DNA of 64,000 bases from Sphaerolaimus hirsutus. Its lineage: Eukaryota > Nematoda > Chromadorea > Monhysterida > Sphaerolaimidae. A program made the position numbers and the translations under genes. The first letter of the stretch is position 1. Every line of letters starts with the position of its first letter. The notes beneath the pieces are model-generated. The model searched no databases, was not told the DNA's origin, and saw only the letters and a list, made by a program, of their open reading frames with translations. Below, in pieces: positions 1 through 64,000 of this stretch. Location: the NCBI GenBank assembly GCA_964036195.1, contig OZ038451.1:22275927-22339926 (forward strand). Reading direction: 5' to 3'.

Positions 1-205
1 AAGTGAATAAAATAGCCAAACATGGTATATAAATAAACACATGTATAGCCAAAAATAAGGGGAAAAAAGCATGGATTGAAGTAGATTTGAAGGTGAAAAT
101 GGGCAAAAAGTATGAAAATTGGGGAAAAGTTTCTCAAAAATAAATTTATAATTATATTTTCTGAGATTTTTTAAATATAAATCTCTCAGAGATTTTTAGA
201 ACGCT
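1..205. mobile_element. Right part of an R5-type hAT-like MITE
   Basis: The block resembles the right half of the element at 17454-18345: the same order of a 'gccaaaaata' stretch, 'gaaggtgaaaatgggcaaa', 'gttttctc' and the pair of 'ctgagattttt / ctctcagagattttt' motifs, ending near 'acgcta' (compare 'atgcta' at the 18345 terminus). The left half lies outside the window. Confidence 0.55.
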
Positions 206-236
206 AATTGCGAGGAATTACTGTATCTATTATACC

Positions 237-1269
237 CAGGGTTGGTTTTATAAAAATTCATTTTAGTAAAATTGTATAAAAATTATATAAAAATTTTATT
301 TTATTTCTATTTTATTCTTGTTTCATTTTATTTTATTTTATTTTATTCCCAAAAGTCATTAATAAAATAAAATGACACATTTTACAAAAGTTTTACAAAA
401 ATTGTACAAAAATTTTACAAAAAATCAGAATCATGCATGCAAGGCCAGAAAAATGTTATAATTAGACCTATACATGAAAAACCTGTGACAAATTTTTCCC
501 TTACTTTTCAAAAGTTGCATGCAGTATGTATTGTTAGCTAGCTGCAAGTGTAAAGTTACAATTATTGATAAGAATGGTTTGCATTTTCAGTAGAAGGACT
601 AGTGGAGTGTGCTGGGCACATTTATAAAATGTGATGCAATTTGTCAATTGTCATGACAAATGTAAAGTAAAGTGTCAATTGTCATGCAAAATGTCAAGTG
701 TCATGTCAAATGTCATGCAAAGTGTAAATTGTGTATCCAAATCTTGTGTTTTTGTTTCCATAGTATGTATTGTATCCTAATCTTATGTTTTTGTATCCAA
801 ATGTTCACATAAGATTTGGATTCAACAACAACATAATTTGGATACAAAACATGAGATTTCAAAATCAAACATGAGATTTGAACACAATTTGCTTGACAAT
901 TGATACTTTAATTTTTACATGTCATGACAATCTACACTTTACTTTACATTTGTCATGACATTGACACTTTGCATGACATTTTACATGACATTTGACACTT
1001 TACACTTGGGACTGCTCCTATATCCATGAATAAACAGGTAGAAACTCAAGCAACGAGATAAAATTTTACAAAAAAAATGAATTTTTATACAATTTTACAA
1101 AAATACGAATTTTTATACAATTTTACAAAAATTTTACAAAAATTCGAATTTTTATACAATTTTTTTTTTATTCTTAAATTTTCCATTTTATTTTATTTTA
1201 TTTTATCCTTGAATATCCCATTTTATTTTTATTTTATTTTTATTTTTTTCTGAGATTTTGCCAACCCTG
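237..1269. mobile_element. hAT-like MITE, CAGGGTTGG ends, intact 8-bp TSD
   Basis: The ends CAGGGTTGG and CCAACCCTG are inverted copies and the element is flanked on both sides by ATTATACC (229-236 and 1270-1277), an 8-bp duplication typical of hAT transposition. The flanks of the body are repetitive TTTTATTTTA/TTTACAAAAATT DNA. The middle (about 595-1015) is an R3-like palindrome rich in TGTCAAATGTCATGCAAA, apparently inserted later. No transposase is encoded. Confidence 0.82.
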
Positions 1270-1318
1270 ATTATACCAACAAAAGAGAATGGTATGGATT
1301 GAATTGACGAGAATCAAG

Positions 1319-2014
1319 CAGAGTTGTTAAAATACCGGTATTTTTGGAAAGCGTAAGCGTAAGCGTAAATACACTTTCCAAATTTTGAGTATGGATACTG
1401 AAAGCGTAAGGTATTTTTTAAATACCTAGGAAAGCGTAAATAAAAGCGTAAGCATAAAAATCTTTTTGCTTTTTGCTCAGTGAAATCTTTCCAAATCAAG
1501 GTCTCGGTGAGATTTTTCGGATGTCCATTTAGCATAGTCTGCCCTAATATTTTGTTTGTTTATTCATCGGCAGCAACATTTAAGTCATCCTCATCTTCTA
1601 ACGTGAAGTTTGTGCTGGCAAGGGCGATAAAATCGTCGTCGGTATCCATTTTCAGCAACAACGTTTTCTCACCTGAAGCCACAATTTTGCTCGGTAACAC
1701 AGTACCTATTAACAAGACATTAATAGCGCGACACAATTTATACATTGCCACTATTTCCAGTGCATTACTGCACACACGCAGTCATTTTTTGGTACGCAGC
1801 CTCGTTCACGCTTTTTTCTGTTTTTACGCTTTTTCAAAAGCGTAAAACTAAACTGTGTGAAAAGTTTTTTTACGCTTTTAGTACCCGGGTAATTTGGTCG
1901 GGAAAGCGTAAAAAAGCGTACGGGTATTTTATGAAAGCGTGAGCGTAAGCGTAAGTATAAATACCCATTTACCCGGGTATTTTGGGTAAGCGTAAATACG
2001 CTTTCGCAACTCTG
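1319..2014. mobile_element. R4 hAT-like MITE, GCGTAA version
   Basis: The element begins CAGAGTTG and ends CAACTCTG, with the 8-bp duplication GAATCAAG at 1311-1318 and 2015-2022. Both arms are filled with repeats of GCGTAA/TTACGC, broken by 'aataccggtattt' and 'taaatacccatttacccggg' palindromes. The open frame at about 1480-1845 is part of the repeat and is not considered a gene. Confidence 0.88.
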
Positions 2015-2171
2015 GAATCAAGCACCAATACATCTTCGATCACTTTGCACACTTTGATCAAGTTTTCCATATGCTAATGTTTATCAGCATACACCCACAC
2101 AGAAGAATGATACCTATACACTCCCCAACCCCCAAACCCACACACAAACTGAACCCCTTTTGATTTTTCAG

Positions 2172-3011
2172 CAGCAACTCACGTTTCCTACTGTTGGTGA
2201 CGCCAGTTTTGGGCGTCGGCTGGGCATTCGGCGGCATTTTCCTGTTCGATTTGAATGACTCGCTGTTGAAAATGGCCCAACTTGTCTTTATACTGCTGTG
2301 CGGCCTGCAGGGACTGTTCATAATGATTATGGTCGTGTTTTATAATCGTGAGGTGAGTATCGTGTTGGTTTTTGGGTTGATTGAACTTGGTAGGCTTTCA
2401 GTTGACTGACCCAAATCCAACTTGCTTTCGAAAAAAAAACAGTTTTAAATGTTTCTGATCGATCGCACACACTGGGGCCACTTTTCAAACCCTGTTCAAG
2501 TTCCCTACAAAATGTCAAATATCATGCAAGATGAAATGTCAAACGACCGGTTAACAAATAAAACAAAATTTAACATTTTACATGGCATTTAGGTACATGA
2601 CTCTTGACATTTTGCATGAAATTTGACATTTTACAGGTAATTTTCATGGTCTGGGAGTGGCACCTGGGAGCAATCCCGAACCCTGTTCTGGAAAGTGTCA
2701 AATGTCATGCAAAATGTCAAAAGTTCAATAATGATATGCTTTTTTCCTTTGATGCTTTTTTGTTCGCATGCATGACATTTTACACTTTTTATTACAATTT
2801 ACAGGGTGCGGGCCTCTGAATCTTATATAACTATGACCTTTGCATTACAGATAACCCTCGGCATGGATTACCAAAGTCGACCAGATGAGGAACTTGACTT
2901 TGTGAGTTCAAAAAAATTTATCAATATTCGCACTGCCAGAAAAAAATTAAAAAAATTCCATAATTTCAGAATGAACCTGATGGGCGAAAGAGGCTCGTCT
3001 ACATTTGGTGA
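2172..3011 (+). CDS. 3' end of a seven-helix receptor gene (adhesion/secretin-like), partial
   Basis: Three exons read through in phase 0. Exon a (about 2172-2352) encodes two strongly hydrophobic segments, the first with GVGWAFGG and the second with CGLQGLFIMIMVVFYNRE. The latter has the LQG-[ML]-FIF look of helix 7 of adhesion/secretin-class (B) receptors. Exons 2851-2901 and 2970-3011 add a short acidic tail ending in a TGA stop. Donors GTGAGT (2353, 2902) and acceptors TTACAG and TTTCAG are canonical. The upstream exons (ligand-binding region and helices 1-5) lie outside the window, so the receptor type cannot be fixed; the tail, about 30 residues after helix 7, is short. The first intron contains R3 repeat DNA. 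Alternative reading: a multipass membrane protein of another class. Confidence 0.6.
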
Positions 3012-4321
3012 CGCCTGATTTCCCAAAGACAACATTGAATCAAGATATATGACAAAGGCAGAAATTCTGCTGGTTCAAAGAAGAACTTGAATGCATGAAA
3101 AAATACAATACATAAACTATTTAGGGGTACTTTGAATGTACCTACCTAGGTAACTGCATTACCTCGAATAGCTACAGCATGGGGAGTTATTTTTTTACTT
3201 GGGAGTTTGCCAAAGAGACAATTCACGCTTTTTCATAAATACTTGGTTTTCATCAATATTCGCTCTCAATTTGAGTGAAAACCCCACTATTAGAAAAACA
3301 ATTTGTATTCATTTTAGTTTTTAAAGTACATGCTTGTTAATGATCGGAAAACATTGCTCGTATTTTCTGCATAAACTTTGCATTTAGCGATTCAGACTGA
3401 GTCTAAATAGCCGGGACGTTTTTCAGGGAGGGGAAGGGTTATTCGAAGTAATGCAGTACGTAAATACACATTTTGGAAACCGACAACGTAAATCAACGTT
3501 TACCTAATAAACTTCTCAATTTGATCGATTTTAGTGGAAAAATCCAGATAAATATAACCAGGTGCAGGACTATGTTAAACAAAAATTCAAAATTAGTGGC
3601 CTCAATAAGCTCGAGGAATTGGCACATTTTCAAATTTCCCATACTATCGCAAACAGAAAATTATGTCGCTCCAAATGGAAAATTTTATCATCGGAGAAAA
3701 ATCTTGAATAATTCCATCATTTCCGAGCATTTTGTGGTAGTTTGATCCTAGAAAAAGTGACTGCATTATAACACTATCGAAAAAAAACAGCGGCAGGGTT
3801 CCATATTCAACCAATCAAGACGTCCTCAACTATTCGCCGACGTAAATATCCTATTAATTACTCGGCGGACATCACTCTCAGTATGGAAACCTACCATAAC
3901 CTATATGAATATTGAACTAGAAATTACACCGTTTTTATCATAGATGTTGTTTTACTATTGAATAATTAATTACGATATTTATCACAAGATTTTATTCATT
4001 TAATTCTGGTAGAATTCTGTTCATACTTTGCGGTCTGCTTACTACCTACTTATCGCATTTATTTACGCAGTGCGCGGTTACAGAAAAAATAGCAACATTC
4101 GACTGATAAGTGATAAATATGATCCGGTTACACAGTGCGGCCGCGTTAAAATATCGATAAGGGAACTCGGATTAACGTGAGATAATTACAGCCGCGTCGG
4201 CGGCACGGCAACGCTAAAGTCGCACATGTTTTCAGCTGTTTTGGCTGGTCGATAAACGTAGATTTTCCACTCATTTCTCACCGAATAGTCAATGATTGTC
4301 TCGTTATTTGGTCGCCCAGAG
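3012..4321. other. Gene-free stretch
   Basis: AT-rich spacer between the receptor-like gene and the start of the coiled-coil gene. I see no coding exon, RNA gene or recognisable mobile element here. The short frame at 3473-3745 has no supporting splice sites or composition. Confidence 0.5.
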
Positions 4322-7146
4322 ATGGACGGTATGATTCCCCTGTTCACGAGCACACCGTGCAACAACAAAGGTAAAATGGCATATATTTTTTTGCATTTTT
4401 GGTGTCTTCTATAATATATTATGTTTATTTTACCTTAACAGTTAATTGCCTCTGCTGGAAAGTTTCAAATCGTAAGAAATATCTTAATCAACCACTAAAA
4501 ATCCTTGAGTGGTTTTCGTCATTTTTCCCTGAACTGTGAGTGAATAATCTTTCCCGCCCCCCCCCCCCCAAAAAAAAACCCTGCCTACAATTCGGAAATT
4601 CCAGTTCACAGATGGAAACTAGCTCCCGAGGCGGTTGACCCTCAGTTCACCCCAATCTAATTTACCCCCCTTGCGAACAGACGCGTACGAATGGGAGCGG
4701 CCGTTCAAGAAGCGCCGCCGGGTGCGGCTGTCGTGCGCGGGCGAGGGCGCGCCGAACGCGGTCAGCTCGGGCAGCGACACGGACACGCCGAAATGTCGGT
4801 TGTCGCGGCGTTGAGCCCACACACGCTAGTTGACATCGACACCAAATGTCAACGGGTGCCGATCCCGATTCAAAGCTTGCTGACGAGTGGACGAACGACT
4901 TTCAAGCGCAATTTTTGAATTAGGAATGGAACCAGTTGATATTTGATGTCGATGTCTACTAGCGCGTGTGGGGCCGTTATCGCGCCACCGGTATATACAT
5001 AGCTTATGAAGCTGTGTGACGTTTTTTGTGCATACACACACCGTTGCTGTCAACCGAAAAATAGGAAAACGCATGCATAAGCTTTGAACGCATTTGAGTT
5101 TGGAGTGAATGAGTCGTTTTTGGATCTCGGTGAACGGCTGTTGACGCCAACATCAGTGCGGTAAACTCAAAACGCGTTTAAAAAGCTTCTTTATGAGTTT
5201 CATTTTATTTACCCAAATTTCCCGATGCGCCCACTCGCCACTGTTAAAAATGTACGGGCTAATAAAATCCCGCCCCCAGGCGTGACGCCTGCGGCGTGCA
5301 GCGGCGACAGCGGCACGTCGACGCCGGGCACGCAGTTCCCGTCGAACATGTCGTCGGCCGGCTCCGAGTGCACCGAGCCCGCCGCTTTGAATGGCGATCT
5401 TGTCGACGATGCAGGTCAGTTGATCATTTAGCCGAGTTTGGATAGAGAAGGGTGTGCTTCTATAAGTACCGATCTACAAATTATTCAAATTTGAGTTAGG
5501 ACCATTTTTGGGGTCCCCATAAAAATGCGCTTCAAAAAAATATATAATATGTGGGGGGTGCGAAATTCAATTTTGAGATATGGGGGGTCGAAAAAAGCAA
5601 AACAATCGCAAAATACAGTTTTTGAAATTTTAAAAGTACCGATCTACAAGCTTTTTCAGCTTTTGTATTTTTTAAAGTACCGATCTACACACATTTTTAA
5701 AAATTGTACTTCTAAATGTACCGATCTGCACTTCATTTTTTGTGCTTCTAAAAGTACCGATGTCAGCTTGGCATCATCAGCAGCAAAAACTCAATTTGTG
5801 CTTTTTTACTATGGGTAAAAGTACCGATCCCCATACCCAATAACCCAATAATATGGATACCCAATAATATGGCCGAAATACCCATACCCAAAATTCCCAT
5901 ACCCAATACCCATGTATGGGTATTGCATACTCCAAACTTTCAATTGCGATTATCTCAAAATCGATTTTTTGTAGATCGGTACTTTTAGAAGCACACCGTT
6001 CAATTTGACTTGCAGACAATGAAGTTCCAATGAACTAGGTAGTTGACTTGACAGCCTGGGATGTCCCCCTCGAAATACCCCCCTCAAAATGGACATGAAT
6101 TTATACCCACCCTCGAAGTAGCCCCTCCTCGTTTAACCCCCCACCCCCTCAAAAATCTCACTGGAAACCACCCCCCGGGGGGTATTCCGAGGAAATAGGG
6201 TAGGTAGATCGTGGAAAAGCAACGTTCACAAACCCCGTAAACAGTAGTAAATCAAACTTAAAATTATGACTTCCCGTCAACTTAAACGCCTTCACAATGT
6301 ATTTACGTTCGGTCGGTTTAAACTGTTCAAACGAACTCCCGCGCAGACATCTATAGCTCCAGTCCGGACGCGGACGTGACGCTGCGTGCGAACTCTATCG
6401 ACGACAGAACATACACCGTCAAAAGAAAACGGCAGGTAATTTTAAGCCAAAAAAGACTTCAAAGCCCACGCCGCCGTTTTCGAAAACGGTTTCTAAACGT
6501 CACATTTTAATTGATTTCACCCAGGATTCCGGCGGCAGCGAGCGCACTTGCCGCTGCGGCGACTATTGGAGAGACAAGTTGCTAGCGGTACACGCCAAGG
6601 CGACCGCCGTGTACGGCGCCAGCGTGCAGTTGGAGGCTGAGAACGAGCAGTTGAGAAAGGTGAGGCTGTGATTTTATGTGTGTGTATATTTGCGACCTTG
6701 CGCATTGTTAGATGGCACTCCCTAACCCTGTTAAATGTCTATTGTGAAATGTCATGTAAAATGTGAACGGTCGTGTAAAATGTAAAATTTATTCTATTTT
6801 TTTGCTGGTTGTTTGACATTTTTCTGGGTGGGTCTGGGAGTGGCCAGTGGTCAGTAACGATGACAGCACCCTGGCAAAATTACTTCCAAAATAGTTTTTC
6901 CCGAATTTTAAAATTTTTAAATACTTTTCCCATTGAATGAATGGATTACATTGATTTTACTCCATCAACAGGACAACGCGGCGCTGCGCGGTCGTCTGAG
7001 CGACGTGCAGTCGGAGCTGGCCGCGGCGGCGCGCGGCCTGAACGAGCTCCGGCGGCGGCGCGACGCTTCCAGCGTGCCGTGCGCCCGGACTGACGTTGGT
7101 GCGGAAGAGGGTAGTCGACCGGCGAGCGCCTTTCGTGCGCCCACAG
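4322..7146 (+). CDS. 5' exons of a basic, coiled-coil protein of unknown family (partial gene)
   Basis: Six GC-rich exons join with matching phases: 4322-4370, 4681-4794, 5280-5414, 6347-6435, 6525-6659, 6972-7146. The first ATG starts MDGMIPLFTSTP. Exon 2 holds a likely nuclear localisation signal (PFKKRRRVRL); exons 3-4 are rich in Ser, Thr and Asp; exon 5 carries CRCGDYW; exons 5-6 form a coiled coil (LEAENEQLRKDNAALRGRL) ending in an Arg-rich segment. All junctions are GT-AG; the exon 2 donor (gtcggt) is the weakest. The last donor (7147) leaves one base, so the gene continues; exon-like blocks at 8.2, 16.3 and 17.2-19.5 kb are candidates. I do not recognise the family; a nuclear role is inferred only from the basic cluster and coiled coil. 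It starts about 1.3 kb downstream of the receptor-like gene. Confidence 0.62.
5452..5996. mobile_element. Palindromic MITE with AAAGTACCGATCTACA words
   Basis: Inverted ends GTGTGCTTCTA and TAGAAGCACAC enclose several copies of 'aaagtaccgatctacaa' in both orientations and a central run of 'cccatacccaata'. It lies in the intron between 5414 and 6347. No coding capacity. Confidence 0.7.
6061..6207. mobile_element. Degenerate R1 element
   Basis: Starts with 'ccccctcgaaatacccccctc' and ends 'ggggggtattccgaggaaatagggta', the R1 terminal pattern with substitutions. It is intronic. Confidence 0.55.
6722..6850. mobile_element. R3 palindromic MITE, short copy
   Basis: 'cactccctaaccctgttaaatgtc' at the left and 'tgacatttttctgggtgggtctgggagtgg' at the right are inverted relatives of the R3 termini. 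It sits in the intron before exon 6972-7146. Confidence 0.6.
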
Positions 7147-7164
7147 GTGTGCATACTGCATGTA

Positions 7165-8000
7165 CTCCAGCAACATTACACCTTGCGAACGTGGTTCACG
7201 CTGGAAGCGTGCCAACTATACTCCGATTACTTTACACCCTGTACGCATGGTTCCCGCTTGGAGTGTGCCAATGATGGTTAGCGCTTGCGAATTTCATAGA
7301 AAGATGACAAAATTGATTGTTGTTATAATGTTATTCATTAACATATTCACATCGATGAATTTTTTTCATCTTTTTACGGAAATTGACAACGATCCATTCA
7401 CTTCAAATTGACTTTTCCAATCAATGTTTCCTCGAAATAGACATAAAACGGAATTGCAACGATTTGAATCCGTTGATTTATGATTTTGCAAGTTCAACGT
7501 TCCATCATTCTCTTCAGATCTGAAGATTGTCAGACACATCTGATGAGCCATTGCACAAAAGATTTATACCCACTCACACCACTCCGTCCATTTTTCTGGC
7601 GAATTCAGATCATCCATGAATGCGTTTTTCATCTTTTTTCCATTTATACAGCACTCACCTTGAAACCCTACTGGCGCCCTTTAAAAGCAGGGCGCCAGGC
7701 GCCACGGAAAAAGAGCGCCAAGCACCAATGGCGCCATGGCGGGGCGTCCTTTGGCGCCCTCAAATGGCGCCAGCGCCATGGCGCCATTCCATCACTAACG
7801 CCGAGTATATGTATTTATAACGTAACTATGCGCTTTTTTAAAAACGTTGAAAAAAATGAATTGCTGTTATAACATTATTCGGAAACGACATCAATGAATG
7901 TTTTGATTTTTTTACAAAACTCGCACGCTTTAACTATTATTGGCACGCTTCCAACGTGAGACATAAATCAGTGCAAGTGCAGAGTGTCATGTTCGCCGAG
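7165..8000. mobile_element. TATACTCCGRTTAC element interrupted by an R2-type element
   Basis: The outer parts (7205-7390 and 7865-7995) match the uninterrupted copy at 14107-14350: 'actttacaccctg', 'aaagatgacaaaattgattg', 'attcattaacatattcacatcgatgaa', 'gagacataaatcagtgc'. Between them, about 7395-7797 is a foreign block whose unique left part resembles 41035-41275 and which ends in a GGCGCC-rich R2 segment with CCATCACTA. So one repeat has inserted into another. Confidence 0.65.
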
Positions 8001-8029
8001 GATACTGCATGGTACTGATGGTGTCACTC

Positions 8030-8175
8030 TCGGAACCTGTAGAATGTAATGAAAAATGTCAAATGTTCAGTTAAAAATAAAATAAATTTTGCCATTTTAC
8101 AGGGCATTTTACATGACTTGACACTTTGCATGACATTTAACATTGTAAATGGCGTTTTACAGTGTCTGGGAATAG
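8030..8175. mobile_element. R3 palindromic MITE
   Basis: Left end 'ctcggaacctgtagaatg', right end 'attttacagtgtctgggaatagc', with TGACATTT-type palindromic body. It abuts the exon-like block at 8176. Confidence 0.6.
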
Positions 8176-8448
8176 CTCCCGATTGACACGAGTACTGAAT
8201 CGATGTCCTACAACTACAACACCACTCACCACTCAGTTACGAGTGCGTCGCGGCCGCCCTCAGCCGCGCCCTCGCCGGACACCACTGAGCAGCCGCCGCA
8301 ACCGCGGCACATTGTCAACGGGTCAAATCACCAATTTGGCGCCAGTTTCCCGCCCGGCCCGCCGCTCCAGCTGCAGTTGAGATACGGAGCCGATGGCGTC
8401 GCTGCAGCTGTACAGCAGTGGCGCCAGGCGGTGTTGTTTTATGCGTGA
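8176..8448 (+). CDS. Possible exon, Ser/Pro/His-rich
   Basis: A GC-rich open frame with residues MSYNYNTTHHSVTSASRPPS and a following PPQ/PPGPPLQLQL-rich tail, ending in TGA at about 8446. Composition matches the neighbouring host exons and contrasts with the AT-rich surroundings. The phase does not fit directly onto the donor at 7147, so either an exon is missing from my model or this is a separate gene. No family recognised. Confidence 0.35.
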   Translation, partial: LPIDTSTESMSYNYNTTHHSVTSASRPPSAAPSPDTTEQPPQPRHIVNGSNHQFGASFPPGPPLQLQLRYGADGVAAAVQQWRQAVLFYA

Positions 8449-8473
8449 TTTAATGAGTGATTAGAGCTTGCGG

Positions 8474-8645
8474 CAGTCCCGAACCCTGTCAAGTGTGAGC
8501 CGCGTGTCAAATATTATGCCGCGTGATGATCAAAGTGTAAAAGTATATTCCAATTTCTGAACTTTAACATTTCGACCAAATTTGTATGCCATTTTGCATC
8601 ACATTTTACGCTTGATTTTACACTTTAACGGTGTGGGACTGCCTC
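8474..8645. mobile_element. R3 palindromic MITE
   Basis: Ends 'gcagtcccgaaccctgtcaag' and 'cttt aacggtgtgggactgc' are inverted R3 termini; the body has CATTTTGCATCACATTTTAC motifs. Confidence 0.65.
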
Positions 8646-9069
8646 CTCGAGCTTGTTGTGATGTGATAGACTTGTTTTTTTCAAACTTGCTTGTTTTGGC
8701 GCTCAAGGCGCTCAGTGCTATATTCTTGCAGTTTTCCATACTAAAATTGTATGGCGCATTAATTCAATTAAGAACAATTGTGATGTTGCTGTCTATTTCA
8801 GGACTGATTTCCACTTCCATCATTTCGCATTTACCCTACATTCTTAATTGTATGTTTCCCTACTGTTGTACACGACAGAAACATAAAGTGCACACATTCA
8901 TACTCATTTACTGGAAACCAGTGCACGTAAAATCCTGATAATATCCGCAATCACACATTATATTCAAACAAAGAGAAGAGTAACCACCATTACACCCTTT
9001 TCACCACTAAAAAAGCTGAAAATTCCCCAGCCGACCACAGAGGAGTCGTTCCAGCACTACTGCCAGGTG

Positions 9070-9998
9070 GCAGTCACGCACCCTGTAAAGTGTGATGCAA
9101 CGTTTCAATGAATATAGAAAATATGTACCGTGTTACCTCGAAATACCCTCAAGGTGTTTATTATTTCGCCAGCAAAATTTAAGGGGGGATAATTCGAGGG
9201 GGTCTATTATTTCGCCAGAAATTTTTGGAAATTCCCCTTACCCAGACGTAGAAAAATCAAACAATTACATAGATGTATACCGTATTACCTCGAATTATCC
9301 CCCCCTTGAATTAACCCCCCCTCGAAATACCCCCCTAAATTTCGGCTGAGGAAATAATAAACCCCCCCCTCGAAATACCCCCCCCCCCTAAAATTGAGTG
9401 TAACGTGAACGTACATGACAAATACCGCAGTTTGTGATCTGTACAATGCAGAACAGACGTTAAAACTGATGATAAAGTGACGTTAGGGAAGGGTTTTTGT
9501 GTATATACGGTAATATATGCCTATAAACACACATAAATCTATGTGATTGTTCGATTTTTCCACGTCTGCGTTTGGGGAATTTCCGATAATTTCTGGCGAA
9601 ATAATAGACCCCCCCCCTCGAATAAACCCCCCTCTCGAATTATCCCCCCCTCAAATTTTGCTGGCAAAATAATAAACCCCCTGGGGGTATTTCGAGGTAA
9701 TACGGTATGTGTTTATAGGCATATATAATAGCATATACACATAAACCCTTCCCTAACGTCACTGAGTTATCGGTTTTAACGTGTGTTCTGTATTGTACAA
9801 ATCACAAACTGCGGTATTTGTCATGTACTTTCTCTTTACATTCAGTTTTAGGGGGCGGGGTATTTCAAGGGGTAGGGTTAATTCGAGGTAATACGGTAAA
9901 TTTACCGAACTTTAGACATTTTGCATGTAATTTGACTCATTTTGTCACATTTGCGGGACATTAGACACTTTAACATGAAACTTTACAGTGTGTGGGAC
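9070..9998. mobile_element. R3 element carrying nested R1 copies
   Basis: R3 ends 'ggcagtcacgcaccctgtaaag' and 'ctttacagtgtgtgggactacc' enclose several R1 elements. R1 terminal motifs occur near 9127 (ACCGTGTTACCTCGAAAT), 9279 (TACCGTATTACCTCGAATT), 9700 (CGAGGTAATACGGTA) and 9890 (CGAGGTAATACGGTA). The long R1 internal segment 'gacaaataccgcagtttgtg' is present in both orientations (about 9418 and 9805). Confidence 0.7.
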
Positions 9999-10305
9999 TA
10001 CCACTAAATGCCAGTAGTAGCCTACTAATCCTAATGACAAAAATGGGATGTGCTTTCTCAACAAAACGAAAGCAAAAGAAACAGATGAAACAGAAGAAAC
10101 ACATTCAGCGCTTGGAGGATGCCATGGTTAGGGGGTATTTTAACATCGAACAGTGAACTTGTGTTAATTTTGTCGCCCAACTGGTTCTGTCATTCATCGG
10201 GTTGAGATAAGGCGCCGCCGGATATAGTATAGTGTATCTTTGACGTGTGGTTTGACTTTGTACCGCAAAGCCTTGAATACGTCCCCACCTTGAATCACTT
10301 CCCCC

Positions 10306-10673
10306 TAGTGATGGAAAAGCGCCATGGCGCTGGCGCCTGGCGCTAGCGCCAAAGCAAAAAGCGCCATGGCGCTTTTGGCGCTTGGCGCCATTTTGCTGTG
10401 GCGCCATTGGCGCTTGGCGCCGCTAGTCTCAAAAGCGTCATGGCTAGTGATGGAAAAGCGCCATGGCGCTGGCGCCTGGCGCTAGCGCCAAAGCAAAAAG
10501 CGCCATGGCGCTTTTGGCGCTTGGCGCCTTTTTGCTGTGGCGCCATTGGCGCTTGGCGCTGGGATTTGGAAAAGCGCCATGGCGCTTTTGGCGCTTGGCG
10601 CTATGACACCGTGGCGCCATTGGCGCTTGGCGCTAGTGTTTGAAAAAGCGCCAAAAAAGCGCCAAGAAGCTCT
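10306..10673. mobile_element. R2 GGCGCC-rich element, two nested or tandem copies
   Basis: TAGTGATGGAAAAGCGCCATGG occurs at 10306 and again at 10445, each followed by repeated TTTGGCGCTTGGCGCC words. The open frames through it are artefacts of the repeat. Confidence 0.7.
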
Positions 10674-10849
10674 AAAAGTTCATCATTATTTTATTCAAAA
10701 AGAACTTGTAAGTATAATTTACATAAGTGTATGTGCTACTGTAAATGTATTCCAGGATCAACATACCCTATTCTTGATTACTTTTGCGAACAATGTCCCT
10801 GTGATTGCATGCGTATTCAACACTTTTCCCATCTCATCATAATTTGGAC

Positions 10850-11313
10850 TACCGTATTTCCTCGAAATACCCCCCGGGGGTGATTGTTTCATAGTGGTCC
10901 CGAGAGGGGGGGGTTAAACGAGGGGAGGGGGGTATTTCGAGGGGGGGGGTTATTATTTCACAAGAAAATTTTTGAAAACCAAGTACGAAATTGTCGTCTG
11001 AAACGTACGCAGACGTCGAAAAATGCAACAAAAACCGCCAGTTATAAGGTTCTGTAGACTAATATTAGTATGTAGATGGTATCTACCTACACTGTTCTAA
11101 AGTGACACCGACATTGTTTTAACGTGTGTTCTGCAGTACACAGAACACAAACTACCGTTATTGTTAGCACGTTCCCTTTACACTCAATTGGGGGGGGGGG
11201 TATTTCGAGGGGGGGGGGGGGTGATTGTTTCATAGGTGGTCTCGAGAGGGGGGGGGGGTCAAACGAGGGTGGGTATTTCGAGGGGGGGGGGGGTATTTCG
11301 AGGAAATACGGTA
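10850..11313. mobile_element. R1 palindromic MITE, long form
   Basis: TACCGTATTTCCTCGAAATA at the left and TATTTCGAGGAAATACGGTA at the right are exact inverted copies with TA at both borders. The interior has G-runs separated by TATTTCGAGG plus the family's 'cacaaactaccgttattgtt' segment. The Gly-rich frames inside are not genes. Confidence 0.85.
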
Positions 11314-11426
11314 TATCGGGGGGGGGGGGGGAGGGGGTTCTTTTGTGACTATTCATCGGACCGGTAACACTCTTCACATATATCACTATACTGAGCTCGT
11401 TCCTTGCAGTTTTGTTTAAGCAGGGT

Positions 11427-11615
11427 TAAATGACCCTGCAAAGTGTAAAGTTAAGTGATAAACACCACGCAAAATTTCGTAAATACACGTTTGTTAAGTG
11501 TCATGCAAAATTTCAAAAGCTCAATAATAAAATTTTTATGTTTTATTTTTATTGACAGGTTACATCACATTCGCTTCTTGATATTTGACACTTGATTTTA
11601 CAGGGTGTGGAATTA
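11427..11615. mobile_element. R3 palindromic MITE
   Basis: 'atgaccctgcaaagtg' at the left and 'cttgattttacagggtgtggaat' at the right flank TCATGCAAAATTTC-type palindromic DNA. Confidence 0.6.
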
Positions 11616-11997
11616 CCCTTTGAGGCCATTCTAATTCAACAATTGCAATCCGAAATTCGAAAATTTATAATCCTGTGTTCAAGAGTGACTAGCAAAACTG
11701 TAAACTGCAATATCCCAGTAAAAAATCTCAAGTATTCAAAAAGTTGAAAACTTCATTTGAAAATTTCAAACTATTTTTGGGAAAAAAACAGATCTAAATT
11801 GGAAAAGTAATTTTAAAAAACACCTAAAAATCTAAGCACCTTTTTACAGATGGTTTGCTGTAGTGAGCCCAAACTCACAGCTGTAAAATATCATGATAAA
11901 AAGAACAAAAGTAACTGGAGTAGTTGACTTAAATATTGCAATTCAAATGAATAAATAGTAAGCATTAGCATGACCGCATATATGAGCAGCACAATTT

Positions 11998-12292
11998 TTT
12001 TTGGCGCTGGCGCTATTGGCGCTTGGCGCCAACATCCTCTGGCGCCATTGGCGCTTGGCGCCGTGATCTAGAAAAGCGCCATGGCGCTTTTGGCGCTTGG
12101 CGCTACTTTGCTGTGGCGCCATTGGCGCTTGGCGCTGGACTTTGAAAAGCGCCATGGCGCTTTTGGCGCTTGGCGCCAAAGTCCTGGCGCTTTTTCCATC
12201 ACTAGTCATGGCGCTTTTGGCGCTTGGCGCTAGAACGCTGTGGCGCTATTGGCGCTTGGTGCTAGCATTTAAAAAAGCGCCAAAAAAGCGCC
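11998..12292. mobile_element. R2 GGCGCC-rich element(s)
   Basis: Dense GGCGCTTGGCGCC words with an internal terminus GGCGCTTTTTCCATCACTA at about 12187-12206, which suggests two copies side by side. Confidence 0.7.
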
Positions 12293-12607
12293 ACCACCAG
12301 ACAGTGGAAAATGCGCACGGTACACATCAGGTATGTCACGCATGTGGTGTCACTTCTATGTTTCTATGTGCTGTCTTCTATCCTAAAGTCTTATTTACCT
12401 AAGCACTATTACATGCCAAACCTCTCTTGCAGTCACAGATATTTGACAAGAAACGATAGAGGTATTTACGTAACGAGTGAAAACAAAAACTGATATTCCT
12501 GACAGAAATCTCCATAGCACCTACCTACCTATCTCCTTTTATAATGCTATACCATGGTTCTACAGCCATAAATAACAACTTGTACTGCCACTTGACTGAC
12601 ATACCTG

Positions 12608-12720
12608 CATACCGTATTTCCTCAAAATACTCCCCCTCAAAATGACCACTATGAATTTATTAGCCCCCCCCCCCCTCGTTTCACCCCGCTCATAATCTCA
12701 CTCTGAAACAATCATGAAGG
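12608..12720. mobile_element. Left part of an R1 element
   Basis: Starts TACCGTATTTCCTCAAAATAC and runs through a C-rich stretch to 'catgaaggt'; the matching right end is absent, so this copy is truncated. Confidence 0.55.
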
Positions 12721-12826
12721 TATGGAGGCTCACAACCATTTTTTAAACACAGCTTTTTTATAAAAAAGTCATTGAAACACGTTTTTCCTCCCTATAAGAC
12801 TTTTTTGGTAGCAATTCGGATTTTGC

Positions 12827-12942
12827 TCCCGTATTTTTTCTAATAGAAGGGCAGGTCTCCAATAGAACGGCGTCTCCAATAAAAGGGTAGGTAAAAAGTT
12901 GACAAAATAGAAGGGCGCCCTTCTATTAGAAGAAATACGGTA
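12827..12942. mobile_element. R1 subfamily with CTAATAGAAGGGC words
   Basis: CCGTATTTTTTCTAATAGAA at the left mirrors TTCTATTAGAAGAAATACGG at the right. The interior repeats '(C/T)CCAATAGAACGGC'-like words. Same TACCGTA termini as R1 but a different internal word. Confidence 0.75.
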
Positions 12943-13039
12943 GTATGTTTTGGAGAGTGATTTGATAGCTCACACAAAGCAATTGTAAGGAAACATTTCC
13001 GACCCTATGAACTGCGTGTGCATCATAAGGAAGCGAAAT

Positions 13040-13247
13040 CGCTTTGGCGCTGGCGCCATTGGCGCTTGGCGCCATTGCCTCCTGGCGCCATTGGCGCTCG
13101 GCGCCGTGGTCCAGAAAAGCGCCATGGCGCTTTTGGCGCTTGGCGCTAAAACGCTCTGGCGCTATTGGCGCTTGGCGCCCAGGTCCTGAAAAGCGCCATG
13201 GCGCTTTTGGCGCTTGGCGCTAAAAGCCTGGCGCTTTTTCCATCACT
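13040..13247. mobile_element. R2 GGCGCC-rich element
   Basis: GGCGCTTGGCGCC words ending at the standard R2 terminus GGCGCTTTTTCCATCACTA (13230-13248). The left terminus is not preserved. Confidence 0.7.
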
Positions 13248-13249
13248 AC

Positions 13250-13410
13250 TTCCCCCTGTTGGCGAGGTGAGGAAAAAATAACTCCCCTCGAATAACTCCT
13301 CCCTCAAAAACTTCTGACGAAAAAAACTCCCCATCGAATAACTCCCCCTTAAAAACGTCTGACGAAAAAAATAATACCCATGGGGACTTATTCGAGTATT
13401 TAGGGTATAA
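13250..13410. mobile_element. Degenerate R1 element
   Basis: Words CTCGAATAACTCC occur repeatedly and the right end reads 'ttattcgagtatttagggta', a decayed R1 terminus. Confidence 0.55.
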
Positions 13411-13627
13411 ACATTCAATGACGCATTGATTGACAATTGAATTCGATGGTTTAGTGGCAGTTTTAAATAGAGTGCCGAGTAGATATGGAAAAGCAACAGA
13501 AAAGATAGCGCTGGGAGCCACGAAATGATGGCGCAAAGGGCCAAGATATCCATGGTTCCATTGAAACATAGAAAAAGGCACCATACGCAGCCCAACTTGG
13601 CGCCGTTCCACAACTACTACCCGTGTA

Positions 13628-13915
13628 TAGTGATGTAAAAGCGCCATGGCGCTGACGCTAGCGCCAAAGCAAAAAGCGCCATGGCTTTTTGGCGCTTAGC
13701 GCTGTTTTGCTGCGAGGCTATTGGCGCTTGGCGCCATGCCCATAAATAGCGCCATGGCGCTTTTGGCGCTTCGCGCTATTTTTGGCCGGCGCCAGGAACA
13801 AAATCGCTGGCGCTTGGCGCTAGCGCCAAAGCAAAAAGCGCCATGGCGCTTGGCGCCATTTTGCTGTGGCGCCATTGGCGCTTGGCGCCAAAGTTCTGGC
13901 GCTTTTCACATCACT
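13628..13915. mobile_element. R2 element, near-complete copy
   Basis: AGTGATGTAAAAGCGCC at the left and GGCGCTTTTCACATCACT at the right are inverted termini; length 288 bp. The interior is the GGCGCC/AGCGCC word repeat. Confidence 0.8.
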
Positions 13916-14106
13916 TTCACTACCCGTGTATTCAGCCTCTGAAACGTTATAGTAGGGTCGGAACCGGGTGCTACCCGCAAATGTTGAAAAAACGAAATCG
14001 AATAGCTGAACCCGACTCTACTTCCGCTCCGGCTTAAGCTCCATTTATTGTTCAACGAAAGTCGCGTCGTTGACCCAACTACAATTTTATGTGTTTAGTA
14101 ATTGAC

Positions 14107-14350
14107 TGTATACTCCGGTTACTTTACACCCTGCACGCGTGGTTCCCGCTGGAAGTGTGCCAACGATGGTTAACGCGTCCGAGTTTCATAAAAAGATGAC
14201 AAAATTGATTGATGTTATAATGTTATTCATTAACATATTCACATCGATGAAATTTTTTCATATTTTTCGGAAATCGCATGATTTAATAGTCATTGGCACA
14301 CTTCCAACACGAGACATAAATCAGTGCTAGGGCAGAGTATCACGTACGCC
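14107..14350. mobile_element. TATACTCC-ended MITE, uninterrupted copy
   Basis: Inverted ends TATACTCCGGTTAC and GTACGCCGAGTATA. The body matches the split copy at 7165-8000 over most of its length. Confidence 0.65.
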
Positions 14351-14941
14351 GAGTATAACACACGAACACGATCAAACATCGCAGGAGGGACGGAACACAA
14401 TTTCACAATCGTCCACCAGGACAAACACGCAACATCTCCCCGCATTTGGTGCCGTCTCGAAACAATTCGAAGGCAGCGGTCGCATTATTTTGGCTCCTGA
14501 AAGAACGCAAAGTGAATCGAAACAGAGATTAGCACCGCCGCTGGCGGCGAAACGAAACAGCTCAAACGTAAATATATTTGTGTGCTAGCCATTTTAAGTG
14601 TGTAAACTGACAGATTCCTTGAAATCGAACGGGTAAATTCGCTGTGTATATTGCAAATTCTTAAATAAAGTCTCCTCCCCCTAGAAAACTTTATACAGCA
14701 TTCTAGGTATTTTTCTTTTGCTGCATTTTAGTGATTTACTCAGAAAAAGTCAAAATAAAAGAGTAAGACAGCGTTTACACTTCATTTTTGTGACGACTCC
14801 GACAACGCTTGAAAAAGTTCCATAAGTCGAGTGAAAAGTTCCATATTCATGAGTGAATCTGGTAAAGTATACATAAATACCACCTAGGTGTATTTGCATG
14901 TCAAATTTCAGATGAATCGTGTGTGTTGCTCAAGAGTTATA

Positions 14942-15848
14942 CATGGTCCGGCTGAAAAGTCCCCGGGCAGTGCTCGCCATTCGCGCTAGGGGTGAGCTAC
15001 GGTCATAAAATTTTAACACGTTAATATATGAGGTTTTTTGAGTTTTCACCCAAAATTTCACCGCTCTAGCTCCACCCACTGCAGAACTGTGGGGGTTACA
15101 ATTTCGGTCATTTTGTACTGATGTACAAATGGTCACTAGCTCAATGCTGCTTTAAGTTGTGATCATGAAACTTTGGCTAGTGTAAGCCACCAGTGTTGAC
15201 AATGTGCCAGCACTAACCAACATTAGCTATGATATCATAAGCCCAGTCAATATTGTCATTACTGTCACTACCCTCACTACAGGATTCATCATTAACCACA
15301 AAAAGTGGTTAATACAGGATGCATTTTGCATGCACACTGCTGTTGAACACAGGTAATGTGTCCACTACAGATTAGTAATGAAACATAGAGAAATTTTTAA
15401 AACGCATCACTCACTTACTGCACATTTCAAAATAACATTAAAATCACTGCAATACAACATGATCTCAGATGATCACCTCAAACATCCATCACAGTTCCCA
15501 CGTTTCTTGCACATCACCCTGATCTGCATATTAATTTTACCTTAATAGAAATGATGTTGATAAAAGTGTTGAATATCATCAGCACATTACCAACACTGGT
15601 GGCTTACACTAGGCAAAGTTTCATGATCACAACTTAAAGCAGCATTGAGCTAGAGCACCATTTGTAGATCAGTACAAAATGACCGAAATTGTAACCCCCA
15701 CAGTTCCACAGTGGGTGGAGCTAGAGGGGTGAAATGTTAGGTGAAAACTCAAAACACCTGATATATTAACGTGTTAAAATTTTATGACCGTAGCTTACCC
15801 CTAGCGTGAATGGCGAGCACTGCCCGGGGACTTTTCAGCCGGACCATG
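14942..15848. mobile_element. Mariner-like foldback element with TA duplication
   Basis: Two arms of about 260 bp are near-perfect inverted copies, starting CATGGTCCGGCTGAAAAGTC and ending GACTTTTCAGCCGGACCATG, with TA on both sides (14940-14941, 15849-15850). The GGCTGAAAAGTCCCCGG motif resembles mariner-family termini. The centre (about 15200-15590) has no transposase frame, so it is non-autonomous. Confidence 0.82.
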
Positions 15849-16257
15849 TACATGTTTTCAAAAAAATTTGCCACTGTTGGAGCCCGACAGGTGCGCCGAC
15901 AATTTAAAAAAAGTGGTCGTCACATTGCGTGAGTGTGATGACAAGTAAAATATTTGATCTAGTCATCACAATGAGCATATGGTTAAAAAAGTGTCGCTAC
16001 CTACTTGTCGCCGATAACGAGGCTGACCAGTCACACTCATTATTTCTGCTAAAAAATAGATTTGTCATCACAAAACGGTCTGTGACGAGTAAGATCTATT
16101 GTCGTCACACAAGTGCAGTGTAAAAGGGGCCTAAATGTGTCAAAATCCAAAATTATCAATTTGAATTCATGAATCCATTCACGCATGGCTTCATTCATCG
16201 TGCAATCACTATTTTTCGTCACACTTTATGGATCATGTATTCAAACAAACACCACAG

Positions 16258-16542
16258 GCTCACGTCTGCGCCACCCAATCGGGCTCGAAGCGCAGTCGAC
16301 TGCTGCAGCTGCAGCTGCAGGCGGCCGCGCGCACACATCAACGACAGGCTCCGCCCCCCGTCGCCGCGGTCAATATCTCCCAGAAATCGTGCCGCTCGGC
16401 GGTCACCGCCAAGTTGACGCCCGACCAGAACACAATGGCGGTCGTGCACGCGCCCAACACGGACGACGTGGCGCGCACGAGCGACACGACGCCCGACGCG
16501 GGCAGGCGGCCGCGAGTGGCCAGGGCGATCAGGCCGGTCCCA
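16258..16542 (+). CDS. Possible host exon, Gln/Ala/Thr-rich
   Basis: A GC-rich 285-bp frame bounded by acceptor CACCACAG and donor CCA|GTGAAA, exactly 95 codons. It encodes a LLQLQLQAAAR stretch, then a Ser/Thr/Asp-rich segment and a basic RRPRVARAIR segment. R1 DNA starts within ten bases of the donor. Likely part of the gene beginning at 4322, but the connection is not proven; a competing frame is also open because of the GC content. Confidence 0.4.
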
Positions 16543-16550
16543 GTGAAACT

Positions 16551-17078
16551 GCCGTATTTCCTCGAAATATCCCCCTCGAATCACCCCCCCCCCCCTCAAA
16601 ATGGGGTGGGGAAATAGTAAACCCCCTCGAAATACCCCCCTCCGGAATGATGCACCTCATGTATGCAATGTAAATACCGTATTACCTCGAAATACCCCCC
16701 TCCGGAATGATGCACCTCATGTATGCAATGTAAATACCGTATTACCTCGAAATACCCCCAGGGGGTTTATTATTTCGCCAGCAAAATTTGAGGGGGGATA
16801 ATTCGAGGGGGGGGGGTTATTCGAGGGGGATCTATTATTTCGCCAGAAATTTTCGGAAATTCCCCATACTCGGACGTAGAAAAATTGAACAATTACATAG
16901 ATGTATATGTCTTTATAGGTATATATAACTGTATATACACATAAACCCTTCCCTAACGTCACTCAATCTTCAGTTTTAACGTGTTTCTGCAGTGTAAAGA
17001 TCACAAACTGCGGTATTTGTCCTGTACGTTCTCTTTACACTCAATGTTAGGGGGGGTATAACGAGGTAATACGGTATT
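16551..17078. mobile_element. R1 array with a 60-bp tandem duplication
   Basis: Begins 'ccgtatttcctcgaaatat' and ends 'gaggtaatacggtat'. A 60-bp unit (from 'cctcgaaatacccccctccg' to the next 'ataccgtatta') occurs twice in perfect tandem between about 16628 and 16747, followed by a third start of the unit. The long R1 interior (17010-17045) is present. Confidence 0.75.
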
Positions 17079-17210
17079 TCGTGTGCGTGCACATTAGTTG
17101 AGTGACAACATTTCAGAAGCAGATGAATCTTTTTTGAACACATTTTTGAGTTTGCCGCAATACTTCCGAAAAAACCGCACGCCATGTACACACCATTACA
17201 CTTTTTCCAG

Positions 17211-19518
17211 CCGCCCGAATCGCAGCTTGAAAACTGCGCACGACCCCAGCTCAAAGGAGCCTCCGAAGCTGCGGCAGAAAGCTCTTCAGCAGCCGCAAAC
17301 TGACCCCACGCCGCCGTCGCAAAAGCAGCCGCCGCCGCAGTCGACTTGGTGACAGTCCCAGACCCTGTAAAATGCCTAATGTCAAGCAAAGTGTTGAAAG
17401 TAGTGATGTAAAAGCGCCATGGCGCTTTTGGCGCTACTTTTCTGTGGTGCGATTAGCATTGAAAAAAATGACCGATTTTGAGAAAATATAATAAAATATT
17501 ATCTCAGAAAATCTCTCAAGAAAAAAATATAATTAAATCTCTTGGGTCATTTTCAAAAATATAATTAAATCTCTGAGAAAATCTCATAAAATCTCTCAAC
17601 TTAAGGTACCGTATTTGCTTGAATAATCCCACTGGGGGATTATTATTTCATCAGACTTTTTTGAGGTGGGGATTATTCAAGGGGGCGAATTATTCAAGCA
17701 AATACGGTATGATTCAATCGATATTTCAAGGTGTTTGAACAGTTCAGACTAGATATTAAGCACATTATTATGATTTAGGTACATTTTTTTAATAATAGAA
17801 TACATTACTTTCACGTGTGATAATCACCACAGAATTTATCAGATGACTTTTTTCACAAACTTTGTTAGTTATATTTTCAAAACAGTTGTTAAACCATATT
17901 TATGTTTACTCAACAATACATATTTACACTTAGTACTAAGTAAATACATTTAAACTTACTCTGAAAAAGTACCAGTACTCTCGTTTATATATACTTTTTG
18001 AAAGTACTTGAGTACAGAAAATGTATTTCGCATAGACTTTTTTGTTGGCTATTTCATGCCATAGAACAGAAAAATGGGAGAAAGAACAAAAAAATTGGAA
18101 AATGGCTAAAAATGGGTATTATATATAGGCACATATATAGTTAAAAATAGATGAAAATTGGCAAAACAACATATGAACTAGTGAATTTGAAAGTGAAAAT
18201 GGGCAAATATAGCGAGATTTTCTCAATCAGAAGAAAATATAATTAAATCTCTCTGGAAAATCATGGAAAAAATATAAATCACAGAAAATCTTATATTTTC
18301 TGAGATTTTTAAAATATTAATCTCCCAGAGATTTTTTCAATGCTAGGTGCGATTGGCGCTCGGCACCTTGCCCATGAACTTTGGCGCTTTTGGGGCTTGG
18401 CGCTATCTTTGCCCGGTGCCAGGAACAAAATGCGGGGCGCTGGCGCTTGGCGACATTTTGCTCTGGCGCCATTGGCGCTTGGCAGTGTGGATTGGAAAAG
18501 CACCATGACGCTTTCGACGCTTGGCGCCAAAGTTCTGGCGCTTTTTACATCACTAGTAAAATGCCCTGGAAAATGACAAACTAACTTTGCATGACACTTT
18601 GCATGACATTTGACATATCCCAGGGTATTTTACAGGGTACGTGACTGCCCCCAGGAGGTCGACCACGCGGCACAGCCGCCACCCCAGGGAGCAGTCCTAC
18701 AGCAGGAGAAACCGCATGTGGAGAAAGTTCAAGGAAAGCAATATAATTAGGAATGTGGCCCAGATGTGAGTGGTTCATGCTGGGTGGCTTTTTTTGATGG
18801 CCACAGGTTTTTGATGAGAAACAAATGTGAGCAAAGTGAACGAGGAAGTGACTTTTTTCTTCTGATGGACTGATGCTAGGTAGCTTTTTTCATGGCTCAA
18901 TCTTTGCCAGTCTTCAGATTATTATACTGCATGTGCCACCCACTTTTCACTGAAATCCGATCTGAATAATCCCACATATTCGATCTGAAAAAAGAAACAA
19001 TAAATTGACCAAAAAATTTTTCAATACGTTTTCATGTTGGAAAAAAATTTGCCAGGATTTTATTCATCAAATTATTGTAGCAGAACGCTATCTGCTCAGT
19101 AAAGATAACTTTAGTCATAAATAAAAGCAAAATTTAACCACCACCAAAAAAACTTTTTTATTTCATTTTATTAAAAAATACCAAGAATAGGATAAGTATT
19201 TTACCAATCAGGCTGAAAGTCCATCAACCAAGTCAAACCAACAACAGGCGCAACTTCGACGAGGAAGCGGCCGCGTGGGCGGAGGCGGGCACGCTGCGCG
19301 GCATCCCCACGACCATACCGCGCATCGACGACGGCATCCCGGAGCCGGGCCCGCCGCCCGTCAGCCCTGCAGGTGTGCCCGACAGCGCACACGTAGGGGG
19401 ACGAAAGTGTCCACGATTACCTAGGGCCTCTCGCGTTGCACTAGACACCTTGTCAAGTTGCGAGCGCCGCGGTGATGTACAGCGAGAAAGTTTATTATGC
19501 GCTCGACTTTTCGGATAG
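17211..19518 (+). CDS. Three exons of a Pro/Arg-rich host gene with a plausible 3' end
   Basis: Exons 17211-17348, 18655-18765 and 19212-19518 join with consistent phases. The first is Lys/Pro/Gln-rich (PPSQKQPPPQST), the second Arg/Ser-rich (SRRNRMWRKFK), the third starts NNRRNFDEEAAAWAEAG and contains PEPGPPPVSPA, with a stop at 19516-19518 unless the internal donor at 19373 (G|GTGTGC) is used. The first intron consists almost entirely of a nested transposon complex. These may be the 3' exons of the gene starting at 4322; no family is recognised. Confidence 0.42.
17454..18345. mobile_element. R5 hAT-like MITE with 8-bp TSD
   Basis: Ends TAGCATTGAAAAAA and TTTTTTCAATGCTA are exact inverted copies; GGTGCGAT is duplicated at 17446-17453 and 18346-18353. 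No transposase; interior is AT-rich with paired 'gagattttctcagaaaat' motifs near each end. Confidence 0.88.
17607..17709. mobile_element. R1 element, GAATAATCC word, complete copy
   Basis: TACCGTATTTGCTTGAATAA and TTATTCAAGCAAATACGGTA are exact inverted ends with TA borders; total 103 bp. It has inserted into the R5 element. Confidence 0.88.
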
Positions 19519-19746
19519 CCGCAGCTGGGGGTGGCATCTCATTTTTTCAAGGCAAAGCGAGTAATAAGATTACCTTTTATTACTGAAAATCGAATAGCAA
19601 AATTTTCGCCAGCGATCCACTGGCTGTTTTTTGACCAAGCGGGTCATAAAAATCGTTTTGAATTCAAAAAATCAAGCAACTGTTCAACATTGATTTTTTT
19701 CATGCATCATTTCTGATCATGATGCTGCCGCCGCCAGTGTCTCCTT

Positions 19747-19879
19747 TAGTGATGTAAAAGCACAATGGCGCTGGCGTCTGGCGCTATCTTGCTGTGGCGC
19801 CGTTGGCGCTTGGCGCTATGCGCATAAAAAACGCCATGGCGCGTCGCGCCATTTTCCTCTGGCGCTTTTTACATCACCA
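19747..19879. mobile_element. R2 GGCGCC-rich element, short copy
   Basis: TAGTGATGTAAAAGCACAATGG at the left and GGCGCTTTTTACATCAC at the right with GGCGC words between. Confidence 0.7.
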
Positions 19880-20030
19880 TCGCAGCGAATCAATGCGCGC
19901 AAAGTCGCTCAACCCCCCCCCCCCCCCCGCCCCCACGCAGTTCGATCGTATCGCATGGGCAGCCAAAACGACCAGTCAATCGCGATCACACAATCCGTAT
20001 TGCGCAGCGCACCGGCGCAGAGTAACAGGT

Positions 20031-20181
20031 GCCACTCCCAGACCTTGTAAAATGTGATGCAGTGTCAAAAGTCATGTAAAATGCCCTACAAAATGGCAAA
20101 CGCTCGTTTGCCATCTTCCTGGGCATTTTACATGACTTTTGGCACTGCTTGGCATTTTACAGGGTCTGGGAGTGGCGCCAG
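20031..20181. mobile_element. R3 element, best-preserved short copy
   Basis: About 150-bp near-perfect palindrome: left GCCACTCCCAGACCTTGTAA, right TTACAGGGTCTGGGAGTGGC, with matching inner blocks GTCATGTAAAATGCCC / GGGCATTTTACATGAC. It defines the family termini. Confidence 0.82.
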
Positions 20182-21338
20182 GGGGCGCACGGGCACCCAG
20201 CACACCATATGAAAGTGGCGTCGCATGATGCAAAGTGATTCGCTGATGGAGCGTGCATGATCGCTATCGCAATTAATCGTGCTATTTGTTGACGTGCGTG
20301 GTGACAGCGGCGTGCGCTGCAGACGCGTCACTGATTATATGCAATGTGAATAAATTGTGTGCGCGTGTAACTTTGTGCTTCAGATTTCAAGATACCTACC
20401 ACCTGCCTATACAGATACATGCCTGTGTATTCAACCATTCAATGAAATTAATCTAGGTATGTCGAACAGTCATATTCACACGATTTACATAGCGCATTTC
20501 TTTCAAATAAAACAAACTTTTTGGACAGCGTACAAGCTCGCTCGAAAATACTTTTTACCGGTAACTGTGGTGTAAATAGAAAAATACGAAACAGAAAATA
20601 CGTGCCGAGACGTAAGAATATTTTTTATTATGCATGTTCATGTGTAGAATCGGCCGTTATAATATTTAAATGCAGACTATTGAACAACTTTTACAAGAGC
20701 TCAATATCGCCGAGAGACTACAAAAAAAACTCTCAAGATAGCAAAATTTCTGTAAAAAATCTGTTATAAATTTGCAAAAAAACCGGCGCGTCAAACAGGG
20801 GGAAGCCCCCAAAAAAATCGCACCGTCTTACGAAAAATCCTCTAGTTTATACAGCAAGACGAAAAAAGCTTAAAAAGTATCACAATCACAGCTTAGGGCA
20901 ACTTCGATCATTGACTTGACTGTGTTTCAGTTTATCTTTGGAAAATTCTCTAATACTCGCTAAAAGGGCAGAACGTTCATTCACCGGTGACTTAGTTATA
21001 GCTTCTTCACGCTTCACAAATTCACGGGGGCTCTTCACGCTTTCTCTCGATTTCGTTTCGATAATATTTGCAATTTTATCTGCTTTCGGGCTGGCGGAAG
21101 TTTCTGCAAAATGTATTTTTACGTTTAAACGTCAGCCACAACGTGCAAAAGAAAATGTGTAATTATTGAAAAAAATGTGCGATAAAATTGATAACAAGAC
21201 ACAGCAACACACATGCAATATTAGTCGACGTTGCACAGCCACTGGAACAGGAATCTGCAACAAATTCGAATGAAAATCAGTGAATTGTGGCACATCAAAC
21301 GATTAGTGAGAGCATGCAACCAAAAAAGTAATGGGTAG
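20182..21338. other. Gene-free stretch
   Basis: AT-rich DNA without a supportable exon, RNA gene or complete mobile element. The short frames in 20357-21162 lack splice sites and family resemblance. Confidence 0.45.
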
Positions 21339-21640
21339 TAGGGATGAAAGAAGTTTTAGCGGGTTTTTAAAAAAATAATCGCTTTTTTCAAAACCTCATA
21401 TTCGTAAAATGGCTGTGGAGACATGAAAACACTAAACCGATTATGACATTTAATCGACCCCATTTAATCGTATGTGGAATTGCGAGTTTGCGCGATAAAT
21501 AATTTGGAAAAAACCCTGGTGAATCCGTGAATCCTAGTGAAAACCCCTACTGAAAAATTATACAGCAGCTTTTGATAAACACTCGAGTTTCCCTTGAAAA
21601 ACGCTTTTTAAAAACTGCTAAAAACCTCCGGCCATCCCTA
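21339..21640. mobile_element. TAGGGATG-ended MITE
   Basis: TAGGGATG at the left and CCATCCCTA at the right; the sub-terminal 'gtttttaaaaaa' blocks and 'gcggg / ctgc' are roughly inverted. The 8-bp flanks no longer match. Related termini occur at 23774 and 29005-29640. Confidence 0.55.
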
Positions 21641-21730
21641 ATTAATGAACTACAACTCAACACTGGTCGCTTTGAAAAAAACCGACCCGATGGGTTATTG
21701 GAAACGGTGGATGAGTTCAAACTATCTCCA

Positions 21731-24700
21731 TCAATGGCTTTTTCGCACGTCAGCCCGCTGCTGGAGCTTTGCAATACTTCCACGGTTTTTAAATCCGTGT
21801 CTTTTCCGCGCACAATTCCCAACGACCACTGCGCAATGCGGAAGTGTGTGGTTTTTGATATTGAAAAAAGGTGTATTTACAGTGAGGAAAGTGCGCTAAG
21901 TTATCAACTACGTATTTGTGCTTCCGGAGAAGCGATTTATTGGCGATGTAAATAATCCCTCTAAGGGCTCAATCTGATAGACCCCTGGGTATATTTGGTT
22001 GTCTATTTGAGTAGAACCCAAAAATTGGCACAATGATGTAAATGTGCTGAATAAAGTACCAACTTCTTGGAGCATGCGGCGTCTCTGCACGCGGTGCGCA
22101 TCCGACGACAGGAAGGCGGCCAGCCGCGAACTTCGCTCAACTTCGCGCATCTGCAAACACAAAACGATACCAAAATTCTAAATGATGCAACGCCAATAAA
22201 AAATGATAAAGTTTTTGTTTGTGTAAAATGTGTGAAGTTCAATGTAATGATTTTTCGAAAACTCTAATGCAAATCATTCTCGAAACTGTCAACTGAAAAA
22301 TAATACGCCAGCGTATATTCAGAGCAACATGTAACGTGAGGAGTTTCCAAAAAAAACCTCGATCGCAAGTTTACAACTTGCCAATGCAAAATCACCAGTC
22401 CCCCAGTATCAAACCCAACAAAAACGCACAAACCACTCAACCCAACCTACCTGTTTTCTGTGCTCCAACAGCTGTTTCAACATGGCTTCCCTCGCGCCAG
22501 CAAAAGCCTCGCTAACAGGCCTGGAAATGGCCACCTGCGTGGCGGACAGGCGCATGGCGGCGACCCCGGCGAACAGCTCCATGGACAGGAGCTGCTTGAC
22601 CGTGGGGTAGTGCGTGCCGCGCACCGCGGACTCGGAGAGAAGGGTGACTAGAAGGGAGCCTGAGATGGGTTGATGTTGGTGATGGTAGTGGGGGTGGCGA
22701 GGGATTTTTCAACGGTTTTTTTTCTTTTAAAAACGCGAGCATCAAAAACAAGTTTTTTTTAAAACCGCAGCCAAATTTTTTTGTATATCGTATTTCTTCT
22801 AATAGAATGGCACCTTCTCTTTATTTCGTGGCCCACAAAAGTCAAAAAGAAATTCTATAAGAAGAAATACGGTAATTTCACACACATTTCACCTACAAAT
22901 AGTCACTGATAGTCGCTACTTTCACTTTTCAGTTAGGAATTTCGAGAGAAAAACACCTACGTATTTTCGACGCGCATGGCGGCATCTCGCTGTCGTCGGG
23001 TATGTAGGGCGTGAGCAGCGCGTCGCCGGTGGCCAACTCGAGCATCGTGTGCCCGAAGCAGTACACGTCCAACGCCTCCAGCGACTGAGGTTGGAAAGTG
23101 CTCAAAGAAAGTGCTTGTCACTTGTCGCACGAGGGCACTTTAAAGTGACAAAAAACACACCGAAATGCACTTCAACTGGATGGCAAAGTGCCAATAGTGC
23201 GAACGGCGACCCAGCAGCCCTGCCTCCACGTCACCCAGCAGACAGCCGTTCTCGCTGACGTATACATTGCCCGCGTGCAGGTGACCTGTTTTCGAGACGA
23301 ATCCACAATTGAATTTGATTAGTTTCATAAGTTTGGGTTTAAAAAAAACAATCTTATTAAAATTGTGTTAGTTTATTCTAATCAAAATTTATTGCATCCT
23401 TATCTGAAAAGTGACGGCCTACGCACTGAACAAATACTTTTTATCCAATGGTTTGTTTATTTTTACTGTTGTAAATATTTTTTGGTTGTTGTTTTTTCAA
23501 CGCGAACTTTTCAACTTTTTTATATTTTTCAAGTTCCCAACCACGTTTCGAATCGGAAAAAAACAGTAAAGCCAACCATAAGGAATGCCCAGTTTGTGGA
23601 TGAAACTGAGCGCCTCCAAAACGTGCCTGCCGACGTAGCGCAAATCGGGCGTATCCAATGGATAAATCGAATCTGATTCCGCATTGTAATATTTACGCAG
23701 ATAAGAGTCGGTCGGGCGTACCTGCGATTTAAAAAATGAATTTTTGAATAACTCTTGAAAAAATCACAAGACTAGGGATGGCCGAGTAGGGTTCAAACGA
23801 TATATCGTATCGAATATCGAATATCGGATATCGACCATTTTTTAATATCGAATATCGAATATCGATATCGAAAATTTTGAAAAAATATCGAATATCGAAT
23901 ATCGATATCGAAAATTTTGAAAAAATATCGAATATCGATATCGAATATCGACCATATTTTCGATATATCGAACCTGTATAATGTCCTTAATTAAGTTATT
24001 ATTTTTGTTTTGAGATATTTGTGATTAATTTGATTTGCTTATAGTATCTAAGTTGATGAGTAAAAGTAAAGTATTTAATGTTATCTTTGTTGGAGTGCTT
24101 ACTCCACATTTCTTGTATTTGGTTTGGCCACATACCTACTGAACTACCTACCTCATATTTGAAGCCAGAAAATGCTGATATGCTGCTTTTTTGCAACATG
24201 CCCTTAAACAATTGGGTTATAAGTATGAATTGTAATATCTACCAATTTTTGTTTGTCTGATACAATTTGATTCGTCATGTTTTTTCTTCGATTTTTTCAT
24301 TCTGACCATTGTAAACCTTGTTAAAATCAATTGTACTTTTCAGTAAAGAGATAATCAACCATGTTTGCAACCATATGAAAATACAACATGCTGCTTGAAA
24401 TATGCCTTGCTATACCAAAAGCTAAATATCGAATATCGAAAATATCGAAATATCGATATCGAATATCGACCATTTTTTAGTATCGAATATCGAATATCGA
24501 TATCGAGGGTCCATATCGTATCGAATATCGATATCGAAAATTTTGAAAAACTATCGAATATCGAATATCGATATCGAAAATTTTGAAAAAATATCGAATA
24601 TCGATATCGAAAATTTTGAAAAAATATCAAATATCGAATATCGATATCGAAAAGTGATATCGTTTGAACCCTATGGCCGAGTTTTCAAACGGTTTTTAAA

Positions 24701-26612
24701 CGTTGTTGTTGTTGTTTTAGAAAAACGCAGCCAAATTTTTTAATACTCATTCACTGGATATTAGGGTTGGAAAAAATCTATCTTTTTCAAACGTCTTGGT
24801 TTTAAAAGATGACATTAACGTTTGCCAGTAAAAATGTTTTTAATTATAATCAGTTGAATAAAATCAAGTGTATTAATTATAAACCAGTTTTATTTTTAAC
24901 GGGGTAGTAAAAAATACGTATTTTCCACCCACAAACAAAACAGAAAAAGGTACCAAAAACGCACCCTATACATCTGATCTCTCAATGACCCTTCATCAAA
25001 AAATGGGTAAACAACAAGTGCACCCCTGCTGCCCTGGCCAGAAGCAAAAAGTGGCGCACATATATACGGGTGTTCCAGGCGGCACAGCGCTTTTAAAGCG
25101 TCCTGGCAGCCAGCGTCGTTGCCAGATTCTAAGATGGTAGCCTCGGATAGAGCAGAGTACTGAGGGGGTCAAAGGAGTTAAGTCCGTATTACAGTTCAAG
25201 CCTAGTATCATGTAAAATTATCATATAACATTAAATTATTTTAAATTATTAATAAAATCAACCTTACTTAATGTAAAATTTAATAACGTAAATACCTTAT
25301 AATGTAAAATGAGTAACGTGAAATAGTTCAAGTAAAATTTTTGAAAATTTCATAACTAATTAACAGAGATAATGAGACGATATTTGGATACAGTAAACAT
25401 AATTAATCTCAAAAATTACAGCACTATTTACTCTAAAGTTACAGCACCATATCTTTATCCATTCTGTTGTAATCAATTTTACGTTATGTCAAAATTTTGC
25501 ATCAAAATTTTCCGTTATAGCTGTAAAACCGGCTTTAGTTAGGGAGTAAAACACTCGCACACATGAATGACTGACCCAAGAAATAATGTCTCTCCTTCGA
25601 TTGGAGTCGCCCGACTGCGCCAGCATGAAATGTTTGTCCAGGCAGCGACCTAGGCGCAAATAAACAAAGTTCTATTTTTGAAAACCGACAATTTGAAACA
25701 AAAAGAATGCACACATAAATCACATACCAATGGAGGGCAGGGATTTGGCGACGCGCCAAGCAGAAGACCCGCGCAGCATCATGGACGCACGGCACAGAGC
25801 AGCGTCTGCATGCGGAACGCCGTAAAGACGACTATACAATTACGCGTATTTGCATGTGGGAAAACAGGAGTCAATTCCGCAAGTTAAGCAGAAAAAAAAT
25901 TAGAAATGAGAAGTGAAATGAAAACTGAAAATCAAGTTTCAATTTCTCAGTTTACTTATCTATTTTAATTTTCATTTCTCATTTCAAAATTGTTATTTTT
26001 TACTTCTCAACTTGCAAAATCTAAAATAGATTAACCCAAAATTACATCAGCTTGGGTCGCTTTACAAAAATCAACAGAAAAAAAACCAAACCTTGCTGCA
26101 AGGCAGCATCAAAGGAAGAATCGAAAAACGCTCGCACGTGCACACTGGTGCACAGCGACGGGTGGCTCACGAGGCGATTGAGAAAATCCTGTAAAAATTT
26201 GCAAATTAAAAACACGGCAACGAACCGAATGCCGGCGGCAACAAACACACACCTGCAACGCAGTAGCCCTTTTAGCGATAAAGTCCGGCGTAGTATTCCA
26301 CAGGTATTGTTTCTGCGGCAGCGGCACCTTGACGCCGCAGTCGTGCTGCACGGCCGCCTGCAGCTGGCAGAAGTCGCTGTAGCGCCGCTCCACGGCCCAG
26401 CGGCGCGGCGACCGCCCGTAGGCTCGCTCCACGTTGAGAATATACACCTGGACGCACAAAAGAGAGGGCTAATGCGAAAGGAACGGCGCAGTGGGCACTT
26501 GGCAGCGTGCCAAACCGACCACGTGCCCCCTGTCGTGCTTCCTCCAGTCGCACACGGTGGCGCTCACGGGCGCCCCGTCCAGCCAAGACGGGCCCTCGCC
26601 GCACTCGTCCAT
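21731..26612 (-). CDS. PXK: PXK-type PX-domain pseudokinase, complete 12-exon gene
   Basis: Membrane-associated endosomal protein related to vertebrate PXK: a PX domain (phosphoinositide binding) followed by a kinase-like domain thought to be catalytically poor. Exons, 5' to 3': 26612-26520, 26447-26253, 26188-26092, 25805-25728, 25649-25576, 25159-24965, 23721-23577, 23285-23161, 23084-22961, 22659-22451, 22150-22060, 21828-21731; they total 1524 nt (507 aa) and every junction keeps frame. PX domain (about 30-130) shows ERRYSDFCQL and VPLPQKQYLWN. The kinase-like lobe shows GIPYGHLHAGNVYV where active kinases have HRD, and LLGDVEAGLLG in place of DFG, then DVYCFGHTMLEL. A basic C-terminal tail ends in TGA. 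Slightly shorter than human PXK (578 aa). Start chosen at the first in-frame ATG before LDGAPVSATV, which aligns with the family N-terminus. The sixth intron (between exons 6 and 7) hosts a hAT-like MITE, and the ninth an R1 element. Loss of kinase motifs is typical of the family, not a defect. Confidence 0.9.
22786..22874. mobile_element. R1 subfamily with CTAATAGAA word, in a PXK intron
   Basis: TATCGTATTTCTTCTAATAG at the left mirrors CTATAAGAAGAAATACGGTA at the right; about 89 bp. Same termini as R1. Confidence 0.7.
23787..24673. mobile_element. R6 hAT-like MITE made of TATCGA satellites, 8-bp TSD
   Basis: TAGGGTTCAAACGATAT and ATATCGTTTGAACCCTA are exact inverted ends; TGGCCGAG is duplicated at 23779-23786 and 24674-24681. 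Both arms are tandem runs of TATCGAATATCGATATCGAA; the middle is unique AT-rich DNA. It has inserted into a TAGGGATGGCCGAG-ended repeat inside a PXK intron. Confidence 0.88.
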
Positions 26613-26820
26613 TTAAAGCCGCCCACTAACGCAATGCCGGTTGAATGATGGGGCTCTGTAATGACTAACCTTACCTTTGAGCGACTCGTTTGGGATGGTG
26701 CCAAGACACTGTAACGTTGTATATTGAAAATGTAAAAAGCTTAACAAAAGTTGCCAAAGCGACCAAATTGGCACCAGACTTATTCATGCTCATGCGTTGG
26801 AATTAAAAGAATTCTACTGA
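26613..26820. other. Spacer upstream of PXK
   Basis: Probable promoter side of the PXK gene. A short minus-strand segment near 26680-26715 ends in a donor-like AAAG|GTAAGG and could be an untranslated first exon, but this is not established. Confidence 0.3.
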
Positions 26821-26845
26821 CTATTTTCTAGGAAAATTCACTATT

Positions 26846-27045
26846 TTGGGCTTAAGCTTAGGCTTAGGCTTAGGTAAAAAATTAGCCATACTAACCATTT
26901 TAAGCTTAGCCCTACTAACCATTTTAAGCTTAGCCCTACTAACCATTTTAAGCTTAGCCCCACTAACCATTTTAAGCTTAGCCCTACTAACCATTTTAAG
27001 CTTAGCCCTACTAACCATTTTAAGCTTAGGGCAATGAACCATTTT
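26846..27045. repeat. Tandem repeat, 24-bp unit, about six copies
   Basis: The unit 'taagcttagccctactaacc' plus 'attt' repeats about six times with a few substitutions, preceded by a short 'ggcttaggcttagg' run. The Leu/Ser-rich frames on both strands are products of the repeat. Confidence 0.9.
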
Positions 27046-27069
27046 AAAAATGGCTTAAATAGGTAGTGG

Positions 27070-28045
27070 TAAAGTCAAATGTCAAATGTAAAGTGAAGTG
27101 TCAAATGTAAAGTAAAGTGTCTATTGTGTATCCAAATCTTTGATTTTTGTATCCAAATCTTATGTTTTTGTATCCAAATCTTACTTTTCGAAATAAGATT
27201 TGGATACAAAAACATAAGATTTGGATACGAAAAATAAGATTTGGATACACAATTGACACTTGACTTTACATTTGACACTTACTTTACATTTGACTTTGCA
27301 TTTGACCTTACATTTGACACTTTTCTTTACATTTCACATTTGACTTTACATTTGACACTTTACCGTATTACCTCGAATTATCCCCCCCCTTGAATTAACC
27401 CCCCCCTCGAATTAACCCCCCCTCAAAATGGGCTGGGGAAATAATAAACCCCCCCCTCGAAATACCCCCCCTCCGGAATGATGTACATCATGTATACAAT
27501 GTACATGATGTATTTATTACTACTTATTTGCATCGCAGCTACTCTTTTACGCTCATTTGTGTACAGATGTACATCTATAGCCCCAATATAACCTATATTC
27601 TCACATTTATTACCGTTTTTGTGTAAGAAATAGCGTATTCTTTACTACGAATTCCACGAAATTTTCTGGCGAAATAATAAAACCCCCCCTTGAATAAACC
27701 CCCCCCTCGAATTAACCCCCCCTCAAATTTTGCTGGCGAAATAATAAACCCCCATGGGGGTATTTCGAGGTAATACGGTACTTTACATTTTACATTTGAC
27801 TTTGCATTTGACTTCACATTTGACTCTTTTCTTTACATTTCACATTTGACTTTACATTTAACACTTTACTCTTTATTTTACATTTCACATTTGACTTTGC
27901 ATTTGATCTTCCATTGACACTTTTCTTTACATTTCACATTTGACTTTACATTTGACACTTTACTCTTTATTTTACATTTCACATTTGACTTTGCATTTGA
28001 TCTTCCATTTGACACTTTACTTTACACTTTAATGGGCTTGGGATT
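27070..28045. mobile_element. R3-related repeat block split by an R1 element
   Basis: Runs of GTCAAATGTAAAGT / ACTTTACATTTGACA and the palindrome GTATCCAAATCTT / AAGATTTGGATAC, as in 595-1015. An intact R1 copy (27361-27780) interrupts it. Confidence 0.65.
27361..27780. mobile_element. R1 element, twin of 32528-32951
   Basis: TACCGTATTACCTCGAATTA at the left, TTTCGAGGTAATACGGTA at the right with TA borders. The interior matches 32528-32951 almost base for base, including 'ccggaatgatgtacatcatg' and 'gtgtaagaaatagcgtattc'. Confidence 0.9.
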
Positions 28046-28049
28046 GCTA

Positions 28050-28155
28050 CCAGGTTGTTTTTACCCAACTGTATCAAGGTAACTACCACAGTGGTGATAA
28101 ATAATATCACCACTATGGTAGTTACCTTGATACAGTTGGGCAAAAACAATGTTGC
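28050..28155. repeat. Long hairpin, about 40-bp arms
   Basis: 'cccaactgtatcaaggtaac' on one arm pairs with 'gttaccttgatacagttggg' on the other around a 'tgataaataatatca' loop. Could be the edge of the LTR-like block that follows, or an independent MITE. Confidence 0.7.
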
Positions 28156-28690
28156 CAAACCCGCGAGGTACAGAGCCAGCTAGAGCCAATTCCAGACCAC
28201 AGCAAACATGTCCAAACAGAGCCAGCTGGTGCCTGCAGGCTCCGCCCACTCTGTTAGTGTAACTGCTCTAACCTCTGTCACCCACCCAGTATAAAACCAG
28301 CTCCCTAGACAGCCAGAGCTCAAGTCAGACCCACTTGGGTCTGCACCTAGACTCAATATAGGGTTCTACCTCCTATATTGGGATTGTATTTTTATGTAGG
28401 GGGTGTTCCCGACCAGTGGCCCCCGGTGCATAGGATGGTTCGACCAGCCGTGGTCGTGTGTCCAATTTGTTGGTCACATGATTGCGACAGTGGTTGCGCG
28501 TTTTGTCTTTTAGATAAAACGCGTAAGTCGCTTTTGGTAAATTGCCCACCTAGTAATAAGAAAAAGGTAAGGTTAGTAATGCTAGAGCCGAATGATGGGA
28601 ATGGTGAACTTGCACTGAACGGTTTTTCTTTTTCTGAAAATTGCGTGCGCAAAAAAAACAATGACCACTCGTTTGTACATCGATAGCCGG
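28156..28690 (+). mobile_element. Possible LTR-retroelement fragment
   Basis: GC-richer DNA with a TATAAAAC box near 28291, an 'aatatagggttctacctcctatatt' stem-loop downstream, and a frame from 28435 containing CPICWSHDCDSGCAFC. The layout resembles an LTR promoter plus leader, but no paired LTR, reverse transcriptase or primer-binding site was recognised. Weakly supported. Confidence 0.3.
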
Positions 28691-29004
28691 CGGCGGTGCA
28701 CAATCAAAAACGCGAACAGAGGCCAATAACAGGAAATGTCAGGAGTCATCATAATAGCCCGCAAAATCTCAAATCCTTTTTTACTGGATGTTCATTTTTT
28801 GCGCGACATGGGATGAAAAGTGGAAAACCGTCGCCTCCATGTAGCTTCTAATAAATAGAAGAGCCTAACTTCAGAGGAGGAGTATTCACAATTAATCTCA
28901 GCATCATATAAAGGAGCACGGAGCGTCTTCATGCACATTTTTTAAGTTGCATGTGGAACTACAAGTGCTCGGTGTAGCGTTGGGAATTCTCAGTGTATAG
29001 ACAC

Positions 29005-29640
29005 TAGGGATGGGAAAAACACACTTTTTCAATCCCCCCGCTTTTAAAAAAGCGGTTATTAAAAAAAGACGCTTTTTTGCTTTTTTCAAAAAATGTCAAG
29101 ACATTTCTAAATTGTTCCAAATATTATGAGTTATGAGTGAACATATACAGGTAAATCAGGCGGGTGCATCACTTGGTGATGATATATAGCAGTAGAATGG
29201 CACTGGAGCAATTTGATAGCATTATGAGTGGTGATTTGCCAAAACATCAACTTGTTACATATCTAGCCATTTATTTGTCAAAGCTTGTGACTTCAAGTGA
29301 AGTTAGGCATGGATTAGTGCTTAATAAGGTTATAAGAGAAGGCTAATACATTGAGACTCTAATGGTTTCCAATGGTTGAAGTGTGTGGAAGCACATTGGC
29401 TGGATATTATATTCTGCACTAACATACCATGGCTTATTTAAGCATAGCATATGGGATTGAAGTAATGACACTAAAAATGCCACAAAACCAATGAAAACAA
29501 CAACCACTGGTAATTTGCATGTGAAATTTTGCACTCAAATGCAAAAAAAATGCAAAATGCCGAGTGCATAAGTACCTAAATGTTTTGCCAACCCTCTTTT
29601 TTAAAAGCAGGCACATGAAACAAGCGCTGGCCATCCCATC
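29005..29640. mobile_element. TAGGGATGG-ended repeat
   Basis: TAGGGATGGG at the left and GGCCATCCCATCC at the right, with 'cttttaaaaaagcgg' and 'cttttttaaaagcagg' as sub-terminal inverted blocks. Interior has no supportable gene. Confidence 0.5.
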
Positions 29641-30141
29641 CCCACTTCACAATACATCTACTAGGCGGACCGCACACTATGCATTTTTATGAAGGAAACA
29701 CTCCATCATGACGTCATCGTAAATCAAATAAAAATTTTTCCGACAAAAAAAAGAATCACGTTTCAAGAAAAAAACATTCGTCACTTGTACGTGACTCCGC
29801 CTTTTATTTTTAAAATTTTTTTTCTTTTTTTGTGAACGTGAATACGTAAGTATCGAGTACCGCGCGTTATCGACTAAGACATAAATAATTTTGGGCGCAT
29901 ACTTTGCGGTCCGCCCAGTATACACACACATCTAATTTTTGCTGTGACGCAAATCCCTCTGATTCAGTTTTTCATTCATTACTTTTTTGTTTATTTCCGG
30001 AAAGTGTCGGTCACGGCAATTCCTGAACAAACTCATCAATAGCTTTTGTTTGTGAAATATAACAGGTAGATAGATTTCTTGCATTTTCTCTGCTAGATTT
30101 TCCATTCAAGAATAATTTATTTACACATAGCCCAAAATATA

Positions 30142-31612
30142 AACACCTTCCTGATCAAGTCCGGCCCCCATTTTTTATTTTACTTCTGACGTCCTATCTC
30201 CTGTTCTAGGACGCGCCAGAAGCTGAAACTTGGGGCAGATATTGGCGCAACCCCCCTCTACTTCGCATGAATTGAAGGGGTCGCAGCGACCCCGTACAGG
30301 GTTGGTCGCCGAGTGCAAAAAAAATTTGCAGCTTTTTTAGTGTCCCACACAGGTCCGGCCCCCACTGATTTTTTTCACTGCGGGTGCCGTACCTCCACCT
30401 GTGGGAGGGGTATAAATCTAAAATTTTGGGGATGTGTCGCCAACACGCCTCCCCTACTATACACTGGCCAGGCGGTCTTTGGCAACTCACCACAGTGTGG
30501 GGTGCAAAGTTAAAAATTTATTAAAATGTTACTGTCCCACACAAGTACAGCATTCAATTGAATTTCAAAAAATGAACACTTTTGTGTTGTTTTAACACTA
30601 ATGTGGTTCACAATGTGAAATAAGCATGAAATATCCTCTAAAAATATCTTATCCAACCTAAAACTGCTCACCACATGAATCCCTCCCGCCAAGTGGGTGA
30701 CAAAAAAATCACTTTTTACAACTTTTTCATCAGACACTTGAACTGCTGGTTTACAATGATTTGTAGAGGAGGGTTAAAGGTTTCAAATTGTGTAAAAAAC
30801 CTTACCTCAAAAATGCCTTCATAAGAAAATTTGCTGGTGGTAAATTAAAAATTGTGAATTTTGCCTATTTTTGTTCCTGCAATGATGTCATTTTTACAAT
30901 TTGAAATTCACCCCCAGCAAATTTTCTTATGAAGGCATTTTTGAGGTAAGATTTTTTACACAACTTGAGACCTTTAACCCTCCCCTATAAATTATTGTAA
31001 ACCAGCCGTTCAAGTGTCTAATAAAAACGTTGTAAAAAGTGATTTTTTTGTCACCCACTTGGGGGAAGGGGTTCATGTGGTGGCCAGTTTTAGGTCGGAT
31101 AAGATATTTTTAGAGGAAATTTCATGTTTATTTCACATTGTCAACCACATTAGTGTTAAAACAACACAAAAGTGTCCACTTTTTTAAATTCAATTGGATG
31201 CTGGACTTGTGTGGGACAGTAACATTTTAATAAATTTTAAACTTTGCACCCCACACTGTGGTGAGTTGCCAACAACCGCCTGGCCAGTGTATAGTAGGGG
31301 AGAGGTGTTGGAGACACATCCCAAAATTTTTAGATCTATACCCCTCCCACAGCTGGAGATACGGGACCCGCAGTGTAAGAAATCAACCGGGGGCCGGACC
31401 TGTGCGGGACAGTGAAAACACTGCAAATTTTTTTCACGTATATGGCGACCCCTTCTATAGTGAGTCGCCGCTGCCCCATTTATTCATGCGGGGTAGTGGG
31501 GGGTTGCGCCTATATACCACCCAAGTTTTAGTTTTCCACCCCTCCCGCAACCGGAGATATGGCCTGCGAAGTGAAAAAAAAATAGGCGGCCGGACTTGAT
31601 CGGGAAGGTGTT
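30142..31612. mobile_element. Large foldback element, about 730-bp arms
   Basis: Ends AACACCTTCCTGATCAAGTC and GACTTGATCGGGAAGGTGTT are inverted copies with TA on each side. The arms align throughout (for example 'cacaatgtgaaataa' at 30609 and 'ttatttcacattgt' at 31127), meeting near 30880. No coding frame of its own; frames on both strands mirror one another. Confidence 0.85.
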
Positions 31613-32527
31613 TACAACAAATGCACCAATAATCTGAAAAGGCTGCTTAATTTGTACCCTCGTGATTTCAGGGGCTTCCAATGGGGGGGGGGTAACACCC
31701 CCCCCCCAAAAAAAAATCGCCAAGCTATCTGCTATCTATCTATCCTGGAGGCAAATTTTTTGGATACTATCCCCTGAACCCACCCCCCTCACCACCAAAT
31801 CGGCCAGAAAAAGCCTCGCTTCCGCAATGAACCTCCGACACCCCCCCCCCATTTTTTCAGGTATCTATCTCTCTGGAGGAGCGATTTACTATCTATCCGA
31901 CCCCCAAAGGGTCAGAATCTAGGATACCCCTGGCTGTTCTAAAGAGTGAATACATAACTTGGCACCTCTAAACAGAAGAAAAACAACATAAAATCACATC
32001 ATCTGCCGCAACTGTTCATTAGTTGTGTTGGTGTGCTGTGCATTTTACATGGGAACAAAATTTTTGTGTCTTTTGTGTTTCTCAGTCTATCTAGTGTGTC
32101 AACTCGATTTTCTCAACGTAAATTTTTTACCTTTCTGTTACCTGTTTTCTGGCTGCTTAGAAATTTTTACTTTTACATTTTCTGTTTTCTGGCAGCTGAA
32201 ATTTTTACCTTTCCCTCCTCCGTTTTCCAACAACCGACATTTTTACCTTTCCATTTTTCCAAAAAAATGTTTTGACACACTAAATAGTCTCTACACTGGT
32301 TTTAAAAATCAGTATAAAGACATACCAAAGATTGCAGGAAATTCTGCACCGAGTGTTATTTACACACTTTCCTCTTTTTGCCCAGCCGGCGCAGTATTCG
32401 CTGGAGTCACTGCATTCAGCAACGCCTGCGAAGGATTTTGTCACGAAAATGACCATTTAGAGGTTGAGTCACAGCATCACAACAAACAAAAAGAGAAACG
32501 ACCAATTACATTTCGACAAATTACAAA
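31613..32527. other. Gene-free stretch
   Basis: Contains a homopolymer-rich part (31680-31710) and Phe/Leu-rich frames at 32025-32567 made of repeated 'gaaatttttacctttc' motifs. A possible exon at about 32340-32460 follows an acceptor-like 'attgcag', but no neighbour exons support it. Confidence 0.35.
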
Positions 32528-32951
32528 TACCGTATTACCTCGAATTATCCCCCCCCCCTTGAATTAACCCCCCCCCCCTCGAATTAACCCCCCCTCAAAA
32601 TGGGCTGGGGAAATAATAAACCCCCCCTCGAAATACCCCCCCTCCGGCATGATGTACATCATGTATGCAATGTACATAATGTATTTATTACTACTTATTT
32701 GCATCGCAGCTACTCTTATACGCTCATTTGTGTACAGATGTACATCTATAGCCCCAATATAACCTATATTCTCACATGTATTACCGTTTTTGTGTAAGAA
32801 ATAGCGTATTCTTTACTACGAATTCCACGAAATTTTCTGGCGAAATAATAAACCCCCCCCTCGAATAACCCCCCCCCTCGAATTAACCCCCCCTCAAATT
32901 TTGCTGGCGAAATAATAAACCCCCATGGGGGTATTTCGAGGTAATACGGTA
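32528..32951. mobile_element. R1 element, twin of 27361-27780
   Basis: Same termini and interior as the other copy, differing mainly in C-run lengths. TA borders intact. Confidence 0.9.
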
Positions 32952-33390
32952 CACAAGAACGCCTAGAGATATCAATCCCTAAATAGACCTGGGGCCAGTT
33001 CCGCAAAATGATAAGTGAGAAGTGAAATGGCAAAGGTGAAGTGAAACGGCAAGTGTGAATTGGCAAAAGCAAAGTAAAAAAATAGAAAGTAATTTCTCTT
33101 CGCTTTTGCCATTTAACTTGTCAATTCACTTACCATTTCACTTCTCATTTTGTGGAACTGGCACCTGCTGAAAGCACTAAACAATATCTACGGTATTTAT
33201 ATTGTTTCCACAGGTCTGAGCGAGCTGATGAAAAAATAGATACCGTATATCCTCGAATCACTCCCCCCTCTTGAATAACTCTCCCTCTGGGTGAAAAATA
33301 TGCTACAAAATTGATCGATGAAAATACAAAAGAATGTTAACGTACGGCAGCGACAGCATATAAGATTCATAATGTGGTCGCAGTGTATAC

Positions 33391-34667
33391 CAGAGTTATA
33401 CAAATACTGGTATTTTTGGAAAACGTAAATGTAAACGTAAATACCTTTTCTAAATTGTGAGTATTAATACTGAAAACGTAAAATACTTCTCAAATACCCG
33501 GGTAAACGTAAAAAAACGTAAACGTAAAAATTTCTTTGAAGTGCACCACCCATGATCAAGTGCATTGAAAACACTTTTGTTTTTCCTGTTTCAAGGATTC
33601 CTCCGCTAATACAATCACATTCTCGCTTACCTATGTTATTTATCAAACAATTAAGAATCTACTTGGCCAAAAACATAAATTGTACTTATTGTATCAGGAA
33701 AAGTTGAAAAATTCACTGTTTTTGTGCATTTTCCATACGATTTTTACGTTTTCTCTGGTACCCGGGTAATTGTACCAGAGTTGCGAAAGTGTATTTACAC
33801 TTACCCGAAATACCCGGGTTAATGGGTATTTATATTTACACTTACACTTACACTTTCATAAAATACCCATACACTTTTTTACTCTTTCCTGGGCAAAATA
33901 CCCGGGTACAGAAAGTGTATTTTTTCTTTCAGATGGCCCTGTTTTATGCTTTTGAGAAAGCATAAAATAGGGTCATGTACAAAAAATGCATTGAATGTAG
34001 AAATTATGGCAAATGTACAAACTAGCCATTGATCTACAACCTTTGATCAGTACTCATGGTATTCTACAGTTTCATTATACTTTTGTAAAAAGGACAAGAT
34101 CAATGGAAGTTAACCAATGGACACAAAGTCAACTTTTGCATAGACATTTGCTGCATGTCCATTCTTGCATTTAAACAATGTGTATCGCATTGCTTAATCA
34201 GTAAAATATCAACACTGAAAAACTGCCATTATTAGGGAACTTCATACCACTACAGTATTTGTTACAGTCTGAAATGTTTCATAAAAAGGCTGTAAAATGT
34301 GAAATAATGCATGAAAACGATAAATAAATTGATCTAGAGGTGAGAACAGCAGTGTTTTCTAATGCTCAACAGTGAGAGCTCTTTCTAAAAAAAAATTTTA
34401 CACTTACACTTTTTTTTACACTTTCCTAGGTATTTTTAAAATACCTTACACTTTTGGTATCCAGTATCCATACTCAAAATTTGGAAAGTGTATTTACACT
34501 TACACTTACACTTTCCAAAAATACCAGTATTTTAACAACTCTGAATTAAACCAGGAAAACGTAACAAAATTTAATTGTAATTTTTGAAAACGTAAACGTA
34601 AATATAAATAGGTACCCAAAAAAACTGGGTATTTCGGGTAAACGTAAATACGTTTTTCCAACTCGGG
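33391..34667. mobile_element. R4 hAT-like MITE, ACGTAA version, with a nested copy
   Basis: Begins CAGAGTTATACAAATAC and ends CCAACTCGGG, flanked by GTGTATAC at 33383-33390 and 34668-34675. Outer arms repeat AACGTAAACGTAAATA. A second R4 copy (33776-34543) sits inside. Confidence 0.78.
33776..34543. mobile_element. R4 hAT-like MITE, GTGTAA version
   Basis: Begins CAGAGTTGCGAAAGTG and ends TTTTAACAACTCTG; imperfect flanking duplicates AATTGTAC / AATTAAAC. All internal words are GTGTAA/TTACAC rather than the ACGTAA of the surrounding copy. Confidence 0.75.
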
Positions 34668-34761
34668 GTGTATACACACCTTTTAGTTGTTGTAGAACTG
34701 TTAAATACCTGGATTAAATGAGTTGACAGAATGCATTCATACAATAAACCAAGTCCATGTT

Positions 34762-34876
34762 TTCTGAGGAAAAATACCCTCCCCCCTTGAATAAGACATC
34801 TTCCTTGAATAACCTCCCCCTCAAAAACGCTGATGAAAAAATAGCTCCCCTGGGGACTTATTCGAGGATGTACGGT
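34762..34876. mobile_element. R1 element, decayed left end
   Basis: 'ttgaataagacatc', 'ttgaataacctccccct' words and right end 'cttattcgaggatgtacggta'. Confidence 0.55.
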
Positions 34877-34950
34877 ACACTAGATAGCAGTGTGTTCGGT
34901 TGCACTAGTTCTGTGAGGTATTTAGACAGTCAGACTGGATGCATTGCGAG

Positions 34951-35020
34951 CATAGGGGATTTTCTGGGTAGCATTTTGGGGGGGGGGTCCGCCAAAATGC
35001 TACCCAGATAATCCCCTATG
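34951..35020. mobile_element. 70-bp hairpin MITE with 8-bp TSD
   Basis: CATAGGGGATTTTCTGGGTA pairs with TACCCAGATAATCCCCTATG around a G-run; ATTGCGAG is duplicated at 34943-34950 and 35021-35028. One of the shortest hAT-type insertions in the window. Confidence 0.8.
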
Positions 35021-35028
35021 ATTGCGAG

Positions 35029-36470
35029 GCACAGTGCCAGATAAACTTAAAAAAGTTGTTTGCTCAACTGCATAATGTCCACCCAGTTGAGCTTGCAACT
35101 GTTCTGTAACCAGGCGGTGAAAATTCAGGTAAAAACTGTGGGGCAAATGAATGCTGCCAAAATATATTATCACCATTCCTGGGGCTTCAGCAGCCATACC
35201 TCAACAGGTGCAGCCATCACTCACTCTCCAAAATAGCAGAACGAGTAAGTAAGCTCGATTTGTTTGGGCATTAATTGCTGAATACAACTGGAAATGATCA
35301 CTAAGCATCATTTAAACATATTTCTGGCAGGTTCACAGTAAGATGGCTTGGGCAGTCATTACCCAAGCATATTGAGGTAAGCACTGTGGGCCAATCTGAA
35401 TCCATCAAAAATATGTTTCACTATTTTTGGTGGCCTCAGCCACCATGATGTGATGGTATCGTCCAACAAATGGAGCTATATTTTGTGTCACAATTCAATG
35501 GCAATGCTTTTTTCTTGAACAAGATGATCTTTTTGGAAAGACTGCTGTATTTCCACATGTGTATTTGCACTTAGTTTTACACCTTGTGATGGATACACTA
35601 CACCAAACTGAATTTTTGTTGTTCAATCCAATACCAGATGATTTTATTACACAATATAAGACATTCCATTACCCGTTACCCAACATTTTGGCCTAAAAAC
35701 CCGACCCGATACCCAACCTCAATGCTGAACCTGAACCCAACACCTGCAAAATTTTTGGAACTGATACCTGATAGCCAACCCGAACATTATGGATCCAATA
35801 ACCGATACCCTGAACCCAAAGATTTTGAAATTATCAACACTAGTACATCCTATATTGCATTTGCATCCAATGAACCAAGCCAATTTTTATTTTGCTCATT
35901 TTTAACAACCAACTGTTTCATTCAAGCCTTTTATGCTTTCTCAGCACCTTGGTTCTGGGTATTTCCACCAGGCGTAATATAGTGTATTGCCTAATGGTAT
36001 TTTTGGGAAGTGAAAGTGTAAATACCTGAAAGACCTGGATATTCTGGGTAAATGGAAATACATTTTTGCAACTCTGTTTTTTGGCGATTCTTTAAATTTA
36101 AATTTGACTTCATAAAAACTCACCAATCTTTACTTTGGCGGCTGTTGTCGGCTTTGGGTGTTTGTTGCTGCGAGTGTTTTTATCTTGTCTTCAATTCTAT
36201 CGCTGTTTATCATGTGAGAAATTTTATATTTTCAGACATCATGATGAAAATCAGCTGCCAATTATTTGCTGAATAAAAATCAGTGCTGGTGGGAAAATCA
36301 GGGAAAAGTACTCCCTTTTACATTTTCCTGGGGAAAAAGTATTTTACTCACATTTATGCATGAGTACAAGAAAAATAAGAATTTTACATTTTCTGTACTT
36401 TGTGGTGAGTGAAAAAATACTTTAAATACGTTTACATATACTATTAAAGAGTAATCCAATAATAACTCCA
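35029..36470. other. Gene-free stretch with R4 debris
   Basis: AT-rich. Around 35990-36085 there is a decayed R4 fragment ('gtatttttgggaagtgaaagtgt' and 'gcaactctg'). No exon or RNA gene supported. Confidence 0.4.
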
Positions 36471-36639
36471 CACAACTCCAATAATAATCCTGAATAATAC
36501 CCTCCACGAAACACCCCCGCCAGAAATATCCCCCACAAAATGTCCACGTGGTAAAAATAAACCCCCCAAGGGTATTTCGAGGAAATAAAGTATGTATCAT
36601 TGAATTATCCCTCCCAGAAATCGCCCCTGCCACCTTGGG

Positions 36640-37220
36640 GGCAGTGCCACCGCACTCTGCAAAGTGTAAAGTAAAGTGTCAAATGTCATGTAAAATGTGA
36701 ATTAAAAAAGAGATACCGTATATCCTTGAATAAGACCCCAGGGGCGTTATTATTTCGTCAGAGGTTTTGGAGGGGGGAGTTATTCAAGGGGGAGTACTAT
36801 TCAAGGGGGGGAGTAATTTATTCCTCAGAACTTCCAGGAAAACTTTCACTTTATTCATTGTTTGTATGCATTCCGTCAACACATCTAATGCAGAAAATGA
36901 TCAGTTCAACAAGAACAAAAACAACGTATCAATCCTAAAATTTGTGTTCATCGGCGTCTGAATCATTCAAATACACATTGTCGTTTTTCCCAGAGGGGGG
37001 ACTTATTCAAGAGGGGGGAGTTATTCAAGGGGGGCGTTATTTTTTCCTCACCTGGCCAACAGGGGGGTGTTATTCAAGGGGGGGGGGGGGGTATTATTCA
37101 AGGGGGGGGGGGTCTTATTCAAGGATATACGGTATTATTGAACATTTTGCATGACATTTGACAAATTAGTATGATATTTGACACTTCACTTCTCACTTTA
37201 GGGTGTTCGCAGTGCATGGC
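36640..37220. mobile_element. R3 element carrying an R1 element
   Basis: Outer ends 'ccgcactctgcaaagtg' and 'cacttctcactttagggtg' with TGTCAAATGTCATG motifs. Inside, an R1 copy of the GAATAAGACCCC subfamily runs 36714-37134 with ends TACCGTATATCCTTGAATAA and TTATTCAAGGATATACGGTA. Confidence 0.7.
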
Positions 37221-37332
37221 ACCAGACGCCAATAGCACAGCAGAGAAATGGCGTCAAGCGCCATAAACTCCATGGCGCCTTTTGCTTAAGCGCTAGCGCC
37301 AGGGTACAACGCCATGGCGCTTTGACATAACT
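37205..37332. mobile_element. Degenerate R2 element
   Basis: GGCGCC/AGCGCC words ('ctccatggcgcc', 'aagcgctagcgccagg') ending 'gcgctttgacataacta'. Confidence 0.55.
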
Positions 37333-38056
37333 AAACCAAACTCTCCAAGGCTTCATTCAACCTACCATGTGTTGCATGTCTTTTTGCACTCCAGGAACAT
37401 ATATCCTGAATTTTTTTTGCATTCTCCCAACTCTCCCCAACGTGGGCAATGTTCATTGTCATCTTTGCAAACTGGCACTTCTATCTTCTTGCCGCTGGTG
37501 ATTGGGAATTTTAATTTGAATTTTGTTGCGAATTATGTAATTTGAAACGAGTGCCTGTTTTTACCAAAGCTTGCAAGACTTTGTACAGGTGTCTATCACG
37601 TATTCTGAGTTATCGCAATGCCCAGCATCAGTCCATGATTTGCATAATCTGTGCTTGTCGACACATTCTGCTGGTTTATCTGGGGGGTTTGACAAGTGCA
37701 AATCAATTTGAGAACGATGTTTTCTACGAGAACTTCAGATACATAGGTACAAATACAAATGTACAAGTACAAATAGGTATTTACATCATACATGTGTTTA
37801 TTAAGTAACGCTGAAAGAACTTAACTGAACACTTCCCCATGTAAACATCTGGAAAATATTAGGTAATATCCTTATAAACATGCTATTTTCAGTAAGTCTA
37901 AAGCTCAACTCCAGCAGTATATGCTTACAAGATGACTTACAACAGTTGGGAGCTGTATTTTTTACAGACATCTGACAAATATTGTCTACCATTTTACAGT
38001 TAACAAAGCCCAGCAAACTCAATAACTGATACTCATCTCATCAACCATGTGCTGGG

Positions 38057-38388
38057 CTAACACGGGTAACACCAAAACGCTGACAGTTTGCTGACAGCTC
38101 GCTGACAACTACTTCATTATGTTTGTCAGCGACCTGTCAGCGGTTGGCAGTGGGCAGATGCAGTTTTTTTAACCGAACAGCCTCACTGACTGTCAGCAGA
38201 ACTGTCATCGGCTTACTGAATACGTTCATCAATTTCTTATGTTGTCAGCGACCTACAAAATGCTGCAGCTGAGTTGTCAGCGAGTAATCAGTAGACTGAA
38301 TATTTCTGTCAGCGAGATGCCAGTTTTTATGTTTGGCAAGCAAGCTGTCAGCGAGCTCGCTGTCAGCGTTTTACTTTTCCCTGTGTAA
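38057..38388. mobile_element. MITE with GTCAGCG words
   Basis: AACACGGGTAACACCAAAAC at the left and GTTTTACTTTTCCCTGTGTA at the right are imperfect inverted ends; the interior repeats (T)GTCAGCGA in both orientations about a dozen times. Confidence 0.68.
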
Positions 38389-38476
38389 ATCCCCATTAAA
38401 TAACCCCCTTGTGTATAAATCCCCGTAAAAATGGTGTGATCAGCAATTAGCTCTAGAGGAGGTCAATTATTGTCAG

Positions 38477-39493
38477 TTAACTAAAAATATTGAGAAATAT
38501 AGCACCTGGTTCTGATGGGCAGTACACCTTTTTCAATTCCAACTTGTCGTTCTCGCTGAGTCTGCGTCTCTGACCGATCCGCGCATTTTGGTCCGTCGGA
38601 ATTATTGTCGGTTTCTTAGGAGGATACCAGTACTTGGTGAAGGCATTCGGTCCTGAATTTTGTTGGGAATTTTTTTTTGGAAGCAACTTTCACGCGACTC
38701 GGCCTTGATTTTTAAAATAACTATTCCTTTTTGCAAAAGTGCGTGCATTACCTAGGTAGTGTTTACAGGAAAAATCAGTGATGGCAATAATATTTTTGTA
38801 AATTTCGTCTTTTAAGGGAAAAGTTCTGTATTTGTGAGAAAAGGCAGCCAAGTTTTAGATAATTTTTGTGCTCCACGCCCATAAGTTATTGGCATTTCAA
38901 AAAATTGCACTAAATTTATGAGTATAAATATGTTAATAAAAATACCTCTGTATTGTATTTTTGGTGAAACTTTACAATTTTTACGTTTTACTTGGTGCTG
39001 TAATTTCAACTCTAAAGGCGACAACCAGATTAAATTGCTGTGAAGTACCTGAATACATTTAAAATTTGTGTACAAACCATAATGCATCAGTGAAGAGTAA
39101 TCATAGCCAGTGTCTCCTAGATCCAGGGTTTTCAGATAGAAGTTACTATCCTTCCCTTTTCTGATATTTTCAAATAAGATCTGGACAACATTGTAATGAA
39201 GATTAATTGAATTCAACGTGTGGCAAGTTCATGTCTCATAAACTCTTCATTGCCCCCCCCCCCCTTGAATAATACTTTAATTTGAATAGATTATACCCCC
39301 CTGCCGGCTGATTGTTAAAAATGAGTAGCCCTTGAATAATTCCTCCAATGTGATCGGTGAGAAGTATCTTGTATTCTGCATATGTAAATACTTTAAGTAT
39401 CTTAATTCACACCTTCACATAGCTGTCTCTATCCTGTCTGCTCTGTTCATGGTAGAAACCCAGCGCATGTAATATCTCATGAGCAATAATACC
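38477..39493 (-). CDS. Astacin-family (M12A) zinc metalloprotease, C-terminal half of the catalytic domain
   Basis: Secreted or membrane-anchored zinc endopeptidase of the astacin family. Three exons join in frame: 39493-39413, 39180-39078 and 38652-38506, the last reading on to a stop at 38477 unless spliced at GTGCTA. The first holds the zinc site [19 protein letters not shown] (HExxHxxGFxHE); the second [14 protein letters not shown] and the Met-turn [10 protein letters not shown]; the third NAFTKYW and the family signature [18 protein letters not shown] before YC. All three zinc histidines and the Met-turn are present. The 5' exons (signal peptide, propeptide, first half of the domain) were not found in the repeat-filled DNA up to 45 kb, so the gene is either split by very long introns or 5'-truncated. 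Confidence 0.88.
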
Positions 39494-39669
39494 CTGTGAA
39501 ATGAATATTTTGAATCTGATGAATCAAAATAAAAAAATGTAAAAAACATGCAGTGCTCAAGCATCCATTGGCTAAGTTTATTGTTTGTCGCCCGCCTATC
39601 ATTCCAACAAATGAATTGCAACCTTCCTGGAAAAATATTACAGTTGATGAAAACATTAGAAAAATTCTA

Positions 39670-39842
39670 CCGTATGTCCTTGAATAAGTCCCCCTCTTGT
39701 GAGTGTGAGGAAATATAACTCGCCCTCAAATAACTCCCCTCACTTTGATGGGTAGAAAACATTTCACAACATTTCACATTTACAAAAAACGCCATGGCGC
39801 CATTTGAAAAATAGGGAGTCAGGCGCCAAGGGCACCAGGCTA
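39670..39842. mobile_element. R1 and R2 fragments
   Basis: TACCGTATGTCCTTGAATAAG (truncated R1) followed by 'aaaaaacgccatggcgcc' and 'caggcgccaagggc' (R2 remnant). Confidence 0.5.
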
Positions 39843-40862
39843 CCGTTTTTCCTCGAAATACACCCCCCTCGTTTGACCCCGCCCCCTCTCGAGACCACTA
39901 TGAAAGAATCAACCCCCCCCCCTCGAAATACCCCCCCCACAGATTGAGTGTAAAGAGAACGTACATGACAAATACTGCAGTTTGTGTTCTGCGTACTGCA
40001 GAACACACGTTAAAACAATGTCGCGATCACGTTAGAACAGTCTATATACCATCTACGTACTACTATTAGTCTACGGGAGTCTATACATGTCAGTTATTGA
40101 TGCATTTTTCTACCCCAGTGTACATCACAAATGACAGTCTTTATACCATCTACCTACTACTATTAGTCTACAGGAGTCTATACGGGTCAGGTACGGGTCA
40201 CGCACAAATGCCTGGTACGCACAAACGCCCGGTACGCACAAAATTGTGCCCGCCACGCACATCTGCCCGGTAACTTACATCGCTGATGATCTTTGCGTAC
40301 CGGACAGATGGTCACTAATGTTATTGCACAGCTTTTTTCACTTCACTGATATCTGAAAATCACTTGAAAAAGTGTCAAGTGAAAAAAATGGTCAAAAATA
40401 GCCATTATCCACCATTTTTTCACTTGACACTTTTTCAAGTGATGTTTAAATATGTGTAAAGTGACAAAAAGTTAACTAATGTCATTGCGCAACTTTTTTC
40501 ACTTCACACTTGTGAGTGAAGTGCAAAAAGTTGCGCAATGGCATTAGTTAACTTTTTGTCACTTCACACATATTTGAACATCACTTGAAAAAGTGTCAAG
40601 TGAAAAAATGGTGGATAATGGCTATTTTTGACCGTTTTTTTCACTTGACACTTTTTCAAGTGATTTTCAGATATCAGTGAAGTGAAAAAAGCTGTGCAAT
40701 AACATTAGTGACCATCTGTCCGGTACGCAAAGATCATCAGCCATGTAAGTTACCAGGCAGATGTGCGTGGCGGGCACAATTTTGTGCGTACCGGGCATTT
40801 GTGTGTACCAGGCATTTGTGCGTAGGAGGCCTGACCCGGGGGTATTTCGAGGAAATACGGTA
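39841..40862. mobile_element. R1 element split by a large palindrome
   Basis: TACCGTTTTTCCTCGAAATAC and GTATTTCGAGGAAATACGGTA mark the R1 ends with TA borders; the R1 interior ('gacaaatactgcagtttgtg') is at 39966. The palindrome 40184-40838 occupies the rest. Confidence 0.78.
40184..40838. repeat. 655-bp near-perfect palindrome
   Basis: GGGTCAGG and CCTGACCC at the ends, arms of about 320 bp containing ACGCACAAATGCCTGGTACG and CACTTGAAAAAGTGTCAAGTG blocks, meeting near 40510. Probably a foldback transposon inserted in the R1 element. Confidence 0.85.
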
Positions 40863-41034
40863 AAAAAGTGTGTACAGCACCGTCAGTGTGCTAAAACCTC
40901 TTTCAAGCACTCTATCGCGCACATTCATGTATTTATTCACGTAATCAACAAAAATGTGACAAATGAGGTAAAAATATAGCATAAAATCATTCCCCTATAA
41001 ATTCAATTCGAAGACAATGAAAATTGTCATTTGA

Positions 41035-41433
41035 AAAAAAGATTCGTCCAGTTCATATAGCACAAAAAATGTTTTATCCCTTTCTGATCCTTTCTTGAAG
41101 TGAACAAAAACGGAAATACAATTTGAATCCATTGATTCATGGGTCGGTCTGATCGGTTAGACACATCTGATGGATGGACCGTTGGATGAAAAAAATTTCA
41201 TTCACTCATACCGCTTCGTGCATTTTTACCGCGAATTTCGATTATCCACAGACGGTCAACTTGAAACTATGCTGGCGTCATTTTGGCGCCCTTTTAGGGC
41301 AGAGCGCCAGGCGCCAAGCGCCAAGGGCGCCTTTCAGAAAGTGGGCGCCAGGCGCCAGGGGCGCCACAGAAAAAGGGCGCCATGGCGCGGCGCCCTCAAA
41401 TGGCGCCAGCGCCATGGCGCCATTCCATCACTA
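41035..41433. mobile_element. R2-ended element with a unique arm
   Basis: The left 240 bp matches 7395-7660 (for example 'gacacatctgatg' and 'tttgaatccattgattcatg'); the right part is GGCGCC-rich and ends GCGCCATTCCATCACTA. With 7395-7797 it defines an asymmetric R2 subfamily. Confidence 0.65.
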
Positions 41434-41489
41434 TACGCGACTGCTCCTTTCTTTAAAAAAAATATTTTTGTTATTTTTGTGAATGTGCA

Positions 41490-41912
41490 TACCGTAAATG
41501 CTCTAATAATACGACTGGTCTCCAATAATACGACATCTCCAATAGTGCGACAGGTTTGGGCACGTTGTGTGAAAATAATCCGACACTCTCCAATAATGCA
41601 ACACTCTTCAATAGTGCGACACCTGAGAAAGAAAAAGGAAAAGCGCCGTAACGATGTGGCAATCTGCGGAAGCCGCGGATTCGGCGCTTTTGGACAAAGC
41701 GGCGGCTGGCGGCAGTTCGCAAGAGTCGCTCGGCAGTTCGCTAGGGCGCCAGCCGCCTCACAACCGCCACTATTCACTGGCCGAGAAGTTGTTGATTCGA
41801 CGAAAACAATAATGCGACACTCTCTAATAATGCGACATCTCCAATAGTACGACACCTAAAAATGTGCTGAAAAAAATAGTACGACTGTCGTATTATTAGA
41901 GCATTTACGGTA
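41490..41912. mobile_element. R1 subfamily with AATAATACGAC words
   Basis: TACCGTAAATGCTCTAATAA and TTATTAGAGCATTTACGGTA are exact inverted ends. The arms repeat '(C/T)CCAATAATACGACA'. The middle (about 41640-41800) is a GC-rich insert of unknown origin. Confidence 0.82.
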
Positions 41913-42555
41913 CATAAATAAGTATCCTTTAAGAAATAAATTTTTAAGTAAAATTTAACAATTCGTGTTATAGAAATTCCGTCGGATAGCATTAGATAGT
42001 ATATTTTTACCATAAATTTTATACCCCGTCGACGACTGAACAGACTTCGCTCATTTCTGAACAGGCTGAATATTGGTGAAACAACTTCTTCGCAATTCAC
42101 AAACACATACAAAATATGTTCAACCGTTTCTTCAAAAACACCTTTTTGGAGTAATTTTATTGATTATATGTGACACGTTTGAGCTGTACAATTTCAGCGT
42201 TATAAAAACACACAGGTGGTTTAAAAAAGTTGACATAATTTCTTTCATCAGTCCTTGGAACGATTTTTATGCACGGCACCGCATCCATAATCATTTGCAT
42301 GCCACTTTTTATTGACACGATATTAGTCGCATGGAAGGCACTGGACAGCTGCAATAAAGAAACTTCAAAAAGAAACTTCAGGTAAATAAAGTCATAAAAA
42401 ATTTAACTTTAAGAAAAGATTTTCAATTTTGAATCTTAGGCACGGGAAGCTTTGCAAACTGCAGATGAGGCTGCAGATGTTCGGCTCGGGTTTGTGGGTA
42501 AGAAAATGTTCAACCACACAACAGATTTTGGTAGCGCAGTTTTAAAGACGCGTGT

Positions 42556-44068
42556 TGTAATTGAGGCGTCTAATTCTAAAAGTCGACAAGTCCACAAAAT
42601 GCGATTTTGAGTAAATCTCATTTTAAGTTTCAGACCCAATTCCAGACGACGGTGCTACATACTACATACAAGCCAATATCACAGTCTGTATCCCTATACA
42701 TACACAGGTGGCAATATCACAGTCTGTTACCCTACACATACACACATGCACTCTTAACAGTCAAACAGGTGCGATATACATACATGTGGGGCGGTGTTGC
42801 GACATTCCATGTGCACGCAATACACACATATTTATGTTTGTATGTATCAATTGATTATGTATGCTGCGCCCGCTGCTCGCGTTCCATGCACAAATGCCAC
42901 TAATAAATAGTTTGTTAGTTAGTTGATTAATTTATTGATTGAATGAGAACTTGATGTGTTAATAGGTTAATTAAGTCTCTTTACAGTACTATGAAATGTA
43001 AATATTGAGATCAGTGATTATAACAGAGGAATTTTTTAGTGATAGGGCATAACACATACACAAATGAAATTTCAAAAATGAAAACGAATGACAATCTGCA
43101 ACAAATTTTGTAACAAGACAGGATAATTAGTAGGGTTCAAAGATATTGATATTCAATATTCAATATTTTTTTTCTGAAACTCAATATTCAAACTCGATAT
43201 GATATGGAACCTCGATATCAATATTCGATATTTGATATTAAAAAATGGTAGATATTCGATATTCGATATATTGATATTCGTTATTGCAATTTGCTTTTTG
43301 TATAGCAAGGCATATTTCAAGTGACATATTGTATTTCCATGTGGTTGCACGCATGGTTAATCATCTCTTCAGGTCAATGTGAACGGTACAAGTGATTTGT
43401 GTGCATGTGTGTGTGTGTAGGGTAACAGACTGTGATATTGCCACCTGTATATGTATAGGGATACAGACTGTGATATTGGCTTGTATGTAATATTGGATTC
43501 AGCCATTCCAGACCCGTGGTGCGTGTCCAATTTGGCTCTCTCATGCTTTCCATTAAGTTCCATATGTTGACAATAAATTGCCAAATTTTCAGCCCCTAAT
43601 CTCAACGTATATGTGAAAAATGGGGGGTCCACAAAATTCCATTCGGTCAGAGCAAAACTGTTTTTGGGAGGGAAATGGACTTGTCGCCTTCTTGCACGCG
43701 AGAACATTTTTGTTCCCGGGGAAGCCGAGGCTGCCTGATGGGAAAATTATGGACTTGTCGCCTTTTAGAAATCGGTGCCCATAGTGGACTTATCACATTT
43801 CTTGCGTTTTTTTCCCATAGAAAAAGGACGCGGAGGATGGACTTGTCGACTTTTAGCTGAAAACTAAGTGGACTTCTTGCCCATTTTTTTTGCATTTTCC
43901 CCAAAAATGTCAAATTTGGCACTATGCCATATGGGCATGTGAGGTCAAAAAATTTATGGAAAATTATGAAAGATGTGCGGGAGTAGCCACAGCTGACGTT
44001 CCTGGGCCTAACTCAAAATTTTCATATTGTGGACTTGTCGACTTTTAGAATTGGACGCCTCAATTGTG
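42556..44068. mobile_element. Foldback element with GACTTGTCG words
   Basis: TTGAGGCGTCTAATTCTAAA at the left and TTTAGAATTGGACGCCTCAA at the right; inner inverted blocks 'caatatcacagtctgt' (42675, 42710) and 'acagactgtgatattg' (43427, 43465). 'GGACTTGTCG(A/C)CTTTTAG' recurs five times in the right half. An R6-like fragment (43132-43376, TAGGGTTCAAAGATATTG) is nested in it. Confidence 0.65.
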
Positions 44069-44106
44069 TTGTAATTTTTCATGCACACACGGGTATGTCA
44101 GGATTA

Positions 44107-44270
44107 AATACCGTATTTCCTCGAAATACCCCCCGGGGGGTGATAGTTTCAGAGTGAAAATTTTTGAGGGGTTAAAATTTTGGTTGTAACTTACGGAGAC
44201 GTCGAAAAATGCGACAATAAGCACCATGCATAAGGGTCTATACACTTATTTTAGTATGTAGATGGTGTAA
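44107..44270. mobile_element. R1 element, left part
   Basis: TACCGTATTTCCTCGAAATA then the long-form interior ('acgtcgaaaaatgcgacaataa'); no right terminus. Confidence 0.6.
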
Positions 44271-44605
44271 ACCCTGTTATGATGCGACAGTCATTGTTTT
44301 TAACATATACTCGGCGAACATGATACTCTACCACCGCAAATATTTATGTACCTTTTTATCAAAATAAAATATTTAAGTCAAATTGAAAACTTTAAGGACG
44401 GACCTTTCACAAAAAAAAGAAAGAAATGAATAGATTTGCCGGTATGCCGGCCGACCCTACTATTTTCAAGTAAATATGTCGCGTTTCCGGAGCCAGAAAT
44501 ATCGCTATTTATCTTCAGCGGAAATTATCGCAGGACGAAACATTTAGAAAATGGCCTTTAGAATCAGGAAATATTCCGTTCCGACTACGCATCGAACCCG
44601 CGCAT

Positions 44606-44987
44606 CACAAAGCAGAATACCAGAGCCTTTTAACCTATGGGCAAATTCTAAGTATTTGGAGACTTATGTCCCCCCAAAACGGACATATTCCGGACATTTG
44701 TATAGTAAAAGTGGAACAAGTGAGGTGTTAACCCATTTGGGTTACGGTACTTAGTATACAAAAAGGGTGACATCACTATTTCCGGAAAGTGTCCAAGGAT
44801 CAAGTGTATCCATTACCTAAAATGGTTTGAAAAATGGTCTGGAGTGGAAAAATTTGAAAAATGTCTGAAGTAACACCTCATTTGTATCAAAATGTCCGGA
44901 AAAGGTCCGCATTTGGTGGGAATGTCTCCAGTGTGGCTTAGAATTTGCCCATAGGTTAAAAGGCTCTTGTAGGGGCTTGGATTTGTG
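44606..44987. mobile_element. Foldback MITE, AGAGCCTTTTAACC ends
   Basis: 'agagccttttaacctatggg' and 'cccataggttaaaaggctct' are exact inverted copies, extended inward by 'aaattctaag' / 'cttagaattt' and 'gaggtgttaa' / 'taacacctc'. Confidence 0.75.
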
Positions 44988-45353
44988 ATATTTGTGATAT
45001 TTATGGTGTTTGTTGTATAGAATGTTACAACTGATTCTGACTATGACTGTTGTCTGTATACATACATATGTATACATAGTGTCTAACTAGGTACTGTCGG
45101 CATGATCAAAGGAAGGATGTTTATGCATCAGTGCACAGCATGAATGGGTCTGTCATCTATCTTTATGTGTGTGCATTGATGTGTGAAGGTGTATGTCTGG
45201 AATGTGTCTGGAATGTGTCTGGAATGTGCATTTTATTTGTATATATAGTGGAGCTTTGATTAGATTTTTCATTGGTATCTTCAGGCTTTTATCTCATAAG
45301 TTAGAACAGTATAAAATCAACAGTAGGCTATGAATATCATCACATTAGAATTT

Positions 45354-46496
45354 CTACCTAATGTGAACATCATTATCCATATCAGCACAAATTGTGGATG
45401 CATGCACTACAATGTCAGCATCAATATTGCGTATTTTATTGCAGAAGTGGAATTGTTCTTGTACCATCCTGGTTTTTGGACTAAGTGTAGTATCATATTT
45501 AAAGTGAAAGTGAAACTTATGCTTGAGTTGCACTGGCAATCCTCGACTAATGCTAAGTACACCATCTTTCCAGCTTATGAGAGGACTACCCATCTGATTG
45601 AAATAGTGTATATTAGTATGAATGTAAACAATGAGGCTACATACCTTACTTTTAGCAATTATCTCAGCCAATTGATTGGAATATAGGCACATATGAATCA
45701 ATGGTCTTACCAGCATAAAGTTTGTACAGTAAAGTGACAAAATCAACTGATCGGGCTGCAACTGATCAAGAATAGTGTTTAAATATGCAAAAGTATGATC
45801 AAAGGCATGTTTTGTTGTATTGCCAACTGCATAGACTGCCAATTCACACATTTTTTTCTTACTAGCAAAGATAGGCCATAGTTTTTGCATATAAAGAGTA
45901 CAATTCTCTAGCATCTCATCTCTCACAATGAAACAAACTCTATTGATGTTATGGCACCATTTAATCATATTCATTACATGTAGTGGTATGTCATCACCAT
46001 ACTTGATGTGGACTTTAAAGCTATCGGTACTACCACTACCGAAGTAATTGATAAGCAGTTGTGATTCACCATAAGAAGTAAGTGTTCTTGTTTGAAATTC
46101 AATGAGTGTTATCATCTTATTTCTCATGATATTTATAGTGTGATTGCTATCTAATAGAAAAATCATTTTCTGTTGTATGTAGAATTCGATGCTGGTCTCA
46201 TGAGCTCTTTTATTTGTGGCTACATTTTTGATCATTTCTAGTGCATAGCCTAGTGGCATATAGGCTAGGATAGCTGCCCCAACTTCCAATGGCACTCCTT
46301 TCTTGAAGTATTGCATGATGTTGAGCAGCCACATGTATTCATCCTGTTGAAAAGTATGTCGATTATTACTAGTAAAAAGATAAGAACGTGACAGTCAATA
46401 AAAAATTACTTCTTTAATATATACTCGTTTGCCTTGAATAACTTGTAGCACTGCAGGTGACAATCTACTATAGTAGGTTTCCTGTATATTAGCCAT
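45354..46496 (-). CDS. F-box-like protein of the element, two exons
   Basis: Exon 1 is 46496-46425 (24 codons, MANIQETYYSRLSPAVL...), exon 2 is 46343-45354; the 81-bp intron is GT-AG and phase 0, giving about 353 residues. Residues near 40-60 (GVPLEVGAAILAYMPLGYAL) resemble the LPxEI-x-IL-x-YLP pattern of an F-box, the module that links a target to an SCF ubiquitin ligase. The rest is unrecognised, mildly hydrophobic, with scattered Cys and His. It is the only minus-strand gene of the element and is divergently arranged with the gene at 46503. An F-box protein would be unusual cargo for a Polinton; the similarity is suggestive only. Confidence 0.6.
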
Positions 46497-46502
46497 AATA
46501 TA
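46497..46502. promoter_or_regulatory. 6-bp gap between divergent start codons
   Basis: The minus-strand ATG (46496-46494) and the plus-strand ATG (46503-46505) are separated only by 'aatata' type sequence, so each transcript's leader must lie within the other gene or translation starts further in on one side. Confidence 0.5.
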
Positions 46503-46994
46503 ATGTCCCTACCCTCTACTTCTGGTACTAATAGGCAAAAACAATTTTTAGCTGGTATTAACAATTCAGCTTCAGCTTCTGGGATTTTATATGATAAAGA
46601 GTTTTTTCAAATATTCAAGCCAATATCACAATATACAAAGAAGTTTAAATTGAGTTTGGATGCATATCGAATAATATTTCGGAACCTTAATAATCATCCA
46701 AATATTGCAACTGTTTTGTCAGAAGCAATTGACTGCACATTCAGGTTATAGTGCCTTGTATTTAAACCATGTTGTCTTTATTGAAAATCAATAGCCCATG
46801 ACGCCTAGCTGTTTCGCTCATGTAGGCACACCATTGGAAATCGCCACCCATCAAGTGTATATGCTGGAATTTCACTACAGCATGAGAACTTACCAGAATG
46901 TTTGTTTTATTCAATAGTGATAATAAATGATGCTAGTTTTAACATTAGATTTTCAAAAGAATTTGTCATGTTTGCTACCATGCAGCATATATAG
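46503..46994 (+). CDS. Small unknown protein of the element, two exons
   Basis: Exon 1 46503-46744 (MSLPSTSGTNRQKQFLAG...) joins exon 2 46826-46994 in phase 2 through an 81-bp GT-AG intron; the product is about 136 residues and stops at TAG 46992. Both exons have amino-acid composition of real coding sequence (LSLDAYRIIFRNL; NLPECLFYSIVIIND). An overlapping frame from 46986 (HFRLGSRFSSIGAAQDIVN) is also open and could be a further exon. No family recognised. It lies just upstream of the polymerase gene. Confidence 0.5.
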
Positions 46995-47176
46995 AACACT
47001 TTCGGCTTGGATCAAGATTCAGCAGTATTGGTGCTGCACAGGATATTGTCAATTTGCTGAATTCTAACCAAACGATTAACTTATCAGATAATTCACTTTA
47101 TTTATTTGTGAATGTAATTGGTTTGTTTATTACACTTCAACTATTTTCCATCAATTATTATCGCTGCTTAAATTTC

Positions 47177-50100
47177 ATGCAGAACGATAGAATGTCTGAT
47201 CAACCAGGTTGTTCACACTACCCAACAAGAACAACAAATGCTATTCAAGTAGATATACCAGTTGATGATAGTGATTCCAATTCAAGTGTAGAAGATTTAA
47301 GTAATTTAAGAGGTTATGGCAGTGTAGGTCGATTAAGTGGTGGTAAGAGACGCTCAGTATACCAGGATGTTACTACAGCCAGGTTACGCCAGGCAATGCT
47401 AAAGAGTCAAAAACGCAAGCACTGTGAGTATGTTGTCGCATCAGAGCAGACACTTGTTTATGCAACATGCCTGGCTGTTGCCAAATTTAGGGCTTTCAAT
47501 CCAAATCGAGGCAAAGAATCAGTTAATTATTGGCGTCGTGTGAGGCGACATTGTGAAAAAAGCCCATCCATTGAGCTTGAAAAACTTGCATGTCAATTGC
47601 GCATCGAGGCCGAGCTACCACCTGCTAACATTTTTGTAGGACTTGACTTTTTAGAGCGAATACAAAGAACACCAATGCTATCTGGTATTTCAATAAGAGT
47701 ATTCAAGGAGGGGACAAAAGAGCAAGTGTGGGGGAAATTTAGGTTTCCCATTGGTAATCATGTAATAAATTTATGCCTATATCATCATGGTGGATATATA
47801 TTTTTCGCAACAATTTGGGGCGTTGTAACATTTCTAAGTGCTAGAGGATACTGTGAAACATGCAAGGAGCTTCAATTTGACCAGAAAAGGTTGGTTGTAA
47901 ATGTTTTTTATTTTGAATTATAAACTGAAAAACTCAACATCCATAATTATAGGCATATCTGTCCATTTCGATGCAACTACTGTGCAATTGTAAGAACAGG
48001 CTCAGTCTTTAGACATACAAGTTCACATGCCGATTGTAAAAAAGTTATTGGTGAAGAAAGAATTTGTCCAGACTGTTTACGAAGGTTTTTTTCAGCACAA
48101 TGCTTTGAGTAAGTATAGCCTTGCCATTCTATTATTACCATTATTATTAATGTAATTGTATATAATGGCAGAGCATATACTTGCAGACAACATCTATATG
48201 TACAAGGGACTGGAAGATGGGGAATGCCAAAATGCTACAGTCAACGTCTTTGTCTGAAATGTGGTCATTATTTTAGTCTTAAGAAAGACAATGGAGTATT
48301 CACAAATATACATAAATGTTCAGAGGAAAGAATTTACATATGCAACATATGTAAACAAAAAGTTCCATATAATGACCCCCATCCAAACTGTTTTTTGCCA
48401 ATTTTGAAGCCAAAAAAGATAGAACGATCAAGATCAATTGTGTTTTTGGATCTGGAGACTAGGATTTGTGAGCAGACTAATCAACACGTGGCAAATTTGC
48501 TAACCACTGTGACGTATGCCTATTTTGAGTTTTACATTTTGCTTAAGCTTGTCATTATAATTTATTGTTACTTTCAGTTCATGTTCTCGTTGCTGGCGTA
48601 AGGATATGTTTGATCCATGTAGTAATCGAAAATGTGGCAAGTCAAGGGTTTCAGTATGGCAAGGTGAAAATTGTACTGAGGAGTTTGTGGAAAACTTTTT
48701 TTCAATGGGTATGTCGTTGTGTAAATTGTACAACTTTGCATATATTTCACATTGTAAATCTTTCAGATAATGTTGATGCAACAATTATCAGTCATTTTGG
48801 AAGTAGATTTGATTTTCAGTTTCTACTATCTGCATTGGCAAGTCAATGTAAAACACCAGAAAAAACATTCACACGTGGAAATAGGATTTTATATGCCAAG
48901 TTTAAGTGTGGCATCAGATTAATTTGCTGGGCAAATTACATACCCACATCACTGGAAAACTTATGCAAATCGTTCAATGTTCCTGTTTCAAAATCGTTAG
49001 TTTATATTATAACTATCAGTTGTAGTTGTACATTTTAACATGATGTTTTTCGCAGATTTTTTTGTTATGATATGAATGAGTTACATGTGCAAGATGCATT
49101 TTGCCATCTGAGACCAATTTGGGAGTTTCCGACGGGTGGAAGAGATACAGCCGCCTTCTCAAAATATCATAAGGAGCACTACGATAAGATATTTCCAGTA
49201 GCACAAGAGATGTCTGTATATTGCCAGAGAGATAGTTTTGCATTGAGTTATGCTGCAATGAGATTTCGCGATGAGCTGATAAAATTAGTGAATGTTGATC
49301 TTTTTGCAGAAACAGGGACTTTTACAATTTCTGGATTGACGCTTAGAGTTTTCCAAAGTATGTTGAGAAGAGAATTTTTCATAATTAGACTTTTCTTATT
49401 TATATATTAATTTACCAATTTCAGCTCAATATTTGCAAGAAAACACTTTGTCCATCTATCGTGGAGAAAGTCTCATTGATCGCAATAGTCGTTTTTGCAT
49501 GGCATTTCTAACTGCTTATGGTAGATATTTTGGTGTGAGTTTTATTTCACTATCACGTTTATCATCTTTATGTGTGGTAGAGATATTACACACTTCATAG
49601 GCCCATATACAACATGCTGGAAACAGTCGAGAAATGACAATAAACTGTGGTTCAAATACGTTTAAGGTGGATGGAGTCGAGTTTGAGCAAAACTCAGATC
49701 AAATTGCCACGCTTATTGACATACATGGATGCTTTTGGCATGCGTGCCCAACATGTACAGCTCACTTACCTGCCACAAAGTTGGGCTCATTTTATCATTT
49801 TTATTCTATTTTATTCAATCAATATATATCACTACAAGTGTTCAATTTGAAGGCAACTCACATTGCTCGGTGGAAAAACACCTTTACAAGTTCGAGAACT
49901 GGACTATTTGCGAGCAAATAAAATTGCAAAGGCAGTCTCGCCCATTCACTATGACATTTATTGGGAGCACGAATGCCGAACAATTTTGAATACCAATAAA
50001 TTGATGAAACAGTTTTTCACAGATGCATTATCAGATAAACCTCTAAATATATATGATGCAAATTTTGGTTGGCTGAGATGAGCTTTTTAAAGGTATATGA

Positions 50101-52010
50101 AAATGGTACCTTTAAAAATTTATCATAATTTATTGTTTTTAGGTGGAAGGATTGACACCTTTCAAATTGGAATGTATGAGAATATGAATGTAAATAAGCC
50201 AAATGCCGATTTTTTGGACTTTTGCAGTCTATATCCAGCTATGTGCTTAATGCGGCCAATGGCACAAGGACATGGTAAAGTGTATTCTGAAGGTGCCATT
50301 CATGGTGATCTCAATGAGTGGATTATGGTAGGTTTTAAAAAGGAAATCGAAATTGCTCAAACATTAAATCTATGACTTAATATTATTGCAGAATAACTTT
50401 GGTGTTGCAAAGGCATGGGTTCATTATCCAAAAAGCGACATTTTTGTACCACCACTACCATATCGTGCCAAGCTACCAAATGGCGATGAAAAGATTTTCT
50501 ACAGTACATGTGCATCTTGCTGTGTTGAACAAAATATGAATGTATGTACTCATACTTTTCAAGAGCAAGTTTTTCGAGGGACATGGACTACCGTATGTTT
50601 TTGAATGAAACTAGCATATATATAAAAACAGTGATAAAAAGAATGTCAAAATACTCAGATTGAATTGAGTGCAGCAATTAGGCATGCTGGCCTAAACGTG
50701 ATACGCATTCTTTCAGCACGCATTTATGAGCCTCGCATATGGACAAAAGAGAGCGGTGTACATTCTGGCTTAATTAGTGCATTCATGTTAGAGTTTTATA
50801 AATTGAAGTGTCAAGCAAGTGGTCAGTCTTCAAAAATTTTCAATGTTATTGAAATGGATAAATGTATATTTTTACAATCACATATTAGATGTGCCGCCAG
50901 ACAAAACTGCAGAGGAATATTCAGATGAAATATTCGAACGCTTTGGCATTAGTATTCCGCCAACATCATTTCATCCAAATCCTGTAAGACGTTCAGTAGC
51001 AAAGCTGATGATCAATTCATTAATTGGAAAGTTTGCACAGAAGAAAGGACATATGAACACTGACTTTTACAAAGACCGTGACAGTCTTCTTCAAATGCTG
51101 GAAAATCCTAATGTGAATGTTCATTGGATGCAGGTGTGTATAAATGAAAAATCTGCATTTATACTCTAGACATTCAATTTCATGAAACATTACAGCATTT
51201 TGGATCAGCTGATGCATCAACATTAGGAAAGGAGTCTGTTGTGATGCTTCAACACTCCATTGAGCAAGAATCTAGTCTAGGGCATGTTGGTCCAAACAAT
51301 GCATTCAGCATGCCAATTATTACAGCTTTAGTAACAGGCTATGCTAGAGTTGAATTATATGAGGCAATGCTAAAGTTACCTGAGGAATCATTACTTTATA
51401 CTGACACGTCTGTTTGTAGATGATGATTGAATATAGTTAACAGTGAAAACAAATTCTCGTTTTAATAGGGACTCAATAATGACACTGGATGGATCACAGT
51501 TGAAGGACCTTTGTGGTCATCACTTGGGGCAATTAACACCTGTTCTAAAGGATCAATATCATTTAGATCATGTCTGCATTGTTGGGGTACGATCCTGACT
51601 TTAACTATTATTTAAATACAGTTGAAAATAAACTACATCATTACATTTTCCAGCCAAAGCAATATGCCTATACAGCTAAGCATTGTAGCACTGGTGAAAC
51701 ATATCGGACTGTACGACTACGGGGTTTTGCAAGTTCTGCAGAGATAGATGATCTAGCCTATGGGAATCGAAAACCTGCTGTGACATATGAGAATATGTGT
51801 GATGCCGTAACTTCATTACTCGAAAATACTCCAATTAAAAAACTTGGAGTCAATGAATTAAACTTTATACTGACAAAGGATTTTAAAGTATGTCTAGATG
51901 GTAGACAAAAGTCATATAAGCCTGTATCAAACAAACGTTTTTTTGTTCCACCAGGTATTGGTGGGGCGAAAGTTGTTCGTTCATATCCATTTGGTTATAA
52001 TCGTTTATAG
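47177..52010 (+). CDS. polB: Protein-primed family-B DNA polymerase (Polinton PolB), 16 exons
   Basis: Replicates the element. Exons: 47177-47889, 47953-48108, 48187-48513, 48578-48708, 48767-48995, 49056-49357, 49425-49534, 49601-49779, 49853-50067, 50143-50327, 50392-50592, 50659-50821, 50889-51133, 51196-51407, 51469-51586, 51654-52010. The sum is 3843 nt, a whole number of codons (1280 aa). Landmarks in order: zinc-binding YCETCKE ... HICPFRCNYC; exonuclease I FLDLET; exonuclease II HFGSRFDFQF; exonuclease III YCQRDS; GCFWHACPTC; polymerase motif A FLDFCSLYP; motif B KLMINSLIGKFA (Tyr of NSxYG replaced by Ile); motif C YTDTDS, interrupted by an intron; then GPKQYAY, also formed across a splice, and an SNKRFF ... 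YPFGY end typical of the family. Start chosen at the ATG before NDRMSDQ; an acceptor-like CATGCAG overlaps it, so an upstream exon is possible. Introns are 58-78 bp. Confidence 0.93.
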
Positions 52011-52137
52011 GATGCCACTGTTTTGTTATTGTTGTTGTTTTTGGTGCATTGTTTCAAATAAAATTTTTTTCAGGTATTGACCTATCTAGCTATCTAAAAA
52101 CACCAAGCTATCAAAATTGATTCTTATTCAATATCAG

Positions 52138-52995
52138 GTGTCCCAGAAAATTTTCCGGCAAGACCAGAAATACCACGAAGACCACTACAATCAATACAGC
52201 TATCAGAGCAAACAAGGACATCGCCAGCATTATCTAGTTCAACATCATCAGCAACTTTAAGTGGCTTTAAATTAGATCCTGTTCGTGTAATCCGAGATAG
52301 TGAATATCAATTATTGATCAACTCGAAAAAACAGCTGGAATATATAAAAAGTTTGTTGTTTTCATCATTTATTTCTATCTCTTTCATACCTATATGTCGT
52401 AGCATTTCTTGCAGAATGTCCACTAATAACCCAAACATTGGCAACTGGAACGGCGATGATGGCGGAATGGTCAATTCCACTCCAGGCACAGATACAGGTG
52501 CAGCAGCAACAGGACCAACAGCAAGAACAACAAGCAAACCTTCCCGAGGTGGACGCGGCGGTAGTGCGGGAAAATCAAATGTCCAGAGAGGCGCTGGACG
52601 GCAGCGAGCAATCAATAGTGGGAAACAAGGAAAACATATGCCCATTGCTTCAGCACCTAGTGATGAATCCGCCCCCCCTGGTACATTCAAATATCAATTC
52701 TTTATTTGACCTTTTTCATTGATTTGCCTCTCCACACTCTCTTCAGAATATCTCAATTTACGGGAGGCCAATGCAATTCAAAAGAAACAACAACAACAAC
52801 AAGGTGAACGTGAAAGTGGTTCCAACTCGTTCGGTCTCATCAACAACAACAACAACAACAACAGTGGTACACACAAAAACAGAGGAGGTGGGAATGAGAA
52901 AACAACAACATCAAAAGGCAGTGGAAATGAGGTTGAAAAAGAACAGGCAAAATGTTTTGAAGAGAGGCGAAAACGAAACAGCGACGACTTCATGA
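52138..52995 (+). CDS. Alternative reading frame across the 52.1-53.0 kb exons
   Basis: Frame b: exon 52138-52352 (residues such as PENFPARPEIPRRPLQSIQL and FKLDPVRVIRDSEYQLL) splices at A|GTTTGT to 52415-52680 and then 52747-52995, staying open through to a TGA/stop at 52995 (about 243 codons). The last two exons are the same DNA that encodes the gene at 52416 in another frame. The upstream start is not found. The 52138 exon looks genuinely coding; the downstream part could instead be an untranslated or chance frame because CAA repeats are open in every frame. Confidence 0.4.
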
Positions 52996-53459
52996 ATGAC
53001 AATTCAGATAATACCAGTGAGCCTGAGCTTGAGTATTGTGGAAGTGATTTACAACTGTTAAAACGAACAAAGCCGAGACGACTTGAATCAGACATCATTG
53101 GATTACCACACACTGATGAGCAGGGTGTAAAACGGCAAAAGATGGAATCCAAAAGTGACTCAAGGAGAAAACAGAATTTGAATGCTGATTGTTCAGAGTG
53201 GAGCCAGGTTGTGGTTATTGCAAGTGATGATGGTGGGGGTGATGCACAATCAGGTGAAGAGGATAGTATGCTCAATGAGGCTTATGATGATGCAATGGCC
53301 CAAAAAGAAAATGTGAAAAAGACAGAAGAGAAAACTGATACAGCAGCAAAAAGAAAGTATGTGGGCCTGACAGAGTTTGAACGTGGAGTACCCCGCATAG
53401 ATGCATATGGACGCGCGTCAACACTTGCACGTGGGTTTTTACACAATCCTAAAGTGTGA
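52416..53459 (+). CDS. Low-complexity RG/Q/N-rich protein of the element
   Basis: Exon 1 52416-52680 and exon 2 52747-53459 join in phase 1 through a 66-bp GT-AG intron; 325 aa. The N-terminus (MSTNNPNIGNWNGDDGG) leads to an RGGRGG box, then poly-Q and poly-N tracts, two basic clusters (KRTKPRRLE, KRQKMESK) and an acidic stretch (GGGDAQSGEEDS). It ends in a better-ordered segment VGLTEFERGVPRIDAYGR. Basic/RG composition suggests nucleic-acid binding, perhaps a core-type virion protein, but that is inference. Ends 8 bp before the next gene's ATG. Confidence 0.55.
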
Positions 53460-53467
53460 TTTACTCA

Positions 53468-54341
53468 ATGAAGTTGACATTATCCTTGCGCGCAGGTGGA
53501 AATCCCGCACTCTTTGAGATCCAATTTTTGAAGAAGGATGTACTCAGTGGCCCTCCATTCCCTCTATTACCACCGAATGGCATCATTATCTGGCTGTGTA
53601 GAACATGTCGCGAGATTTCAAATAGAACAAAGGGGCGGTCTTATTTCAATGGTCGTACTATATTCACAATTGACCTGTGCAAGGTGACTGTTTCCTTTTA
53701 GTCAAATAGTGTTAAAACACTACCGACAAATAATAATTGCATCCATAAATCTTTTTAGCCATGCCGCATAAAAAACTGTGAAGTGCGGGAATGCTTCAAT
53801 GACCAGAATGACAAATATGGGACAATGAAATTGTCAGACATTGAGGAACCACTCAAAAAGTTTCCATATGCAGAGCAGTATAATCAACTAGCTGGTGCTC
53901 CATATAGTTTGACACGTACTGAAGCCTTGGTAATTTTGGCATGTGAACATTGCAGGTACGTAAACTTACTTAACTCCTCACATGGCATACATGGTTTAAA
54001 CAACTTAAACAAACAAACAAATTTGAATCTCAGGACTGTGACAAGCTCTCGCCAATCTACACGTGATGTAAATGGTAGATGCCGAGTATGTTGATTACTA
54101 CAGATTTTATATCACTCACATGCTACACCAATAAATTTAATTCAATGCATTTCAGATAACAATAGATCTATGCCAAAAGTGTACAGATGTGAACTGTGAG
54201 ACATCCATGGCACTACATCCAACACAGGCGGAATTGAATCGATCAAAGGACAAACGAGAATATTTTGCTGGCCAGTCTAATGATGCTAGTGATGGTGGAA
54301 AAAATGTGATACATACACATGGAAAGTGTGTGCGTGATTAA
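53468..54341 (+). CDS. Cys-rich protein with duplicated zinc-ribbon-like module
   Basis: Four exons, 53468-53683, 53759-53955, 54034-54085, 54156-54341, join with matching phases (216 aa); introns 70-78 bp. Two similar modules follow one another. Module 1: WLCRTCRE ... GRSYFNGRTIFTIDLCKPC ... NCE. Module 2: LACEHCRTV ... DVNGRCRVITIDLCQKC ... NCE. Each has two CxxC pairs about 25-30 residues apart plus a trailing Cys, the layout of a zinc ribbon. Between them is a Lys/Tyr-rich linker with YAEQYNQLAGAPYSLTRTEA. I do not recognise it as a known Polinton gene; nucleic-acid or protein binding is plausible. It lies between the RG-rich gene and the ATPase, same strand. Confidence 0.62.
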
Positions 54342-54565
54342 ACATGATGACTACTACTCATGGGTATATATACATCTGATTTGTATAAGGTGCTTTTCAG
54401 TTAGGCATTTTCACTTTAATGTTATTGACCTTTTTTCACTTGTTTTTGTTTCTTGTTTTTGTTATATATGCTGTCGATTTTGTTTGCAAGGTCAAGTTGA
54501 AATAAAAAAACAAAAAGAAAACATGCAGATCATCTGAGAATAATAATAAAAATAAAGTGCCACAA

Positions 54566-55969
54566 CATGCAAAGATTACACCACTCATTTCCAATGCTAA
54601 TCTTTGGATCCTCAGATATAAATTTATGCAAATGCTTATTTTCACAAAATAAAATGAAAGGTATATTTGAAGGTTTTTTCACTTCACATAGACATAATCA
54701 TTATTATACTTGTGAACGTTCATTTGCATAAATTTTCATGTTCTGGAAAGACTACACTATTAATTGAGCTAATAAAAAATCGGCAGCTAGTTTATGACCG
54801 CCCCCCAGACCACTGCCTTTTTCTTTTTAGTTATTGGCAAGAAAAATATTTAGACTTGAAATCCTGTGCTGAGTTTGGACGGATTGAAGACTTTTGCGAC
54901 TCCTGGCGCACGGTGGTTAAATATAAAGAAGATTTGGATGAGCGATCTAACACAAAAAATTCACACTTATTACTCGTCTTGGATGATCTTTCAGCAAGTG
55001 TTGCATCATCCATTGAAGTTGATGACACTGAAGGCTCAGGAGAGGGAAAAGGTCGTTCTTTAAGCACCAGTAATCCAACACGTTTGCTGCGTGACTTGGC
55101 ACAGGGCGCCGCCCGTCATCATAACATATCTCTTGTCGCAACATTACAAAGTTTATTTGACACCCAGGTGGGTTATCATTATTATATGTATATATCTACC
55201 TGCCAAGTAATTAATTAATTAATTAATTAGTCAATCAATTACAGAATTTGAAGCAGAGTCGTAGTTCAAGCGTCTATTTCATCTTATTCAGGTTGGTTAA
55301 TAACAAAACTTCATATACCGTTTTCAGCATTGAAACTTTTATATTCTACATTTCAGTTTCCCATCTGATGCATTGACCACAAAATCCTTTGCACAACGTT
55401 GGCAAGACCCGGCATTGTTCATTGGGGCATATAAGCAGGCTATTTCGGATAAGAATTTCGGATATTTATTTGCAAATTCTGATCCGTCCATTCCTGACGA
55501 TTTGAGGCTATCAAATTCGCTCTTTCCCTGGGACAAAGAACGTGTTTTCTACCAGTGGGAGAAGCTATCTAGTGACATTGGTCAGGAGGATAGTGTCAAC
55601 AATTTGGACAAAAAAGAGAAGTCAACCACTGGGACCGAAGAAAGACAAAAGGATCGGCCAAGATTTGCTCCATTATCAAGGCGTGCACATAAACTTGGTC
55701 GTAGAGTTGTTGCAGTCCCTGCAGATACAGCGATAGAGCGTGTCTGTGATTCTGATGAGTCATTTCGAAAGGACATTTGTGCAGCTGGTGGCCCATTGAA
55801 AGCAAAGTGGTCAAACTTGAGACGTAAACAGCATCAACAGCAATTAAAGCATCAATCAAGCAAGGAGAACAATGGCCAGTCCCATGAAAGATGGACATTC
55901 CAAGACAATCCACCCTACACAACAACCGCAATTGGCGCAGCCAAACAGGCCACAGCAAGAAGACCATAG
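54566..55969 (+). CDS. FtsK/A32-type DNA-packaging ATPase
   Basis: Motor that pumps element DNA into capsids. Exon 1 runs from about 54566 (MQRLHHSFPMLIFGSS) to 54615; exon 2 54740-55167; exon 3 55245-55291; exon 4 55357-55969. Walker A is split between exon 1 and exon 2 (SGKTT at the start of exon 2); the separating 124 bp lacks GT-AG ends (see 54616-54739). Then PPDHCLFLFSYWQEKY, Walker B HLLLVLDD, the arginine/sensor region LLRDLAQGAARHHNISLVAT, LQSLF, VYFILF, FAQRW and FGYLF, all in the order seen in Polinton ATPases. The C-terminal about 100 residues after YQWEKL are low-complexity, and the last 98 nt overlap the next gene. If the 124 bp is not removed the P-loop is broken. Confidence 0.86.
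54616..54739. other. 124-bp insert with inverted ends inside the ATPase P-loop
   Basis: ATATAAATTTATGCAAATG at the left and CATTTGCATAAATTTTCAT at the right pair over 17 of 19 positions. Removing the segment joins the two halves of Walker A in frame, but the borders are AT...AT rather than GT...AG (a one- or two-base shift is possible and still not canonical). Either a non-canonical intron or a small transposon insertion. Confidence 0.6.
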
Positions 55970-56339
55970 TGGTGAACAAAAATCCAATACAATTAGGCGT
56001 AGAAAAAGTACAAGTAGATTGACTCGTAATTGGCTAGTATTAGAAAAGCTGGCACACTCTCAATCTGTGAAAGAACGCCGTAATTTGATAAGCACTATTT
56101 CAGAGGATGCTTTACGTTGTTTACAAGATGTTGTTGCAAATTTAATGTCTGGTGTAATACAAATAAGCCAAAAACAAAAGAAAATCCTTAGACGTTATAG
56201 GCATAAATTTATGTCTGTTTTGTCTGGCAATATGCTTGAAAATTCTTTACGTCGTACACTATTAACTTTATGCAATGGTCAAGGACTTGTGAGTCTGCTT
56301 AAAGCATTTTTGTCGCGCTATACACATCCCACACGTTAA
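55872..56339 (+). CDS. Small conserved Polinton-type protein
   Basis: Intronless frame of 155 aa overlapping the ATPase tail by 98 nt in another frame. After a basic, Gln/Pro-rich N-terminus, residues from about 52 (NWLVLEKLAHSQSVKERRNL) form a helical region with LMSGVIQISQKQKKILRRYR and a C-terminal LLTLCNGQGLVSLLKAFL. This pattern (leu-rich helix, 'N-x-L-x-G-x-I-x-[IL]-[ST]', then KYR/RYR and a Gly-Phe/Leu-rich end) matches a small ORF I know from many Polintons, usually next to the capsid genes and proposed to be a virion component. Function unproven. Confidence 0.55.
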   Translation: MASPMKDGHSKTIHPTQQPQLAQPNRPQQEDHSGEQKSNTIRRRKSTSRLTRNWLVLEKLAHSQSVKERRNLISTISEDALRCLQDVVANLMSGVIQISQKQKKILRRYRHKFMSVLSGNMLENSLRRTLLTLCNGQGLVSLLKAFLSRYTHPTR

Positions 56340-56566
56340 TTACTTGATGATTCATGCATGTATGTATGTGATTGCATGTAGATACACACTTGTATACATG
56401 ATAATATGAGTATTTCATAGTTTCATTCTAGTTTACGTTTTGTTATTGTTGTTGTTATTGCTGCTGGTTGTTTTTATTGTTTTTGTTTTGTTTCTATCAT
56501 TGGTGATTTTACAGCTATTTTACTCAGTATAATTTACAGAATGAACTTTACAGTATAACTATTTCT

Positions 56567-57817
56567 ATGGCTCATATACCACCAAGTGATAAATGGAAAT
56601 TTGGTGGTCCTGGTGGACTTATAAAAAGTAAACGACTTCGGAATCCACTAGAAGATTCTGTTAAATCTTCACGCATTGAAGCTGCAAACGAATCCAATTT
56701 ATATGCTCAAACTGTGGCAGATAATGAGAGATTAACCCGCTTTCTTCATGGTGCAGCACGAAAATATCGTGGACAACATTTGAAGGAGCTACGTGGGGTT
56801 GTTGATCCATCCATCCCAGCTATACCGCCAGAAGCAATTCTTGAGGAGGCGCATAAGCTTCAGGAAAATATAAAGGACAAAGCTCAAGGTGCACCGGTAC
56901 CACACAGTGCAAGTGCAGTCCCACTACCTTATTCACCATCGCTAATACGTGCTAGTTTTGCTCCAGAGCATCGCCCCACAGTTGACAAGATACTAAAGCA
57001 TTTGGCACCAATTGCATCAGACCTACTAGATTCACTAGGAAGAGTGAAGGTGACCGGAAGCAATCAACCAGGTGCTGATATATTTGATACAGTACATCAC
57101 GCGGTTGTTGGTTCAAGTGGTGAAGAACCACCTACCGCGGCACCTTCTGGATCCGAACAATTCTGGAAAAAGTTTATGGACAGTGTGGACAAAGCAGCAT
57201 CTATAGACAAAGAAAGTGAGACAACTACACTTGGTGGAGGTACGGTTCCAGATTCGACCTTACCACAGCAAACAAAGGAAAGAGACGTGGCGAAGCAGGA
57301 ACCAATTGAAAGCGCATCAACAAGTACCCTCAAATCTGATCAACATCAAAGGGCACCAACAATTGTTATTGATAGCGATCTTGAGGTTGATGGTGATGAG
57401 GAACAGGGTGGACTAGAAGACGAGAAAGTTGAAACGACGGATGAGGACATAACAACTGATGAACAAGCTGTCTTTCAAACACCACCTTCTGGAGCTGTCG
57501 CAGGAGAGCCTAGTGCCAAGAAAAGAAAACGTCATTTATCCACAACCCCGATAGGCAAAAGCCAGCCATCTGCAACAGCAGAGGAGACGGCAGCGGCAGC
57601 TGGACAGTTGGAATCGGGTTCTCGTGGCCGTGGACATGGTCGTGGTCGCCCACGTGGTTCAAGTGCCACCACTCGTGGTGCAAGTGCCAGTGTCCGTGGT
57701 CGTGGAGCAACTATTATTGCGGATAGAAGACATGGGACAAGAAGTGATCCAAATGCCAGAGATGAAGTACCTAAAAATTACACTGAAGTTATGAAAACTC
57801 AGTACGGCCATAAATAA
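56567..57817 (+). CDS. Basic-tailed protein, probable Polinton virion-associated ORF
   Basis: Intronless, 416 aa. N-terminus MAHIPPSDKWKFGG; residues about 125-185 contain EHRPTVDKILKHLAPIASDL and GRVKVTGSNQPGADIFDTVH, resembling a conserved Polinton protein with 'R-x-x-(V/A)-x-x-[IL]L-x-[HY]L' followed by 'G-x-[IV]-x-[IV]-x-G-x(4-6)-G-[SA]-[ND]-I'. A long Ser/Thr/acidic linker follows, then a KKRKRHLS nuclear-localisation-like cluster and several RGRG/GRGRPRG AT-hook-like boxes (about 350-385). The basic tail suggests DNA or capsid-interior contact. Assigned by pattern only. Confidence 0.5.
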   Translation: MAHIPPSDKWKFGGPGGLIKSKRLRNPLEDSVKSSRIEAANESNLYAQTVADNERLTRFLHGAARKYRGQHLKELRGVVDPSIPAIPPEAILEEAHKLQENIKDKAQGAPVPHSASAVPLPYSPSLIRASFAPEHRPTVDKILKHLAPIASDLLDSLGRVKVTGSNQPGADIFDTVHHAVVGSSGEEPPTAAPSGSEQFWKKFMDSVDKAASIDKESETTTLGGGTVPDSTLPQQTKERDVAKQEPIESASTSTLKSDQHQRAPTIVIDSDLEVDGDEEQGGLEDEKVETTDEDITTDEQAVFQTPPSGAVAGEPSAKKRKRHLSTTPIGKSQPSATAEETAAAAGQLESGSRGRGHGRGRPRGSSATTRGASASVRGRGATIIADRRHGTRSDPNARDEVPKNYTEVMKTQYGHK

Positions 57818-57848
57818 TAATATATATATATATACATATATAGAAGAT

Positions 57849-59206
57849 ATGCATAAACAATGGGCCGAAAATGTGGGTGGACCCAAGTGGTTGAGAACAC
57901 AGTACAACCTCCCCACAGAAGCATGGAAACAACATGTATTATTGAATGAACCAGCATACTATTTGAAAGGTCATCCATCCTGGAGACGGGGATTTGAGCG
58001 TCTGCCAATTCTTGTGAGTTTGCTACATTTATTTATTTTTATTATAATTTTAATTATTTAATTTAATTAATTTTCTAGGTTAGTGGACCAGATCGATTTT
58101 GGTCTGTCGATTTGATGGTAATGCCAGAGCGGGATGTACCAGTAAATGACAACCATCGCTATATATTTGTCTGCTGTGATGATTTTACAAATGAAGTCTG
58201 GCTTGAGCCACTTAAACAAAAGACAGGTGTTGAAGTGACACAGGCATTCAAAACTATAATGTCCAGGAATAATGGTCGTGCACCAATGAAGTTACGATCA
58301 GATTTTGATCGCTGCTTCACATCACTGCAATTCCAAAAAACACTCTATGAGGTATGTATTGTTGTTTCAATTCAATTACTGTTTGCACATGCCACATATG
58401 TACAGATAGATGCACATGCACATGCATATACGCAGATAAAGTGCACATTTGCACCAGCAGCTGAGGATGTCACGCGATTGCCAAAACTTGATAGTTTCAT
58501 ACGCAATATTCGAAAGCGCATTGAAATGTATTTCATTGCTGTTGAAGGTCAACAGCAACAACAACAACAACAACAACAGCAGCAGCAGCAGCGCAGATGG
58601 ATTGGTATACTTCCTGCAATTGAAAAGCAGATGAATACCACTCGCACGCGTGCACTATTTGGAGCTGCACCTGTGGAAGTGTCACAACCACAAAGTGCAA
58701 ATGCACATGCATTATTAATTGCCCGTCAGCTGCGGCATAGGCGGAGACGGGCACAGCCAAATACAGTATACACTGGCACTAGCCGAGAGGCGGCTGATTT
58801 GGCGCATGAGCGTCTATCAATGCTCACTGGCTGGGTGCGTCTTTCGAGGCCGCCCCCCAGTCATGGAAATCCAATTAAATTGGTTGCGCGTGAGCGATAC
58901 ACGCGAGAAGTGTTTCCTTTGGGTCGACGGTTTACGCAGCCAAATAAGCCAGATATATATCTCGTACTAGACCCCATGGATGAAAAATTAGAACGATTAC
59001 AAGGCCGCTTCTATAGACAGGAGTTGATTGCAGCTACACAGCCTGAAAGTACAAAGCCACCGCCATTGTTGCGATCAGCATCTCAGTCACAACAACAACA
59101 ACAACAACAGGATCAGGAGGATCAGACATTGTTATTGTCTCTAGAGGAGATTATTCAGCAGCAACAGGAGCAAGGTATTGCACCATCATATAATACTGTA
59201 TGTTAG
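57849..59206 (+). CDS. Retroviral-type (rve) integrase of the Polinton, 3 exons
   Basis: Inserts element DNA into the host genome. Exons 57849-58013, 58079-58351, 58436-59206, phase 0 throughout, 402 aa; the second intron (84 bp) contains no stop, so retention also stays in frame. N-terminus VGGPKWLRTQY ... FERLPI as in Polinton integrases; the core has FWSVDLM (first Asp), FVCCDDFTNEVWLEPLKQK and LRSDFDRCF (second Asp); the third catalytic position, normally Glu in E-R-F-N-R-T-L-K, reads LDSFIRNIRKRI with Asp. Then a poly-Q run, RRWIGILPAIEK and an SH3/chromo-like domain (GWVRLSRP ... YTREVFPLGRRF ... YLVLDP ... GRFYRQELI). Gln-rich C-terminus. A donor-like GTATGT at 59199 could link it to the frames at 59297 and 59604. 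Confidence 0.9.
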
Positions 59207-59296
59207 TATGTATGTATGTATCAGCATGTACATGGATATAATATTGATTTTTTCATTTGGATTTTTACTATTTTTTGTATTTTATAATCATTCCAG

Positions 59297-59459
59297 GGCG
59301 CGCGCCGCGTAAAGAGCGACGCCTGCGGCGCCGCAGCCCCGGCGAACCGCGTACAGAGGACCCGCCCCAAGCGTTCAGCGGTACGTTTTCGGATCGCCCC
59401 CGGAGGGGGCGGTCCGCAAACGTGCTGTCTGACGCTGCGCCAAATGGTACACACTGATA
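59297..59459 (+). other. GC-rich island, possible exon
   Basis: Very GC- and CpG-rich DNA abruptly bounded by AT-rich sequence, preceded by an acceptor TTCCAG and containing a donor-like G|GTACGT. All frames are open on both strands. It may be an exon extending the integrase or an insertion of host-type DNA. Confidence 0.35.
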
Positions 59460-59470
59460 TACACCATCAT

Positions 59471-59471
<1 letters not shown>

Positions 59472-59518
<47 letters not shown>
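59472..59518. repeat. (TG)n microsatellite
   Basis: About 22 uninterrupted GT dinucleotides, followed by an imperfect CACA-rich stretch to 59598. Confidence 0.95.
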
Positions 59519-59519
<1 letters not shown>

Positions 59520-59601
59520 CTGTATACACATACACGCATACACACTGGCACACACACGCATAAAAAACCATATACACACATACACACACACATACGTGCA
59601 G

Positions 59602-59834
59602 ATGTGGCGGCTCAAACTCACACGCCTACGCCTGCAGCTGGCATTCGTACAGCTGCAGTTAACCCGATTACTCATACAACAACGGAGGCATCATCACCTG
59701 CAGCATCACTACCAGATGAGAATGTCATTCGGGGGGCAGGCAGCAGAACAAGAAATAAGAAAAGAAATAGAGAGAAAAGTACAAATCGAGATGGTCCCTC
59801 ACGATATGCACTACGCCCGCGCAATAAGACATAG
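59602..59834 (+). CDS. Possible terminal exon, basic Thr/Ala-rich
   Basis: After acceptor CGTGCAG, the frame starting at 59604 reads VAAQTHTPTPAAGIRTAAVN then a basic tail (TRNKKRNREKSTNRDGPSRY) ending LRPRNKT and TAG. It could be an alternative C-terminus of the integrase or a separate small gene; a second frame is also open, so the assignment is weak. Confidence 0.35.
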
Positions 59835-59886
59835 CCACAATGCATGTTGTACATGATGCTAAAATGATGACTATTGATACTATATA

Positions 59887-59946
59887 TATGTATGCATGTA
59901 TGCATGTATGTATGTATGTATGTATGTATGTATGTATGTATGTATG
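59887..59946. repeat. (ATGT)n microsatellite
   Basis: Tandem ATGC/ATGT tetranucleotides, about 14 copies, between the possible integrase tail and the next gene. Confidence 0.95.
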
Positions 59947-60202
59947 CTAATTGTTATGGTGAATCACCATGTATATTGCTGTCTGCCTCTATATATAAAA
60001 GAGACTTAAAACATGTATTCAATTCATTATTAGGAATGTATGTTTACATTTTTAATAGATTGATAAATAACAGTAACAATAGTGGTAGGTGGCATCTTTC
60101 TCTTATTATTATTATTATTATTGTTGCTGTTTTAATTACACTGTTATCATTATTAGCATAGCTGGAACAACTTCTTCGAGTGACTACAATAAATTTCAAA
60201 TT

Positions 60203-61449
60203 ATGCGACAAATTGTCTATCTTAGCTCCGACCGACAGTGGAATGAAAGAACATCTGCGCCAAACTTTTTTGCCAAGTTTCCAGCACGCCCACTTTCTCA
60301 AGAGTATCAACAACAACAACAATTACAACAACAGGAACAGGAACAGCACCGTGAGTCGTTATAAACTTGGAGTGATAGGTGGACACATTTTGCGTCTGAC
60401 ACGTGTACCACTACCATTACAGGCCCATCAGAAACAGCCACATCAATCATTGCAAAACCGTTCCCAATCGATGACGGTAGTACTGTTGTTTTGGAAGAAA
60501 CATTTACACGCTGTGCAGACTTACAAAATCGTGCCGACTATATTAGTCTTGTAGAGCTGGAATTGTGGGGTTCCCCGGTATTTGAAGGCAAAGATTCAGC
60601 ACCTGCATTTATTGTCTTTGATTGTGCTGGTACACTGACTTGGTGTCAAGTTGACATATCAAGTGTACTCTCATTTCCAAACAACAGTTCAGAGGAGTGG
60701 GCAAAAGTTGTAGAGAGAGAAATTAATGCAATCTTACACGGTGATGAGAGATTGAGTAAATTTGGCAGTCAGTTGAAGGAATTAGACCAGTCAACTGCAA
60801 TTCTGTTATCCCGACTGGAACCAGGATTCTTTACTTGGCTACAAAATGGTGCGAACAAGAACAAAAGCAAAAGGGACACTGAGAAACAAGCTAGGAGTAA
60901 TGAGCCTACAACAACCAAAAACAACAGACAGGAAAACAAAGACTCAGCCATTTCTGCCAAAAATGAGTCAAACACTGGACATGTCGAATCCAAATCTATT
61001 GACAAGCCCATCGCCAATGACAATAATGTCACCAACGTCAACATTGGGGGGAAGCAGGCAGAAAAAGAAGCACACAGGCAATGGGCTAAGAAAGGTGAAG
61101 GAAATACAGCAGCAACGGAAAAAGCCAGCATTAACAACAGGGGCGGGCCGAATGAATCGACGTATTTGTCCTCTGAGAAACGAGGCAGTCGGGAGCACAT
61201 CGAAGCTAGCACACTTCACAACATGGAAGTATCCACGGCCGAGGAACAATCTACGGATGGCAAAGTTACAACAATCAGCGGGACCACAGCTGCAGCAGAA
61301 AAAGACATCACAGCCAGTCAATCAGGTGGTGACAACGGCGAATATAACAGCGGGAACGAGTGGAATGGGCGCTGGAGCGACGGGAAAGACACAACCATGA
61401 ATGACAGTGAAAATGAGGACAATGTCAACATTGTTGACAATGATGCTGG

Positions 61450-61480
<31 letters not shown>

Positions 61481-62690
61481 AATGTCAGCAGCCTTGACAC
61501 AGAGAATGGCAGTGATGCGGGCCACGATGAAATCGATGCAGATTTTGATGTGGTTGGTGGTGATGATAATGACAATTTTAGTAATGCAAGTATAATTACT
61601 CTACCACGAACACCACCAACACCAAAAAGAAATACGTCCCACATTTTTCAGAATGAGCATACCAGGATGCTACTAAGGTATAAACGGCAACTCAAGCCGA
61701 GAGAGATGTATCGTATCAAAAAGAGACAAATTCAAGATCGCCCACCCAGCCCACAAATGAACATTGACTTGAGTGAGGAAAGGTTGAACAGAGGACTTGG
61801 CAAAATCAAACAAATTCTCAAAATGAATGCATATAAAATGCCGGATGAATGGATATCAAATGTAACTACATCAACGCTTGACTACTGGCTGCTGAAAAAG
61901 TTGAAAGAAACATTAATAATGCATGTCAGAATGTCAATAAGTGATGCAGCAATAGTTGTTGCGGATATGGCATTGGAGAGCAGTCCATTGACTGGAGATG
62001 CAGCACGCACAAATGCATTGGCGTTTGAATCAAGTGCAGAAACGCCATCTTTGATTGGTGTACGGCGTTTTGCAATCAAAAATCCAGATACAAATCTTGT
62101 CACCAGAATGTATATGAGTGAAAATCTGGCAGCGGAATTGGGATTTGTCACTGTGACATCAGGTGGCAATGTTCCAGCTAATCAGATTGACTGGCATGAT
62201 TCAAGCAATGTTCAATATGGCTTTAACAGCAAGACAAGTCGTGTTTATGCAACGGTACCACATCAACTGGAACTTCGCCGCCGTGTTCAAGTGCGGTGTG
62301 ATAGTGTTGAACCAATGTGTGCAGTGTTTCAATCAGAGGAAAAACCACTCCTAGCTGTTTTTTCATGGAAGCCATCGCTTCATACTCCCGATAGCGGTGC
62401 CAATGCTTGGATGGGCTCACGCCGAGTTTATGTCTACGAGCCACAAATGCCACACTTTGTACAGCTAAAACAAGTATGTTTTTTATGCCATTGCTTTTTT
62501 CTAGTGCAGCATACATTTACCTACATTTATTATTGCATTATAGATGCCAACTAGCGGCTGCGAAAGAGGGCTAAAGTTGACGCTGTACAATCACTGGGGG
62601 AAGCCATTCCGCGTCAACGGGCTTGTTTTTGCACGCTGTGCCCTGACTGGTTCAAATGAAGGTGGCACTGCTGATACAAACTGGATATAA
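60203..62690 (+). CDS. Minor-capsid (penton)-like protein with a large acidic insert, 3 exons
   Basis: Exons 60203-60350, 60423-62473 and 62544-62690 total 2346 nt (781 aa) with exact phase. The N-terminus MRQIVYLSSDRQWNERTSAP followed by FFAKFPARPL resembles the 'YVxLxSN...NTxxxFxxxLxxPL' start of Polinton minor capsid proteins; ISLVELELWG matches the following strand. The last two exons (RRRVQVRCDSVEP, then RRVYVYEPQMPHFVQL, LKLTLYNHWGKPFRVNGLVF) match the C-terminal jelly-roll strands of that family. Residues about 195-400 are an Asn/Lys/Glu/Asp-rich insert including ten consecutive Asp codons. The family is usually about half this length. The insert would probably be surface-exposed or disordered. 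Assignment by fold pattern, no search run. Confidence 0.68.
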
Positions 62691-62840
62691 TAATCTCCAT
62701 AGTCTTTCATTGTTAACATGTTTTTATAGGCTGCCACCATTGTTGTTACTACTGTTATTATTGTTATTTTGCAATCTTTTTCAATGTATTTCTCATGTTA
62801 TTTTAATATGATCCCCCAAATACTATCCAATGTATTTGCA

Positions 62841-63407
62841 GTAACATCTAGCACCTACGAGACTTATTACCATTCAAAGCTGGCGACAAGAGGGCGATAC
62901 TGTGGCCGATCAAACTTTCTATCATCGGCAGGCCACCAGATTACTAGCTGTAATTCTTACTTACAATTTGCCCCTCGTGGTACTCACTGGTTTGATAATA
63001 TGGCCAATGTTCCAGACGGTATTTTTACCAAAGAATATTGGGCACAACAATTCAATCAAAACATTGGCGATTTAGAGTCTACAAATAGAGACAAATGGTC
63101 AAGCGCAATGCTCTCTGAGTTGTCATCTCAAAAGTTGATAACTCCAGGCCCCCAGGATAAATCTGATGTGAACCTTCAACAGCAGCAAGAGCAATTTCAG
63201 AAAGAAACTGGTGAACCTGCAGCTCCAGCTGGTGATTTACATTCACAAAGACCACCGACAACAACAAATGTCAAGAAAAGTGGGGGTAAAAATAAACAAG
63301 GACCTATTCAATTAGTGCAACCGCCACAAGGTCGTAATTGTAATAAGTCTGCAACAACATCTACTGCAAATACTGCTGGAATAACTGTTTCTACTGAGTG
63401 GCTGTAG
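62841..63407 (+). CDS. Unknown element protein, Gln/Pro-rich tail
   Basis: Frame open from an acceptor-like TTTGCAG at 62834-62840 (or from ATG 62811) to a stop at 63405-63407. The first part (YETYYHSKLATRGRYCGRSN then FLSSAGHQ) has the spacing of the 'Y-x-x-GxxxQRGxGxGxxF' start of a small Polinton membrane-active/virion protein, but the match is loose. The middle contains WFDNMANVPDGIFTKEYWAQ; the tail is Gln/Thr/Lys-rich. Placed between the penton-like gene and the putative major capsid gene. Confidence 0.45.
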   Translation, partial: VTSSTYETYYHSKLATRGRYCGRSNFLSSAGHQITSCNSYLQFAPRGTHWFDNMANVPDGIFTKEYWAQQFNQNIGDLESTNRDKWSSAMLSELSSQKLITPGPQDKSDVNLQQQQEQFQKETGEPAAPAGDLHSQRPPTTTNVKKSGGKNKQGPIQLVQPPQGRNCNKSATTSTANTAGITVSTEWL

Positions 63408-63749
63408 TTTATGATTGTTCATGTGAAAAATATACAGTCAAATTGAGTGTGGCATCATGGTTTTAATTAGCATTCTTAAACTTATGTTTTTATGTCTTTT
63501 AGTAAAGAGCTGTTTTGTAACGTTTTTTTATTTTGCATGTTTTATTCTTTTGTTTTTGTTACACCGTTTGTTGTTTTGATGTGTTGATCATGAAGTGCAA
63601 ATGAACCACTAGAAAGTTTGAAATTATGTGCTACAGCATGTTTGTATGTGATTGTGGAAATCACATTCACTAAATATTTAAGTCTCCCTTCATTCTAGAG
63701 CTTGTATGACAGAATGACAGGTTATTTACAGTGACGAGGAAAAGATAGA
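63408..63749. other. Intergenic, no gene seen
   Basis: AT-rich spacer between two element genes; likely holds a 3' end and the next promoter, but no specific signal is defined. Confidence 0.4.
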
Positions 63750-64000
63750 ATGGCCTCTAATCATCCAGCTCGCATACTTAGCCCAAGAAAACAATTGCTG
63801 GATAGTGGATCTCATCTGTTACCGTGTCCACCAGAGTTTCGCCCCGGTAAAGCTTAAATGTCATTAAAATGTAAATGACATATATTTTTTTATAAATGCA
63901 TACATGCAGATGCATTGCCACCAACTCAAGCATATGTAAGCCATTGTGAAAGAGAGCAACTTCTACTAATTAGTGATGGAAGTGAGACATCGCCATGTAA
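63750..64000 (+). CDS. Possible start of the major capsid protein gene, truncated by window
   Basis: Exon 1 63750-63846 (MASNHPARILSPRKQLLDSG...) and exon 2 from 63910, joined in phase 1 across a 63-bp GT-AG intron, continue open to the window edge. Just after the junction comes ALPPTQAYV, which resembles the PPTQ(T/S)(S/A)(V/I) motif near the N-terminus of Polinton double jelly-roll capsid proteins. Position fits: capsid genes are commonly adjacent. Only about 60 residues are visible, so the assignment rests on one motif and context. Confidence 0.42.

What the first reader, a model, noticed from the sequence alone, without database searches (positions are those of the whole stretch)
45300..64000. 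A Polinton/adintovirus-like element whose genes are extensively spliced
Seen: PolB, packaging ATPase, integrase and penton-like genes in one block, with at least 25 short introns (almost all 58-84 bp) placed so that every junction restores frame. Known: most described Polintons and adintoviruses have few or no introns. Inference: this lineage has been intronised while remaining apparently intact, so its expression and virion formation would depend on the host spliceosome. It also carries genes not usual for the group (F-box-like, duplicated zinc ribbon).
Basis: partly seen in the sequence, partly recalled or inferred. Interest (0 to 1): 0.92.

Follow-up and report, generated by a model that had tools for sequence, protein, structure and literature searches.

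The report
Intron-rich giant Polinton family
This is a 36.7-kilobase virus-like mobile element (a Polinton) whose DNA-copying gene is interrupted by 15 short introns, most of them kept in the 20 copies compared within one genome, so it would likely depend on its host's splicing machinery to make its proteins, whereas intact relatives in vertebrates are reported to lack introns.

Summary
The block is the left half of a 36,669-bp element (window 44,611 to window-equivalent 81,279). Its terminal inverted repeats are 99.5% identical over 381 bp, begin 5'-AG, and are flanked by a perfect 6-bp target duplication; 6 of 6 copies with both ends fetched have such duplications. PolB and rve integrase are confirmed by Pfam; ATPase, penton, capsid and protease only weakly or by eye. 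At least 32 loci in the same 348-Mb genome carry this PolB, in five families down to about 67% DNA identity. In 20 aligned copies the 15 predicted PolB introns are present in 289 of 300 cells, GT..AG in 285 of 289. Intron lengths vary freely; exon lengths change almost only by threes. Intron 5 is exactly absent in one family, intron 11 in another. The genome also holds an intron-free Polinton cohort with PolB open frames of about 1,500 aa. Intronisation of a mobile Polinton lineage is supported. Dependence on splicing, virions and current activity are inferred: no RNA data. 'F-box-like' is unsupported; the duplicated zinc ribbon is real. The ATPase 5' end and the integrase third catalytic residue are unresolved.

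The parts
44605..44610 (.). 6-bp target-site duplication TCACAA (repeated just outside the right end, L010:7280-7285)
44611..44990 (+). left terminal inverted repeat, begins AGCAG; right arm at L010:6901-7279, on the other strand
   Evidence: 99.475% identity over 381 aligned bp including 44610; copies elsewhere in the genome
45354..46496 (-). gene of unknown function (reader: F-box-like); two exons, intron 46344-46409
   Evidence: 0 Pfam families for 45357-46394; splice ends kept in the C9 copy and 2 family-B copies
47177..52010 (+). DNA polymerase B gene, 16 exon pieces, 3,840 coding bases from the ATG at 47177 to the stop (a start further upstream is not excluded)
   Evidence: PF03175 in four pieces, collinear; matches to intron-free PolB of the same genome; 20-copy alignment; frame sum
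47890..47952 (+). PolB intron J1
   Evidence: present in 20 of 20 copies, GT..AG in 17
48109..48186 (+). PolB intron J2 (another acceptor at 48171 is possible)
   Evidence: 20 of 20, GT..AG in 20
48514..48577 (+). PolB intron J3
   Evidence: 20 of 20
48709..48766 (+). PolB intron J4
   Evidence: 20 of 20
48996..49055 (+). PolB intron J5, exactly absent in the 6 family-E copies
   Evidence: 14 of 20; similarity to intron-free PolB stops at 48996
49358..49424 (+). PolB intron J6
   Evidence: 20 of 20
49535..49600 (+). PolB intron J7
   Evidence: 20 of 20, GT..AG in 19
49780..49852 (+). PolB intron J8 (weak splice consensus in the window)
   Evidence: 20 of 20, GT..AG in 20
50068..50142 (+). PolB intron J9
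   Evidence: 20 of 20
50328..50391 (+). PolB intron J10
   Evidence: 20 of 20
50593..50658 (+). PolB intron J11, exactly absent in the 3 family-D copies aligned
   Evidence: 17 of 20; all 8 family-D loci break exactly here with no bases between the two matches
50822..50888 (+). PolB intron J12
   Evidence: 20 of 20
51134..51195 (+). PolB intron J13
   Evidence: 20 of 20
51408..51468 (+). PolB intron J14, lies inside a polymerase active-site motif (motif recalled)
   Evidence: 19 of 20; missing only in decayed copy L048
51587..51653 (+). PolB intron J15
   Evidence: 19 of 20; truncated only in L048
52416..54341 (+). gene with two tandem zinc-ribbon-like units; introns 52681-52746, 53431-53495, 53684-53758, 53956-54033, 54086-54155; a further intron 52351-52414 lies just before its ATG
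   Evidence: paralogue test; all six introns GT..AG in the C9 copy and 2 family-B copies
54567..55969 (+). candidate packaging ATPase; introns 55168-55244 and 55292-55356; 5' part unresolved (inverted-repeat arms at 54620-54634 and 54721-54735)
   Evidence: motif reading; no Pfam or PDB hit for 54733-55167 or the ORF around it; splice pairs; inverted repeat
55872..56339 (+). basic core-like ORF, unspliced, overlaps the ATPase 3' end in another frame
   Evidence: ORF; no homologue in the protein search
56567..57817 (+). unspliced ORF of unknown function
57849..59206 (+). integrase, rve core; introns 58014-58078 and 58352-58435 (acceptor of the second uncertain); a spliced tail to 59834 is possible
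   Evidence: PF00665 E 9.1e-9; splice pairs
60203..62690 (+). penton-like candidate; introns 60351-60422 and 62474-62543
   Evidence: recalled motif only; no Pfam hit of note; splice pairs; model uninformative, pLDDT 32.7
62808..63407 (+). unspliced ORF of unknown function
63750..64000 (+). 5' end of a spliced gene (intron 63847-63909) running into L009, where the capsid candidate lies
   Evidence: splice pair; L009:57-350 weakly matches the 483-aa ORF of an intron-free copy, E 0.005

Best explanation
This is a 36,669-bp Polinton-type element with near-identical terminal inverted repeats and a 6-bp target duplication, whose DNA polymerase gene is cut by 15 short GT-AG introns kept, with the reading frame, in most of 20 aligned copies from five families in the same genome, so its proteins are predicted to be made only after splicing by the host. 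How it likely works: the element is copied as DNA by its own polymerase and inserted by its rve integrase (DNA route inferred from gene content, TIRs and target duplications), so introns are carried along instead of being purged. Its genes would be transcribed in the host nucleus and spliced by the host spliceosome. Shown here: the TIRs and target duplications, the PolB and integrase domains, PolB intron boundaries that behave as introns across copies, mostly third-position changes in exons, and absence of two introns in one family each. Inferred: splicing itself, dependence on it, and current activity. Virion formation is possible but rests on weakly identified capsid-side genes. Because one intron is missing exactly in family D and another exactly in family E, at least one precise loss occurred on any rooting of the tree (barring parallel gain at one site); precise loss is most simply explained by a spliced mRNA copied back into DNA, which is inference.
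For: Ends: TIRs 99.475% over 381 bp; a convergent pair on C9 spans 36,467 bp and five further pairs are about 36.5-37 kb apart; 6-bp duplications identical in 6 of 6 copies with both ends fetched: TCACAA, CAGTGT, AGCAGT, GAGAGC, CTCTGC, AGTCTC. Copies: 32 loci for the PolB stretch, window included. Introns: 289 of 300 intron cells present, 285 of 289 GT..AG, 256 of 289 with +5 G, lengths 44-92. Exon length differences are multiples of 3 in every exon of 15 of 20 copies. Window against a family-B copy: exon identity 0.81, intron 0.52; family E 0.70 against 0.47. Differences by codon position 1/2/3: C9 copy 8/4/62, family-B copy 163/93/470 (its printed columns are shifted by one, frame as). J5 absent in 6 of 6 family-E copies, J11 in 3 of 3 family-D copies aligned, without footprint; all 8 family-D loci break exactly at J11. 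Splice-site test. Zinc-ribbon paralogue test: predicted offsets score 22, 10, 47; slides of 1-5 residues all negative for the two downstream pieces; total reached by 0 of 5,000 shuffles. PolB introns GC 0.261 against exons 0.383, p = 2.3e-6. PolB exons sum to 3,840 bases, a multiple of three, ATG to stop.
Against: No RNA data. No homologue outside this genome: 3 protein searches, 5 IMG/VR scans, 1 phage tblastn. 6 of 20 PolB copies have in-frame stops in exon pieces (L037, L040, L044, L045, L048, L049), and 5 have an exon whose length differs by other than a multiple of three (L037, L041, L045, L048, L049). In the window copy the two halves of the ATPase Walker A region are separated by DNA with a 15-nt inverted repeat; the only frame-compatible GT-AG pair is 31 bp and does not bring them together: a non-canonical intron, a different start, or a disabling insertion. 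The third catalytic integrase residue reads as Asp by eye. ATPase, penton, capsid and protease are not confirmed by profile. Four of 289 intron cells lack GT or AG at the aligned columns. In the paralogue test the middle piece alone is weak (rank 2 of 52 offsets; 114 of 5,000 shuffles). Copy comparison covers PolB (20 of 32 loci) and the zinc-ribbon and 'F-box' genes (window plus 3 copies); introns of ATPase, integrase and penton rest on the window alone.
Confidence: 0.85

Rival explanations
1. Domesticated viral genes: introns mark genes co-opted by the host rather than parts of a mobile element.
For: In the alga Cymbomonas, spliced transcripts from viral regions were read as host genes inserted there or viral genes in domestication (PMC10675990, passages seen).
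Against: The spliced PolB sits inside TIR-bounded elements with perfect 6-bp duplications (6 of 6 with both ends fetched) and in 32 loci, with near-identical copies within families. Co-opted genes would not be expected to move in this way.
Confidence: 0.05
2. The interruptions are random insertions or indels in decaying pseudogenes, and GT-AG frames are chance.
For: GT and AG are common; every junction offered 1-10 frame-compatible pairs. Some copies are decayed.
Against: The same positions are shared by five families with about 67-76% DNA identity to the window copy; exon changes sit mostly at third codon positions; 14 of 20 copies have no stop in any exon piece; donor +5 G in 24 of 28 against 9.3 expected.
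Confidence: 0.02
3. The lineage is old, intron-bearing and now propagates only with help from the intron-free Polintons of the same genome (non-autonomous in trans).
For: A large intron-free cohort with long open frames shares the genome. The window copy has doubtful ATPase and integrase details (by eye).
Against: PolB exon changes are mostly at third codon positions between families, unexpected if replication were supplied in trans. PolB exon pieces are only about 15-47% identical to the intron-free cohort over short stretches. Terminal repeats of the two cohorts were not compared.
Confidence: 0.08

Closest known systems
Polinton/Maverick transposons (Polintoviruses)
   Same: PolB of the DNA_pol_B_2 family, rve integrase, TIRs beginning 5'-AG (start recalled), 6-bp target duplications, a block of further genes on one strand
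   Different: 36.7 kb instead of the 15-20 kb given in PMC4028283; many spliceosomal introns, where PMC8097293 (passages seen) reports intronless ORFs in 134 intact vertebrate elements and 'no introns', in agreement with Kapitonov and Jurka 2006 (that paper not held). PMC4028283 section 4 reports split capsid genes in 13 of 72 Polintons without saying there why, so spliced members may already sit unrecognised in such sets
Intron-free Polinton cohort of the same genome (L001-L008, L011-L012, L014-L015)
   Same: PolB matches in mostly collinear order, rve match in the integrase-like ORF (E 2.8e-5, below cut-off), row of genes in one block
   Different: genes are single open frames (1,478 aa for PolB in L012, cut by the locus edge); PolB exon pieces only about 15-47% identical over short stretches
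Adintoviruses
   Same: PolB plus rve-type integrase, by recall of the group's definition
   Different: family paper not held; membership not tested here
Endogenous polinton-like viruses of protists
   Same: integrated, multi-copy
   Different: gene prediction for these relied on absence of introns ('they do not contain introns', exception S. strix; PMC10120064, passage seen); the introns named in the passages seen of PMC12220804 are group I

Membership tests
Polinton/Maverick | 6-bp target-site duplication | tested here: met
   6 of 6 copies with both ends fetched
Polinton/Maverick | terminal inverted repeats, beginning AG (start letters recalled) | tested here: met
   381 bp, 99.475%; start AGCAG in the window, C9 and 4 family-B copies
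[quoted passage not shown]
   PF03175 in four pieces, one over the cut-off. The priming mode itself is not testable here
Polinton/Maverick | rve-type integrase | tested here: met
   PF00665 E 9.1e-9 over the cut-off; catalytic completeness doubtful by eye
Polinton/Maverick | FtsK/A32-like packaging ATPase | tested here: inconclusive
   no Pfam, PHROG or PDB hit; motifs by eye only; 5' end unresolved
Polinton/Maverick | double jelly-roll major capsid protein | tested here: inconclusive
   L009:57-350 matches the 483-aa ORF of an intron-free copy at E 0.005, 19% identity, in a small custom set where chance hits stood at 0.11-0.22; that ORF has no Pfam hit
Polinton/Maverick | penton (single jelly-roll) | tested here: inconclusive
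   no profile hit of note; AlphaFold2 without alignment pLDDT 32.7
Polinton/Maverick | adenain-like cysteine protease | tested here: inconclusive
   candidate at L010:6217-6471 by eye, 0 Pfam families
Polinton/Maverick | length 15-20 kb (PMC4028283) | tested here: not met
   36,669 bp; second copy 36,467 bp. Descriptive rather than defining
Polinton/Maverick | intronless genes in intact elements (PMC8097293, vertebrates) | tested here: not met
   15 PolB introns in the window copy. Reported property, not a criterion
Adintoviridae | PolB and capsid phylogeny within the group | not tested
   no reference sequences fetched

The most novel reading that the evidence does not exclude
A self-replicating, integrating DNA-virus lineage that lives as an intron-rich gene set: its replication and capsid genes pass through the host spliceosome. 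Its spliced messages occasionally rewrite its own DNA and delete single introns, so its families in one genome record intron gain and loss beside an intron-free cohort.
Probability: 0.55. Interest if true: 0.9.

Novelty: new variant of a known kind. Interest (0 to 1): 0.83.

Why it matters
In the passages seen, intact vertebrate Mavericks and integrated protist relatives are described as intron-free, and one large survey used a prokaryote/virus gene finder for that reason (PMC10120064). A spliced lineage would be missed by such surveys. It also offers a natural experiment: about 32 copies in five families beside an intron-free cohort in one genome, with datable insertions (terminal repeats) and clean presence or absence of introns, so that intron gain and loss in a replicating DNA element can be tested directly. 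If splicing is required, the element can propagate only through a nucleus that splices these introns.

Tried and rejected
Considered and rejected: (1) the 44.6-45.0 kb inverted repeat as an unrelated MITE: the same 381 bp closes the element on the right, and pairs recur 36-37 kb apart; small fold-back derivatives of the same ends do exist. (2) A 4-bp duplication at the ends (my first reading): corrected to 6 bp once the C9 copy showed that the repeat starts at 44,611. (3) Introns as similar introner copies: only short matches between introns, longest exact 13 bp. (4) Introns as chance frames. In one search the score picked B1 as 52660-52746 and I2 as 58352-58405; I use 52681-52746 (supported by copies) and 58352-58435 (by eye). 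(5) No ordinary splice for the ATPase 5' end: first claimed by eye, then run, which found one 31-bp frame-compatible pair; the text says so. (6) One search's exon list missed three bases by slips in coordinates, so its '3828, multiple of 3' is replaced (3,840 from the ATG).

Led nowhere: protein searches with integrase, core-like ORF and PolB exon; IMG/VR scans; phage tblastn; PDB by sequence for ATPase (none) and PolB (no polymerase), integrase only E 0.39; structure of the penton piece; Rfam and tRNA scans. The first paralogue script gave mixed placements because its minimum overlap excluded the expected one; one search is the one cited. In one search, 10 of 16 PolB exon pieces hit intron-free PolBs at E up to 1; e4 (E 0.39) and one of the e14 hits lie out of order; one search also lists weak out-of-order and minus-strand hits (E 0.41-0.67).

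Papers: PMC8097293, PMC10120064, PMC12220804, PMC10675990, PMC11244446, PMC12721341, PMC11071296, PMC2646287, PMC13419823, PMC5182062, PMC11071308, PMC4642659: passages found by term only (the last has no 'intron' or 'exon'). PMC4028283: passages and sections 4 and 5. PMC3652778: start of the abstract in the listing only. Kapitonov and Jurka 2006 and Starrett 2021 not held. That intron-rich Polintons are not in print rests on the listings and the passages named; most listed papers were not opened.
Full report
What was checked. The finding names a Polinton/adintovirus-like block at 45.3-64 kb with at least 25 short introns. Pieces were tested one by one. Four PolB pieces hit Pfam DNA_pol_B_2 in order along the profile, one above the family's cut-off; the other PolB pieces given to searches did not hit it. 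The integrase piece hits rve at E 9.1e-9. ATPase, core-like, penton-like and 'F-box-like' pieces have no informative profile hit.

Introns in the window alone. For 28 junctions all frame-compatible GT-AG pairs of 45-100 bp were listed. The best pairs have G at +5 in 24 of 28 and GT at +5/+6 in 20 of 28; best-of-n draws from GT..AG pairs of the same region give 9.3 (maximum 19) and 4.3 (maximum 12) in 5,000 simulations. PolB introns are A/T-rich (GC 0.261 against 0.383 in exons, p = 2.3e-6), and the PolB exons from the ATG at 47,177 to the stop at 52,008 sum to 3,840 bases, a multiple of three. The zinc-ribbon gene holds two tandem units. Unit 2 is cut by two introns where unit 1 is continuous, and unit 1 by one intron where unit 2 is continuous. 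With exactly the predicted introns left out, the pieces of unit 2 fall on unit 1 with scores 22, 10 and 47; for the two downstream pieces every slide of 1-5 residues scores below zero, and 0 of 5,000 shuffles reach the total; the middle piece alone is weak (rank 2 of 52 offsets, 114 of 5,000 shuffles). So the three introns within the repeated unit are not at shared positions.

The whole element. The window lies in an unnamed 348-Mb genome; a PX plus WH2 gene beside the element makes me think of an animal, by recall. The right flank (L009, L010) carries the inverted copy of window 44,610-44,990 at L010:6901-7280, 99.475% identical. The repeat proper begins AGCAG at 44,611; TCACAA stands directly outside on both sides. 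The element is thus 36,669 bp, window 44,611 to window-equivalent 81,279, and the finding covers only its left half. The right half holds a capsid candidate (L009:57-842; its first piece matches the 483-aa ORF of an intron-free copy at E 0.005), minus-strand open frames of unknown function, and a candidate near the right end that I take, by eye, for a protease (0 Pfam families).

Other copies. The terminal repeat recurs at a second complete locus on C9 (36,467 bp, duplication CAGTGT) and as five further convergent pairs about 36.5-37 kb apart, with two pairs further apart and small fold-back derivatives of the same ends. Perfect 6-bp duplications were found in 6 of 6 copies whose two ends I fetched. 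The PolB stretch finds 32 loci (116 candidates, 32 scored, so a lower bound). I group them by identity to the window into A (window and C9, 97%), B (10 loci, 76%), C (6, 73-74%), D (8, 72-75%) and E (6, 67-69%).

Introns across copies. Twenty of the 32 loci were aligned (2 A, 6 B, 3 C, 3 D, 6 E). Of 300 intron cells 289 are present (30 bases or more), 285 of these GT..AG at the aligned columns and 256 with +5 G; lengths run from 44 to 92 and fall in all three residue classes for every intron, whereas exon length differences are multiples of three in all exons of 15 copies. The exceptions are L037 (2 exons), L041 (1, at its trimmed 5' end), L045 (1), L048 (4) and L049 (3). Exons are far more alike than introns (window against B 0.81/0.52, against E 0.70/0.47), and the changes sit mostly at third codon positions (C9 8/4/62; B 163/93/470; the printed order is shifted by one position). 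Fourteen of 20 copies have no stop inside any exon piece; L037, L040, L044, L045, L048 and L049 have 1-5. J8, the weakest junction in the window, is GT..AG in 20 of 20. J5 is absent without footprint in all 6 E copies, J11 in all 3 D copies aligned; all 8 D loci break exactly at J11 with nothing between. J14 and J15 are lost only in the decayed copy L048. The FastTree topology groups D with E (support 0.993) and C with these (0.998), so whichever branch holds the root, at least one of the two absences is a loss unless an intron was gained twice at one site. Exact loss fits the mRNA-mediated route described in PMC3652778 (start of abstract seen); that this happened here is inference. The six introns of the zinc-ribbon stretch and the 'F-box' intron keep their ends in the C9 copy and two B copies. 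Introns of ATPase, integrase and penton could not be compared.

Intron-free cohort. The same genome holds many Polinton PolBs in single open frames: 142 match rows from 70 scored candidates of 391, most frames about 1,500 aa. Two fetched stretches show a row of single-ORF genes, one with a weak rve match. Of 16 window PolB exon pieces, 10 hit these PolBs at E up to 1 in a set of eight, 9 of them in order, at about 15-47% identity over short stretches. In an unbiased scan of all stop-to-stop segments the similarity ends at 48,996 (E 8.1e-7), a predicted donor, and, weakly, at 48,109 (E 0.087) and 50,069 (E 0.3-0.49), at or next to two more. Intron-rich and intron-free Polintons therefore coexist as far-diverged cohorts.

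Mechanism. Best reading: DNA-level copying and integration carry introns along; nuclear transcription and host splicing make the messages. Shown: ends, duplications, copy number, domains, intron-like evolution of PolB. Inferred: splicing, dependence on it, activity, virions. Against 'intact': the ATPase Walker A halves in the window copy are split by DNA with 15-nt inverted arms; the one frame-compatible GT-AG pair there is 31 bp and does not bring them together; the integrase third acidic residue reads as Asp by eye.

Known or new. Published statements seen here say that intact vertebrate Mavericks have no introns (PMC8097293) and that endogenous protist viruses of this kind do not contain introns (PMC10120064). 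Spliced transcripts in viral regions of one alga were read as domestication or host insertions (PMC10675990). Capsid genes were 'split' in 13 of 72 Polintons of one set, cause not given in the section read (PMC4028283). Nine paper searches listed no intron-rich Polinton; most subscription papers are not in that library, and most listed papers were not opened. I file it as a Polinton by ends, PolB and integrase, and as a new variant by its introns and size.

Noticed in passing
window 20901-26414, minus strand: Host gene with a PX domain (E 1.1e-7) and a WH2 motif (2e-6), probably PXK (name recalled; the kinase-like pieces between had no Pfam hit). It spreads over 5.5 kb, so its introns look longer than the 58-84 bp of the element.
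   Followed up: partly
window 54567-54760: The two halves of an apparent Walker A motif stand in different frames, separated by DNA whose ends form a 15-nt perfect inverted repeat (54620-54634, 54721-54735); only a 31-bp GT-AG pair is frame-compatible.
   Followed up: partly
G000 C6:20937975-20938260, C3:17208724-17209009, C4:4556719-4556988, C13:603929-604308: Fold-back sequences of about 270-380 bp made of the element's terminal repeat, MITE-like derivatives of a Polinton end.
   Followed up: no
window 9.1-10.0, 16.5-17.1, 27.3-27.8, 32.5-32.9, 39.8-40.0 kb: Many copies of a repeat with a core like TACCGTATTACCTCGAAATACCCCCC in both orientations.
   Followed up: no
window 30359-31392 and 40200-40823: Long inverted repeats with short spacers (500-nt arms, 91%; 308-nt arms, 97%), fold-back elements.
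   Followed up: no
L014:1355-2977 and 4407-6029: A block of three open frames occurs twice in tandem with the same leading residues beside an intron-free Polinton PolB.
   Followed up: no
window 46494-46505: The start codons of the minus-strand gene and of a plus-strand ORF upstream of PolB lie only 6 bases apart, head to head.
   Followed up: no
G000 C578:29740/82111 and C1:29502302/29596184: Terminal-repeat pairs 52 and 94 kb apart, with the spliced PolB inside: perhaps elements with nested insertions.
   Followed up: no
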